Assembly: GCA_030068145.1 (NCBI GenBank)
Contig: JAPJBO010000086.1
Span: 191,001 to 255,000 of the forward strand
DNA length: 64,000 bases
Direction: 5' to 3'
From: Diplonema papillatum
Lineage: Eukaryota; Euglenozoa; Diplonemea; Diplonemida; Diplonemidae
Position 1 is the first letter of the stretch, and each line of letters opens with the position of its first letter. A program made the translations under genes and the position numbers. The notes beneath the pieces are model-generated. The model was not told the origin of the DNA, did not search any database, and worked only from the letters and a program-made list of their open reading frames with translations. Below are positions 1 through 64,000 of the stretch, in pieces.

Positions 1-78
1 CTTGCCTTCATCGCCAAAAATTGTCGATCAACCCAATTTCTTATGTTGGTTGTCGGAAGCTTTGCAAAGGAGCCTGTG

Positions 79-690
79 CCCTGGGACGTTTTCTGCGCGT
101 ATGACCAACGAATGCCAATTCAGAAGCGGGCTGCATCGGTGTTGGAGTCTCTCTCGCAGGCTACTTCATGTGGGCCCTGCAATTGACGAACACCGGGCAT
201 CTCTTGCTCGATGCTTGAGGGCTCAACGTGTGTGAACGGATGCCGACAGCGTTGTTTTGTTTGTTTTGAGTCGGTTGCCCAACACCTTTGGACACGGCCA
301 ACTACCGTGGCACACAGGCAACAACACCCAGCACTTTGCCGTGTTAGTTCAGCCAGCTACCCAAAACCAGTCCCAAAAAAAGCCCTGGGACGTTTTCTGT
401 GGCTGCCGACAGCGTTGTTTCGTTTGTTTTGAGTCGGTTGCCCAACACCTTTGGACACGGCCAACAACCGTGGCACACAGGCAACAGCACCCAGCACTTT
501 GCCGTGTTAGTTCCACCAGCTACCCAAAACCAGTCCCAAAGCCCTGGACGTTTCCTGTGGCTGCTTGTGAAGTGAGCTAGCATCGGAGCTGGAGTCTCTC
601 CCTCGCAGGCTATTTCGTGTGGGCCACGCTTCGAGACACGGCCAGCACCCGGCACTTTGCAGTGTTAGTTCAGCGAGCAACCCAAAACCA
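79..690. repeat. Nested tandem repeat upstream of the alpha2/delta-like gene
   Basis: A segment of about 162 bp is repeated: the words gtcggttgcccaacacc near 270 and 432 mark two nearly identical units, and ccctgggacgttttctg begins units at 79, 384 and (slightly changed) 542. The outer parts, about 134-210 and 580-660, are also copies of each other. One word shared by the two inner units, gagtcggttgcc followed by caaca, also occurs inside the downstream coding region near 1288, where it encodes FESVAN. The array may therefore contain decayed pieces of the gene's 5' coding region. No convincing gene is seen here. The A-rich stretch 740-940 and the A-run just before 1045 are simple sequence. 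Confidence 0.75.
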
Positions 691-1044
691 ACCTCTCAGG
701 GACACGCGAAATGAGGGCAACAGATCAAGAGGCCTTCTGAAGCGCAAGGGGACTCGCAAAAAAAAGAAAAAAAAAAAAAAAAAACGCCGGAAGCGGGAAG
801 AAAAGAAAACACAAAAAGGAAGAATTCGTCAAAACGCCGCAAGAAAATTGTCGACCGCACGCACACAAAAAAGACCGTACCATCCGGGACCGTCGGACAT
901 ACATATCGAAAAGAAAGAAAAAAAAAAAAGAAAACGCTAACCCAAACAACTTCCGCCGGTAGAGAAACCTTGCCTAAAGAAATCAACTGCCTTCGGGCAG
1001 GCTAGTCTGACAACTAGTTGTCGTCGGGGGAAAAAAAAAAAAAA

Positions 1045-4000
1045 ATGTTTCCACTCCCGCGACTCGCCCTCTGCGCCCTCTGCGCCGCGTGCGCGGCGGG
1101 GGCGGCGCCGGTGGACGAAGTCGTGAAGTGGGCGAACTCGATCTCGGCGAACGTCGACTCCTTGCTGCAGGAGGCCGGCGGGTACAGCATCGTGGACCGT
1201 GCGCTGACCGACGCGGCGTGGCGCCGCGAGCGGATGCCCGCCGGCGAGGCGGCGGCGGAGGCCCGCAAGGCGCTGTTCCGCATGTTCGAGTCGGTTGCCA
1301 ACATCGCGAAGAACCTCAAGAGCAACGCCGAGCAGGGCGTCGAACTCGGCTCGTTCCAGCGGGAGTACTGGGACGCCGACGGCTTCCGCGAGCGCGTCAT
1401 GCCTCTCGGCATTAAAGCGATCACCCCCGTCCCCGAAGCCGCGTGCACCGTGGAAGAGGCGGCCAGGTACGACGGATACGTCAACTTCGACACGTCGGCC
1501 GTCAAGCTCTCGACCTCGTCGCGGCGGTCCGAGGCTCGGCTGGGCGCCTTCATCGAGTGGTCGGCTATTTTGGACTCGGTCTTCAAGTCGATGCGGCTGC
1601 GCTCGGACAGCATTTTGAACCAGTGGGCCGCCGACGCCTCGGGTGCCGTGCGCTTCTACCCCGGCAGGGCGTGGCCGCGGAACGCGATGGGCGCGCCGAA
1701 GGTCTTCGAGGCCGCGGAGCAAGCGTGGTGGGGCGAACGGGCGGCGTCGCGGAACGTCGCGATCGTCGTCGACGGCAGCGGGTCAATGGGACGGCCCGCC
1801 CGGTGGCGGGCCGCGGTCGCTGCGGTCGCCCGTGTGCTGGCGAGGCTCAGCGAGGCGGACAACTTCGCGGTTCTGCTCGCCACCGCTTCCCACCAAGCCG
1901 CGCACCACCAGGTCTTCCCCCTCCCGCCCGTCACGTACGCCCCCTGCAGAACGTCCACACTCCTCCCGGCCACACCATCTCGCAGGGCTGAAGCGCTGCG
2001 CGCGCTGACCGGCCACACCCCCCGCGGCTCCACAGCCCCCCTCCCCGCCCTCCGGCAAGCCGCCGTCCTCGCGCAGCTTCGCAGCTCACCCTCGCCCCCG
2101 TCCCCCTGCGCGCAGGCCATCGTTTTCGTGACCGACGACGCGCCGTCCGACCCCGAAGCGCACTGCGGCGCGGGGTCGTACACCGAGGACGGTGCGTGGA
2201 CGGCCCCGCCGCTCTGCAACCTCACCGCCTCGCTCACTCAGTCAGCCGTCGAAGACGTCCTCTCCGGCGAAGACTTCGAGGGCAAGCTGTTCAGCATCGT
2301 GGTCCGCCCGGAAGTTCAATCGTACGCCACCGCGTCCAGCGCCGCGTGCGCCTTCGGCGGGGCCAGGATGGTCGTCTCCGGCCCCGCGGAAACGGACGGC
2401 AGCCTCGGGCCCGTTTTCGCGTGGCTCTCGTCGTTCCCGCGGGCGGACGGCGTCGCGTGGACGTCGCCGCACCCCGACGCGTTTGGCACGGGGCTCCGCG
2501 TGCTGGCAGCGACCCGCCCGTTCTTCCAAGGCGGCGCCTTCCGCGGCGTCGTGGGAGCGAGCCTGCCGGTGGCCGAAGTGCAGCGTGTTTTCGCCGAGCT
2601 CCGACCGCACGCCCACGGCTACTTCTTCCTTGCGAACGCGAAGGGCGAGGCCGTCGTACACCCGTACGCAAGCCAGCCGCCACGCGGCGCGGCGGCGGCG
2701 GGCGTCGATCCGCTAATCGAAGAGCTCGAGACAACAGCCAACGCTGCCGGAGTCGTGTCGCCCAGCGGGTTTGCGGCGTTCATCCGGTCCGTGCTCGCGG
2801 GCGCCGACGGGCAGGCCGTCATGCACGGGCCGGTGAGGAGGGCGAAGGGGGAGGCGTGGCAAGGGTACGACGTCGTGACCCTCGAAAAAAGCTACGCGTG
2901 CACGTCTGTTCCGGAGACCGGGTTCTCGGTCTGCTGGGTCAACCACACAGCGCCCGGCGGGTTCCGGTACTGGCTGCCGAAGGACGAGAGCCTCGCGCTC
3001 TACGGGGCCGGCGGGAACGAGGTGCCTGCGGTGTTCCACAGGGTCGACCTGTATCCGAAGGAGACGCTCGAGCGGCACGGGCTGCGGGCGGCGGTGAACG
3101 CGTCCGGGAGGGCGGAGATCGCCGGGAAATCGGGGTATTTCCCGCGGAAGTCGTGCTTCTGCGGCGCGGGGGCCGCCCTCGGTGCCGCGCCGCCGACGCC
3201 GGCCGCCGTCGCGTACGTCCACGAGCAGATAACGGAGCTCGGCGCGCCGGCGGCGTGCGAGCAGGATTCCGAACCGTTCCAGCTGACCCCGCGCTGCGTG
3301 CGAGACATTCGGGCGTCGGCGGAGGCTGTGTACGGCCCGTGGGAGGCGGCTCACGCGACCACCTTCGGCACGTTCATCCACGACCAGTTGCTGGAGCGGC
3401 GGCTAGTGTCCTACGAAGGCACCGTCCTGACGATGCCCGCCGGGGCTCAGCCGTCGTCCTTGGTTCCGGAAGCATTGCCCGGGTACCAATCCGCCCTGCA
3501 CGATCCCACCATCATCCACATCTCCGCCCCTCGATTCGACGTGTTGTCCGACGTTCCGGTCATGTTCGCGAGCAAAGCGATCATGAAGGTCGAGGACGTC
3601 CTCAGCAACACCTCGTGCTCGTCCCACGTTGAGTGCCTCTCCGGCTCCGTGCAGGCGGCGTGCCTCCCCCGGGGCATCTGCAGCTCGATGGTGTCCGTCG
3701 GCGTCCTCTCCGTCAAGTTCCCGACGCGGTCGTGGAAAGCGGCGGTCCAAGCGCTGACGGCAGAAGACGCGCCCTCCTTGTCGTGCGGGGCCGCGTACCC
3801 CTGCCAGCACCCGCGGCTGGGGTCCGTCGCGCAGTGCGAGACGCGCTGCTACGTCGTCGACTCGTCCGGTGTCGTGCTCTACAATTCTTCTGCGTCGTGG
3901 CCCCAGCAGAACCGAACGCTCGCCGTGGCTTTGTCGTCGACCGAGGGGGAGCTGATGAGGCAGCTGCTGTATGGGATCAGGGGGTTCAACAAAAAGGAGG

Positions 4001-4506
4001 TGGCGCGACCGGACGGGGAGTGCCCGGTCACAGACAACTGGCGGCTGTGGCAGATGAAGGCCCGGAGGGAGGCGGCCGACTGGGACGTGACGCAAGCGGA
4101 TGCGCGGCGCAAAGCGTCGTTTCGCTCGCAGGAGACGATCGAGCCGTGCGCGAAGTTGGAGAGCTTCTACACGCTGAACCCGGCGGTCTTCAGCACGGCG
4201 CGGCAGGGCGTGTTGGACGACGGATGCGTCATCGGCAGCTACGCCGCGGCGCTCATACCGAAAACCAACGCGGTGTTCGTCGCGCTGTGGAACTACTCCA
4301 GCCACATCGGCCAGCGGACCGGCGGCACCATGGCGGCGCCCCGCGACTTCGGCTGCTCCGCAAGGAACACCCTGCACGCCGTCGGCTCTGTCCCGGTCGG
4401 CAACCTCAGCTGCCCCCTCGCCGAATACCCCAGCCGTGTCACTGTCGGGCAGCAAACTTGCGGCAATATTTCCTCTTTCCCGTGTGCTGCCCGGGAACCA
4501 GGCTGA
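1045..4506 (+). CDS. VWA/Cache-domain secreted protein, calcium-channel alpha2/delta-like
   Basis: Single open exon of 1153 residues. The ATG at 1045, just after an A-run, is preferred because it opens a signal peptide (MFPLPRLALCALCAACAAG). Residues of about 30-200 resemble the VWA_N region of alpha2/delta subunits: a WSAILDSVFK-like helix, then GAVRFYPGRAW. A von Willebrand A domain follows, with the MIDAS motif DGSGS at 243-247 (AIVVDGSGSMG). Around 470-560 is a Cache-like sensor segment (YFFLANAKGEAVVHP), then a Cys-rich ectodomain with many potential N-glycosylation sites. In the known family such proteins are extracellular partners of voltage-gated Ca channels, or related Cache/VWA receptors; binding to a channel here is inference. 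No C-terminal membrane segment or GPI signal is visible before the TGA, so a downstream exon may be missing or the protein may be secreted. GC content is much higher than in the flanks. A decayed copy of the 3' end lies about 320 bp downstream. Confidence 0.85.
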   Translation: MFPLPRLALCALCAACAAGAAPVDEVVKWANSISANVDSLLQEAGGYSIVDRALTDAAWRRERMPAGEAAAEARKALFRMFESVANIAKNLKSNAEQGVELGSFQREYWDADGFRERVMPLGIKAITPVPEAACTVEEAARYDGYVNFDTSAVKLSTSSRRSEARLGAFIEWSAILDSVFKSMRLRSDSILNQWAADASGAVRFYPGRAWPRNAMGAPKVFEAAEQAWWGERAASRNVAIVVDGSGSMGRPARWRAAVAAVARVLARLSEADNFAVLLATASHQAAHHQVFPLPPVTYAPCRTSTLLPATPSRRAEALRALTGHTPRGSTAPLPALRQAAVLAQLRSSPSPPSPCAQAIVFVTDDAPSDPEAHCGAGSYTEDGAWTAPPLCNLTASLTQSAVEDVLSGEDFEGKLFSIVVRPEVQSYATASSAACAFGGARMVVSGPAETDGSLGPVFAWLSSFPRADGVAWTSPHPDAFGTGLRVLAATRPFFQGGAFRGVVGASLPVAEVQRVFAELRPHAHGYFFLANAKGEAVVHPYASQPPRGAAAAGVDPLIEELETTANAAGVVSPSGFAAFIRSVLAGADGQAVMHGPVRRAKGEAWQGYDVVTLEKSYACTSVPETGFSVCWVNHTAPGGFRYWLPKDESLALYGAGGNEVPAVFHRVDLYPKETLERHGLRAAVNASGRAEIAGKSGYFPRKSCFCGAGAALGAAPPTPAAVAYVHEQITELGAPAACEQDSEPFQLTPRCVRDIRASAEAVYGPWEAAHATTFGTFIHDQLLERRLVSYEGTVLTMPAGAQPSSLVPEALPGYQSALHDPTIIHISAPRFDVLSDVPVMFASKAIMKVEDVLSNTSCSSHVECLSGSVQAACLPRGICSSMVSVGVLSVKFPTRSWKAAVQALTAEDAPSLSCGAAYPCQHPRLGSVAQCETRCYVVDSSGVVLYNSSASWPQQNRTLAVALSSTEGELMRQLLYGIRGFNKKEVARPDGECPVTDNWRLWQMKARREAADWDVTQADARRKASFRSQETIEPCAKLESFYTLNPAVFSTARQGVLDDGCVIGSYAAALIPKTNAVFVALWNYSSHIGQRTGGTMAAPRDFGCSARNTLHAVGSVPVGNLSCPLAEYPSRVTVGQQTCGNISSFPCAAREPG

Positions 4507-4721
4507 CGTCGTTCCAACGTCTACCGTTCCCGATCGGGTGGTCCGTAGCATACACGCGAAACCGCAAGCTAGCACAGTGCATTGCTGCTAGTAGATGTCA
4601 TTGACGTCGAAAACCAAGCAGTAGTGGCATTGCACCACGCGACAGCAATCCAGCGCTGCCATGTCCATCAGCCGGCGCACTTGAGGCAGCCTTTGTAGCT
4701 TTGAAGGCTCTGCTCGTAGCC

Positions 4722-4875
4722 CGTCGTAGGCTGCCCGCTGTGCCGAGTACCCAAACTGTGCGACAGTCCCGTGTGGTCGTATTTCCTCTTTCCCGTGAGC
4801 TGCCGCGGGAACCAGACGACCACGACGGTATGATGCCTTCCCAACGTCTACTACTAATGAATCGGCGGTCTCAGC
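4722..4875 (+). pseudogene. Decayed echo of the alpha2/delta-like gene 3' end
   Basis: About 150 bp resembles the end of the preceding gene (about 4410-4550). Shared words in the same order include tgccgagtaccc (gene: cgccgaatacccc), tttcctctttcccgtg, gggaacca and caacgtctac. Spacing is conserved and the copy has substitutions and small gaps. It carries no useful reading frame and fits a decayed partial tandem duplication. Confidence 0.55.
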
Positions 4876-6186
4876 ACCGCATGGAAAGTCGAACTGGAGG
4901 AGGGGTGTATTCCGGGCCTCCGTGCTCTTCGGATATAGGGGCCGTGTCTGAACAATCGGGCAAGAAACTCAGGGGGGGGCAGCTAAGTAGGTCTCCGGCT
5001 GAAGGTGCGCGCCGGCCATGAGGATGCGATACTGTATCGCCTCGTTTGGCTGCGCGGGGTTCCCGACCGTCCGTTCATGCCGAAAGTCACCTGCGAGACT
5101 TTAGCATCCCGGAGTTTCAAACAGTAGTACAGAGGTTTTCAAAAGTCCCGGTCGTCATCTCAGTATTCACATTGGTACTGCCAAGCGTTTGTCCGCATGT
5201 AGGCAGACGGGGCGGGACCGAGATGTTCGACGTCTCAGCCAACATTCTAAGCAGGCCTAAACTGCACACCGTTGTGTGAGTGAGATGAGGGTTGCTTGCC
5301 ACGGGTTCACGGATGATGCTCGTTGGGCTGCCGACGCTCACATTCAAAAGTTTCTCTCCTCAGCCTTTTTAATTTGAGTCCCAGCTCACGTCACCGAGGC
5401 CGACTGATTCGGCGAGAAAAGAAGACGCAGAAACGCGCGCGCCCAGAAGGTTCGAGGGCCCCGAGCGACTGCCTTGGCAGAACTGCCGGCGGAAAGACCC
5501 AAGAAAAAGCACGCAGCGTCGAAGAATGAAGCTGGGTATCACTGGCCTGGCCTCATCTTCGTGCGCCACACTTCGGACGACGTTGTCAAGCGCTAGCTAC
5601 TGACTATTGCAAGCCTATTATCCGCCACCGAGCAAACAGAAGACGCTCGAGACGCAAACGCAGACGAGACCCGTGACGAAAGACGGAAAGTAAACAGCGC
5701 GCGGATCGATCACCATGGAAGACGTGGTGAGGGCGGTTGAGAAGCTGAGCCGAAGCCGACGTCAACCCACCCGGAAGGGCTCTGCACCCAAGTGTTCAGC
5801 TCAGGAAGGAGAACGCAGAGTGTTTCTAAGCCGGTCCAAGCTCTCCTATGAGACGGTATACAGCAGTATACTATGACGTCCGAAGTTAGAATGCAGAGTA
5901 TCTGTAGCGATGGCCTGCATTAGTCACGAGGCACCGGAGTATGCTGTGAAAGACAGCGGCTGAAAAGTATATCATATAATAACTCCGTCAGGCAACTGAC
6001 TGAGCGAACTCCGCACTGCAGTTGCAGAGCTATGCGGCACCAACAGCGAAAAAGTAACCTCATGCTGAACACCACACGGAACCACAAAGCTCTGCAGGTA
6101 ACCTTTGGGCTTATACGGGGAGGGGAGGGGACAAATACGGGCATACACGGCCTGAAAGCGCTGCCGAAGATACAGTTGCTCCCTCG
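4876..6186. other. Intergenic spacer without a supported gene
   Basis: Moderate-GC spacer. An ATG at 5715 in a good context (caccatgg) opens only 54 codons (MEDVVRAVEKLSR...) before a stop and has no recognisable domain, so it is not called. The phrase caggcaactgactgagcga at about 5992 also occurs near 19668 and, altered, near 38334, so it belongs to a dispersed repeat. Confidence 0.5.
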
Positions 6187-7066
6187 ATGGACACGACGCA
6201 GAAGCAGCTTGTCGCGCGTGAAGCAGTGCAGCGACTCATTTGCCAGTGCGGCACAGCGGACAGAGTGAAGGACGTTTTGCGGTCCCTCCGACGGCTTGCC
6301 GAGTACGGCGGTAGCGGCAGCGTGGCTGACCGCAGGATCGACACCACCGCCGAGGGCTTCGCCAGCAGAGTAGGCGCAGTTCCGGCTGGTCGGGAGCTAG
6401 TCGCGTTGCTCGGTTTCTGGGATCGCGACGGCGAAGGTATGTTTTTCCTTTTTTGTGTCTAACAAATGCATTTTGTCAAGAACAACAACCGGTCAGTATA
6501 GCCCACTTGTCTTTTTCACCAGACGGTTTTTGTTCTTGACGAATAGCATTTGTTTGTGCGCACTTCTTCGATGAACAAAACTAACGGGAGTGAGGATAGT
6601 ACGCTGCCATGATGCCGTTACCCACTTGAAGTCCTTAACTGAAACACACGCACACCGCACAGATTCAGGGACGCTACGTATCCGCGCTGGCCAAGTCAGC
6701 GATCCCGAGGTCGTGTCTGTGATAGACTCGGCCCTTCAAAAGTACGCGCCGAAAGACACGGCCCCCGTGCACGCAGCGGTGCCACGGTCGCCGGGCGCGG
6801 GGCAGTCAGCGCGCCATCCGAGGAGCAGGCCGGGGGCGAAGGGCATCCGGAACCCGCTCACAAAGCGGCTCCCTACCGTGGCCACCGCCGAGGCCGGCAC
6901 GGCGGGTCTGACGGACACAATCCTCGCATCTCTTCAGGACGGCTCGTCGTTCGTGTGCGAGCACTGCCGCGGCGTCGCGGCCATCGACCGATACGAGCAG
7001 CACATGAAGTACTGGTGCCCAGTCTCATCGTCATCCGCGACGGACGAAGGCGAAAGCTGTTGCTGA
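6187..7066 (+). CDS. PUB-domain protein with C-terminal C2HC zinc finger (2 exons)
   Basis: Exons 6187-6436 and 6669-7066 are joined in phase 1 across a gtatgt...ttcag intron and give 215 residues. Residues of about 8-95 match the PUB/PUG fold: a helical start (ALREA-like register, AREAVQRLICQC), then ELVALLGFWDRDGEG continuing across the splice to TLRIRAG, the strand that follows the LGF motif in PUB domains. PUB domains bind the C-terminal tail of p97/VCP (Cdc48), so a role in ubiquitin-p97 processes is likely from family knowledge. A basic, low-complexity linker follows. Near the C-terminus CEHC...H...C (FVCEHCRGVAAIDRYEQH, then WC) has the spacing of a C2HC finger, possibly ubiquitin-binding. 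The splice is supported by domain continuity and frame. The intron contains a 33-bp imperfect inverted repeat. Confidence 0.75.
6459..6556. repeat. Intronic inverted repeat (33-bp arms)
   Basis: The left arm 6459-6491 (core aacaaatgca, tgtcaagaacaa) and right arm 6524-6556 (core ttgttcttgacg, gcatttgttt) are imperfect reverse complements with about six mismatches around a 32-nt loop. They would form a strong hairpin in the PUB-gene intron. A related left-arm sequence (gtgtctatcaaatgcaattt) occurs in another intron at 20347, which suggests a MITE-like element. Confidence 0.75.
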
Positions 7067-7514
7067 CATCACGCCAAGCTAGCAATGAGTTATTTTGCGT
7101 ACATGAACCACATGGATTGGCATGCGTTTACAGCAAACTAGCAGAATCAATCATCGCCTTCCTCCTCGTTGAAACCACCTGATTTCCCAGTCCAGAGGCT
7201 TTTCCTCGAAACCAGCGGATTCTTCAGTAGAGAATGTCCTCCGTGCGCGTGAACATTTTGACCGTTCGCCCAGCAATCAACACAAAATCCCGTTCCGGGC
7301 AACGAAAAACAACTGAAAACCTCGCACTAAACAGCGCTGCAGGACGTCAGCAAAATGCAGCGCGGACGGCAGTATTCTCATAGCTTAATTCCTCCTGCGT
7401 GTTTTCGTGTGAGCGCACTATCGTGTGCACATCAACGTTCTGATTACTGCACTGCTTCAACAAAAAAAAAAACAAAAAATGCAACTAGCTTACTAGCTTA
7501 CGCAAACGGCATCA
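7067..7514. other. Spacer downstream of the PUB gene
   Basis: AT-richer than the exons, with no recognised domain or long biased reading frame. It contains a short A-run near 7463. Confidence 0.4.
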
Positions 7515-7832
7515 TGGGTTCTCGTGACTCGAGTCGTGAGTTGTGCATCTCTGGATTTTCGTGGGGTCCGGCGGAAGACTACGTAAACAAGACGTATCGT
7601 TTTCAGACGCTGTCTTTTTGCTGGGTTCTCGTGACTCGAGTCGTGAGTTGTGCATCTCTGGATTTTCGTTGGGTCCGGCGGAAGACTACGTAAACAAGAC
7701 GTATCGTTTTCAGACGCTGTCTTGCTGGGTTCTCGTGACTCGAGTCGTGAGTTGTGCATCTCTGGATTTTCGTTGGGTCCGGCGGAAGACTACGTAAACA
7801 AGACGTATCGTTTTCGGACGCTGTCTTGCTGA
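7515..7832 (+). repeat. Three tandem copies of a 104-109-bp unit
   Basis: Units begin at 7516, 7623 and 7727 with gggttctcgtgactcgag and are almost identical. They differ by small indels in the gctgtcttttt/gctgtctt end. Each unit contains the palindrome gactcgagtc. High identity points to recent amplification. The open frames across it are repeat artefacts. Confidence 0.9.
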
Positions 7833-8029
7833 TGTTTGTCGAAGGTCACCTGGAGACTCCCAAAGGAGTTCCAAGTGCGCTCCCTCACCGAATTGGTGGC
7901 AGTTTTCGCTGACTGCCAAAATCCATCGCGGGGCGCCGAGCTGCGGCAAAAAAACCATTTGAAGCCCGACGCAGCCGAATTGTTGTCTAGCCCTGTCTCC
8001 CAAACCAGAACACATCACGGCGTAGTGCA

Positions 8030-8175
8030 TTTGTACTGGCGGGAACATTTCCGGAACGACGGTTGCACATGAAAGAGAAACCGAAGCCACCGAAAAAGTG
8101 CTAATATACAGGAACCCCCCCGAGGTTTGTACCCTGTACACGCGAAGCACAAGAACACACTTTTTTGCCTTATCA
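8030..8175. repeat. Dispersed repeat shared with the sulfotransferase intron
   Basis: The segment (ggaacatttccgg, catgaaagagaaa, gccTgtacacgcgaag-like words) recurs with the same order at about 14697-14830 inside the sulfotransferase intron. It is one of several dispersed families in introns and spacers of this window. The remainder of 8176-8899 shows no supported gene. Confidence 0.7.
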
Positions 8176-8899
8176 CTTTCATCACCTTTAGTCGGTTGAT
8201 GCTGCGTCCGTTACTTCTCGTTTATCAGTGCACTCCGGAAATGTTCTTTTCGCAACAGCAGCTCGTGAGGGAACGAAAGTGAAACAGCCATGGACAACAC
8301 ACGTTCTCTTGGTCCCTAGAGTGAGCTCTTCTTCTCCTTGCCTCCTTTTCTTGCCTTAGTTTATTTAAGCAAGCGTAGGGCCCCCCCTCCCCGTTGTCAG
8401 ACTTCTCCATTTACACGCTCTCCGTCCCCGCTGCAGAGGTGCATAAGTGCGGCTCGTTCCTCGTTGTGTCTTGCCTTTTCCTTTGCTGGCTTGCAAGCCC
8501 CAGAGGGCAGCGCGTCACCCCCCAGAGAAACCTCGAAAGACGACAGACAACGCTGCGGTTCTCTGGGTTTCCAACAGCAACAGAACTACGCATTTCTTGG
8601 ATGGTCACCTTGACGCACCCGAGGTATTTTAGTGTACCTTGACTCTCTCTACTTCTCTCTCGGAAAGGTCAGCGCTGTAGCGATGGCTACGAGAACACAC
8701 ATACAGGTGGCCCTGGGACTGCTAAGGCGTGACTACCCCGTCCCTCCCAGGAAGCCACCCCGCATCTAGCCTGGCCCACGCCCTTTGGCTTGTTTTGATG
8801 TGTTCTCTCTGAACTTCTTACCTGGGGCGTATTTGGGCCGTGTGGAATGCAACCCAGCGACAGGAAGAAAACAAGCCTGCGAGAGGGGGAGTGTGCGAT

Positions 8900-10910
8900 A
8901 TGGACGGGGCTAGCCTCCTCTGGGGCCCACCGGCGGCTCCTAAGGCCCAAAGCAGCGGAGACGCTGCACCGAAGAAGGCCGGCGGAGGCGCCGCCGACGC
9001 CGCTGCACCCGCTGCTGCACCCGCTGCTGCACCGGCCCGCAGCCCAGACAAGGCGGAAAAGGATAAGGCGGCGGCCGCCCGCGCGGTCGATACGTTTCCC
9101 GAGCTCGGCCTGGCGCCGTGGCTGGCGGAGACACTCGACGCCGTCGCAATCAGGAAGCCGACCAGAATCCAGTGCGACGCAATCCCGGTGATCCTCAAGG
9201 GCTCGGACGTCTGCGGGACGGCGTGTACCGGCAGCGGCAAAACCGCGGCCTACGCTCTGCCGATCTTGCAGATGCTCTCGAAGGACCCGTACGGCGTGTT
9301 CGCCACCATCATCGCGCCGACCCGCGAAATCGTGATGCAAATCGCAGACCAGTTCAAAGTCTTCGGCAGCACGTTCTCCGTGCACGTCCTGATCATGTAC
9401 GGCGGCGTTGCCAACCAGCCGCAACAGAATGAGTTGTCCCGCCGACCTCCGATCGTGGTAGCCACGCCAGGCAGACTGCGCGACACCTTGATGGTATAGC
9501 TTTCGCTCTCCTCTAAATAAGAACGCAATCCGGCTGGATACCTCAGCCGCACACGCAGCGCGGGGAAAAAACTCTTTTACCTTGATCATCATGTTCACCA
9601 TTCTTGATCACCCCTTCGTTCATCAGCGCGCAAGACCAACCACCAGAAGTCACACGCCAAACTGAGCCCACCTTCATTCACACTTCAAGAAAAGAACGCA
9701 ATCCGGCAGCAGGATACCTCAGCTGCATACGCGAAGAAAACCTTTTTACCTCGATCATCATGTTCACCATCATTGATAACTCCTTATCGTTCATCAGCGC
9801 GCAAGACCCAACCGCCGGAAGTCACACGCTAAACCAAGCCTACCCTTCAGAAAAAAACCCGCATCCTGACAGGTAGACGGCATGCTGAAGTGCTTCAAGA
9901 AGCTGAAATTCTTGGTGCTCGACGAAGCCGACAGACTCCTCGACGACTCGTTCAAGGAGACGATGGACGACATCTTCGACGACCTCAAGCCGCAGACTCG
10001 GCAGCTCCTCCTCTTCTCCGCGACGTTGTCGCACAAAGCCCTCGAGCAAACAGGGGCGCTCGCCCGCATTGGCTGGGACACCAGGAAGTTTGAGGTCGTC
10101 GACACCGGCGAAACCGAGGAAAGCCTCTACACCTCGGCCTCCAACCTGCAGGAGGACTTCATCCTGGTGCCCGCCGCCATCAAGCTCCCATGCCTCGCGC
10201 AGCTCCTGGAAGGTGACCCGGCCGTCCCATGGAAGAGCTGCATGGTCTTCGTCGCGTCGTGCAGGGAGTGCGAAGTGGTGCGGCTGACGCTGCAAGAGCT
10301 CGGCCTCCCCGTCGTGTCCATCAACTCGTTGCTCGAACAGCACCAGCGGACGGAGTCGCTAAACCTGTTCAAGCTGGGCAAGGCGAAGATTCTGGTCGGC
10401 ACCGACGTTGCGTCTCGCGGTTTGGACATTCCGAGGGTCGATCTCGTCCTGAATTACGACGTTCCGAGGTTGTCGAAGACATATGTCCACCGTGCGGGAA
10501 GAACGGCCCGAGCCGGGAGGTCCGGACGGTGCCTCAGTTTGGCGACCGACCAAGACGTGCAGAACGTGCGGCGGATCGAGCAGCACGTCGGGAAGAAGTT
10601 CCGGAAGGTGCAGCTCAACGAGGAGGCGACGACGACCCTTCTCGACCTCACCGTCGCCGCCCGGACCCGGGCCCAGCTTGCCGTCAACCAGAACTTCGGC
10701 GAGCGGCTGCGCGACGCGGAGGACAGCAAACTGCCGCGCGACCTCAAGAAGCAGGCCCGGCAAGAGTCGCAAGACTACATGGCCACGCGCAAACGCAAGC
10801 GAACGAACTCGGCGGCGCCGGCGAAAGCCAACCCCAGCGCCGCTCCTGCGAAACCCGCGCCGAAGAAGAAGAAGGTCGCGAAGGTCAAAAAAGTAGCGAA
10901 GCCGGCGTGA
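8900..10910 (+). CDS. DEAD-box RNA helicase, DDX49/Dbp8 type (2 exons)
   Basis: Exons 8900-9493 and 9873-10910 join in phase 0 (gtatag donor, cctgacag acceptor) and give 543 residues. After an Ala/Pro-rich N-terminus all helicase motifs appear in order: Q motif (IRKPTRIQCDAIP), I (ACTGSGKT), Ia (PTREI), Ib (TPGR), II (VLDEADRLL), III (SAT), IV (MVFVAS), V (GTDVASRGLDIP) and VI (HRAGRTARAG). The C-terminal extension ends in Lys/Ala-rich repeats typical of nucleolar proteins. In yeast, Dbp8 acts in small-subunit rRNA processing; a ribosome-biogenesis role here follows from the family. The ATG at 8900 is the first in frame; an upstream in-frame GTG is not needed. The intron holds a 173-bp tandem duplication, and decayed copies of the last exon follow the gene. 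Confidence 0.93.
9519..9855 (+). repeat. Tandem duplication inside the helicase intron
   Basis: Two diverged copies with a period of about 173 bp start at 9519 and 9692 (aagaacgcaatccgg). They share gatcatcatgttcacca, cgttcatcagcgcgcaagac and agtcacacgc in order. The second copy runs up to the 3' splice site region, so the duplication makes up most of the 379-nt intron. Confidence 0.9.
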
Positions 10911-11029
10911 GAGCTACTGAAGCGGGAAGCGTCAGACTGCTGCAAGAAACAGGTTCGTCAAGAAGCATGAACTTCGTTGTCCAGCCGCAACCGCAAGCCG
11001 AGTTCGGTACCTGCGAAGAGGAAAGAAGT

Positions 11030-12480
11030 GGTCGGAGGAAATTTCGAAGATGCAGCTTAACGAGGAGGCGACGACGACCCTTCTCGACCTCACCGTCGCC
11101 GCTCGGACCCGGGCCCAGCTTGCCGTCAAACAGAACTCCGGCGAGAGGCTGCGCGACGCGGAGGACAGCAAACTGCCGTGCGACCTCGAGAAGCAGGCCC
11201 GGCAAGAGTCGCAGGACTACATGGCCCTTATTTCTTGTGCACCGGATCGGAGATACCCGCCCTTGCCTGGTGCATGCCGTGGGTATGACATGGCCACCCG
11301 CAAACGCAAGCGGACGAACTCGGCGGCGCCGGCGAAACCAACCCCAGCGCCGCTCCTGCGAAACCCGCGCCGAAGAAGAAGAAGGTCGCAAAGATCAAAA
11401 AAGTAGCGAAGCCGGCGTGAGAGCTAACTTACTGAAGCGGGAAGCGCCAGAGACCGGTGCAAGAAACAGGTTCGTCAAGAAGCACGAATTTCATTGCCAG
11501 CCGCAAATGCAAGCCGAATTTGACTCCTGCGAGGGTCACACCGCCGCCGAAGAAGAAGCCGAAGGTGCAGCTCAACGAGGAGGCGACGACGACCCTCCTC
11601 AACCTCACGGTCGCCGCCCGAACCTGAGCCCAGCTTGCCGTCAACCAGAACTCTGGCGAGCGGCTGCGCGACGCGGAGGACAGCAAACTGCCGCGCGACC
11701 TCAAGAAGCAGCCGGCAAGAGTCGCAAGACTACATGGCCACCCGCAAACGCAAGCGGACGAACTCAGCGCCGCCGGCGAAAGCCAACCCCAGCGCCGTTC
11801 CTGCGAAACCCGCGCCGAAGAAGAAGAAGAAGGTCGAAGGTCAAAAAGTAGCGAAGCCGGCGTGATGGCTAACTTACTGAAGCGGGAAGCGTCAGACCGC
11901 TGCAAGAAACAGGTTCGTCAAGAAGCACGAACTTCGTTGCCAGCCGCAAACGCAAGCCGATTTTGATACCTGTGCGAGTCGCTCCTCCGCCGAAGAAGAA
12001 GTAGTCAGGAAGAAATTTTGAAAGTGCAGCTCCTCGAGGAGGCGACGTCCCTCCTCGACCTCACCGTCGCCGGCCCGGACCCGGGAAGGCTCGGAACTGG
12101 CATAAGCCATTCAGAGTGCCCCGGCTGAACCCTGAACGAAGAAGAAGATCAAAGGTAGAAGAAAGCGAAAAGCCTTTTCCGCTCGTTTTACCAGGTCCGC
12201 CTACGTCGTGGCAGGTGGTGGAAACGCGCCGACCGAGATTCAGCTTGCTCCCGATGATTGACGGGTTGTCGGGCCGCCGGTGGCAAACGTTACCGGGAGC
12301 TGGTGACGACAGTTCATTCGTACGTCAGCATCAGAGTCCTGGCTTGCGCGTTTCCGCCGGGCGGTCAAGAATAAGAATCAGGATCAGGATCAGGATCAGC
12401 AGACAGCCCCAGAACTGGGAGGCGGACCGATGCCTCGGTTTGGCGACTGATCTGGCTTGCGAATGTGCAGAGTTTCTGCA
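11030..12480 (+). pseudogene. Decayed tandem echoes of the helicase 3' end
   Basis: Copies of the helicase C-terminal coding sequence plus 3' flank start near 11050, 11565 and 12021, marked by acgaggaggcgacg (gene at about 10617). Each continues through the Lys-rich tail and the following aacaggttcgtcaagaagca flank, so the duplicated unit is about 440-515 bp. The first copy has a foreign insertion of about 65 bp near 11225-11290, the second has frameshifts, and the third is short. A further weak match near 12422-12475 resembles the motif-VI region (cctcggtttggcgact). None could make a helicase. Shared flank shows the duplication was genomic, not from mature mRNA. Confidence 0.88.
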
Positions 12481-13263
12481 ATGCTAAGACTCGACCATCC
12501 CGTCCTCCAGGGCCGAGAGCATTTTCTGCGGCGAAGCTCTTGGTGGCTCGGGTCGCTTTGCGGTATTCTGCTTCGTGACTTGTTTTGGTCATTGTTTCTG
12601 TCTGATCGCCGGGAGAATTTGGCAGGGAGCGGATGATGTCGGTTATTATCATCACCTTCTGCTGCGGACTTTAACATACGGTGTGATATCTGATTCGTGT
12701 AGCCCACAACTGTAAAAAAACCAAAACAAAAACGGCCCAGCCTAGGAGCGCGCTTTGCCTTGTGCGTTATCTGTTTTCGCGTGTTTTCGCCAACCGCCCT
12801 GCTGCATCCCTTGCTCCGTGCAGCTTCTAGCTTTATATCAACAATCATGTATCTCGCCGTCCACAAAAGACTGTTTTTGTCCCCTTGCTCCGCATTCCAA
12901 ACTGAAACAAAATATTCGACCGCAGGGTTCAATTAAGTAACTTCGAGCTCATGTTTGAGAATAGATCGAGGAAGCGACGTCCCCAATGCCTCCATTCACT
13001 AATACCTGGCGTAACTCCTGTTTGCTTGGCTGTACTATGAAACCACCCACTAGATGGTTCGATGGGTCTTTCGCCTCCAAAACCAGCTTTGACGAGGTTG
13101 TCCCGGCGCGAGCTCCTGGGCTGTGTGGATGCTTGAGAGGAGCTGACAGCTTCCCAATCCTCTGGGTTTCGTGTCGACAGAAATACTAGAAAATAGGCAG
13201 TCACGCGTCATGAGCATGGAAAGCCAACGGCAAAGGCAACGGTTCCACAAAACAGACCTGAAC
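12481..13263. other. Spacer between helicase echoes and the sulfotransferase locus
   Basis: No gene supported. The sequence is moderate to low GC, with no domain, RNA gene or clear repeat recognised. Confidence 0.4.
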
Positions 13264-13708
13264 GCTATTGACGCACGAAAGCGAAAAGCGCCGCGACTAA
13301 GCGAAAACTGAAGGGATTCTCCTGAAGTGAGCACCATAGGAGGGGGCGGGCGGCGCACTGCTCGTGGGAGGGGGAGATCCATGCGAGGAGCGCATGTCGT
13401 CGCCGCCTGCTCGATCGCGGCCGCCGCGCTGCTGATCGTCCCGTTTTCGTGCGCCGGCTGCCGCCTCGCGTGGAACCCCAGCCCGAATGGGGAAGGAGAC
13501 GGGCATGCGGCACCGGCGGCCCACACCACGGAGATCGCGGTGACGGTGCTGCCTTCGGAGTCGGTGTGCGCGGCGCCGGGGGCTGCCTTCCGGATCCTGG
13601 ACAGGGCGCACGCCCCGAACCCGCGCCGAGAGCGGCTGGCCCGTGAGTACTCGCTGCCCGGCGGCGTGCGGTTCTCGGGGCCGATGCTGCCGCCGTTCGG
13701 GTTCCACC
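13264..13708 (+). pseudogene. Truncated 5' copy of the sulfotransferase gene
   Basis: A direct copy, offset by about 446-452 bp, of 13716-14160. It includes promoter-proximal sequence (accataggagggggcgggcgg, gggagggggagatcc), an ATG at 13381, the signal anchor and about 100 codons up to FSGPMLPPFGF. After that it breaks into the repeated upstream flank (cgattgacacacgaaaact), and the frame ends at 13776 without the sulfotransferase core. It could still be transcribed as a short membrane-anchored or secreted peptide because the 5' region is nearly intact. The high identity to the full gene implies a young duplication. Confidence 0.9.
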
Positions 13709-13826
13709 TGTTGGCGATTGACACACGAAAACTAAGCGAAACTGAAGGGATACCCTCAGAGGTACTTCTGAAGTAAACACCATAGGAGGGGGCGGGCGGA
13801 GCACTGCTCATGGGAGGGGGAGATCC

Positions 13827-15787
13827 ATGCGGGGATCGCATGTCGTCGCCGCCTGCTCGATCGCGGCTGCCGCGCTGCTGATCGTCCCGTTATCGTGCGC
13901 CGGCGAGCACGGCTGCCGCCTCGCGTGGAACCGGAGCCCAAGTGGGGAAGGAGACGGGCAGGCGGCACCACCGACCCACGACGCGGAAGACGCGGTGACG
14001 GTGCTGCCGTCGGAGTGGGTGTGCGCGGCGCCGGGGGCTGCCTTCCGGATCCTGGACAGGGCGCACGCCCCGAACCCGCGCCGAGAGCGGCTGGCCCGTG
14101 AGTACTCGCTGCCCGGCGGCGTGCGGTTCTCGGGGCCGATGCTGCCGCCGTTCGGGTTCGAGGTCCGCGGCGCCTTTGACACGCCGTTCAGCGCCGCCAT
14201 GCGCGCGGCGCCCGCGACGCGCGGCGCGCCGACCGGCGCCGCCGCCCTCCGCCTCGCCCGCAGCTGGGGGCTCCCCGACCAGTGGAACGCCCGGCACCAC
14301 CCGACACACTTCATCCTCGGCCCACCCAAGTCGGGCACTACATTCCTCTCCCAGTGCTACGCCAGCGGCGCCGTGTCGGGGCACCCCCGCGTGAAGCCGT
14401 ACCCCCCGGCCTGGAAGCGGTGGCCCGTCGGCCGGCACGACAACGGCGAGCCGGAAGAAGGGCTGACGATCACGCAATACAACGGCGTCCAGGTGTGTGA
14501 ACGCAAACCGCGAGAGCAATCTTTTTAGTACTAACAATCTTGCGGGTTGCCCTTTAATGTGTTGTGCAGCGTGTTTTGATAGTTGATCAGAATTCCTTAC
14601 CTGAATATGCAGGGTACATACAAGTGGGAAAACGATCACCCGGCACGCACAAACAAAACGAAGCGCCTGTCTTTTTTGATAGTACAGTTGTACTGACGGA
14701 ACATTTCCGGGTTGTACATGAAAGAGAAAACAGAAGCCAGAAAACGAAAAGAAAGTGCTCACAGGATCTCCCCCATGGTGGAGGTTATAGCCTGTACACG
14801 CGAAGAACAAACAGTCTTCTGTAGAAGCTACAGGCGTTATCCTATTTTCAGTCATAAGCTTATAGCACATACCCACAGTCGTGGAACCGAACGGGTTTCA
14901 GGCGGTTCAGCATAGGTAAGGAACCCCACGTGTACATGAGGGTACCACGATGGGACCGCATGGAGTACTACCGCGTCTTCGAAGGGTATCCTCCAGTGGA
15001 GCCCGAGTCGAAGGATTGGACCGTGATGGATGGGTCCCCCGTCTACCTGATGCTGCCTCGGGTGGCGGAACGGGTGTTTGAAGATCACTGCTCGAATCTG
15101 GAGAAGCTGCGGTTCGTCGTCGGGTGGCGCGGCGGGCTTGCCCGCGCCTTCAGCCACTTCGCGATGTTCGCCGCTTGGGGGAGCGTGAACGCCAGCCATT
15201 TCATTGACAGGCTGCGCTTCGAGCGGTCGATATGGGACCGCGACGCTGCTTGTACCGTGCTGATCGATAACCCGGACGCGATCCTCGACATGCCGCGGCT
15301 CAGGCTCCGGTTCGTGCTGCAGCACTGCTTCGTCGAGACGGAGGCACCGCCCGGCGACCAGTCGTTCTTCGGCCAGTCTCTGCCCGTCGTGGGGCTCCGG
15401 TACTGGCTGCACTTCTTCCCCGCGAAGCACTTCACCGTCATCCGCACCGCCGCCTTGGAAACCCGCGACCCGCACCACACCGCGAACATCCTGGCGGCCG
15501 CGTTCAATCTGACGGCCACGCGCGGCCCGTGCCCGGGCGGCGCCGGCTGGGGGCCGTCGTCGACGTGCGCCGGAGAGCACGAGTGGGACGATATCTACGA
15601 TAGCTGCACGGATGCCAAGGGGACGGGAGCCCGTCGGCCGGCGTCGTTTTCGTGGTACAGCTCGAAGTTGGGCATCGTCAGGGGCAGCCGCGAGGAGCGG
15701 AAGCCGTTTCGCGAGCTCTTCGCTAGGTACGACGACCTCATGCTCAAGCTCGTCCGCAGATTCGGCGTCCGGCTCGTCGAGAAGTGA
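13827..15787 (+). CDS. Sulfotransferase, type II membrane protein (2 exons)
   Basis: Exon 1 is 13827-14492 (donor gtgtgt) and exon 2 probably 14921-15787 (acceptor gtaag, phase 0), about 510 residues; the acceptor is the least certain point. Residues 6-25 form a hydrophobic N-terminal anchor (VVAACSIAAAALLIVPLSC), which suits a Golgi-lumen enzyme. The 5'-phosphosulfate-binding loop is FILGPPKSGTTFL near residue 170, with the Lys-Ser/Gly-Thr-Thr signature. The 3'-phosphate region GWRGGLARAFSHF near residues 290-300 matches the R...RA.SH motif of carbohydrate sulfotransferases. The enzyme would transfer sulfate from PAPS to a sugar acceptor; the acceptor is unknown. Partial copies of this gene lie on both sides. 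The intron contains two dispersed repeat families. Confidence 0.82.
14526..14840. repeat. Dispersed repeats filling the sulfotransferase intron
   Basis: Positions 14530-14600 (cttgcgggttgcccttt, gtgttgtgcag, gttgatcagaattcc) recur at 26325-26405 and, in part, at 30855-30930 (ggtcgatcagtgttcctgacc, gtaaatacaagtgggagaac). Positions 14697-14830 recur at 8045-8160. The intron therefore appears to be assembled from mobile or amplified repeats. Confidence 0.8.
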
Positions 15788-15822
15788 GGCGGCATGTGTT
15801 GTTTGGCGCCCGGGTAGCAGTG

Positions 15823-16160
15823 AACGTGGAAGAACGGGTCTTTGAAGGTCGCTGCTCGAATCTGAAGAAGCTGCGGCTCGTCGTAGGGTGCCGCGGCGGG
15901 CTGGCCCGCGCTTTCAGCCACTTCGCAATGTTGGAGCGTGATCGCCAGCCACTTCGTTGACGATATCTACGATAGCTGCACGGACGCCAAGGGGACGGGG
16001 TCCCGTCCCCTTGGCAACCGTCGTTTTCGTGGTACAGCTCCAAGTTGGGCATCGCTAGGGGTAGCCGCAAGCCGTTTCGCGAGCTCTTCGCTAGGTACGA
16101 CGACCTCATGCTCAAGGTCGTCCGCCGATTCGGCGTCCGGCTCGTCGAGAAGTGAGGCGG
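15823..16160 (+). pseudogene. Internally deleted 3' copy of the sulfotransferase gene
   Basis: The copy starts like exon 2 near 15064 (gaacgggtctttgaaggtcgctgctcg), includes the RAFSHF region, then loses the counterpart of about 15202-15588 and resumes at the cgatatctacgatagctgc segment. It runs through the same last codons and TGA (ctcgtcgagaagtgaggcgg) into a matching 3' flank. At 15986-16015 it has gained a perfect palindrome with 14-bp arms (GCCAAGGGGACGGG). It lies downstream of the parent in the same orientation, so it looks like a tandem unit with internal loss. Confidence 0.88.
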
Positions 16161-17703
16161 CAGCGGACTACTGCTTGGTGCCCGGTAGAACGTGGACAGA
16201 AAGCATTCCGTGTGCCGCCAAAAGGGCCTTTCCTCAGCCGAAGGCAACGGACGGCGGTCATGGAAAGTGACTACCTGAGCGATGCCTGTGAAGAAGTGAT
16301 GAACGTTTCCTTCATAAAGGGATGAGGAGGGAGGAGGAAGAACCCGGTTCATCGTGAACTTGCCACTAGCTTCCGGTGACGTCGTCACGAGTTGCACCGT
16401 ACCGAAACGCAGTGTGATACTCATTTGCGTGCAAATGCTAACGCAACACGAGCGAGTGTCCGGTGAAGTCCCTCCCAAATACCACCCAACCAACAGCTGC
16501 GAACGGCATTGCAATTCCAATACCGGACGCTAGCGCCGGCATGAGCAAGCATGCCACAACCGTACCCGAAAGACAAGAGGGGAGAAATGTTTCGTGCTCT
16601 GTTAGGGCGTCTCTAGGCAAGTAGCTTCCAGGGGAAGTAAAATTCCCATCATCAGCTGCTTGGCGCCCGCGAGGAATATCGAACAGGCATTCCAAAAAAA
16701 AAAAAAAAAAACATCCGAAAACGACGAGTTAAAACTCAAAACCACTCGTTTCTGCCGTTTTTTATCGAGGCGCACAGCTCTGAAACCAAGCGCCTCCAAA
16801 GGAGTGGCTGCAGACTTTTTTGTCAAGAGAAAGGAAGCGGGGGATGGCTGGGGAGAAGGTGAAGATCGCTCTGCGGCAATCACGGAACGCTAAGCCGGTC
16901 CATCCCCTCCTGATAGACGCTGATGTGATATTCTGAGGTAAGCGTAGCGCGTACGTGTGTATGAGGACCCACATGCAGTGGTGCACCACAGGATGGTGCG
17001 TATGGGTAAGAATGCAGAATATCTGCAGCGAGAATGCAGGCCTAGTCACTATTTCGCCTTTTGTCTATGAGAACACACAGCAAGTGGGAGAGGCCGGAAT
17101 ACGGCGGACAACCCAGGGGGCTGCGGAAGTCCCAGGGGGCCGCGGAGGCCCCCGTGATGTCTTGCTGAACCTCTATCACTTCTACTTTTTGCCAGGACAA
17201 AAGTATACTCGGAAAAAAACAACAACAAAGAAAAACCCACCCACAAACACAACGACGTGACCATAACCTTTTTGTTTCATTCGTCACGTACCGCCGTCGC
17301 CTTGTGTCCTTCAGCTGGATACCTGGCCGATAAACCAACGATCTACGAAGCAGATCGAAGGAGAAAGGAAAAATAACTCGTTTTTCTTTTTCTAAAGGAC
17401 AACAGGAAAAAATTGCATTCATCCCGAATCTGATATATACCTTGTTTGTGTCCAACTCCCTGTCTCTTTCTCTCCCCTATCCAATCGCAAACAAACACGG
17501 AGGCTCGTAGAGTCTATCTACAAAAGAAAGGGAGACAGTGCGTGGAAACTTCAGCTGCGGATCGTTTGACAGCATTCGCGCGAGCTGGGTCCACCTGAGT
17601 GTCCAACGCGCAGAAGAAAATATAGAGAAGTCTTCGAATCCACCCGCCCCCTATTCAACGAAGCTACGCATTTTTTTTAGAGTTCGGGTCACCTGCTTGA
17701 AGC
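16161..17703. other. Spacer upstream of the four-exon unknown gene
   Basis: No supported gene. About 16445-16590 matches 30700-30830 (cggtgaag, accacccaac, cacaaccgtaTctgaaa-like words), marking another dispersed repeat family. A T-run followed by AG at about 17672-17680, 24 nt before the ATG at 17704, could be a splice or trans-splice acceptor; this is inference. Confidence 0.45.
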
Positions 17704-20700
17704 ATGGACCGCGTCCTCCGGTTCTTGGTGGCGAACAAGGCGAAACCAGGCGGGCTGTTCAACATCGTGGGGTTCGACGTGAAGGTGAAGGATGACCGGG
17801 AGGAGGAGCTGGACTTCGAGCTCGAGGAGTTGCTGGGGAGGTTCGAGGGGGACTGGCTGAGCGTGGACTGGAACGAGGAGTGCAGCGCGACAGGGTGCTT
17901 AGGGCGGCCGCGGCGCGACGCGTTCGCCGACGGGACGAAAGGCTCGCGGTTCCTCGCGTTCATGCAGGCACAGATGGCGCGGCCGAGGTTCAAGCCCGCG
18001 TCCCCGTCAGAAGCCGGCTGCCTGGGCGGCGAGGCTGAGCTCGCCGTCCCCCCAGCCATCGCGCCGCCGCGCCCGCGCAAGCCGTCCCTAAACCTCCTCA
18101 CCACCCTCCGCGCCGGCGTCACCAACCTCAGCGGCCGGTCCTCAACCGCCCCGACGCCCCTGTGCGCCCTGGTGGACGTGCAGAGGCTGCTGGCCAGCAT
18201 CTCTCGCTTCGAAAAAGCGGTCAATGCGAGCGTCAACGAGCACGACCTCATCACGCATGTCCCCGTGCTCGACCGGAAAAGCGTCGACGACGCGACCACG
18301 GTGTACACGCACATGATGGCTGCCTTCCACGATGTCAGATACAAGCAGAAGTACGGCCACACCAAAATCGACCAGAAGCAACCGCCGCTTTTACCTGGTA
18401 TGTCTCTCGGCACGCAGCTCGTTGAACCCGGACAAAGCCTGCAGGGATAAACCAGCGCTAGCTTTGAATTGTTCTCCCCCGACATCGACGAGCGTTCTCA
18501 GCACCAGGCGGCGTAGAAAGAAGCGTACCCGAAACGCGACGATTGGGCCGAAAAACGCGATGCACACGACACTACACGAGTAATCGCGAGGTAGCAGCTC
18601 AGATTGCCGCCAAACTTTCACTTCACACAAGGCGGTCTTAGGCCCCCTGCGCGTAATAGGGACGCTCAACCTCTTCCTCTAACTGATTCGTATTATTTGG
18701 GGCATCTCTCACCCTTTCCACTACCCAACTCCGATCCGCTCCAACCCGAGACTTTATAGCACCGAAGTTTCAATCGAAAAACATCCCCTTCAGGACACCC
18801 TGTGCCGTCGTACTTCGCAAACGTCGTTGACCAGTCGATACATCGTCGCAAAGTGCTTTCGATGGCAGGCCTCCGGAATTTGGTGGCGCATGGTGCCCAA
18901 ATCTACAAAGAGCTCAAGGACGCAGCATTCGTCAGCAACCCCTCTCACTACGGCCCGGACGCCGGCATCAACAACATGAGAAAGCTGACAGGTAACGTCG
19001 TAGACCTCGACACATGCGTATGCTTTTCGCCGCGGTCTTCTTTTTCTCGAGTGGGATAAACACGCAGTCTTTTTCCCTCCGAGGTTCTATTGTCGCAAAC
19101 GAATCCCCGTGTGCAGACGGCGGTGCCCACGGCACACGGCACCAAGCATCCATGCGGAGCATCAAGCTCGTGCCACACAAACACACATCATCGCACACAC
19201 ACGTATCAGGTTACCACACAACGCACATACACCCTCTCCGGTAGCTCCGGTCCGCTGACCTCCGCGGCCTTTGAAAAGTTCCAAACCCTCACTGTCGTTT
19301 CTCTCCACTCTCTCTCTCTCTCTCTCCGCATGTGATACGAAGAAGCTAGGTTCGTCACGGCAGCCGTCCCAGTGAAGGGAAATAAAAGTGGTATCAAGCA
19401 GCGCTTGGGAATGGGACATATCTTACAACCGCCTCCTCGAAGCGACCAATTCTTTGTGTTAACAGCGCATTGTTGGTACTATACATTCGTAGTTGGCAGC
19501 GTACTACATGAAACTTACCAAAGCAGGTGAGTTCCGCTAGCACAAACCAACACACAATTGGTACCAGACAACCCACGTGTCATCAAAACTTCCGCAGCTC
19601 ACCCCGCAGTGCAACTTACTGAGCGAACCAAGATATTGAGCCCTCCGTACCAAAAGAACGCCCTCAGGCAACTGACTGAGCGAATTTTGCCGGAAACACA
19701 CAATTATCTCCTTTCGTCGAAACAGGTTTTGCGACCGTCCGACGGGCTGACGATGAAGGCGATCAACGCCGTGAACGAAAAGCAAGGTCTCCCTGTGTGG
19801 TCACGGTTCGATAGCTTCGGAACGTCAGACCAAGCATACGACATCGCCGAGAACGCCGCGTCGTCGCTGCTGGAAGAGTTCAGCCGCCAGCATAATTTGA
19901 CGGATGCCCAAGCCAAAGCCCGCAAGGTGCATCACTCGCTGATGAGGCGCCCGGTGCCTGTTGCGAAGAGCAACAGTGACCGGGGCAAGTGGCCCTTGTG
20001 GCACTACGTGAACGTCGGGCAGGACTCTTTTCATTGCAACGTTCCTTGCATGGCAGACGTCAACGGTGCTCTGCTGAAGGTAGCGTTTTTTCTGTTGTTA
20101 TCGCATTTTGCGCAGGAAAACCCCACAGCCTCAATGGTCAACCGGAGACCCTAAAACACCGAACCTCTAAACCACAATAAACGCTAGAAAAGCCATCAAA
20201 CCGCGGTTACGGACACAGAAAACCTTTTTCCGAGAAGAACTCGGGGCCGAACTCAAGAGTTTCGCGGCTCCAAAACATGGGGCAACCTGGAACTCCTCGT
20301 GACGGTTTTGTAATGCATATCCACTGCAAAACGTTGACCTTTTTTGGTGTCTATCAAATGCAATTTGTCAAGAGAGCGCACCTCACTCCCGTTAGATGAG
20401 CAAAACAGTCCCGTTCCGCAGTACGCGCTTAGCTTTAACCCTCAGGACAGGAGGCTTATCACTCATTCCACGAAAACGTGTCACAGATTTTGCTTCCTCA
20501 TATCCGACATGTTCAGGTCAAATTTTGAGCAAAATTCGGAAATTTTTTTTGGGATGGAAAGAGCTATCCACGGCAAGTATCGGCACCTTTTTGGAACTCG
20601 ATATAGCCAAGAATCTGACCCCCAGATGGCACTTTAGACGTTTTTGGGCCGATTTTCGGTCCTCAAAAAAAACACTCCTAGCAGGAATCGAACCAAGCAC

Positions 20701-23700
20701 CCCCAGAACCACAAGTGAGCGTGCTACCCGTTAGACCACGGGCGAAAAAAATGCGGGCGATTTCATTTTCGGTGTTTGAACCATCCTTCCGGTGGTTCGC
20801 GTGCCGCGTCAGGAAGTCTGCGGTTTGGCCCCCGCTACACCACCACTGTAAGCAGAACACGCACTACGAGCTCCAAAACGCTCGACGCCGCGAGGAATCG
20901 AACCAGCGACCATTTTGTTGGTTTGCGAGGGAAGAAGAGAAAAATATTCTCGGACTTTGGCACAAGTAGCATAGCCGTCAGTGCACTCAACCATGACTCT
21001 TTTGGTCGCCGGTTCGAGTCCCACTTTGGGTGTTTTTTTTTTCTCGAATTTTTTTTGTCGTATAAGATCGAAGATCTTAGAAGATTAATACTATTCCGAC
21101 GAGAACTAACACTTGTACAAAGGTTATTACCCCGTCGCTCTCGAGAAGAACACCGTAATTTTACCCCTCGCTTGCCTCAAGTAAAGATGCCGAAAAAGGT
21201 CACAGCAGAATATCTGGCAACCCTCAAGCTCGTCGAGTTGCGCGCTATCGCGGCCGAACTCGGGGTCGACGTTAAGGGCCTGCGTTCGAAGGCCGACGTC
21301 GCCGCTCGCATCGTCGAGAAGAAAGACGGCGCCCCGCTAGAGGAGAGTGACGACGAGACAGACGGAGACGAAGATTCGGACGACGCAGCCGGGCAAGCCG
21401 ACGATCAGGCAGAGGCAAGGGCGCGCGTTGCGCACGCAGAAGCGAGCCAGGCGCAGGCCCCCCTACCCTTTCACCCTGAGCCGCAGTGGCATACGAGACC
21501 CCCGTTCTCGGAAGGGGAACTGGCCGACCCCGCTGAGTGGCTCCGTGATCCCTGGCGCGCGTTCGAAGAGGCGAAGCGGACCTGGGGTCCGTCCACGCTG
21601 AGAGCGGCGAGCGCCAAACGCGAGGTGGCGCGTGCGTTTGAAGTCATTCGTCAGCTCGTCCCCGGTATGCGCGACCCCGCCATTCAGGACGTCATAGGCG
21701 GCCTGATACGCGATGCCATCACAAGGAGATGGAACCCAAGGGCGTTGGCGGCGGCAGAACAGCGGGCGAAGTGGGCGGAGTTCCCGTCCGAGATTTCGGA
21801 GCTCAAGGACGCCTACGACAAGGAGATGAAGAAGATGCCGTCCCGCTTCCGGTCCAGGGGCGCAGAACACCGTCTACGGCACGGCGGAAAGGGGTACAGG
21901 GGGCACAGCGCGCCCCGCGAGTCGTCGTTTAAGGGCGACGGACGAAAAAACGGAAAGGGCGGAAAAGGCGGATGGAACTCGGGGAGGGGTAATCGTTGGT
22001 GAAGGCTACCCCTTCATGAGCGTCGTTCCACTGGGGCCAAGAAGCCGCAGCACGCGTCCGGGACGACCGCTAAAGACGTTTCGAAACGCGACGCAAGAGC
22101 GGATCACACACGCCCTCCACCGCGTGTACAGCGCCTCCTACGCCGAGGCTACGTGGCGAAACATGGGGTACTCCGCCGCGAAGTGGACGAGGTTTGTGGT
22201 CCAAGCCCGACTCCAGAGCCACCCGCCGGCAGACCAGTTGCTGGCGTTCATCGGGTGGTGCCACGCCGAGGGGCTAAAGCCCACTTCGATACTCACCGAG
22301 GTCGCCAACATCCGCGCGACACTGCGCATGGAAGGCGTTGTCCTCAACGACTATCGGATCACGATGGCTCAGAGAGGCCTCGCGAAGCTGAAAGCTGGCG
22401 TGCCCCGACAGGCGGCGCCGATATCGAAAGACGTGTTGTATCGGACGGTGGACCGGCTGGTCAAGAGCGATCCTCAGGCGGCGGTGATCTTCGCGGTCGC
22501 ATGGTTGACAGCGTCGAGAGTCGGAGACGTGAGGAGACAGCGCGTGGGAGCGGTGAAGTGCTCTTCAGACGGCGTGCTCGAGATAGAGTGGACGGAGAGG
22601 AAGGACTGGCGGAACGTCGGGATCGTGACGCAAGTCTGGTCCGGAAAGCTGCGGCACATGATCACGACGTACCTGTCCCGGAAGCTGCCGGACGAAACAC
22701 TCGGGGGCGACAGGACGACAGCGCAGTACGCAGCACTTCTGCCGAAGGGACTCACGGCTCACTCCATCCGGAGAGGAGCCGTGAGGCATCGGTGATGGGC
22801 CTCGAGGTGGACGCCGTGAGCTACTTCCACGCTTTTCCTTTGCACCCGTCCATTTCTCTAGCTTTTGGGATGCGACTTCCGATACATGGGAAGAGGGTCC
22901 TCAAAGTGATGCCCATGGGTTGGGACAAGTCGATGGGTGTCGCGACAAACTTGGCCGATTTGTTAGCGCGAGTGGTTAGGCAGAAATGCCCCGCCGGACG
23001 CGTCACTCCCTGGGTGGACAATTTCTTCCTTTCAGCCCCCGATTCACGCACGATGCTGAGTGTGTGGAAAACTTGGAAAGCGGTGTCCAGTTTTGTTGGC
23101 CTGAAGACGAAAGACGAGGAGTATGCTCCGCGTTCGCGTGTGACGTGGCTGGGACTCGACGTCGATCTCGCCAAGAACCTTCTTCGAGCCCCTTCGAAGG
23201 TAGTAAACGCCCTCACGGACGCCGTCGCCGCGGCGGAGCGCGCTTGCACGTTCAGAGAGGCCTACCGGGTGTTGGGCACGGTAAATTTCCACATGTATTT
23301 CTTAGGCATTGATGCGTGGGACTACCCGACACTGTCTCGTTTCCAGTCGCGCTTCGGCAGGCTCCTAGCTGACCAACCGCGGCTCTGGGACACGGCTTGT
23401 CCGATATGGCCTTCCTTTGCTTCGGCGCTCCGGGCGGTCACACGGGAAATTGGCCAGTGGCACAGCGTGCCAGAGAAGACCCGGGGGCGCGTCTTCCTCC
23501 TTTACACGGATGCCTCCCTCTCCGGTTGGGGCATTCTAGCTTCTGGTTTCTTCGCTGAAGGGGGCACATGGGATGCTTGTGAGTCGGGCGAGCCAATACA
23601 CAGGCTGGAGGCCCGCGCTTTGTTGAAAGGCGTAGTGCGGATCTCACCCCTCCTTCCACGAAGGGCGACTATAAGGGCGATGGTGGACAACACCGTATGC

Positions 23701-26031
23701 GTTCATTCCGCGGCGCGCGGGCGATGCCGCGATTTCCTCACGGCTGAGGTGCTCAGGTCGGCGAAGAGGACTGCCGCCCTCAGAGAACAGCGGCTGGAAT
23801 TGGCGTATGTTTCCACGAAGGAGCAGCTCGCCGACCCGCTATCGCGCGGTCTACCAACGCCGCAATCATGGTTTTGAAATGGATTTTTAGCCCAGGACAC
23901 TTCTCTGAAAGTTTACATCTTGATCATTGTTATGTCAACGCAGCGACTCCGCGCACGTGAAGAAGTTCGTGGCATACACACGAGAATCTCTGCATGACCT
24001 TTCTACGTTTGTTACGCACCATCAATCTGACATCACGCAGCAGCAAGGACGAGAGCAGCGAGTACGGAGCAGCGAGACGGGCGAGGAGGAGAGTATTAGT
24101 CGTATAAGATCGAAGATCTTAGAAGATTAATACTATTCCGACGAGAACTAACACTTGTACAAAGGTTATTACCCCGTCGCTCTCGAGAAGAACACCGTAA
24201 TTTTACCCCTCGCTTGCCCACCCACCCTTGCCCATTTTTATCTTCTAGTCCAGTGTCCTGAGGCGTCACGAAGAAGTTCGTGGCATACACACGAGAATCT
24301 CTGCATGACCTTTCTACGTTTGTTACGCACCATCAATCTGACATCACGCAGCAGCAAGGACGAGAGCAGCGAGTACGGAGCAGCGAGACGGGCGAGGAGG
24401 AGAGTATTACGTCGTATCCGGCAGGAGGAGGCACAACTTTGGGATTTTCCGCCAATTTTTTGAGGAATCGCGTAGTTCTGTCACGGGACCGTATCGGCAC
24501 CCCCGTAGAATTCTGTGGCGAGTCAAATCTGACTTGTTCCTGCATGCCGAGAAAAAAAAAAAGTCGATTTTCAGACCCCATTTTTTGGAGACCCGGCCTC
24601 AATTTGTGGGGCTCGGTCAAAATTTTTATCCGACCAGATATTCGGAAAGCCCTGTCCTCAACGGATTCAAACGTGTCCTCAAAACCTCGAAACCGACCAT
24701 TTTCGGACCTGCAGATGGAAATTTTCGGCAGAAGTCCGAAAAAAGCCGAAATCTGTGACACTTTTTCGTGGAATGAGTGTTATACTGAAATTTTATGTCA
24801 GCTAAATCCGACCAAAGCCTTCGTGGGCTTAGCAATTCGACACAACAACAGCAGTAATAATCGGTCCGTCGCCTCGCCTGACGGCTCGCGTCCGAATGCT
24901 CTGCCAACCAGTTAAAGGAAGTGAAACCAGGAACCCCTGTTTGGAAGAATGGGAGTCTGTCGTAAAACATAGGTTACGAGCCACCCAAAGAGAATATAAC
25001 TTATATCGAAAAAGGCAGAACCGAGCTTTGGCCAGTGCGCCTCCAGGTGAAGAGCGACGCAGCAGGCACTTTCACTTACGTCCCTTGTGCGCACTTCCTT
25101 CAAACCTAAAGCAAGCTTCCCGTGCGCGTGTAGGCCCCGAAACCGGCCTACGAAGGGTAGGAGCTGTTCCTCCGCTTTACAGGCGGACACGCGAGGAATC
25201 GGAGGAGTCGAGGCGCAGTGCGTGGTGGGAGTTCAAACAGTGGTCAGACAGTGGCTTATATATGGGTCTGGTGCTCGGACCAAGTCCGAGCAAGGAAAAA
25301 AAAAAAAAGGCACAACCCGATGAGGTGCCAGTAGTAGTACTACATTCCTACAGTGTACCACACGAGCAGTACTGCAGTACCGGTGACACAAATACAGTTG
25401 ACTTGCATCAAATTTGCCACAGTCTCGGTGGATTACAAAGCGGCTATGGCAATTCTTGCCGTGTGGCGCTACCATGAGCAAAACCCACCTGCACGTGCCG
25501 CAACTGGGATTTTTAGTAACTCCCGAGCAACTTGTGGCCAGTTGCGAGGGAGGACTTTTTTTGTACTTTTTATTATATAGGGCCCTGGTCAGACCCCTAC
25601 CCGTCACAAAAAATCAACAGGCGCCCCTCCGCTGCGTGCGCATCTACCTCGAAATCCACGCCATGTACGGGTCGGACCCGGTCAAGCTGAGAGACCACTT
25701 GGACGCGTTTTACGAAGACGCGATAGCCGACGCGTGCTTCAACATGAAGTGGAAGGCGATCGAAGAGTTCGGCGCCAGCATGGCCTCGAAGAGCACGATC
25801 GCCGGGATCCTCGCGCAGGCCCACGCCGACCGGCAGGTCGAGTTCATGAAGGTGTTCGACACAGACGACCCGGCTTGCAGCAAGGAAAAAAAGCTGCTCT
25901 GGTCTTTCGTCGACGGCATGTACGGCCGTTGGTCGGTGGACGCCGACGAGGTGCCGAGGCGCATCACCCGCCACGACGTGGACCGGTGGGTCGACGACCC
26001 CCGCTGCTTTCTGATGAAAGCAGTGGCATAG
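17704..26031 (+). CDS. Unknown protein, at least four exons, with retroelement in last intron
   Basis: Supported exons are 17704-18397 (donor gtatgt, phase 1), 18794-18991 (acceptor cttcag, donor gtaacg, phase 1), 19726-20079 (acceptor aaacag, donor gtagcg, phase 0) and 25621-26031 (acceptor caacag, phase 0, TAG stop). The join of exons 1 and 2 and the phase-0 ends of 20079 and 25621 agree. The step from 18991 to 19726 does not agree in phase, so a small exon or another splice site lies between. The protein is mostly helical, begins MDRVLRFLVANKAKPGG, and has acidic helices (EEELDFELEELLGRFEG) and a Pro/Ala-rich linker. The exon-4 segment contains KLRDHLDAFYEDAIADAC. I recognise no domain. 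Codon use and GC match neighbouring genes. The last intron, about 5.5 kb, contains a YR retroelement. A decayed copy of exon 4 lies downstream. Confidence 0.65.
20124..20189. repeat. Young dispersed repeat (66 bp, exact match at 49444-49509)
   Basis: The segment cacagcctcaatggtcaacc through aaacgctagaa is identical at 49444-49509 and recurs in diverged form at 30529-30590. Exact identity of two copies 29 kb apart indicates recent movement or conversion. It sits just inside the donor side of the long last intron of the unknown gene. Confidence 0.9.
20671..20743 (-). pseudogene. Degenerate tRNA-like sequence (His-like)
   Basis: On the minus strand a perfect internal A box (TGGTCTAACGG) and B box (GGTTCGATTCC) are spaced exactly as in a tRNA, with 46 nt from position 8 to the T-loop. 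The anticodon loop reads TTGTGGT, giving GTG (His). The acceptor and T stems do not pair, so it is a tRNA pseudogene or the head of a tRNA-derived SINE. A second isolated minus-strand B box (ggaatcgaacc on +) occurs at about 20898. Confidence 0.55.
20960..21032 (+). pseudogene. Second degenerate tRNA-like sequence
   Basis: It contains an A box (TAGCATAGCCG) and a B box (GGTTCGAGTCC) at canonical tRNA spacing and a pairable D stem. The T and acceptor stems are broken and no sound anticodon arm forms. It lies immediately before the left repeat of the retroelement. It is probably tRNA-derived rather than a working tRNA. Confidence 0.45.
21057..21176 (+). repeat. Split direct repeat A1
   Basis: It is the left-end repeat, identical over 120 bp to 24099-24218. 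It begins gtcgtataagatcgaagatc, which contains an inverted pair (agatcgaagatct-like), and ends cctcgcttgcc just before the gag start. Confidence 0.92.
21187..22002 (+). CDS. Gag-like protein of the YR retroelement
   Basis: 271 residues from ATG 21187, 10 bp after A1. Residues of about 10-42 (LKLVELRAIAAELGVDVKGL...KADVAARI) resemble a SAP-type DNA/RNA-binding helix pair. An acidic stretch (EESDDETDGDEDSDD) follows, then a helical middle and a Gly/Lys/Arg-rich tail (GRKNGKGGKGGWNSGRG) suited to nucleic-acid binding. Position and composition support a gag role. An upstream extension of the open frame into tRNA-like DNA is not considered coding. Confidence 0.75.
   Translation: MPKKVTAEYLATLKLVELRAIAAELGVDVKGLRSKADVAARIVEKKDGAPLEESDDETDGDEDSDDAAGQADDQAEARARVAHAEASQAQAPLPFHPEPQWHTRPPFSEGELADPAEWLRDPWRAFEEAKRTWGPSTLRAASAKREVARAFEVIRQLVPGMRDPAIQDVIGGLIRDAITRRWNPRALAAAEQRAKWAEFPSEISELKDAYDKEMKKMPSRFRSRGAEHRLRHGGKGYRGHSAPRESSFKGDGRKNGKGGKGGWNSGRGNRW
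22016..22795 (+). CDS. Tyrosine recombinase of the retroelement, C-terminally truncated
   Basis: 259 residues from ATG 22016, 13 bp after the gag stop. An N-terminal core-binding helical domain (YAEATWRNMGYSAAKWTRFV, DQLLAFIGWC) is followed by the catalytic part: the first Arg in AWLTASRVGDV and the HxxR motif in HSIRRG. The frame stops eight codons later, before the conserved His/Trp and the Tyr nucleophile, so the enzyme should be inactive. The TGA overlaps the ATG of the next frame by one base (TGATG). This type of recombinase inserts circular cDNA in YR retrotransposons. Confidence 0.82.
   Translation: MSVVPLGPRSRSTRPGRPLKTFRNATQERITHALHRVYSASYAEATWRNMGYSAAKWTRFVVQARLQSHPPADQLLAFIGWCHAEGLKPTSILTEVANIRATLRMEGVVLNDYRITMAQRGLAKLKAGVPRQAAPISKDVLYRTVDRLVKSDPQAAVIFAVAWLTASRVGDVRRQRVGAVKCSSDGVLEIEWTERKDWRNVGIVTQVWSGKLRHMITTYLSRKLPDETLGGDRTTAQYAALLPKGLTAHSIRRGAVRHR
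22795..23877 (+). CDS. Reverse transcriptase-RNase H of the retroelement, N-terminally truncated
   Basis: 360 residues from the ATG overlapping the recombinase stop. RT palm motif A is VDAVSYFHAFPLHP only a few residues in, motif B-like PMGWDKSMGVATNL follows, and motif C is WVDNFF, where the second catalytic Asp of the usual DD pair is Asn. RNase H follows with YTDASLSGWG, a Glu in LEARALL and Asp in MVDNTV, ending LADPLSRG, the typical C-terminal motif of DIRS-group elements. The RT finger domains are missing, consistent with the same deletion that removed the recombinase C-terminus. The protein is probably not functional. Confidence 0.85.
   Translation: MGLEVDAVSYFHAFPLHPSISLAFGMRLPIHGKRVLKVMPMGWDKSMGVATNLADLLARVVRQKCPAGRVTPWVDNFFLSAPDSRTMLSVWKTWKAVSSFVGLKTKDEEYAPRSRVTWLGLDVDLAKNLLRAPSKVVNALTDAVAAAERACTFREAYRVLGTVNFHMYFLGIDAWDYPTLSRFQSRFGRLLADQPRLWDTACPIWPSFASALRAVTREIGQWHSVPEKTRGRVFLLYTDASLSGWGILASGFFAEGGTWDACESGEPIHRLEARALLKGVVRISPLLPRRATIRAMVDNTVCVHSAARGRCRDFLTAEVLRSAKRTAALREQRLELAYVSTKEQLADPLSRGLPTPQSWF
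23959..24409 (+). repeat. Right-end repeats B1, A2 and B2
   Basis: B1 23959-24098 and B2 24270-24409 match over 140 bp (gaagaagttcgtggcatac through gaggagagtatta). A2 24099-24218 matches A1. A short GC/pyrimidine-rich 51-bp spacer separates A2 and B2. High identity of both pairs means the element integrated recently relative to most repeats here. Confidence 0.92.
24410..25620. other. Distal part of the long intron
   Basis: No gene is seen. About 24430-24790 has AT-rich sequence with gaaaat/cggac words related to 20500-20660. Around 25255-25310 is a segment (tatatatgggtctggtgctcgg) that recurs at 31104-31150. The intron ends at the caacag acceptor at 25620. Confidence 0.5.
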
Positions 26032-26439
26032 AACGAGGGGGCGGGGGCGTCTGCGAACACGGCAAGTCCCCACTGGTGTCCTTTTGTTGTTGCCTCAGTG
26101 GATGAGGCCCAGCCGCGCTTGGCCCGTCTCGACTACGACCAGCCGGCTTTCCAGAAAAATGGAGGCAAACTCGTGTGCACATAGGTCCCGACAAGCGGGC
26201 AACGAATGGCAAGAGCTCGTATCCTTTGCATGCGGGCCCTGCGGTCGTTGTTTTTCCTGTTGACGCTGTTGAGGAGGCAAGGCGCTGTACGCGGCTGGCG
26301 AATTTAGCTGCTTTTTGGTGCTAAAAATCTTGCGGGTTGCCCTTCAGTGTATTGTGCAGGCTAAAAAGACGGCAGCGTGTTTTGGTGGTTGATCAGAGTT
26401 CCCAACTCGTACTGTCTTTCTCCAGAGAAACGGAGGCGA

Positions 26440-26765
26440 CGCAGAGGCTTTGACACAGCGGCAGACAACACAAGTGGCAAGAACTGCTCATACATTTTTT
26501 GCAGCCGGCATGCGGCCACTAGTCCGCCGACGCTGGTGAAGTGCCGATCACCCGCCACGACGGATCCCGCTGCTTTCTGATGGAAGCAGCGGCACAGAGC
26601 GCACGAGGTGGCCCCGCACAAAGCGAGCCCTGCTCGTGTTTTTTTGCACTGTGTGCAGCCGTTGAGTTCCGATTGGGCCAACCTGCCGGCTTTTCTAGAA
26701 ATATGGGAGGCACTATTTAGCGCATAAAGGCCCCGAAAACGGCCAACAGATAGCGGCTTGTGTAC
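26440..26765 (+). pseudogene. Decayed echo of the unknown gene's last exon
   Basis: Shared words in order with 25945-26210 are catcacccgccacgacg, ccgctgctttctgatg, aaagcagNggcaNagaNcg, gccggcttttc and a gtgcacata/agcgcataaaggccc-like flank. The copy covers the C-terminal codons, the stop region and about 180 bp of 3' flank, with many substitutions. Around 27240-27295 a shorter match to 26455-26515 (gacagacaa, gcagccggcatgcg) suggests a further unit. No usable frame remains. Confidence 0.72.
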
Positions 26766-29700
26766 TTTGGACGGGTTTCCCGACGTTGTATATAGGAGGC
26801 GGCGGCGCGCGACGCGTGGCCCAGGGCTTACGCTGGACGTGTGGACGTTTGGATTTCCACACGTAATTCTTTTTGGACCTTTTCCCCCCACGTGTGCTTC
26901 CACGTGTTGTTTTTGATTTATTTTTTTCCCCGCATGCGCTTGCCACAGGTTGGTCCACATGCAGGGGAGTCTAGGCCCACAAGTCGCCAAGGTCGCACAG
27001 CCAGGTGTCGCCAAGTCCAGTAGTGAGGCTTTTTCTTTTTGCCCGCCGCTCATACTATCCTATGACATAGGGGGAAAGGTTCTTTTTCTCCTCGAACCTT
27101 AAGCGCCCCCACATGTGGACCACACGTATTTTCTTTGAAACGGAGCGTAAGCCCTGGCGTGACCGGTGGCTTCTTGCCATTTTCGGAAATACGGGGGGTG
27201 ACGCAAAATTCGTTGAGGTCTTCGACCGGTCTTCTGACAGCGACAGACAAGCGGCGAGAGCTGCTCACGTCCTTTGCAGCCGGCATGCGATCAAGCAAAC
27301 ATCAACCAAGAGGCTTCCTGGCTCAGCGGCAGCTCCTCCTTGCAAAGCTCTGCCTCTTCGTCAGCCTGCCAAGGGCCGAGGCAAACGCGCACTACCAACG
27401 CCGCGTTCTTCTCCCGCCAGATGAGGCTAAGCATGGGATCCGGCTCCCTGGGAGGGGGCCACGGCGTCTTCTCCCCCCACCCACGTGTACGTGTTCCCAT
27501 AGTCATCGCCAACGCTCTGTCCTTTCCGAAAGAGAGACAAGAAACCGCAAATAAACGGACGTAGAAAGAAAGCGAGAGGAAAACCCATTGAAGATATTTT
27601 GGTCCACCTTTTGGAAATAGCAAAAAAAAAAAAAAAAAAAACGAAAGCACAAAGGAACAGCAAACAAACAACCCTCAACCAAAACACCTCTTTTGTTACA
27701 TTTTTTACAGTCAATTCCAGGGGCAGGTTGCTCGATGAGTGGCTGCCCTTGGCGTGTCGTGAACGCTAATAGAGGAAGTTCGACGTGTATGGGTTTGCAC
27801 GGCAGTTCAGGCCTACCCTGCAGTACAAGTGATAGCTGGGCTTGATTATTTTAGCTTTTGTGTTGGCCACGAAAGTCTTCGGAAGCAAGTTCGGGTGTCC
27901 TTGATTCTACAGGAATAGTGCACTGATTGAACGAGGCTTCCTATCGGTAATATCTTCCGGCGAAATAGCCGGCCTGAGCCATTTCACCGTTGCCGAGCTT
28001 GTCAGCTTTCAGGGGGGGGGGTAGGTGAATTGGCTCACGAGAGAAGAAAACGTTCGCTCCCAAGGGCAAGAACGTTAAACGTTCCAAGCTGGCAAGCGCC
28101 GAAAACACATCGCAAGCAAGCGCCACGCTCCAAGGTACGCAGAGCCTTGGTGAATTTGTTGGAGCATCGCCATCTGACCCTCAGCCCAGTCTCGCCGGGC
28201 TACTGTGTCACAGGCTTGCCAGAGATTAACAATAAGATGTCGGTAATCGCCCGCCAGATCTGTCCTGAGGGGTGATTGTCAACAGCGAAGCGAAAGAAAG
28301 TCGAACGTCAAACGACACCCGCCTGACCTCTGGTTGATCGTGCACGACGAGAACACCCCCCATCCAATGGAAATCTCAGTCGGCGACCTTCCGCCCCTGA
28401 GCGAAACCTTCAGGACGGCACCGCCAAAGCCAAAACCGCAGCGAAAGAAAGAAAAATGTGGACCAGCCCTGCGATGCAGGCACGGGCCTTCATCGATACC
28501 CTTACGGAGTCCCGCACTCCCCATTTTCTTTCTTTTTTAAAAGTATGCGAATACTGCAGGGAATAGTAGACGGGACCTCTTGAGTTTGTGCTAACCACGA
28601 TTTGGGGAGTCGGTGGAGCAGAACCGACCCCCCCCCCCCCCCGGTTCGTGAGAGAAAGCGAAGAATATAAAAGCACCTTCTTTTTTAGAGTTAACAAAGC
28701 ATTGTTGGTACTGAAAGAAACATACCAATGCAGGCGAGTTCCGCTAGTGTGCACAAACAAAAGTCTTTGTCAAGAGCGGCGACTCAACTATTCTTGACGG
28801 TTGATGCCCGTCAACATCAAGTAGGTAAGTCGGTCCACTCATATTCACTCGCATCCCCTGGGCATCTCCGCAGCACGAAGAAGTCTGGAAAAGAGAGGAA
28901 CACAAAGCGACCGCAAAGACGCCGGTACGAACGTGTGCAAATAAACGTGATCGGTGCGATCGGAGTAGTCCCCCTCATCGCACAGATTCTTTGCAGTCTA
29001 ACCTCAAACTAGGCTGAAAGGCGGTCTCCCTACGATTACTAGCCTAGCACAAACATTCCTGCAGACTTTTAAAACCCCGGAGTTTCAAGCGAACTTTCAC
29101 TCTAAAAAGTGCACGAGCGCACCCCCGCGAAGCTTCTCCTGAGCAACGGCTTCGTGGCTGCGAATCGAAAAGCAGAAAACGAAGCCCCAACCTGCCGACT
29201 CATCCTTTCCTACGACCGACGCTTTTTTTTTAATCCTGAGTCACAGTGAGTGAACTCCTTAAACTGTCGAAAGCATGGACGATGTCCTGAAAGGGACAAC
29301 CTATGCAAAAAAGTGTCCAAAAGTCATGTGGTTGTTGCGTGTGATGTGGCGCCATTGAGCCAGTCTCGGCCACTTTGCAATATGTTCGCAAGGTATTTCA
29401 AGTCACGGCGCAACGCGTGGGGCGACACGTGTTACGCGTTACGGTGCATCTTCCTTTCACGGTGTATCGCAACGTGCGTTCGAAAATGTAGTAGAACCTG
29501 TGGTGAAGGCAGACTACTGCCACCCATTCCTTGCGTTCTAACCTCAAACTGTATCAGAGAGGAGGGGGTTGCTTATGATTACCGGCCTACCTCCTAGAGT
29601 GGGGAATAGAACAGAGGACATCTACCAAGAAGTGCACACCACAGCGCCCCGCACACTTCAATCCGCGCGAGCGATTAACAAAACGTACCAAGTGGCTTGA

Positions 29701-31347
29701 TGTTTCCTTTTTGATTTTTTATTTGGTGATTTAGGGGCAGCAGTCAGTTGTGAGACTGGCAGGTGAGCAGCGTCACCTCCCCTAGCGAGCTCTTGGATCA
29801 AGCTGCGTCTGATGCAGCTGTTGTATGGATCGCCTACATACACTCAGCCGCGCGTGCCTTCATTGCGAAGGTTCCTGCTGCGGCCTTCTGGGTGGCAGCT
29901 GTGTCAGGTCAAGTAGCGAGATCTGAGGCCCTGTGATGGCTGAGTGCACACCTAAGCAGGGCTGCATCCTCGTGTTGTAGCCGTGTTGTGTATAAGGTTC
30001 GTGGGGGCCTGGTCAACCACCTCATCACTATAGGGCACAAACCTTTCTTGACAGTGATTGGACAGTCGGGATTGCCGGGGGCGGGTCTCCATGAAGAAGA
30101 GAAAAGTAAAGCAAGACCTGCCCCCTGCGCCTGCTGTCTCCGGCTGCTTCGGCAGACGACACATACTACTGCTACTATTTAGTGATGGACCTGTCAGATG
30201 GTTGGCATTAGCACAGCGTATTGAGTTATAGGTAGCTTTGGAATATACACACACCGCAGTATCACTGATGAGAACATTTTTCGGGTAACGGATGCGCAGT
30301 AACAGAACGAGAACCCCTCGACCCCTGAGTTAGTCGGCAGTGCAGCTCGTTTAGTGCAAGACCCTACCTGATGTTTGCCGTGTGTTTCGCTCGCACGAAA
30401 CACCCTACCCAAACCCAAGCACCCTCTAAACGCGTTAGGGGACTTCACAAGGTTTCACAACGGAGTGACACAACACCCGAAACGAGTCGCACTCTTTTTA
30501 CTTTTCTCAACCCCCGCCATACCCAAGCCTCTACGGTCAACCGGAGACTTTAAAATACCGACCTTCTAATCCACAAATAACGCTAGAAACATAGCTTGGT
30601 CCGCAGTAGGCCCGGACGATGGGACGACACCAGCCGAGAGCAGCCAATTGCAGGGCAGAAGGTAGCCCTTCGGCGGTGAAGCAGCGAAGCTTGCCTGAGT
30701 GTTCGGTGAAGCCCCCCTCGTCAAGACCACCCAACGGCTGTACCACGCATCACAATTGCCGCGCGCTAGCTGGGCGCCCCGGCGATCAAGCGTTCCCAAG
30801 CACCCCACAACCGTATCTGAAAAGTGAGACGAGACATCGGTTCACTCTGGCGGCATGTTTTGGTGGTCGATCAGTGTTCCTGACCTGAAAATGAAGCAGG
30901 GTAAATACAAGTGGGAGAACGATCAAACCATCGAAGCGCCTGTCTTTTTTTTGTGATACATGGATCTCAGGGGTGGGCGTATCGCCTGTCCACCAAAATG
31001 CTACCGGCGACCCTGCAGAGTCCACGTTTAATAACAGGCGACCTCTTGTGAACGGGTGGTATATTATTTCCCCTTCCCGCACTGGCTTCCTCACCCTAGC
31101 AGTGATTTATATATGGGTCTGGGGCTCGGGGCCACCCCGAGCGCGAAAAAAAAAAATTGACTTAATTTTGGGCTGGGGGTTGGGGTAAGGCCGGGTCACT
31201 ACCAACCGGGATCAGCGGGGGTGAGGGACGAAGCCATGGCGAAAGCCATGGCGAAAACCATGGCGAAGCCATGGGGGCAGGAAGAGTAAAACGGAGGCGG
31301 GGAAAGAGGAGGCAGGAGGGCCAGGGGCGGAGGTGGTGGGAGGCGAG
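26766..31347. other. Gene-poor repeat-rich spacer
   Basis: I find no supported gene. A perfect 14-bp inverted pair (ccagggcttacgct at 26821, its complement at 27144) brackets about 340 bp. Positions 28685-28800 share gcattgttggtact and gcgagttccgctag with 19462-19545. Positions 30529-30590 are a diverged copy of the repeat at 20124. Positions 30700-30830 resemble 16445-16590. Positions 31231-31275 hold a gccatggcgaa minisatellite. Confidence 0.5.
27975..28037. repeat. Miniature hairpin with ends like the 52-kb TIR transposon
   Basis: TGAGCCATTTCACC at the left end faces GGTGAATTGGCTCA at the right, and the interior includes ctttcag followed by a G-run. These are the same ends as the transposon at 52034-52989. 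This 63-bp form may be a solo or extreme deletion derivative. Confidence 0.6.
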
Positions 31348-32775
31348 ACGTTGACTACCAAGTCTAATTAAATTTGGGATCGGAAATTGAACGTTGACTA
31401 CCAATTCTAATTAAATTTGGATTCAAAATTGAACGTTGACTACCAATTCTAATTAAATTTGGATCGGAAATTGGACGTTGACTACCAATTCTAATTAAAT
31501 TTGGGATCGGAAATTGGACGTTGACTACCAATTCTAATTAAATTTGGATTCAAAATTGGACGTTGACTACCAATTCTAATTAAATTTGGATCGAAATTGG
31601 ACGTTGACTACCAATTCTAATTAAATTTGGGATCGGAAATTGAACGTTGACTACCAATTCTAATTAAATTTGGATTCAAAATCGAACGTTGACTACCAAT
31701 TGACGTTGACTACCAATTCTAATTAAATTTGGGATCGGAAATTGGACGTTGACTACCAATTCTAATTAAATTTGGATTCAAAATTGAACGTTGACTACCA
31801 ATTCTAATTAAATTTGGGATCGGAAATTGGACGTTGACTACCAATTCTAATTAAATTTGGATTCAAAATTGAACGTTGACTACCAATTCTAATTAAATTT
31901 GGGATCGGAAATTGGACGTTGACTACCAATTCTAATTAAATTTGGATTCAAAATTGAACGTTGACTACCAATTCTAATTAAATTTGGGATCGGAAATTGG
32001 ACGTTGACTACCAATTCTAATTAAATTTGAGATCGGAAATTGGACGTTGACTACCAATTCTAATTAAATTTGGATTCAAAATTGAACGTTGACTACCAAT
32101 TCTAATTAAATTTGGGATCGGAAATTGGACGTTGACTACCAATTCTAATTAAATCTGGATTCAAATTGGACGTTGACTACCAATTCTAATTAAATTTGGA
32201 TCGGAAATTGGACGTTGACTACCAATTCTAATTAAATTTGGATTCAAAATTGAACGTTGACTACCAATTCTAATTAAATTTGAGATCGGAAATTGGACGT
32301 TGACTACCAATTCTAATTAAATTTGGGATCCGAATTTAGACGTTGACTACCACTTCTAATTAAATTTTGGATACGACATCAGACGTTGACTACGGATTGT
32401 AATTAAATTTGGAATCCGAAACTGGACGTTGACTACCAATTGTAATTAAATTTGGGATCCGAAACTGGACGTTGCCTAGCAATTCTAATTAAATTTTGGA
32501 TTTGGCATCAGACGTTGACTACCAAGTCTAATTGGTTGTGGATCCGAACCTAGACGTTGACTACCAATTTTAATTAAATTTAGAGCCAAACCTGAACGTT
32601 GACTACCAATTCTATTTAAATTTGGAATCGGAAATTGGACGTTGACTACCAATTCTAATTAAATTCAGGATCGGAAATTGGACGTTGAGTACCGACTCTA
32701 ATTAGATTTGGGGTTCGGCATCAGACGTTGACGACCGGTTCTAACTGAATTTGGATTCAATACTAGGAGTTGACC
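31348..32775. repeat. Satellite array of alternating 43- and 42-bp units
   Basis: About 33 units begin acgttgactaccaattctaa. Two unit types alternate over most of the array: one ending gggatcggaaattgg (43 bp) and one ending ggattcaaaattga (42 bp), forming an 85-bp higher-order unit. The left and central copies are nearly identical and the right end (32330 onward) is increasingly diverged, as expected if homogenisation acts inside the array. A single stray unit lies at 33467-33498, beyond the hAT element. Confidence 0.95.
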
Positions 32776-32832
32776 GGCGCGGAAATTCTTCGCTGTACCG
32801 TACCGTGCGCTGGGGGGCGCTGCCCCCCAGAC

Positions 32833-33367
32833 CAGGGGACTTTAAAATACCGGTTTATCGGTTTGACAAACCGAATAAACCGGTTTGAGTTTTTGAGGGG
32901 AAAAAAAAAAATCTTATAGACCGATTTCAAAGTTTTACCACCTTCACTGTGTAGTAGTACTATAGTAGTAATGAACGTACCTGCCTGTAATAGCGTACAA
33001 ATAAGCCCTCAAAAAACAGCTTAACCTAAAAAGGGGGAAAAACGGGGAGTGGGGGGGAGTGGGGGGCTCATCATGAAGCTGGTGTTTCTTTACGTCTCCG
33101 CCTTTTTGTCATTTCTTATTGCAACCTTTTGTTCTGAAAGAAAAATGTGCTTTTCTGACCAACACAGTGCTTCTTTTTGCTTCCTTCATGTGGATCATGG
33201 AAACCGAGAGTGCCTAGAGTGCGGAAAACTCCACACAGAGTGCAGAAAGTAGCCCGCTCGTGATGCAGCACCGCATGCAAGTGTGATACACCGACCTACA
33301 TAACCAAACCGGTTTTTTGGCTCAAACCGGGTTTTTGGCTCGGACCCCAAACTTTTAAAGTCCCCTG
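32833..33367. mobile_element. hAT-type non-autonomous transposon with 8-bp target duplication
   Basis: Terminal inverted repeats CAGGGGACTTTAAAA (15 bp, perfect) bound 535 bp. The element is flanked by the direct 8-bp duplication ccccagac (32825-32832 and 33368-33375). An 8-bp duplication and CAGGG ends are typical of the hAT superfamily. The interior has aaaccggttt palindromic words near both ends and a 67-codon open frame of no recognised function, so it needs a transposase from elsewhere. The perfect duplication suggests a fairly recent insertion. Confidence 0.9.
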
Positions 33368-34534
33368 CCCCAGACCCCCCCTGTCTTACAAATTAGCTTA
33401 ACCATTTCGTCTGATTCTTGTTCCAACACTGGGTTGGGCTGGGCTGCCCTGGTAGTGCTTGCCTCTTGACTACCAATTCTAATTAATTTTGGATCCACCG
33501 CAGGACCCCGAGGGCGAAAAAGACTTTTCTGCAGAGGAGGAAAAGCTATATAAATCCCTGACCCTAGCCTCAAAAAAAAAAAAAAAAAAAGAAAACAAAA
33601 ATTTCAAGCGAACTTTAACTCTAAAAAAAAAGTGGGTCGTCAAAAAGGAGTTGATCCGGGTGTGCTGCACCACTTCAACCCCACTCGTACAAGCGGAACC
33701 ATTGTCACACCTTCCCCCGTAGAGCGGGTTCAAGCTTTTCGAGCCCAGCAATCCAAGGGTATGCCCGCCAACAGCAGATGTGGTACACCACAATGCGCGT
33801 AAACTGCACAGCCGACGATAGCCGCTTTGAAAACTCACTTCTGAGGTTGGACCGCCACCGTGTGGCCATTTTTAATCGTCATCACATTGTTCATTAAAAG
33901 CGCGCTCGGGCGCTCGATTGTGTACATTGGAGTCAGCTCAAAGGCATGCCAAACTCCAGGTTTCCGAGACGCTTGAGAAAGAGTCTGAGACTGTGACAGC
34001 GAAAAGAGCTGCTACCTCCAAGGCCTGCTCGATTCAGCACCAAAATGCCGTTGGAGATAGTCGCCACAGACACCTTGCATTCTCATCACAACAACCAACT
34101 CGACTGATTGAGCGAAAAAGCGGTGACCTACCTCAACGTCTCTCTTACGACGCGAAGCCAGTCCGAGGATGATCCTGACACAGTCGGTTTGGTGGGAAAT
34201 GGCAAATATTTCTGTGGCGACAGTCCGCACCGCTGGCATGTTGCCTTGTTGCGATTACCACTTTTACTCGCGCGAAGCGTCGTTCGCCTGCGCGTTTCGG
34301 TTCGTAGCGCGACAACACAAGCTGCGATACACTTTTGGAGCAGACATCGCGCGAGCCGGGCCTGGGCTGCCATACCTGGATTTATTCCCTGTGGATGGCG
34401 GCCAGCAGGCCGAAGCTGCGAAGCGAAGAGTCAAGCCACCCACGCAAAGGAAGGAAAGGGGAAAGATCTGAGTTTTTCGAAGGCCAGAGTCACCGTCAAC
34501 ACCTGTCCCAAAAAAAGGTTAATAGCGTTGTCTG

Positions 34535-35089
34535 CAGACGATGGCGTCGCATGCAGGATCAGTCTCGGGCATTCTTACGGACGCCTAGCTCAGGTAAAGA
34601 ACCCAGCACGACATCGTCGAAGTTCGGGGTGTAAGCGCACACCCTGCAATTCATGCAGGCGCTGAAAGGGGAAAGGCCGAGACTGACAGTGATTGCCACA
34701 ATCCAACTTACTGGCAGTCAGCTGTCTGCGTCTGTAGTTTTCCGAAAGTCGTTCGCCGACGCGTCTGCAGGCAACACTGCCGTAGGGGGGAATGGTAAAC
34801 GCGAGACGGGTTCTCGGTAGATACCACCCTTCATTTCGCCTACCTTTACTGCTGACCTGTTTCCACCTGGACCCGCGCTCAGTGCGCGGAGCTCGAAAAT
34901 TTGTTGGCCATGCGCGATTTACAATCTCTATACCGCAAACAACCCGGCAGCGGTCAGCTCCAGAAACGTTGGAGTCGAGTGCATTTCAACGCGACAGTGT
35001 GTCTTCGACTGCCCGCCTACGTCGCCCAACGACTCCTCGCACCAGGACGCATCGTCACCAACAGCGTGGGCTCGGCTGGCCGTCAATAA
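34535..35089 (+). pseudogene. Possible remnant of a spliced gene
   Basis: Three short stretches read like protein and carry plausible splice signals: about 34535-34595 ending gctcag|gtaaag, 34653-34791 (from ALKGERPRLTVIATIQLTG) followed by gtaaac, and 34881-35089 after cgctcag (CAELENLLAMRDLQSLY..., TAA stop at 35087 overlapping aataaa). The RLTVIATIQLTG...VVFRK string vaguely resembles a DDE-transposase strand pair, but this is weak. Upstream exons are not evident, so it is a fragment at best. Confidence 0.25.
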
Positions 35090-35768
35090 AAGCTGAGACG
35101 AGGCATACCGCCATCACCGTACAGCACAACTCTCCAAGACGGTTAACCAAAACAATACCCCCCCTCCCACGATCACGAGCGAAACCCAACGAGGTGCGCA
35201 CAGCACCGCGGTGAAAATAGAAAGATTCCCGGCCTCACATGGCTTCCTCCTCAACAGAAAGTCATACAATCCCTTCCTCGTTCCCCCTTTTTTTTTCTCT
35301 TGTCTCCCAAGATGACTTGATACTAGCATCAAACATGCATAAAGGGCAGTCAGTACTGCCTAAACAATAAACTAAAATTTCCCCCCCCAAGCTTGGCAAG
35401 CCAGACTCACGCCACTTGTTCTGTCTGCACAACACTCAAGTTCAGCGCTGATTGGTGGTCCGCCATGTGTCTGTGGCGAAAAGAACCGGAGCAAGGTGCA
35501 GACAGGACCGGTGCAGTGTGGAGCACATAACCAGTCCAAGCACACTCTCGCATCTCCCATCCCCCGCTTACCTTGCTCCTTTTTGAGCACCTCAATTCCA
35601 CCCCCTTTTATGTTCGTTCTTTCTCTTTCGTTCCTTAACCCCTCCTCAAGAGAAACGTCTGGTCAGGAGGGCCTTGAAACCACGTTGGTCACCGGTAAGA
35701 GAACGCGCGAATGTTGAGAGCGCACACTCCTTTGCGTGTAACGAACTGGCCACCCTTAGTTTTTTCTT

Positions 35769-35880
35769 GTCGTATAAGACGCTAGTCTTAGAAGAAGATC
35801 AGTATTAACCGACTAATGATATACTGTGATAGAGGGCCTCTCGCTCCCTCACCCAACCTCACGCTCTTGCTTTGCGCAAT
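35769..35880 (+). repeat. Solo remnant of a YR-retroelement A repeat
   Basis: gtcgtataaga, then agtcttagaagaagatcagt matches the start of the A repeat of the element at 21057, including the preceding T-run. Similarity fades after about 60 bp. No coding part accompanies it. Confidence 0.6.
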
Positions 35881-38450
35881 ACGAACAGTTCCGTACTTTC
35901 GGGAGACCTTCAGGGTTTACCATCATACTGGAGGTTCGCCTGCAGCAAACCTTTGTTGCGACCTCGAGCTGAGAACACACCACTAGGATGGGTCGGTAAT
36001 TCCAGCTCCTGCAGCGAAAATTAACTCTAAAAGTGAGTTCTCTGAGGGAAGTTTGGAAGCTTACTCGCCACAGAGTCTCTAATACGGATCGTTACTGTGC
36101 CGGGCGCTGAACTCACTGCCAAGGCGAGCGTGCGATACCAGGAACGCAGTCAGGCGCAAGGCCGACGGCTTTGCCCTGAGTTTTTGATTCGTCGGGGCGA
36201 TGAGACAAAAACGACTCCTGGGGCTTTACAATCAGCTCAGAATGACGGTGTTTACATGTCCAGGGTACAAGCCGTGTCCTTAGTACCCCGAAGCTTTTAC
36301 GGATGCATAAGTGCGGGCGACCATTGCATTCTTGCAGTCCTGACAGCTTCGAACAGGAACAGGAACAGTACCGCGCGATCTCCATGATCTGTATCGAACA
36401 AAGAAAAAAGGAGGTCGTCGACGCCACGGAAGCAAAACGAAAAAAGGAAACACAGCTGCAAAGACCGCCCAACAGACGAACAAACAGGTACCGGCCATAC
36501 CCCAAGGAAAGGTGCCAAGGAGAGAACACCAACTCGCCTTGACTGTCGACCGTAGACACAAAGCGCGGATCCTTAGAACTCGAAACAGTCTAAGAACGAA
36601 GACGAGTGCAGATAATCTGCGACCGCTGCGTCCTCCGTCTTGCGCGCCCAGGCGCTGACGCGTTCAACAGGGGCGGTGGCCGCCTGCAAGCAAAACATAC
36701 TCGAGGGACTGCCTTGTGCTCATTTCGAAGGAGGCTAGAGGGGGAGAAAACACTACAACTACAAAGTCTTTTTTGTTGAACGCTTACGCCCGCCACAGAA
36801 CCCAGATTTACCTGTGTTTCGTGTGGGCTACAGCACATTTACCTCCTTTGATCTATCGCAACTGGCGGTCTCCTCAAGCATTTCCTACAAAGCGGGTGCT
36901 TAGATAAGAAAAAAACGTCTCCGCAGAGAGGTTGTTGCGAACTTGCGTTTGAAGCACGTTTCCCCCGAGCACCCAAAGACGCTGGTAGGGTTACCCGAGC
37001 CACTGCTAGCAAACGGCCTGGTGCGCCTGCAACGAATAGTTGGGTCGGCTTCTTTATGGGTTGCGCACGGGCGGGGGACTAGACGAAATCGTCCTTTTCC
37101 CTCTTTTTCTCCAGCAGCTTTGAAGACGCCGCCAGCTATTCTCACAACATGACTCAAACTGCTCTTCGAACTTCTGAAACTTTTCAAGCAGCGTTCGGGT
37201 ACACAAACAACACTGAACCACTGGAATCAACCGGGTCTGCTTCGGATGAACCTACCCTACGATTTCGTTGGTCGCACCGTCTCTGCACGGCCGAGCTATG
37301 CACATGAGAGGCGCGCAAATAGTTTAACAGGGACCTAGCCTCCACTGGCGTAGTGTGTGCGTGTGTGTTTGATACCCTCCCCCCTCCTCGTTTCCTTTTC
37401 CTACTCCACATAGCCAAACCCCGTCCTCCCTCCCAAGTATGATTAAAAAGAGAGAATAACAGAAGGTAGAAAATGAGCTTTCTTTTTCTTTTTTCTCCAT
37501 AAAGCCCTGGGTTTTCGCGTTCTGTGTTCATTCCCGTTAAACAAAAGCTGGCGAGCGGCCAACAAAGGCGAAAGTATTGGCGCTGTCGTACATTCATGGC
37601 GGTGAAGACCGACTGACGAAAATGGACGCAAAGACCACTACCAACCCAACAGGCACCAGTCATACCCACACTCACAACAACAAAACTACGCATTTCGTCC
37701 GGGTCGAGTGCCTATACCAAGAACTATACAGTGAGACGACAACCTGTGCTTGAAATTTGGCAACATTTTACGTTGGTGTGCCCATTGTCTCATACGAGTT
37801 GGAACCTTCAGACGTCGAGTTTTGTCAGTACCGCAATTGCTGGGTTCGACTGCAGCAGAACAGCTGCAGTACTGGGAGTGGGTATGCTGCCATCCATCGG
37901 GGGTTGTAGACTGTTTCGAGTTTTAAGGATCCGTGTTTTGTGTCTACCAACGGTGTTCTTTCCTTGGCAGGTGTGCGGAGATCGCCAGCGCGTGACTGCC
38001 TTTTTTGGGTTTGTTGAACCAAGCACTCAAATTCGACGCAGTACTACACACAAGAAAAAAAGCCACCCGCGCGGGAATGCGCCAAAAAGAAAGCCGAGCA
38101 CAACGCGTTTCATCATCTTCATGTGAAACCGAATAAGAAAAAGAACAACAAAAAAGAAAGGGGGAAAGGACCACCCTCGGACCAAGCCGACCAGCGTTCA
38201 CCAATCATTGCCAAACAAACGAAAGAAGAAGAAGAAGAAAAAACAAACGAAAAAAAAAAAAAAAAAAAACTTAAAAAAAGAACCTAAGCAACCCTTTTGA
38301 CTATTCAACAGCAATCAAAAAGAACGCCGTCACAGGCAACTGACTGCGCGATAATCGCCGGAAACACAAAGAAAAAAAAAAAACACAAAGCGACCGCGAA
38401 AAAAAGGAACGCGTGGCGTTGCTCCCTGCTGAGCGTGAGACACAGGCAGA

Positions 38451-41400
38451 ATGCCTTCGTCGCGGGACGAGGGCGGGGCCATCAGGTACTCGGAGAGGCT
38501 GTCGAATTCGTTGTTCTGCGAGAGGTTGTCGCTGTCGCCGTCGTACACGCGGTGCAGCTCGCGGGCGAGCGCCGACGACGGCGGGGCCGCTTGCCAGCAG
38601 TTCGAGCTCGGCGTGCTGCGGAAGCGCGTGTGCCTGCTCGAAACCGCGCTCCGCGGCTGCGGCGCGGCAGTCGCCGCCGAGGCGCAAGCCGCGCGGAAGG
38701 CGCTCGCCTCCATCCGCCAGGCACTCACGGGCTTCTCCGCGAAGCCGGCCCGCAAGTGCGCCGCCGCCCGCGGAGGTGCGTTGCCCATCATCCCCGTCGT
38801 GCCCCCGACGCTCTGCGACGAAACAGCCCGCACGCTCGTCCGCTTCGTCGAGAACCGCATCACCTGGGTCCAGAGCCCGTGCTCCGGCACCCCCTCCGAC
38901 GACGCATTCACCCCGCTGCTCACGCCGCTGCTGCCCGTTTTTAGCGGCAGGCCGGAGTTCGGCTCCGTGAACAGCGCGTCTGCCCGGCCCGCCGCCCCCG
39001 CCCCGCCGCCCGCGGCGAAGGCAGCGGCGGCGGACCCCCCCCCTGGGCTCAGGCGCTTGGGGTCGCTGGACTGCCTGTTCGTCTTCGTGGACCAAGCCAC
39101 CCAGACCGACATCACCAGCTTCCCGCCGGCGGATTCGCTGCCGTTTCCGCGGGTCGGTACGCGGGAGCAGCCGGCGGCCGCCGTCAAGCCCCGGCGGCAG
39201 CCGGCGCTCCGGCGGCCGGGGCGCGGCCGCGCGAGCTCCGCCGCCGGCGGGCGTGGGGATTGCCCGCAGAAGGGCGTGCCGCTGCGGGTGGCGGACGGTC
39301 CAGCGCGTTCGAACCTCGGCGTGCGCGCGGAGCGGCCGCGAAACTGCGGAGCAGGGGCTTCGCTTGGGGAGGAACGTCGGCAATACGAGTCGTCGCACCG
39401 TGAACAGGAAGTGCTCACGCGCTCGAACCCCGATTTACACGCACAGTGTCCGCGAAGTGCGGCGGACCTATCTCCGGAGGAAGTCGCGTGCTCAAAACTT
39501 GATTCGCTCGCAGAGCGGCCGGAGGACTGCGACGCGGAGTCTCCACGTGGTGGAGAGAAAACACGGCAATCTGCGCAATACCCGCAGCGTGAACAGGAAG
39601 GGCTTACGCGCTCGAACCTCGACTTGCGAGCAATGTGTCCGCAAAGTGCGACGGACCTGTTTCCGGAGGAACTCACGCGCTCAAAACTCGACCCGCCCGC
39701 AGAGCCGCCGGAGGACTGCGACGCCGAGTCTCCACGTGGTGGAGAGAACCCTCGGCAATCTGCGCACGATCCGCAACGTGAACAGAAAGGGCTCGTGCGC
39801 TTGGACCTCGACGTGCACACACGGTGTCCGCAAAGTGCGACGGACCTGTCTCCGGAGGTTCTCACGTGCTCAAAACTCGACTCGACCGCAGATCGGCCAG
39901 AGGACTGCGACGTCGAGCCTTCGGCGGGAGAGAATCCTCGGCACGCCGCGCACGACCAGGGCGGGCTCACGCGGAAAAAACTCGACTTGCTGCACACGGA
40001 TGACGCGCCCGGCATCGTGGGGTGGGAGCCGCCGGCGGGCGCGGCGCAGGGGGCGCCGCCCAAGAAGCAGAAGTCAGCGGAGCCCCCGCCCTTCTCAAAA
40101 GTGTCGGCGGGCGGCGGCGGCGAGATGCTGGGCGGGAGCGCCGCGATCCGGTACCTGGGGTGGAGCCCCGGCGGCGGGTTTTCGGCGGTGGTGCCGGCGG
40201 CCGCGCCGGGCGAAAAAGCGGCCGCCGCCGCCGCCGCCGCCGGTTTCGCGGCCCTCTTCCCGTGTGCGGGCCCCGACCTGCTGGACCCCAGCGCCGGCGG
40301 CGCGCCGAACTCCAACGTGTGCGACCCGTTCACCTTCTACGCGGCGGTCCTCAGCCTCCACGGCCGCCTGCACACGGCGGAGCGCCGCCTCCGACTAGAC
40401 GCCAACGCGGCCAGCGCCTCCTTGAGCACGCTCGACCACGAAGTATGCCCCACGTTTCCAGCTTTAAAAACAGGACCATTCGCGCACTTAACCAAGAAGA
40501 CGGATGACGGCACAGGCACAAACATAGCTCAAAGCATCCGCAGAATAACACGAAAAGTCCGTCGTTGTTTGCAGAAAAAAAAGACGAAAAGCCTGCACAC
40601 GGTGAACCCCAGCAACGTTTGCTCGAGTGAAACCAGACTCTCCAAAAGCGGGTGTGCCACACCCGGAATAGGGTGTGAAATAGGGTGTGAAATAGGGTGC
40701 GAAATAGGGTGTGAAATAGGGTGTGAAATAGGATGATCCGTACCCGGAAATAGGGTGTGAAATAGGGTGTGAAATAGGGTGTGCACTACCTATTTCCGGG
40801 TGTGGTCACACCCGCACTTGAGGCCGGATTTTAGCTCGAGCATAAGTTGCTGGAGTTCACCGTGCATGCAAACCCCCGTTTAACGTGTTTTCTTGAAAGA
40901 ACAGCAGGGAGTAGTTGACTAGATCTCCCGAGTTGCGCTGTTCACGATGGCGGGCGTCGGAGAGCCTAGCGGAACCTAAAGCAGGACCGACCCCTTCTCT
41001 CGTGAGAAAAAAGTGAAGGAAACAACTCTGATTTACACCCGCTTTGTCAAGAGCTGCGACACAGCCGTGCTTGTACACGCCCCCTCGCTTTGTAGGATAT
41101 TCGCAAACCAGGAAGGTGTGCTGTGGCTCACACGAAACACACGCGGTACATCTGTTCAGACCGGGGGGTGCACGGCTCTTGAGTCCTGGAGGCCGGAGTT
41201 CCGTCCCGAAAAGTATGAGGGTGTTCTTCAAAAGATCCTATCCTCCCGATACGAATGTCAGCCAGAGACTCTAAAATCGCGGAATTCTCAAGCGAACTTT
41301 AACTCACTGCAACACAGGGAGACGCCGGTCCGAGCTGCCAGCAGGCGTACCGGTGCCTGCAACTGGCCGTCAGCAACGCGGCGGAGGCGATGCGGCTTGC

Positions 41401-42724
41401 GTGGCAAGCGGTGCTCTCGCACAGCCGGAGCCTGCTGCTGCCCGCCGTGAGGCCGCCGTCCGAGCCGAGCGCGGCGAAGCCGGCGGCCGACGCCGGCGGG
41501 GGCGAGTACGCGTACTGCAACCGCTGCTCGTCCGGACCGTTCGTGCGGCCGCAGAAGAAGTGCGGCACCTGCGGGGCCGGCGTCTACTACACTGCGCAGG
41601 CGAACGAGGCGTCGGCCGCCATCGTCGCGCGGCGCGACTGCCCGGGGCCGCACCCCGTGAACAGCGAAGCCGTGTACAACTGGATCGCTGCGCGCCTCCG
41701 GCACCTCACCGCCCAGCAGGGCCAGTTGGTCGCCAACACCGCCGAAGCCATCGCCCAGCTGGAGCGCGCGACCGGTTCGAAAACTGACCTGAAACTGGCC
41801 CTCGCGGCCCCGGCGAAACCGTGCGTCGTCGTCTCGGCGACTCGGCCGCCGTCGAACGCGCTGTTGTGCCCGCGCGAGCCCGCGAAGCAGCCGGCCGCTC
41901 CCCGCCCGTCCTCGCAGCGCACCCGCTCGCGGCCCGAGCTTGCACAGCACGACGCTGGCTCGGGTGCGGAGGGTCTGACGGTCGTCAAAGGCGCGTCCCT
42001 GTTGCAGTTCAAACCGCTTCCCGACATCTCGAAGGCCGGAGCGGTCGCCGTCGTGAAGAACGCGGACTGCGACACGCCGCCCGTGCCCTACGCGAGTCCA
42101 CCGCCGGTGCCCGGAAAGCAGCAGCCGCCGTTTCGTCTTCATCTTCACGGCCTCGCCAATGTCACGAGGTCCGGCGAGGCTGATCGAGAAGGCAGTCCCG
42201 AGCTGCTGCTGATCGGGAGGAAAGAGACGGTGCTCAAACTGCAGAGCAACCTCGGCTGCCTCGACGAGCGGCGGGCGAAGGCTCACGGGGTGAAGCGGAG
42301 GACGTACGATGGGACGTATTACAGCAGAGCGGCGAACACTGGGCCCGTCGCGGTCGCTGCCGCTGCCGACAAACTGTTCGGCTTCGCCAAGGTCGCCGCC
42401 CTGCGCAAGGAAGACGACACGGCTCGCGTCGAAACCGAAGAAGAGGAACCAGCGGTGTGCGTGCAACGGAAGCACAAACCCGTCGTCATCCGGCTTCCCG
42501 TCGCTCCGCCAGGGCCTGCGAGTCGGTGCACCACCGCCGGCTCCACGGAAACGGCAGCGCGCATTGCGATGCGACGCCACGTCCCCGCTGCGCAAGCTGC
42601 GCACTACCCGACGTTGGATCTGACCACGCCGCTGGCCTCGGTTCCCATGTCGAACGAGGCAACGCCGACCCGGCAGACTTCTCTCTTCCCCCGGGAGTGG
42701 GGGCAATTGAGCGCGACGCGGTGA
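38451..42724 (+). CDS. Large unknown protein with 63-residue repeats and CxxC pair (2 exons)
   Basis: Exons 38451-40442 (donor gtatgc) and 41318-42724 (acceptor aacacag) join in phase 0 and give 1132 residues. The N-terminal 200 residues are helical with Cys. Residues of about 310-510 contain three imperfect repeats of about 63 residues, each with LTRSNLDL, CPQSATDLSPEE, SKLD, PEDCDAESPRGGE and an (H/Y)PQREQ end; these are acidic and disordered. Next comes a Gly/Ala-rich stretch, then a helical region continuing across the splice. Exon 2 carries CNRC...CGTC (about residues 730-755), a probable zinc-binding knuckle, followed by a long Pro-rich part. I do not recognise the family; nuclear regulatory or scaffold roles are possible but unsupported. 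The intron includes a small TIR-bounded minisatellite. Confidence 0.72.
39395..39995 (+). repeat. Coding tandem repeats of about 189 bp
   Basis: Units start near 39404, 39596 and 39785, with a partial unit before and another after (from 39961). Each encodes the LTRSNLDL...PEDCDAESPRGGE...PQREQ module. The repeats are maintained in frame and diverge mainly by substitution, so the copy number may vary between alleles. Confidence 0.85.
40648..40815. repeat. Intronic minisatellite bounded by inverted repeats
   Basis: A 12-bp unit (gggtgtgaaata) is repeated about eight times in two blocks. The ends are inverted: GCGGGTGTG, CACACCCGGAA, TAGG at left and its complement (cctatttccgggtgtg, cacacccgc) at right. 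Each end is itself palindromic. The structure resembles small foldback elements whose arms contain tandem repeats. It lies in the intron of the unknown large gene. Confidence 0.85.
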
Positions 42725-43505
42725 CCAGCCAACTCTTTCCTCGCTCCTTTTCCTCCCGTAAAAAAGGTTGAACTAGGATGCGCCGAGTGGAGTCTGAAAC
42801 TCGTGCACAGGCTCGCCAACTGCCGTCGCCGAAGGTGCGAAACCCAGCGCGCCGAGATCTATTTCAGGATCAAATGCACCTTTTGTCCCATGCCTTGATA
42901 AACTTCGCGCTCTTCTTCATCCCACATTGAAACACATGTATGCCCATGGGCTTCCGTTTCAAACTCGGTCCAGAAACACCAATTTGTGTGAAAATAGGAC
43001 ACTGCACCTCACACTATTATTCTACTACCAACGAATCAGTACGATGGCAAACGCTGCCGTTCTGCTCCCGTTCGGGCTCTTATGGCCCTCGTCTCAATGA
43101 GTAAGCCATTCGCCAACGTGCCCTCTCAACCAAAGGTGCCAGCCATCAAGGCTGTTCTTTCCGTTTCCAACTGAACCTCTCTCCCGGGGAAGCTTTCCAG
43201 CGCCTCATGAGTGGGGTTTCTCTTCAGTGACCGATCCTTTCGGAAGCGCCCTGCTCATTGCACCAGGGTCTTCGGCGGCTGCAGCCAAGAAGAAAACTTG
43301 ATGCCGTCCGAGAATCGGAAGAAAGAAGTTCGTTCCGTATCGAGCGCGATCACCTGTACAAAAACGGGAAGTTTTAACATTCATTTTTTGAACACGTTTA
43401 AGAAAGAAGAACTGATTAAACTCGGACCAGGAACCGAAAGAAAGTCGGAAGACACAACACGCCAACTCCGGTCGACCGCCCACAATACAAAACAAAAAGA
43501 GTTCA
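42725..43505. other. Spacer before the DUF4211-like gene
   Basis: No gene or clear repeat supported; ordinary intergenic sequence of lower GC than the exons. Confidence 0.4.
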
Positions 43506-44981
43506 ATGCCCCCGGCCAATCCCCTGGACACAGCCGCCATCCAGCGGCTCCAGAAAAGGAAGCCGGCATCGGGGGAAGCGAGCAAGTCAGTAAAACGCAG
43601 CAAGATCGACGTGCCGCAGCAGAAGCGACCGAGTTCAGCGCAGGCCGGACAGGACAAGAAGCGTAGAGTCGATGTCGTGTCGTTGCTGAGCTCCGAAGAG
43701 TCGGCACGAGGAAAGATTGCAAAGCCGCAAAGTATCGTTGGTGCTACTGGATCTGGCACGCAGCAGACTCTGCCAAAGCCGGCGAAATTAGTCGCGCAAA
43801 TGGGCATCGAAAAGAGCATTGCCCCGCAGTCACTCTCCAAGGGTGCTGGAAGTGGTGCAACGGCTCCGGCAAAGACAGTGAAAACACGGTCTTCTTTGAG
43901 TTCGTCAAGTGCGGGCTCCTCTTCGTCTTCCTCCTCCTCCTCATCCTCTTCTTCTTCTTCTTCTACGTCAAACGGCTCGGCGCTTGACAGCGAAGAAATG
44001 GACGTCGCGGATATGATCGCAAGCGATGATTCCTCAAGTGAAAGTGGCAGCGATTCAGCTTCCTCGTCTTGCATGGTCGCCTCGCGTCTGTCGGACAAGG
44101 CCATGTTCTACGTGTATCTGCAGAGTCTCGATGCTGCGATGGGCCTGTCTGCCCGTTCCGCTGATCTGCCGGCCAAGGTGGTGGACAAGTGCCGCCGGCA
44201 CATTGAAGGCGACATCAGAATGCGACGGGATCTGCTCTGCGAGTCCACAGTCTGGAACCCATTATTTGTGGACGTCCTCGACAAGCACAGCATCATCGAA
44301 GTCGGCTGCAAAGTGACCGACTCGTCTACCTCGAAAGAAGACGGCAACGTGGACAGGCAGCGATGCCTTGCTTGCGGACGAAAAGCTTCGTATCTCCTGT
44401 TCCTTTCGGGTACCAAGTACTCCGCGAAGGACCTGTGGGCCACGGACGTGTCGTCGTCGCATGACATTTACAAAACTCTGATGTCGCAAAAGTCATCGAC
44501 CGTTATTCACGCTGACGGGATCATCCCCGTAGGCCCCGGCTGCAAGGAAGCAGCCCTGCACTACCACAAGCTGCATCACGCCAAGCTGCGGTTGATGCAC
44601 GCCCTCGCGGCGGAGAGGAAGGGGATGCTGCGCAGCGAGGCGAGCGACTTCACGACCGTGAGCAACGACCTCTACACGAGGCACCGTCGGCTGCTGCGCG
44701 AGGTGGAGAACCGGTTTCTGGAGGGCGGCGTCGTCCCGGACGCCGCGCAGCAGACGCTGAACTCGTGGGTTCGGCTCAAACAGCGGAGAAGGCGCAAGGT
44801 CGCCGCTTCCAGGCGGTGGGCCCCGCCTTCGGACGGGCACCTTGTCCAGGCGGACATCCGCGACATGATGGTCAGACGGACGAGGGAGGTGCCGAAGAAA
44901 AACCCGCAGAAGCTGTACAAGAAGCCGAAGGAGCTGCAGCAGAGCACGCTTGCCGGGTTCGTATCGAAGAAGAAGAAATAG
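43506..44981 (+). CDS. DUF4211-like nuclear protein with PCNA-box-like tail
   Basis: Single exon, 491 residues. The N-terminus is basic with Lys/Arg clusters (KRSKIDVPQQKR, DKKRRVD) that could act as nuclear signals. A long Ser tract (about residues 130-155) encoded by tct/tcc/tca repeats follows, then an acidic patch (DSEEMDVADMIASDD). Residues of about 195-390 resemble the DUF4211 domain: RRDLLCESTVWNPLF, then CLACGRKASYLLFLSGTKY (the C-x2-C with a following Y...SG..Y strand), and a helical GPGCKEAALHYHKLHHAKL stretch. The protein ends QSTLAGFVSKKKK, close to the PIP-box pattern (Q-x2-L-x2-F) found at the tails of PCNA-binding proteins. A chromatin or replication role is therefore suggested. 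Decayed copies of the last 110 bp of coding plus 3' flank follow in tandem. Confidence 0.75.
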   Translation: MPPANPLDTAAIQRLQKRKPASGEASKSVKRSKIDVPQQKRPSSAQAGQDKKRRVDVVSLLSSEESARGKIAKPQSIVGATGSGTQQTLPKPAKLVAQMGIEKSIAPQSLSKGAGSGATAPAKTVKTRSSLSSSSAGSSSSSSSSSSSSSSSSTSNGSALDSEEMDVADMIASDDSSSESGSDSASSSCMVASRLSDKAMFYVYLQSLDAAMGLSARSADLPAKVVDKCRRHIEGDIRMRRDLLCESTVWNPLFVDVLDKHSIIEVGCKVTDSSTSKEDGNVDRQRCLACGRKASYLLFLSGTKYSAKDLWATDVSSSHDIYKTLMSQKSSTVIHADGIIPVGPGCKEAALHYHKLHHAKLRLMHALAAERKGMLRSEASDFTTVSNDLYTRHRRLLREVENRFLEGGVVPDAAQQTLNSWVRLKQRRRRKVAASRRWAPPSDGHLVQADIRDMMVRRTREVPKKNPQKLYKKPKELQQSTLAGFVSKKKK

Positions 44982-45112
44982 CAAAGCGCCTGACGGAATC
45001 AAACACGGCGGCCATTGACCCATGCTCCTGCCACAGAATGGCACAGAGGTATCTTGGTGTGGGTGTTAGTTATGCCCAGGGAGATTCCCTTAGCAGCCTT
45101 GTGACCGGTGAC

Positions 45113-45420
45113 GTGACGGTCCGACGGACGAGGGAAGAAAACCCCGCAGAAGCTGTACGAGAAGCTGAAGGAGCTGCAGCAGAGTACGCTTGCCGGGTTC
45201 GTCGCGAAGAAGAAGAAATAACAAAGCGCCTTGCGGGACCACAGTGGCCATGGTACAAATTCTATGCTCTTGCCACAGGCACAGAGGTATCTTTGGTGTG
45301 GTTGTTCGTTACGCCCAGTGGGATTCCGTCAGCAACCTGGTGACGTGACGTGACGGTCCGACAGACGAGCGGTATTGCAGATGATTCTGCAGAAGCTGTA
45401 GTTGCGAAGAGGAAACGAAT
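45113..45420 (+). pseudogene. Tandem decayed echoes of the DUF4211 gene 3' end
   Basis: The parent segment from about 44868 (ggtcagacggacgaggg) through the stop and 130 bp of flank is repeated from 45118 (period about 246) and again, shorter, from 45354 (period about 237). The first copy retains a shifted version of the tail (cagcagagtacgcttgccgg, gaagaagaaataacaaagcg) and the flank words cacagaggtatcttTggtgtg-like. The second soon decays. The reading frames lack any upstream coding part. Confidence 0.9.
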
Positions 45421-46312
45421 GACGCAACTGGCGTGGTGTCCGATGGGCACCAGCCATTACCGTCCGAAGCGACGGTTCGATATGCGCTTGTGTTGATGCC
45501 GCCGAAGATACGCTCGAGTTGAGGTGGCAGTCAGAGCCGAGTGGGTTTAACTCGCTTTGCTCATGACGTCTATCAAGAAAAATCTCCCGCTGGAGGTCCA
45601 AAGCTTCCTTTCATGTCTCCGTGTGTCGCACCGAGGCAGTTTGGTCACACAGTTTCTTGGCTATGCTAACCATCACGGCTATCATGGTCCGCAGGCTATT
45701 GGACCAAATTCACTTGGTTCACGTGTCGTCGAACACGAGCCCTGACCCCATGCTGCACTCCCCTTGAGTAGATCTCCGTTCTGCCGCACGGTCTTCGAGT
45801 CTTTGTTCTCACCCCTTTCGACGCAAAGCGACAATAAGCTGTCTGAGGTAAGCGCCCAATAGCTGCGTCCTTGGACTGGAGAACCAACACCGATTCATTT
45901 TCCAACCAACACCGATTCAGTTTCCAACTCACACCTCAAGGCAATAGGAAGCACCGTTCGAGCAACTAGGAACGACCACGTTGCTGTTCAAACACCGGGC
46001 TGTTCTGTTTCTTGAGCTGGTTCTTGGTATCGTCCCATTGCAGGTTGCCCCTCCGCACCCGTCAACCCCTGAGGCAAGGGCATCGTTCAGCCGCATGCGT
46101 GCTTTGTAGCCCACGCTTGCAGTCATGCGTGTTAGGCCGCTGGTGTCCTCAGCTATTGCTCTGAGTTCTTCCTCTGTCCTTTCTGTGCTTCATGATAGAC
46201 TCTGTTTTTAACACACAAATTGACAGGCACAACCGGGAGCAAAGGACACACGAAAAAAGCACAAGTAGCACAAAAGAGGAACCAGCTGAGAACAGGACCG
46301 GATCGTATTGCA
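45421..46312. other. Spacer before the LSD1-type gene
   Basis: No gene supported. Around 45895-45925 a short phrase (aaccaacaccgattca) is repeated in tandem. An AG preceded by pyrimidines/tt-acac near 46225 could be the 5' processing site of the next gene. Confidence 0.4.
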
Positions 46313-46732
46313 ATGGAGACGCAGAGCCAGCAGTACCAGAGCCAGTTCCGATGCATCGGATGCGACACAGTGCTGGCGTTCCCCGTCGGCGCGCCGAGTG
46401 TGCGCTGCCCGATTTGTGAGAACGTGACCCCAATCAGCAACATTCGTGTGCAGTGCAGCACGTGCAGCTCGTGTTTGGTTGTGCCGCAGAACACCACGGT
46501 GGCGATGTGCCCCATGTGTAACAGCGTCATGTCCGTGGCCCGACCCCTGATGGCCCCTCAACACGCAGGCTTCCAACAGCACCAGCAGCAGCAGCAGCCG
46601 CAGCAACAACAACAGCTACATCACCACCACCACCACCACCATCACCACCAGCACACCACCGCGAAGTCCGGTGCGATTCCGAAGAACCCTGCCATTGCGG
46701 CCGCGCTCGGCAAGCATAACGTTGACAAGTGA
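46313..46732 (+). CDS. LSD1-type zinc-finger protein
   Basis: 139 residues from the ATG at 46313. Two zf-LSD1 motifs are present: FRCIGCDTVLAFPVGAPSVRC (continuing to PIC) at about residues 11-37, and VQCSTCSSCLVVPQNTTVAMC (continuing PMC) at about 46-71. Both have the CxxC-x(n)-CxxC zinc ribbon; the first keeps the P-x-GA-x-x-V signature. A Gln-rich and then a His-rich tract (about 90-115, from cag/cac repeats) follow, with a short basic end. In plants LSD1/LOL proteins are regulators of cell death and transcription, and similar small proteins occur in many protists; the role here is unknown. The open frame extends upstream without an ATG, so the start is the first Met. Confidence 0.85.
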   Translation: METQSQQYQSQFRCIGCDTVLAFPVGAPSVRCPICENVTPISNIRVQCSTCSSCLVVPQNTTVAMCPMCNSVMSVARPLMAPQHAGFQQHQQQQQPQQQQQLHHHHHHHHHHQHTTAKSGAIPKNPAIAAALGKHNVDK

Positions 46733-49700
46733 CGAGCTTCCGCACTCATACACACACCTTGTCAAATGGGAACGTCGGAAGCAAGTTCGTGGAAGCCTGA
46801 CAGCACACGCGCTTCTAGGTTCACGTCGCTCCGCGAAAATAGAGGGTGGCAGTGCCAAGTTTGTCGAGGCGGGGGGGGCGCAATCGTACTTACACAAAAA
46901 AGAAAACGGAAGCCGTTTCACTGCAGTGTTCGCAGGACCACACACCTGAACCGCTGAGTTTTTGTCCGACATCGGAACGGCTGCCCTTGCGAGGTACCTT
47001 CCACCGAGGCTCCCGCCAACGACTTCGCCGCGTGGCCCAAGCACTCCAACGCACGCCTGGCTTTGTGATACGCAGTGGTAGTATCGTCATCAGTTGCAGA
47101 GTTCTCATGGGGCTATCACTATCTGTATTCTGGGGCAGTCAGTTTCTCGCCCCCCTTCCACCACCCACAGCGAGGCAGGGATGTTCTACAGGGCAACCCC
47201 ATGTCCACTGTGCTCTGCAGAGTTTACTTCGCAGATTGCCACCGTAAAAAGAAGACAAGTCAGTGCTGCCTAGCGAGTCGCAGTCACAATCAGGGCCCTG
47301 AGTTTAACTGATTGCTCAGACACGGTTGTAGGGGCCTTCTCCCCGTGACGGATTCGCCTGAGCTCTAGTAGCGCGGGTGGTCCTGGCTGTGACGAACAGC
47401 CGCCTGACAAACCAGACAGGTTCCGCGCTGATGATGGTCCGCCTTATGTGTCCGTGGCTTAAAGGACTGAAACACGGCGCAGATGGGACCAGTGCGGTGT
47501 TGTGCACATACCCATTCCAAGCACGTTCTTCTTCTTGCAATCCACCCCCCACAGCGAGGTAGGGATGTTCTATAGTCACGAAGCTGTGTCCGCCGCGAAT
47601 TTCTATTACCGTTTCAGCGTCGGTGCTGATGCCGAATGCCAGCACACTTGCCCATCGCAACTGAAGCCGAGCACGTGCACAATTTGGAACGGATGGTGCA
47701 CAGATGAACGGCATCATGCTACGCGAGGACGACTTGATTGTTCACGTGCCCTCTTATGGCACGCGTTTCTGATGCATTCGACTTTTTTTTTGGCGCAAAA
47801 CAAACCGCGCGTCCAAGCTCCCACCGACGCCTCGGCTGCAAATGACACGTGCATGTCACGAAGTCTTCGGAAGCAGAACCGTGTTTACACACATCTGAAG
47901 GGGATGCGTTTGTTCGTCGGCTACAGCGCCTGCACCGTGCCGACACATCAAGGGAACAGGGACACAAGGAAGTTCGAGGACCAGGGACCACGCGAGAAAA
48001 TGATACAGTGCAACAGAGGTTCCACATTTCCTATTCATACAGGTGTTGTTCACCAACACGTAACGGTAAATGTCCTTGCAATCCCCCGGAGGCCCCAGCT
48101 GAATGAGAAGCAGTGGCGCATACGAATGTACGTAGGTATCGTACCCGTAAGTTACACGGCGCGTGTCTGGAGTCTTTTTATGGGCTAACAGGACCTGATT
48201 TGTGTGTAGTCATTTCTCAGTAGGAAGGTACTTCTGTCAATCTAAATCTAGAGATCAATCTAAGACCCAAACGTAGGCGAGCTACAACGAAGCCAGGGGA
48301 AACCCTGGTGGAGGTCCGTTGCGGTGTTGACGTGCCAACCACCCGTCAAAGCGGGTGTGGAGGCGAAAGCTGGTTCACGCTGGTCTTCTAGTTGACAGGA
48401 ACGGGCACGTCCTTTCCAGTAGGCCAGAATCAGGCTGTGCTGCGTTCTCAGGTCCAACGAGAACTCGCCCTGCATGCCTTGTGTCTTCCTCTCGTTGCTG
48501 CATGAACCCTCCGTCGGTTCGGTATCAGACGTCGAACGTTCTCATACAAACGTGGTTGCTTTCTTTTTTGTGTTTCTCTTCAATTCGTTTTCCACAAAGG
48601 TCCTCTGGTTGTTCATTTGCTCCTATTCTTTACACAGGAGGAGCACCACAATAAATGATACACCGCTCTTCTAGGGGGAAGCCTTAGTATCGCCAGTCCC
48701 GGAGTCTTCTCCTTCCAGAAAGTCGTCTGTTGGGAGGGTCAGTATGACAAAGCAGTACCACAAATTCCACCCAGCTGCTCGAGATTTCAGCTTCTGGCAT
48801 GGCCAGAGACGAGTTGGACGCGCCAGGATCCTTGGACAGGGCGAGAGTCGATGACTTGCCACGAAGAGAGACCTCTCTGTTTCGTTCGCCGACAACGTCG
48901 CTGTTCCTTTGGCGCGAAGCACGTGAAGCTTCTGACCCGAAACTTTATTGCACAAAATCTCGCTTTTCTGGGATCTTCGTTCGATCTCAGAAAAAAATAC
49001 CCCGAGCAAGAAAAGAAGAAAAAAAAAACACTAGCTCCTGCGTACCCTATACCGCCAACAGAACGGCTCGTGAAGCTGCAGACAAGCCGAGCAGAACGGC
49101 CAAGCAAACAACACTCGTTTTCTTTCGGGAAAGGAGGAGGAACCCAATCCGAGTTTGCTCTTTTCTTCCCGTTTCCAAACCGCCCCGTCAACAACAGCAC
49201 ACGTCGGATTTTGTCTGATCTCCGCAGGAGGTCCAGAGCGCGTTGGTGGGGCGCATTTTTTTTATTGTTGAATACGCATATTACAGACCGATACGAGCTG
49301 CATGGCAACCCCTGCTCAACATGCATGCGCGTGGGGGGCCCAAGACTAAATTCAAAGCGAATTTCTTCTTGGTGTCGGTCGCAACACTTACAAACATGGC
49401 TAGCCGTATTTAAGCATACCTACTACCCACATACCACCCGCCTCACAGCCTCAATGGTCAACCGGAGACCCTAAAACACCGAACCTCTAAACCACAATAA
49501 ACGCTAGAATAGGCATTCGTGGGAAGTACTCGAGAGGCCGCCAGTTGCGCATCGCAAACAACGACGAAAGCGCGTTGAAAGTGTAGTGTCACTGAGCAGA
49601 AGGCGGATACACACTCATTTGCGTGCACAACAACTCCCACGAACGCAACAAGATGCCGGATTCCAAAAGAGGACAGAACCCTGCCTGCACTGGCCGGCTG

Positions 49701-50852
49701 CTTTTCGTTGACGAAAAGTTGATGATATCACGAAGGATCACGACAGCAAAGACTACTCTGACAGGCGCCTTCTCAAGCTGCCAATTGGATGCTCGTTGTG
49801 ATTGTTCCTGTCTATGCACCCCCCAGAAGTATCTGCTTTGGATGCTACAAAGCGTCCTTTCAGCGAAGCAGAACCCATTCTGCCTGGAATCCCGCACGAA
49901 ACACAGGTGGCTCCAGGGTTAGTGCGGGGTAAGCCTTCAACAACAAATACCCATTTTCAGTTGTATTGTTTTTCAGGAGAGTCAGTGATGGTAGTTCGTT
50001 TGTGTCGATCCCCACGACGATTCCAGTTGTTCTCCTAGAACGTGCCTAGCGGGCGCAAGTCATCAGCTTGCACTGATTACGCTGATTACGTCTGCCGTTG
50101 TACACGTCACCCTTTATCTTTGGCCCTGAACCTTGGAGGGTTACAGCCCGACAGCTCCAATCGGGCAATGCGCCTCTGCCGCATCGAAATTTAGTCAGTA
50201 TAATGGCGCGTTCCCAGGCCCACGTTTAATGTCGAGAGCTGGGAATGAAGCATTTATTGCATGCAACAATTGAGACGAGCAAACCATGGAACATTCAAAA
50301 ACTGGGTGGCTGGCAAGGAAGGGCAACATGGCATGGCTCGTCGTGGTACTCTCCTTCAACCCTCAATTGATCCCATACAGGAGACTTACCTCGCCAGGTG
50401 TGCCCAAGCAGCTTGCTCTGCATTTCGTGTGCGTTGATCACTCTGGGACATGCCGTGCAAAGACAGGCGCTTTGTTTGATTGCGTGCCGGGCTGTGGGAC
50501 GTAGGCATTGCTGCGTGCTCCTACTTTTGAGGAACGTCAGAGACCTCCGTGAAAGTCTTCGGTTGGCAACTGGCATGGGCAAGACTCGTACTGTTTTCCG
50601 CAGCAAAACAAAAGAACACTCATCTTTCTACCAAACGGTCGAAGCGGTCGCGACCACCACGCACTTGTTACCCCCCCCGTCCCCCCTGGCTTTCAACGTT
50701 TTCTGTCGTCTCAGTGAAGGCCTGCGACAACTAGAGGTCATGTAGCTGTCTGGAAGAAGCTGCATCACAGCTGTGCTGTCGAGCGGCCCTATCATCCACT
50801 AAGATACCCTGTCAACGGATGTTCAGTGTGTAGCTATGGTATGCGACACAAC
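46733..50852. other. Gene-poor spacer with dispersed repeats
   Basis: No supported gene. A local duplication links 47161-47190 and 47544-47575 (cagcgaggNagggatgttcta). Positions 47430-47520 match 35440-35560. Positions 49444-49509 are identical to 20124-20189. A-runs and pyrimidine-rich stretches occur near 49010 and 49255. Confidence 0.45.
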
Positions 50853-51480
50853 TCATACCACCGAACAGCACACCCTGCACATCGTGTTTTGCTTCGAATC
50901 GCAGTTGGCGCGTGAGTTCACAAAAGCGCCGTTTCGCTGTAGGAGCTGAAGAACCATATCGGCAAGCTCGGGCAATTCTGGAAACGGGGTGTCGCAGTAC
51001 TGTCTGAGTTGCTTCGCCATCTTGCTCCTGTTCTCAGAAGTAGAGAGAGGGGAGATCGTTGTGAGCTTGTAAGCTTTTGCGAAGTACAGGAAAACGAAGT
51101 ACCGGAGGAGCAACTTTCCACAACCCGGAGTAGAGGGCTGCCTCTTCCTTCCCTTCATCCCAGCTCTGCCGCACTTCACCACGCGTCACGAACAGACGGT
51201 GCCGATTTTCTCGAGAGTCGGGTGCAGCCAGTACACCCTGGCCCCGCCACATGTAAGACCGTCGACCCTCGAACAGCAAGAGACCCCCGTGTTCTGGTGG
51301 GAGGTCACTTTTAATGGCCACCGCCATGGGGCGGTCCCGGCACCACAAATCACGCTCGTACCCGCACCTTTCTACGTTCTCAAGAGTTGTACGCTGTTCC
51401 CATCGACCCCCAAGTACAGAAGAGATGATACAGTGCATCTGACGAACGGTTTTGTGGGACCCGCCAGCTTTTGATACCAC
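50853..51480 (-). pseudogene. Minus-strand coding remnant, probably spliced
   Basis: On the minus strand, 51480 down to about 51103 reads as coherent protein (RDRPMAVAIKSDLPPEHGG, then LLLFEGRRSYMWRGQG) and ends at a possible gtactt donor. A second block from about 51026 to 50853 (SKMAKQLRQYCDTPFPELPE...) follows a pyrimidine-rich cag. The phases at these two sites do not match, so the exact splice is unresolved or the gene is damaged. I recognise no family. It is the only likely coding sequence here on the minus strand. Confidence 0.35.
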
Positions 51481-51504
51481 AAGGCACGGTTGTGATACGA
51501 ATCG

Positions 51505-51660
51505 TTTATTGTATTTTATTGTATTTTTATTGTACAGATTTTCGTATATTATTGTATACAATACTGTACAATAATACAATAATTTACAACACTTTACAAT
51601 AATGTACAAGAATGTACAATAATTTACAATAATATACAATTCATTATTGTACGACTGCAG
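51505..51660. repeat. gtacaataat-type array, left copy
   Basis: Short units around tattgtac/gtacaataat are repeated with an orientation switch near 51555. The flank cacggttgtgatacgaatcg (51487-51506) is the inverse of the flank of a similar array at 53545-53713, so the two arrays may be arms of one foldback-like element. Confidence 0.75.
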
Positions 51661-52033
51661 TCCCAGCGATCCTGATGCTCCAGCAGCAATCAGGCACTCT
51701 TCTGATATCGTAGAAATGACGGGAACTGCCTCCCTTTTCTGCAAATAGAACACATGGCCCACGGTTCTGAGGCCAAACTCCTGCAGAAGGGAAGAAACTC
51801 CACGAAAAGGTCAACGAGCAAACTGCAACAAGAAACTGCCCAGTGCACTTAAACAACTGCAAGATCGAGAAAGGATTGAGCAGAACAGCAAACTCGAAAA
51901 AGGCTTTCCCAGATGTTGAAGACTGGAATACACAGCACAGTCCGAGCACTTACCAAAAATGCGCGTACTCCATAACCCCTTTAGGCGCATCAGGCGCACC
52001 CAATTCAAAAAGTTAGTTTGCAGAGATGTATAT

Positions 52034-52989
52034 TGAGCCAATTCACCTACCCCCCCTGAAAGCGACTTGAGCTCGATTACACTCGATTACGATCGATTAC
52101 AATCGATCAACTTTTGGTGAATTGGGGGGGTACTGTAACAATTGATTAAAGACACAGCACTCAGCCAATCCTGATTAGCTGATGCAACGTGTCTATTATC
52201 GAGCCTTCTTCTGGGGCTAAAGATGCTGATAGCACGATCATCGAATATCGAACAAAAAGAAGCATATTCGCCTGAAAAAAAGATGTAGCCAGGCAGTGCA
52301 GCAGGGGACGAGGAAGTTCGGACTGACTTGTGGAAGCAGGTTGTCGAGTGCATAGGGGCTCGGGTACCATTTTCCCGTATTAGCAACCTTTGCAATTTAG
52401 CGCAGCTATTACTCGAGCCTTTTGGCATTCCCTGCGGGGCAGTTCCAGGCGATATGGCTGTTCGACAAGCGCTTGGCAGACACCCTGTCCTCGAAGATGT
52501 CAAGTTTCTGTTTGTGGGTTCGATCTCCCTGGCGATAACAAGGCGGTTGAAGACGGAGGCTAATCTCACCTTTAGGCGCATGCCATTGTCAGACGCTACC
52601 GTCTGGCATTGCGCAATTCGTGCCATAGTCGTTGGGGGTATTGGCAAGGGGGTTCAGTGGACACTCATCTGTTGGCTCCTCGTTACTGCCTGGCTCCACC
52701 ACGGTGAAGGCCCACACCTGCGGTTTCCGTCCCTCGTATGCTTGTGCCTGGCACTTCTTGGGCCAGACAGTGGTCAACATGGTCGCTCATGGGCCAGCCA
52801 GGGGTCCACTAGTGGTCGAACCCAAAATACTAGTGTCAATTTCGATCACACTCTACAACGCTCGACTACACTCTACTACACTCTACTACACTCGATTACA
52901 CTGCATGATTATCGCCACAGATTCTTTGCATTCTAACCCAAAATATTACACTCGATTACGCTCGATCAGGGGGTGGGTGAATTGGCTCA
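52034..52989. mobile_element. TIR transposon with 5-bp target duplication
   Basis: The ends TGAGCCAATTCACC...GGTGAATTGGCTCA are perfect inverse repeats, with similarity continuing into a C-run/G-run and ctga. The element is 956 bp and flanked by tatat on both sides (52029-52033, 52990-52994). Just inside each end lie tandem words of the ctcgattaca type, and the right side has an actctactac minisatellite. Long open frames occur on both strands of the centre (about 52330-52640) but match nothing I know. A related 63-bp hairpin lies at 27975. The superfamily is not assigned. Confidence 0.82.
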
Positions 52990-53249
52990 TATATTCCGTT
53001 GCGGAGTTCCGTTGCTTCTGACAGCTATCTCGCTGCGCTCAATTGCAGCAGATACCTGAATGAAAAGGGCAGTATTTCCGTTCACGCTCTGGAGAGCATG
53101 CTCGGTCGGGGAAACGAGAAAGAACAAAATACGATGTATTTCACTTCCCTGCTGCGTTCGACCCTGAAAACGTCGTTTTGAAGCAAACGTCTGTATCAAG
53201 GGTCTTCACCTCGGGAAACCTTCACTTCAATTTCCGGACTGAACTGAGT

Positions 53250-53520
53250 CCGAAGTGAAGATTGCCGAAGTGAAATTTGCCGAAGTGAAGATCCACCAAG
53301 ACGTCCTCCTCGCCAAGACACCTGTCGTGGCAACTGCCTTTCCGAATGCTTGTCGCTCTTTCTGGTAGCCCATGATATGGCACCTGCTGCATCTTCACCC
53401 TCTTGAACTGCAACGCTGTCTTTTTGCGCTCGAACACCCATGACAAAAACACCATGTTCGGAAGTCTGTCGAGTTCATCGGGCCATTCCGTGTAAAACCT
53501 GTCGTGAACATTCCACACGC
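53250..53520 (-). pseudogene. Second minus-strand coding remnant
   Basis: On the minus strand from about 53514 the sequence reads VWNVHDRFYTEWPDELDRLP and continues NMVFLSWVFERKKTALQFKR. It then seems to change frame near 53380 (MGYQKERQAFGKAVATTGV). The composition is protein-like. It may be an upstream exon of the remnant at 50853-51480, split apart by the repeats and transposon between them. No family recognised. Confidence 0.3.
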
Positions 53521-53544
53521 CTTACCCCCTGCACCACTGCGTGT

Positions 53545-53713
53545 ACAATAATGTACAATAATCGTACAATAATATACAATAACTGTACAATAATGTACAA
53601 TAATGTACAATAATATACAATAATGTACAATAATGTACAATAAAAATACAATAATTCTTGGTCGGCGGGAAATACAATAATGTACAATAATCCATTCGTT
53701 TCACAACCGTGAC
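53545..53713. repeat. gtacaataat array, right copy
   Basis: About 13 units of 10-11 bp (gtacaataat, atacaataat) are followed by ccattcgtttcacaaccgtg, the inverse of the left flank of the array at 51505. Between 53255 and 53290 is a shorter ccgaagtgaag repeat. Confidence 0.8.
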
Positions 53714-54223
53714 AAGAGGTGCCCCGCTGCAATAAGAAGCTGATTGAGTGAGTACTCGCGACCACAAGGTGCCTATCGCAAGCTGTTTGGGACAAATCTC
53801 AAGACTCGGGAGGGTCTCGCCCAATTGTGAAGGAATTGCCACAGCTAAGTTGCTTTTTGGGCTATCATTTTTTGTTGTCAAATGCCCATGCTCGCCTTAC
53901 TTTTTGGAGGCCTTTGCACAGGGGGAAAATGGAACTGGTACAAAGCGCTGTCCCCCCAAAAGAAATACAGAAACAAAGAAAGAAAATGGAGGCATCAAAC
54001 GTCTGGACTCGAAATCCTTTTCTTCGTTTTCGTTTTTCTTTCTCCCTATTTCTTTACCTCATTCACCGCTGCCTTTTTTTTTTTTTTGTTTGACGAGTGC
54101 CGTGCGTGACGATTCTTGTGTTTCAACTCACTCCGTATACCTTCCACGACGACCTGAAAGAGCAAGTCACACGCGCGCAAGCGACAGGACGTGCCGTGGG
54201 TTACCGGCCCAGCAGAAAAGCCT

Positions 54224-54325
54224 GCAGCACTAGCAGCACTAGCAGCACTAGCATCACTAGCAGCACTAGCAGCACTGGCAGCACTAGCAGCACTAGCAGC
54301 ACTAGCAGCACTAGCAGCATAGCAG
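54224..54325. repeat. agcact hexanucleotide microsatellite
   Basis: About 17 units of agcact, with a few variants, read Ser-Thr in one frame. The 158-codon open frame that spans it is not considered a gene. Around 54475-54520 an atttccatttccacg repeat follows. Confidence 0.9.
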
Positions 54326-55041
54326 CGGAGCGCTTCAAGCAAGATAATGCAGATACGCCCTCCCCCGAGAAGTCAAAACTTAGTGTACAACTACTTAGTG
54401 TGCAACAACCAAACCTACTCCGGGAGTTGATACATGGTGTTTTGACATGGCAGTGGAACGTGGAAATCCATGGAAGTTTCTATAATTTCCATTTCCACGA
54501 TTTCCATTTTCACGAGGATCCACGTCTCGAACTCGCCCCGCTCGTCGTCTCCGCGCACGTTGGTCCAAGCTAGGCTCATGAACGTTTTGGCCTCTCCGCC
54601 AGACGAATCCTTGCCTTTGCCATTGCAGGGAGCAACCGCGCAGTAACCAGATTCGCATGTGATGGTCCGGGTCGCTGTTGCAGCACATGAAGCCGTACTG
54701 TGATCCGGATATCTCCAGTATACCAGGTCTACACACTGAGGCGCACCATTTCGGTCCCAAGGTGCGAGATAGAGTCTAGTCTCGGCGATGCGATGCATCA
54801 GTGCTGTGCTCCCTTCCCCTCCAGGCTTTGGGGCAGGATTCTGCCCCAACACTTCAATTTATCTTCACGTGGGCGGCCCTGATATTACCCCCTCAGGTAA
54901 CACCACTTTATCTTTAGCCATACTTCAACCTCCTTTCCTCTTCCTGAAAGGTCCGCCGATCACTACTAGCACGTACTGCGCTGAACTTCTCACCCAAACA
55001 AAGGGCCGCAATCGCAAGACACCCAAAGGGCAACACAAGAA

Positions 55042-57221
55042 ATGACGCGCGCCATGGTGTCGAAATTGCAGTACATCGCTCTAGGCAGCCTCATCGGGTT
55101 TCTCGTGGGCCACGGCGTTGGCGCCGGGATATTCACGAGCGCGAGGGCCGATAAACGGGCGCTGAGGAGCATGCTGGACGAGCTGCAGCGGGAGCACGAC
55201 GCGTTGAAGACGGAGCACGTCGACAGGGAAGCCGTCGTCGGCCACCTCCGGGAAAAGGCTGCCAGCGAGGCGGTGAAGAGGGCGCATTTACGGTCGGAAG
55301 CGACGGACGAAAAGCTGCTGCGTATCGCCCACGAACACGCGCTGCACGACGCGCTGAATCGGCACGCGCACGAGCACGCGGATCTTGAAAACTCGGAAGA
55401 AGACACGGAGGCACCTGACAAGCTCGCTAACGACGATTCAGATGACGCGTCCGCCAGAAGCCTCGACGAGGCTCGTCGCGGCAAGGAATCCGAACAGGAA
55501 AACGAAGCGAAGGACTCGGCCGGAGATGCGTCCGAGGACACCGACGACGGCACCGCGGACCTGCAGTACAAAGAACCGCCGCTACCTCACGGCTACGAGG
55601 TCAACGGCCTCGACCTTCCCAAGGCGCGCGCGCAGAATCGGACGATCATCGTCGTCCCGGCCAACCTGGGCTACATCGAATTCGCTTTGAACATCATCTG
55701 CTCGTTCCGCGCGCTGCGCATCTCGAACTACGTGCTGCTGGCCATGGACAAGGACGTGCTGTCCGAATTTGTCACGCGATCGCTGCCGGTGTACGCGGAC
55801 CCGGGGCTCCCGTTCATCACGTCCAAGTCCGCGCAATGGGCGGAAGCCAACTTCCACAAGCTCGTGTGCACGAAGCTGGTTCCGGTCACGAACCTGCTGA
55901 AGGCGGGTCTGCACGTCATCTTGTCAGACGCCGACATCGTGTGGCGCAAGAACCCCTTCGCGCACCTGCGCTGGGACCTGAGTCTGACCTTTTCGATCGG
56001 AAGCTGCCACAAAGTATGCCCGTCTCATCACTATTAGAGCGGGAGGGGTGGAAGCCGCGCATCGAGCCCTGACTCACAGTCCTCGGCGCCGAAACACGTT
56101 GCCGCTTTGATTATTCTGTGTGCTTGGGAGACGAGCAACCTTACACTCTGAAAATACCCGGAGGCGGAGAAACGTACCCGGTGGAGGCCCACGTTCTCTC
56201 CCTCTCTCTTGCAAAGACCAGCAACGGTAAGAAAACGAGAGCAGGTCCCGAACCCAGCTCACCCTTGAACTTGCTTTTGTGTTCTAGTTGCCCAGTTACT
56301 CACACACCAAAACAGTCTCTTCGAGATAACGCTGATCTTTCGAAGGACAAGGTTGCGAAGCTCAATACCGGCTTCTACTTCGCGCAATCGGATCCGAGCG
56401 TCATCAAGTTGTTCGAGCGTGCATACGGCGTCTGCAAGAGAGGCTCTCTCACCGGAGACCAGCCGGCGATAAATACCGTCATTCACCAGGTACGCTTTAT
56501 ACAATAGACCGGAATAAGAATCAACGCGAGCGATAGCAGCGGTTTGTAGAGGAAACAGGCTCATTGAGTGGGAGCATTCCATCTGTCATGTCAAGAGCTG
56601 CGACTCAACTGTTCTTGCAATCTGCGGATTCGTGCACGGTGCCGACCTATTGGCCAGCGCAAGCGATAGCAGCGGTTGGTAGAGGAAACAGGCTCATTGA
56701 GTGGGAGCATTCCATCTGTCATGTCAAGAGCTGCGACTCACTGTTCTTGCAATCTGCGGATTCGTGCACGGTGCCGACCTATTGGCCAGCGCAAGCGATA
56801 GCAGCGGTTGGTAGAGGAAACAGGCCAATTGAGAGTGGGAGCATTCCATCTGTCATGTCAAGAGCTGCGACTCTGTTCTTGCATTCTGCGGATTCGTGCC
56901 CTATTGGCCAGCGCGAGCGCTTGGGGCACGCAAAGACAAATTCAGACCATCACTCGCGCAACACCCGCACAGGACCTGACGGGGCATGATCGTATGCAGT
57001 ACACCTACGGCTTCTTCGATGGCTGTTTGTTTGCAAACGGATGCGTGTACTTCAAGCATTTGTGCGCGAACGACAGCAAATCCGACCCGTTTATTGTGCA
57101 CGCCAACTTCCTCGTCGGCAGGAAGAAGAAGATCAAGTCTCTCGCGAAGAGCGATCTCTGGAACTTGCGATGCCACCCCAACCCGGACCAGTACTCGCCG
57201 ACGGACCGCCCCAAGGGATGA
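55042..57221 (+). CDS. Nucleotide-diphospho-sugar transferase, type II membrane protein (3 exons)
   Basis: Exons 55042-56013 (gtatgc), 56316-56489 (aaacag; gtacgc) and 57000-57221 (atgcag) join in phase 0 throughout and give 455 residues. Residues of about 10-32 (YIALGSLIGFLVGHGVGAGIF) form a signal anchor, followed by a coiled, acidic stem (to about 180). The catalytic part has IIVVPANLGYIEFALNIICS, a GLHVILSDADIVWRKNPF string with the DxD metal/sugar-nucleotide motif (about residues 290-310), then KLNTGFYFAQSD and GDQPAINTVIH across exon 2, and FFDGCLFANGCVYF in exon 3. This is the order seen in PF03407-type glycosyltransferases such as RRA/RGXT-like Golgi enzymes. Donor and acceptor sugars are not predictable. 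Intron 2 holds 132-bp tandem repeats. Confidence 0.9.
56525..56930 (+). repeat. 132-bp tandem repeats inside an intron
   Basis: Three nearly identical units start at about 56525, 56657 and 56789 (gcgatagcagcggtt), and a truncated fourth begins near 56910. Each includes tgtcaagagctgcgactc, a phrase that also occurs at 28768 and 41045. The array makes up most of intron 2 of the glycosyltransferase gene. Confidence 0.93.
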
Positions 57222-58422
57222 CGCCCGCGAGGCTGCTTTTGCTGGCACCTACAGCTTCCCTGTACTGCGCCGCGCAGCTCCTGTCGGGGAGCAAGAAAGA
57301 GTCACACAGTAATGCTCAGGCCTGCGCAGTAGTCTTTGTGCGGTGCCCTTGTGCACCACTCACACATGGTTTGCTGACGACACCTAGCTCTTCAGAGGTA
57401 CTTGCCTTGTGCAGCAAGTTGGTCGAAGAGTACTTCATGCTGTTTGTCCCGGCACGGATTGTACGTCAGAAAACGACGACGATGCGTTCCCTTCGTTTGT
57501 GGCGCTGTCGTTGACGGGGCTGCGTTTTTGTTACACTCGCGAGGGCGATCGGAGGTCAATTTCACACCGGCGGGCACAGTTTCTTCCGTTGCTGCGGCCG
57601 CCCTGCCCCCCCGCATCTCGTTGCTCTTTTCCTCCCCCGTCTTCTTTCTAACCCGCCCTCACGGGGCTTCTTTTCTAACAGAACGAATGTTGAAACGTGA
57701 ACGAGTCGTCGTCGTTTCTCCTTTGTTTAGGCGAACTACTGTGTGTTGAGGGTGCAGCTAGCCCCCAAGCTGACCAATTTCGCTCTCAAGCAAGCGGTTA
57801 TGGCCACACCGTCTGCCGCCTGAATGCGTGCACCACTCGCGCTACAACATGTGTGCCAGGGATGATACCAGGGTGGTATCAGCACCATGCATGTTCGCTC
57901 CCGTGAAACGACCTGTTGTTTGTATTTTATTGGGAAAAATGAATTCCCTCTGGTGGAAATGGCTTGAGGAGCGTGACGATAAATTTCGTTTATTTTTTGA
58001 CAGGATTCCGTTGTGTTTACACAGGCCGGACACATAAACGAATATATTTTTTCCGATCTCGGAATTTATTTTGCCCCTCTACCATGTTTGTATTGTATTT
58101 GCCCCTCTACCATTTTTGTATTGTATTTGCCCCTCTACCATGTTTGTATTGTATTTGCCCCTCTACCTCCATATTTCCCCCCTTCCATTCGGAGTCAAAG
58201 CAGCTACGTCGAGTATTTTTTCTCCACACTGTCTCGCATCGAAAGGTCAGCGCAGCAGTCGAGTTTCAATTTCCTGAACTTGAATGAAGAAGACTGGCAG
58301 GCGAAAAAGAACCGGGGGGTTGGCGAACCGCCAAAGCCTGCATGCTGATAGCTTCTCGGCGCACCCAGCTGGGAGGCGTCGCCTGAGCTTGAGGAGCCGA
58401 GTTGGTTGTGAGTTCGCGGAAT
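57222..58422. other. Spacer before the myosin gene
   Basis: No gene supported. It includes a pyrimidine-rich stretch near 57600-57680 and a 28-bp tandem repeat (gcccctctaccatgtttgta type) with 3.5 units at 58073-58167. Confidence 0.6.
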
Positions 58423-61400
58423 ATGGACCCGAAAGGAGAGGCCGTGTTCTTCAACACTTCGTCAGACAGCTGGATGCTAGGCCGCAGGTCGAGGGATGGC
58501 GTCGTTACCGGTGAAAATGGGCAGGTTTACAAGGCTCTCCGTGAGGTGTACCACATCATGGACGAGGAAGGCATCGAGGCGGAGACGGATGACCTGCTCA
58601 AGCTCGGTGAACTGCACGAAGGCGTCCTCCTGCGTTGCGTCCGGAAACGGCACGCGAGAGATGAAATCTACACCTTCATCGGTATGCTAAATCGAACAGC
58701 GGCAGGGTTACAGTCTCGACTTTGCTGACATATGGATCGCGGCCTGCAGCGCGCCTCCGACGAACCGACCTACACCCGCCGTAGGAACACGAGAGTAGCA
58801 AGCCAACCTGATGCCCTCGGAGAGATCATCCCTGCACTCTAGCATCTCTCATTCTAGGGTTCCAAGGTGTAAGCTTGAGCAAAATGAGCGAACCTCCGTA
58901 CTGTAGATCATTTCACCGGTTGAGATCCAAAACCGACAGCACACGTGAGAAGATGCGTAAAGGTTTCAGATAAAGATAGCGAAAGGGCAAAAGAAAACGC
59001 AATACCGTCACTAAAAGGCATGCAAAAACGCTGTACGAAAGTACATAATGTTGTTGACAACGAAAACCAAAATAGTAAACCAAGACTGCGCATTTCTTTG
59101 GCTCGACCACTTCTGTGTCCGTCTGCACATTTGCCAAACCGGGATACACTTCCGTAACACGACACGTTCACAGTGACGCAGAGTGTGGGATTACCACGCG
59201 AAGACGCGAGCCCCCATTTGCTTGCGCTCCTGTAGCAACAACATGCAAAAACCGTGGCTTCCCATTCGATGCTGAGCAGACATATGTTCAAGTCCCGCTT
59301 TGCAAATCTGAGTAGTGTTCATTCTTCACAACCCATTACAAGGTCCGGCCGTCATTCTGTCGATAAATCCGTGGAAGTTCACCATCCCGGCTTACACCGC
59401 CGACCAGATGCCGAGCTACATTCGGGGCGATAAGGGAGTACCGCCTCACATTTGGTCGATCGGCAAGACCGCGTACGAGAACATGATGACCCACAGCCAG
59501 AACCAAACGATTCTCGTGTCTGGGGAGAGTGGTGCCGGAAAGACGGAAGCCGTCAAGTCCCTGCTCAAGTTCTTGGGGAAGATGAGTGAAGCGCATGCTG
59601 CCATGATTCAGTCGAGCGAGGACATGATTGAAAAGGTACGCTTTTGAGCAACCGCCTACCTTGTACGAACCCCAGTCTCCATTTTGCATTGAAACCTTCG
59701 GCGCCTGTCCGGATACAGCGCCCCCAACAATTCGCAGAAACAGTTGCCAAGGAAGTTTCCCTGGAAGGAATTGGCAGCTAGCTTCCGGCCTCATCGCACT
59801 CGGTCTCGGCTGGGTCAAGGGAAGGAAGGAGAGAAGTCTGACAGAGCCTGATAAAAAAAATTCAGTCTCAGAAGACCCACCTCAACCCACCCGAATTCTC
59901 CTGTTGTAGGCTCGGGTGGTGTGCTCATCCTGCCATGCGCTTTGCTCCAGTTCCTACCGTATACTACTAAAGAAGTTCGAAGAACCCCCGATTCTTTCCC
60001 ATCCGAAAAATAATTCTCCACAAGTCGCCACTCCACGCAAAGGGCGACGACCAGGGACGAATTGCATCCGAGAACTTGAACGAATTGAAGTCGCCAGTCA
60101 ACAGGCAGCATGTCAGCCCCCCCGGCTGATCGTCGGTGGCGCAAAGAGACTTTCACTCCACATAACAGGGCGTCGTAAAGGTCACGGATGAGATCGACGA
60201 CCCGCCCCCGGAACCACCGCGCGGCGAGACGCGGTCGGATATCCTGCAGGCGAAAATCGAGGCGTGCAACCCCATCCTCGAGACCTTCGGCAACGCCAAG
60301 ACCGTGCGCAACGACAACTCGTCGCGGTTCGGCAAGTTCCTGGAGGTCAATTACGACGGCGAGGGCCGGATCTGCGGCGCGCACACCATCAACTACCTCC
60401 TCGAGCGGTCCCGCGTCGTGTCGGCAGGCGGCCACGAGCGGCTGTTCCACAGCTTCTACCAGCTGATGGCGTCGACCGACGCGAAGACGGTCTACGGCCT
60501 CGAAGGGCCGTCGCATTACAAGTCGCTCGGGGACACGATCCGGATCGAGGGGGTCGACGACGCGAAGGACTTCAAAGACACGTCGCACGCGATGCGCACG
60601 ATGGGGCTTTCAGAGGAGCAGGTGAAGTCGGTGTGGGCGGTGGTCGCAGGCATCTTGCACTTGCACCGCGTATCCTTCCAGGCGAACGAGGACACAGACG
60701 AGACAGAAGTCGTGCCGGCGACGGCGGTGTACTTGGAAAAAGCGGCCGAGGTCTGGTGTGTCGATGCGGACACCTTCAAACGGGAGCTGCTCTGCGTGAC
60801 GGTCAAAGCCGGGAACGAGTTGGTCGTGCGGAAGTACTCGCCGCAGAAGGCGACGGCCACGCGCGACGCGATCTGCAAGGAAGTGTACGCCTCGTTGTTC
60901 CAGTGGTTGATTGACCAGATCAACGACACGATGCGCCCGGAGCCCGGCGTCTCGGCGTCGTGGATCGGGCTGCTTGACATCTTCGGGTTCGAGCACTTCC
61001 AGCACAACTCTTTGGAGCAGCTTTGCATCAACCTCGCCAACGAGATGCTCCAAAACCACTACAACGAGCACATCTTCACCGCGGACATGATGGAATGCCG
61101 CGCCGAGGGCATCGAGACGCAGCACGTGGAGTTCCAAGACAACAAAGCGGTCGTCGATCTCATCGCGCACAACACGAAAGGTCTGCAATTTTCACGGGCG
61201 GCAGGTCTCGGCTTGGGCACCATCAATTTGATGACCAACCGTACAGTTTCGACTGACCTGGGATTTTTTCACCAAACAATTGAAACATGAGATGTTGGAG
61301 GACATGAGAGTCTCGTCACCGCAAACCGCGGCTTTTTCGCTTGCGTCCTGAATCTGGCTTGACGGAAGAACGATCAGGGACTGCCGTTCAACGAAAGTCG

Positions 61401-64000
61401 AGTGAGGATCGGGGATTGCCTTGGTCATACCGCCCGTCCTTGAAGAGGGTGATTCTCAAAGATTTCTCTTAAAACCGCGAGGAACCTTGAGGAACTTATT
61501 AAGTCGTGCATAGAGGATTACCAGCAAGCCCGTGGGACAGAGCCTGGGAGGGGGAACACTCGTTTTCGACTTCAAACGCGCGCCACCCTCATGCAAATTC
61601 AATTGTGCTCAGGTATCCTCGCACACCTCGACGACCAGTGCAAGACGCGGCCGGACGACAACATGGCGTTCCTGGACAGGATCACGCGAGACCTGTCGAA
61701 AGATCCCGCGTTCTTCCGCTCGAAGCTTGACCGGGACGCCTTCAGGCTGAAACACTATGCAGCGGACGTCCGGTACGGCGTCGCGAATTTCGGCGAAAAA
61801 AACTTGGACTCGGTGCCCGACGGCATTCTGAAGGTCGTCAGAGCATCGACGGACCCGCTCATCGCCGGCCTGGCCAAGGCGGAGCCGGGAAGCGATTCGG
61901 TGACCGGTATCTTCAAAAAGCAGCTCCGCGACCTCATCAACGTCATCAACCTGACGAAGCCGAGCTGGATCAGGTGCATCAAGCCGCACCCCGTCAAGCG
62001 GCCGAGGCTCTTCGAACCCGTTTCCTCGATGGCCCAACTCGCTTCCAGCGGCGTGCTCGAGACTGTGCGCGTGCGACAGGCTGGATACCCTGTGCGCATA
62101 CCACACGCCGTGTTCGTCAACAGGTACCGCTTCTTCACACTGCCCAAAATCATGTGCGTGTGTGTGACACGGGTTCGCAGGTTTACGTAGCTTATTGACG
62201 TTTCAAGTTACCGTCTGTATTCAAAAGTGGGTGGTACTATGAGCAATTTTGTCCTTTCTTAGTTGCCGGTTTCGCAATTGTCGCAAAAGCGTCCAGGTTT
62301 CGTGGGCACCAAATGCAAGAAGAAGGAATGTTGCCTGCGGCGGCAACATTTTCCGCATTTTTGCGCCTCTTCGTGTGCACTCGGTTGCGCGGCTCCTAAC
62401 GTGATCAGCATATTTCAGTTTTGGGAAAAGTTCCTCAGGGGACCAGTCCCCGTTGGAAATGATGTGCCCAATTGGGACTAGTCCCTTTCACCGCGTTTCG
62501 GGGCCTTGTTGTGGGGGGGGGGAGGCCAAAACGTAACATCGCTACGAACGCCTGGCTGCCACAAGCCAGTTATCCTGCGCCCCGCCGCCAGCGCAAATTT
62601 GAAGCGGCCTGTCCGACCTATCCGCGGACGCAGGATTTCTTTCGAAAAGCCACCTCTTTTCTTCACACGCAGGTTCAGAATTCTGCTCCCCAACATGCGG
62701 CGGTCCGGGGCAGTGGACCAGGTTGCAGCGAGATCCGTCCTAGAGGCACTGCAGCTGCCAGCGGAGAAGGCGCAGGTCGGCAAGACGAAGGTGTTCCTGC
62801 GGTCGTACGTGCACACGGAGCTGGAGGACGCGCGGAATGCTACGTACGCCCGCGTGGCGACGGTGGTGTCGATGTGGGGGAGGACGCGGGTCGCCATGCG
62901 AGATGCGTTCAAGCGCAAATACCGAAGCCTGCTGGAGCTGCTGCGCGAGCAGAAAAAGGTGAAGCAGGCGTTCGAAGCCGATGCGGTCGAGCAGCTGGCG
63001 CAGGTGGCAGAGGAAGAAACAGCGGCCTTGCCCGCCCTCTTCGCGGCCGTCGCAGAGGACGAGCGCCTTTGCTTCCAAAATTGGTGCGAAGCGGACCGCT
63101 GCCGCGCAGTAGAACCCGAGGAAGCTGCCGCCCGGGACCTGCTCCTCGAGGAGAGCCGCCGGCTCAGGGTATGTCTTTTGTTTGTTTCGAGACATTGCGT
63201 GTGTGCAAAAATGTGTAAGCTTGAGCAATGCGCGACCTCACCGGTTCAGTTTACGCGTCTTTGCACCACATGACCTTAACACGAGAACAAGCCAAGCGAA
63301 AATAATAATAACTGTGTGTGTCAAAGCAAAAGTCTCATAAGGGGAGCGAAAGGATTGCAAAAAAGGTATAAGACCCGCAGTCCTTAGGAAGTGAAAATCT
63401 GTCGTAAAGGGGGCTGCAGATAGGGTATTTAGTGTCGTAGGGTTGCGCTCGGAAGGCGGGAAATTCCGTGCTGTACTACTACTACGACTAGGGTAGGTCG
63501 AGAAGACTGTTGTGACCCTAGAAAAAAAGATTCTGGGCCTCCTTCCCCGCTTAGGCGGGGTGTGTGCTTCCGGTCATGATTACAGGTTCAGGGGGTACCA
63601 TTTACAAGGCTGCAACCGAAATGGAACCGGACGCGGCTTAGTTCGACTCAGCACGGAAAATCTTACTGGGTCGAGACGATCCCAAGAATCCGCAAACGGG
63701 CCGCTGCCCATGCTTCACTCTACCGACTGCTTTGGTTTGCTGTCTCGTTGTACGGAAGGTGCCCCGAAACCTGATTGCCCGTTAGTGGGCTTTGCTTAGA
63801 TTCAGCCGGAACACGGACCCAATTATGGAGAAGAAAGAAAAGGTACCAAATCAAATAAACGCAAAACAGCTCTTGTACGACAACTGGGAGAAGATGGTGC
63901 TCGACAGGAACTACGACGGGAGCATCCCGCTCTTGTACTGCGAGGAAGAAGAGGAGTGGCGGAGCGTCGTCCTGCGAGCGGAAGAAGACAGGGCGTGCCT
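58423..64000 (+). CDS. Myosin heavy chain, motor domain and neck (partial, at least 6 exons)
   Basis: Exons 58423-58681, 59343-59635, 60169-61180, 61613-62123, 62673-63168 and 63870 to beyond the window join in phases 1,0,1,2,0 without a frame break. The first five encode 857 residues. The N-terminus has an SH3-like start (WMLGRRSRDGVVTGENG). Then come the P-loop GESGAGKT (about 147-154), switch I NAKTVRNDNSSRFGK (about 226), switch II LDIFGFEHF (about 453), the actin-side WIRCIKPHP (about 640), SH-helix GVLETVRVRQAGYP and the converter FVNRFRILLPNM formed across the exon 4/5 join. A weak IQ-like neck (ARVATVVSMWGRTRVAMR) and an acidic helical tail follow. It should be an ATP-driven actin motor. 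The class cannot be given because the tail lies beyond the edge. Introns are 432-701 nt with GT-AG ends. Confidence 0.95.

Follow-up and report, generated by a model that had tools for sequence, protein, structure and literature searches.

Degenerate direct copies of gene ends in Diplonema papillatum: probable products of widespread local tandem duplication

Introduction

For Diplonema papillatum, a marine flagellate, "repeat-bounded gene structures" at the 5' and 3' sides of genes have already been reported (Valach et al. 2023, PMC10161547): the passages of that paper on such genes describe degenerate copies of 71-96% identity, in one case 47%, and state that repeats at gene ends confuse automatic gene models. 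They concern the same genome as the present analysis, and terminal CDS and UTR segments are repeated in tandem beside the gene, as is the case here. The cases they describe comprise 5' regions and, where the 3' side is concerned, the first exon or genes with a single exon, whilst here the last exons of multi-exon genes are also affected. No mechanism for the repeats is offered in the section "Nuclear gene structure". Two more general phenomena serve for comparison. Ordinary local tandem duplications are likewise direct, head-to-tail and present in few copies, with breakpoints inside and outside of genes and partial gene copies as products, but differ in that the copies seen here are frequent in the sampled stretches and in many cases old and diverged. 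Minisatellites and other tandem arrays share the head-to-tail arrangement, whereas the units found here are about 250-770 bp long, occur in 2-4 copies and include coding sequence. Nothing closer than PMC10161547 was found among the titles and abstracts of a literature search; gene-end copies of this kind are already known in the species.

The assembly that we analysed comprises 271 Mb in 2910 contigs (PMC10161547 states 280 Mb and 6181 contigs, counting those of at least 200 bp). In this genome there are 383 occurrences of a spliced-leader word and 0 of its control, and a search for light-harvesting genes gave no match.

Results and Discussion

Gene-end copies in the window

The window is a stretch of 64,000 nucleotides (contig JAPJBO010000086.1, positions 191,001 to 255,000). 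A sequence-only reading had proposed that five genes in it are each followed by a direct, partial and diverged copy of their terminal coding part, and self-BLAST and shuffles bore this out for all five:

1045..4506, + strand: alpha2/delta-like gene, single-exon (VWA_N, VWA, Cache; Pfam matches, open frame to the stop at 4504-4506)
4409..4501, + strand: end of the alpha2/delta-like CDS, source of the copy (self-BLAST)
4730..4815, + strand: degraded direct copy of 4409-4501, 72% (self-BLAST and shuffle test)
8900..10910, + strand: DEAD-box helicase, two exons (8900-9499 and 9877-10910), stop 10908-10910 (home-made gene model)
10591..11033, + strand: helicase unit 1, last 320 bp of the CDS with stop and 123 bp of 3' flank (self-BLAST)
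11034..11532, + strand: helicase unit 2, matches 11034-11226 and 11288-11532 with 61 bp of other sequence between them
11549..11972, + strand: helicase unit 3, 91%
12008..12085, + strand: helicase unit 4, partial, 84%
15062..15834, + strand: sulfotransferase last-exon unit, stop 15785-15787
15826..16201, + strand: sulfotransferase 3' copy, 82-83%, lacking a counterpart of about 15209-15586
25905..26251, + strand: end of the four-exon gene (stop 26029-26031) and flank
26497..26789, + strand: old copy of this gene end, 61%
44862..45109, + strand: DUF4211 gene-end unit, stop 44979-44981, and 128 bp of flank (Pfam and self-BLAST)
45110..45400, + strand: abutting DUF4211 copy (45110-45344, 80%) and start of a third partial unit

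Amongst the domain assignments, VWA_2 reached its Pfam cut-off in the alpha2/delta-like gene and the other two domains fell under theirs; the DUF4211 match (E 2e-5) lies slightly under the curated cut-off. For all five genes the best downstream match scored higher than in any of 300 dinucleotide-shuffled versions of the 3 kb that follow, and for four of them it also surpassed, at first pass, the match in every one of 72 unrelated 3-kb pieces taken from this genome. The exception was the four-exon gene, the full query of which gave 68.3 bits against 111 in unrelated pieces because of a dispersed repeat in its 3' part; once the query was cut before this repeat, the match exceeded the unrelated pieces (68.3 vs 29.7). 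At the protein level the copy of this gene is weak (tblastn E 0.002), and the alpha2/delta copy taken alone is not significant (tblastn E 3.2). The copies do lie close by, the one exception being contig C388, which also carries 168 bp of the helicase end (96%).

The clearest pairs are arranged directly and head-to-tail. Tandem terminal segments carrying both CDS and flank, as in the repeat-bounded genes, were found for the helicase and the DUF4211 gene, where the copy begins at the very base after the source unit, and at the 5' side of the sulfotransferase gene, where 1 base intervenes; the alpha2/delta and four-exon copies are separated from their sources by gaps of 228 and 245. Processed retrocopies, which would be inserted at a separate site and end at the poly-A site, do not match the helicase and DUF4211 copies, which abut their sources. 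The copied parts contain no predicted intron, and the helicase and DUF4211 source units extend into the 3' flank.

All copies are degenerate, with 61-93% identity (84-93% for the helicase copies against 10591-11033), indels and some stops. Assembly error from duplicated reads or alleles is hardly credible as their source: the overall divergence between copies is 7-39%, with numerous indels, unlike an allelic or read duplication, and long-read support is stated for one such array of another gene (PMC10161547, legend of Fig. 2).

The 5' copy proposed for the sulfotransferase gene was likewise confirmed, with 87% identity between its two members:

13256..13704, + strand: outer copy of the 5' flank and exon start (self-BLAST)
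13706..14159, + strand: genic counterpart, predicted ATG 13827 (self-BLAST and gene model)

A possible 5' copy of the alpha2/delta-like gene did not hold up: the repeats at 123-690, upstream of the ATG at 1045, match one another and contain none of the gene.

123..690, no strand: 163-bp tandem array, non-coding, ahead of the alpha2/delta-like gene

Tandem duplications away from gene ends

The window also carries tandem duplications at 238-564, 7515-7834, 9512-9849, 31346-32774, 39261-39990 and 56522-56919, none at a gene end and all absent from the list of the sequence-only reading. Details of four of them are:

7515..7834, no strand: three units of about 104-107 bp in tandem, intergenic, 98%
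9512..9849, + strand: 173-bp tandem duplication within the helicase intron
39261..39990, + strand: exonic tandem repeat of 183/189 bp that keeps the frame (internal case for comparison)
56522..56919, no strand: tandem array of 132-133 bp in some 3 copies (92%), classed as non-coding by the home-made model

A 43-bp array is also present in the window. Outside the window we sampled 240 kb, as 24 stretches of 10 kb from large contigs between C1 and C120 at sites fixed before reading. Over the combined 304 kb, 42 clusters are direct and 5 inverted, counting those with a length of at least 50 and an offset of no more than 1 kb, and non-coding blocks with a direct copy within 3 kb occur in 14 of the 24 outside stretches. 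A direct copy within about 1 kb accompanies 48 of 346 non-coding 300-bp blocks (23 of 307 without two array-rich stretches), which gives a first, small-scale tally of local direct duplication for a diplonemid. The idea of a genome-wide process thus stands insofar as direct local duplications are common and gene-end cases are published (PMC10161547); its link to 3' ends is not supported. At the junctions of young arrays, match lengths scatter around the period and give no clear picture on microhomology.

Relation of the copies to gene 3' ends

The sequence-only reading had suggested a mechanism tied to gene ends, for example repair or replication slippage where transcripts are terminated or processed. 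In a version specific to 3' ends, copies would be made by breaks or slippage at sites of transcription termination, of 3' processing or of trans-splicing within polycistronic units. The comparison it had suggested, of the last 300 bp of genes with their 3 kb downstream, was run on the 240 kb outside the window with gene boundaries from a home-made model that uses no RNA data, the outside rows being uncurated in this block test and in the cluster test below. Terminal segments with a downstream direct copy numbered 2 of 22. No excess was seen over blocks inside exons (6/112, P 0.62), the starts of exons (5/64, P 1.0) or non-coding blocks (54/346, Fisher P 0.55), nor over the latter without the array-rich L029 and L032 (29/307, P 1.0). 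The value of 54/346 is inflated, with 25 matches stemming from these two stretches, and inverted matches in 19 of the 346 blocks indicate that dispersed repeats contribute to it. Against shuffled pairs (1/104) the terminal value gave P 0.08, and one of the two terminal matches, L016 4022-4260, is the outer member of a pair that duplicates an exon start.

For 2/22 the 95% interval extends from 0.01 to 0.29, so that terminal rates of up to 0.29 are compatible with it, and it includes the automatic rate of the window, 3 of 11, a set in which at least 4 of the "terminal exons" do not end a gene (two precede an intron and two are retroelement frames). This window rate is explained by the block test having been left uncorrected: the alpha2/delta-like end is missing from the 11 and the four-exon pair falls under the threshold. 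With window and outside pooled, terminal segments tend to be copied more often (5/33) than blocks inside exons (8/145, P 0.07).

For the cluster test, the alpha2/delta-like end of the gene model, a false splice site, was rejected and corrected by hand to the stop at 4506, and eight exon predictions lying in copies, all in the window, were dropped. Clusters spanning a stop made up 5 of 13 in the window against 1.77 expected (P 0.021), a post hoc value from a stretch selected by its reader, and 2 of 30 outside against 2.55 expected. Outside, 22 of 30 clusters are clear of every exon predicted with a score of at least 20 (16.9 expected, P 0.036), start-spanning clusters number 0 against 2.3 expected and donor-spanning ones 1 against 4.5 expected; clusters inside exons number 3 against 3.4 expected outside and 1 against 1.5 in the window.

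A mechanism tied to 3' ends is therefore unsupported by either test outside the window, and we regard it as unlikely. It draws on the window excess, on stop-spanning clusters staying near expectation outside while start- and donor-spanning ones fall under it, and on the long unidirectional gene clusters and long 3' UTRs of the species; besides the lack of an outside excess, it is opposed by the occurrence of 5' copies, both in the window and amongst the genes described in PMC10161547, and by arrays of this type in introns, exons and intergenic DNA. A local or moderate 3'-end preference in polycistronic units, for example through conflicts of replication with transcript-processing sites, with the 5 of 13 marking a hot spot, is improbable too.

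Origin and survival of the copies

In our view, the copies are probably the result of ordinary local tandem duplication that is widespread in this genome, boundary-crossing events leaving an intact gene and selection keeping the coding part recognisable. Short-range tandem duplications of about 100-800 bp would arise at many places in the D. papillatum genome, presumably through replication slippage or repair, with breakpoints that fall regardless of gene ends. A unit crossing one gene boundary would leave one complete gene, namely the upstream copy after a 3' event and the downstream copy after a 5' event, and the extra piece in 3' flank, intron or intergenic DNA would decay. With one copy of a gene-end pair under selection, its coding part would stay alignable for longer than pairs in which both copies drift, which may be why copies of coding ends are conspicuous to a reader; striking gene-end copies can thus stem from survival and visibility without any gene-end mechanism.

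In agreement with such a filter, identity is higher in the coding part than in the flank in all 7 alignments that contain both, not all of them independent because two are helicase copies: identities are 0.94 vs 0.67 for the sulfotransferase 3' pair, 0.94 vs 0.77 for its 5' pair, 0.91 vs 0.83 for DUF4211 and 0.99 vs 0.93 in L025. GC content or gene conversion could also cause the higher identity of coding parts. The greater divergence of the flank parts at the same time speaks against copies kept because they are functional, for instance as alternative terminal exons or 3' UTR regulatory elements, which we consider very unlikely. The copy matches of the sulfotransferase and DUF4211 genes are free of internal stops, and the long 3' UTRs reported for the species are discussed as possible regulatory platforms in PMC10161547; stops do occur in the helicase, four-exon and alpha2/delta copy matches, however, wholly coding alignments carry frame-breaking gaps (of 11 bases in the sulfotransferase and of 1 base in the helicase), and the array examined in PMC10161547 is stated to be absent from mature mRNA.

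Several observations run against local tandem duplication combined with a survival filter. The helicase piece on another contig and the fact that only 25 of the 42 direct clusters abut (within 50 bp) count against a local tandem model, and the stop-spanning excess in the window counts against breakpoints placed regardless of gene ends; the deficit of start- and donor-spanning clusters outside does not fit a filter tolerating any boundary; and the lack of exon-internal clusters that a survival filter predicts was not seen. Duplications within coding sequence may survive when the frame is kept: in the four exon-internal clusters (39261 in the window, L013 1-1296, L023 and L027) the period is divisible by 3 in every case (chance 1/81).

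Gene-end copies in the window

Comparison of the window with itself confirmed, for all five genes named in the sequence-only reading (5/5), that direct partial copies of the terminal coding part follow the gene; it likewise bore out the 5' copy of the sulfotransferase gene. The further 5' copy suspected for the alpha2/delta-like gene is not one: the repeats at 123–690 match only one another, and the gene's ATG (1045) comes after them.

Gene-end copies (source, copy)
4409–4501, direct copy 4730–4815: alpha2/delta-like gene, terminal
10591–11033, direct, more pieces as far as 12085: DEAD helicase gene, terminal
15062–15834, direct copy 15826–16201: sulfotransferase gene, 3'
25905–26251, direct copy 26497–26789: four-exon gene, terminal
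44862–45109, direct copy 45110–45344: DUF4211 gene, terminal
13256–13704 (outer copy), counterpart in the gene 13706–14159: sulfotransferase gene, 5'

All five gene-end queries scored above 300/300 shuffles and above 72/72 unrelated genome pieces (the four-exon query without its dispersed repeat); at the protein level, the alpha2/delta-like copy was not significant and the four-exon copy was weak. The helicase and DUF4211 copies start at the base directly after the end of the first unit, the sulfotransferase 5' pair is separated by one base and the sulfotransferase 3' copy, which itself has no counterpart of about 15209–15586, reflects a unit of about 764 bp: the arrangement of these copies is that of head-to-tail tandem duplication. 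The alpha2/delta-like and four-exon copies do not adjoin their sources. Searches of the whole assembly (271 Mb, 2910 contigs) with two units returned local copies and one 168-bp piece on contig C388 for the helicase, and the local copy only for DUF4211.

Gene-end copies of this kind are already in print for D. papillatum, where the section 'Nuclear gene structure' of PMC10161547 (assembly of 280 Mb, 6181 contigs) names them repeat-bounded gene structures; relative to that section, their occurrence here also at last exons of multi-exon genes is a small extension.

Copies at gene ends and elsewhere

The window also holds tandem duplications away from gene ends, absent from the list of the sequence-only reading.

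238–564: intergenic
7515–7834: intergenic
9512–9849: helicase intron
39261–39990: in frame within an exon
56522–56919: tandem duplication

Using a simple coding model built for this analysis, direct copies within 3 kb were counted in the window and in 240 kb outside it (24 stretches).

Segments with a direct copy (outside; inside the window)
Terminal 300 bp: 2/22; 3/11
Initial exon starts: 0/21; 1/13
Other exon starts: 5/43; 1/9
Exon ends at donor sites: 1/38; 2/11
Internal exon blocks: 6/112; 2/33
Non-coding blocks: 54/346 (inverted matches 19/346); 11/122
Shuffled pairs: 1/104; 0/53

The suggestion of a genome-wide process at gene ends found no support in this sample: outside the window, terminal segments showed no excess over non-coding blocks (P 0.55), over start segments (P 1.0) or over blocks internal to exons (P 0.62), although the two-sided 95% interval of 2/22 extends to 0.29. 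Two array-rich stretches (L029, L032) supply 25/54 of the non-coding matches, the remainder being 29/307 (P 1.0 against terminal segments), and such matches occur in 14/24 stretches. Against shuffled pairs, terminal segments gave P 0.08, and one of their two matches (4022–4260 of stretch L016) belongs to a duplicated exon start, as its outer copy. Had the window rate of 3/11 applied, two or fewer of 22 would have had a probability of 0.04, but the interval of 2/22 still covers that rate; of those 11 segments, at least four are not gene ends (two exons preceding an intron, two retroelement frames), and the automatic count misses two of the five pairs.

Duplication clusters were also compared with random placement. 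In the window, 5/13 span a stop against 1.77 expected (P 0.021, post hoc), whereas the 30 outside clusters gave, as observed against expected, 2 and 2.55 for stops, 0 and 2.27 for starts, 4 and 4.88 on the acceptor side, 1 and 4.46 on the donor side, 3 and 3.43 within an exon and 22 and 16.88 touching no exon (P 0.036). Direct clusters outnumber inverted ones by 42 to 5 (offset up to 1 kb, length 50 or more), the direct ones including some minisatellites or retroelement repeats.

Origin of the copies

The best reading is local tandem duplication, probably without regard to gene ends. A duplicated unit across one gene boundary would leave an intact gene, while duplication within coding DNA would have to preserve frame; exon-internal clusters have a period divisible by 3 in 4/4 cases. 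The coding part is more alike than the flank in 7/7 alignments. Selection acting on one of the two copies would have this effect and would keep gene-end copies visible for longer. We infer both this survival filter and the molecular cause of the duplications; the window's group of five may reflect chance plus longer visibility. Exon-internal clusters are not rarer than under random placement and the interval of 2/22 is wide; for these two reasons indifference to gene ends is held as no more than probable. A mechanism linked to gene 3' ends that makes the copies is unlikely, and a local or moderate bias of tandem duplication toward gene 3' ends is likewise improbable.

Further features

A spliced-leader word has 383 genome matches (reversed control, 0), and a search for the light-harvesting family gave no match. 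Among the coding segments predicted in the window with a score of at least 8, all but a single short one lie on the + strand, similar to the gene clusters described in PMC10161547. On the + strand of 1–64000, A exceeds T in 28/32 2-kb bins.

Intron 3 of the four-exon gene contains a retroelement (21054–24417) with split direct repeats of about 99% identity (21054–21176 = 24096–24218; 23959–24105 = 24270–24417), the arrangement of DIRS/PAT-type elements. By eye, tyrosine recombinase-like motifs (22016–22795) precede reverse transcriptase/RNase H-like motifs (22795–23874). This order seems unusual, and no convincing match came from Pfam. On its minus strand the dispersed repeat at 20458–20900 carries, by eye, a tRNA-like B-box, and it is possibly a tRNA-derived SINE; its part 20457–20600 has at least 39 other genomic matches at 96–100% (40 scored of 1567 first-look candidates). 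A 43-bp minisatellite of about 33 copies occupies 31346–32774, a 12-bp repeat (AATAGGGTGTGA) at 40598–40864 sits within an inverted repeat, where the gene at 38451–42724 has a predicted intron, and a 76-bp repeat occurs at 20121–20196, 30520–30595 and 49441–49516, two of these sites being 96% alike.
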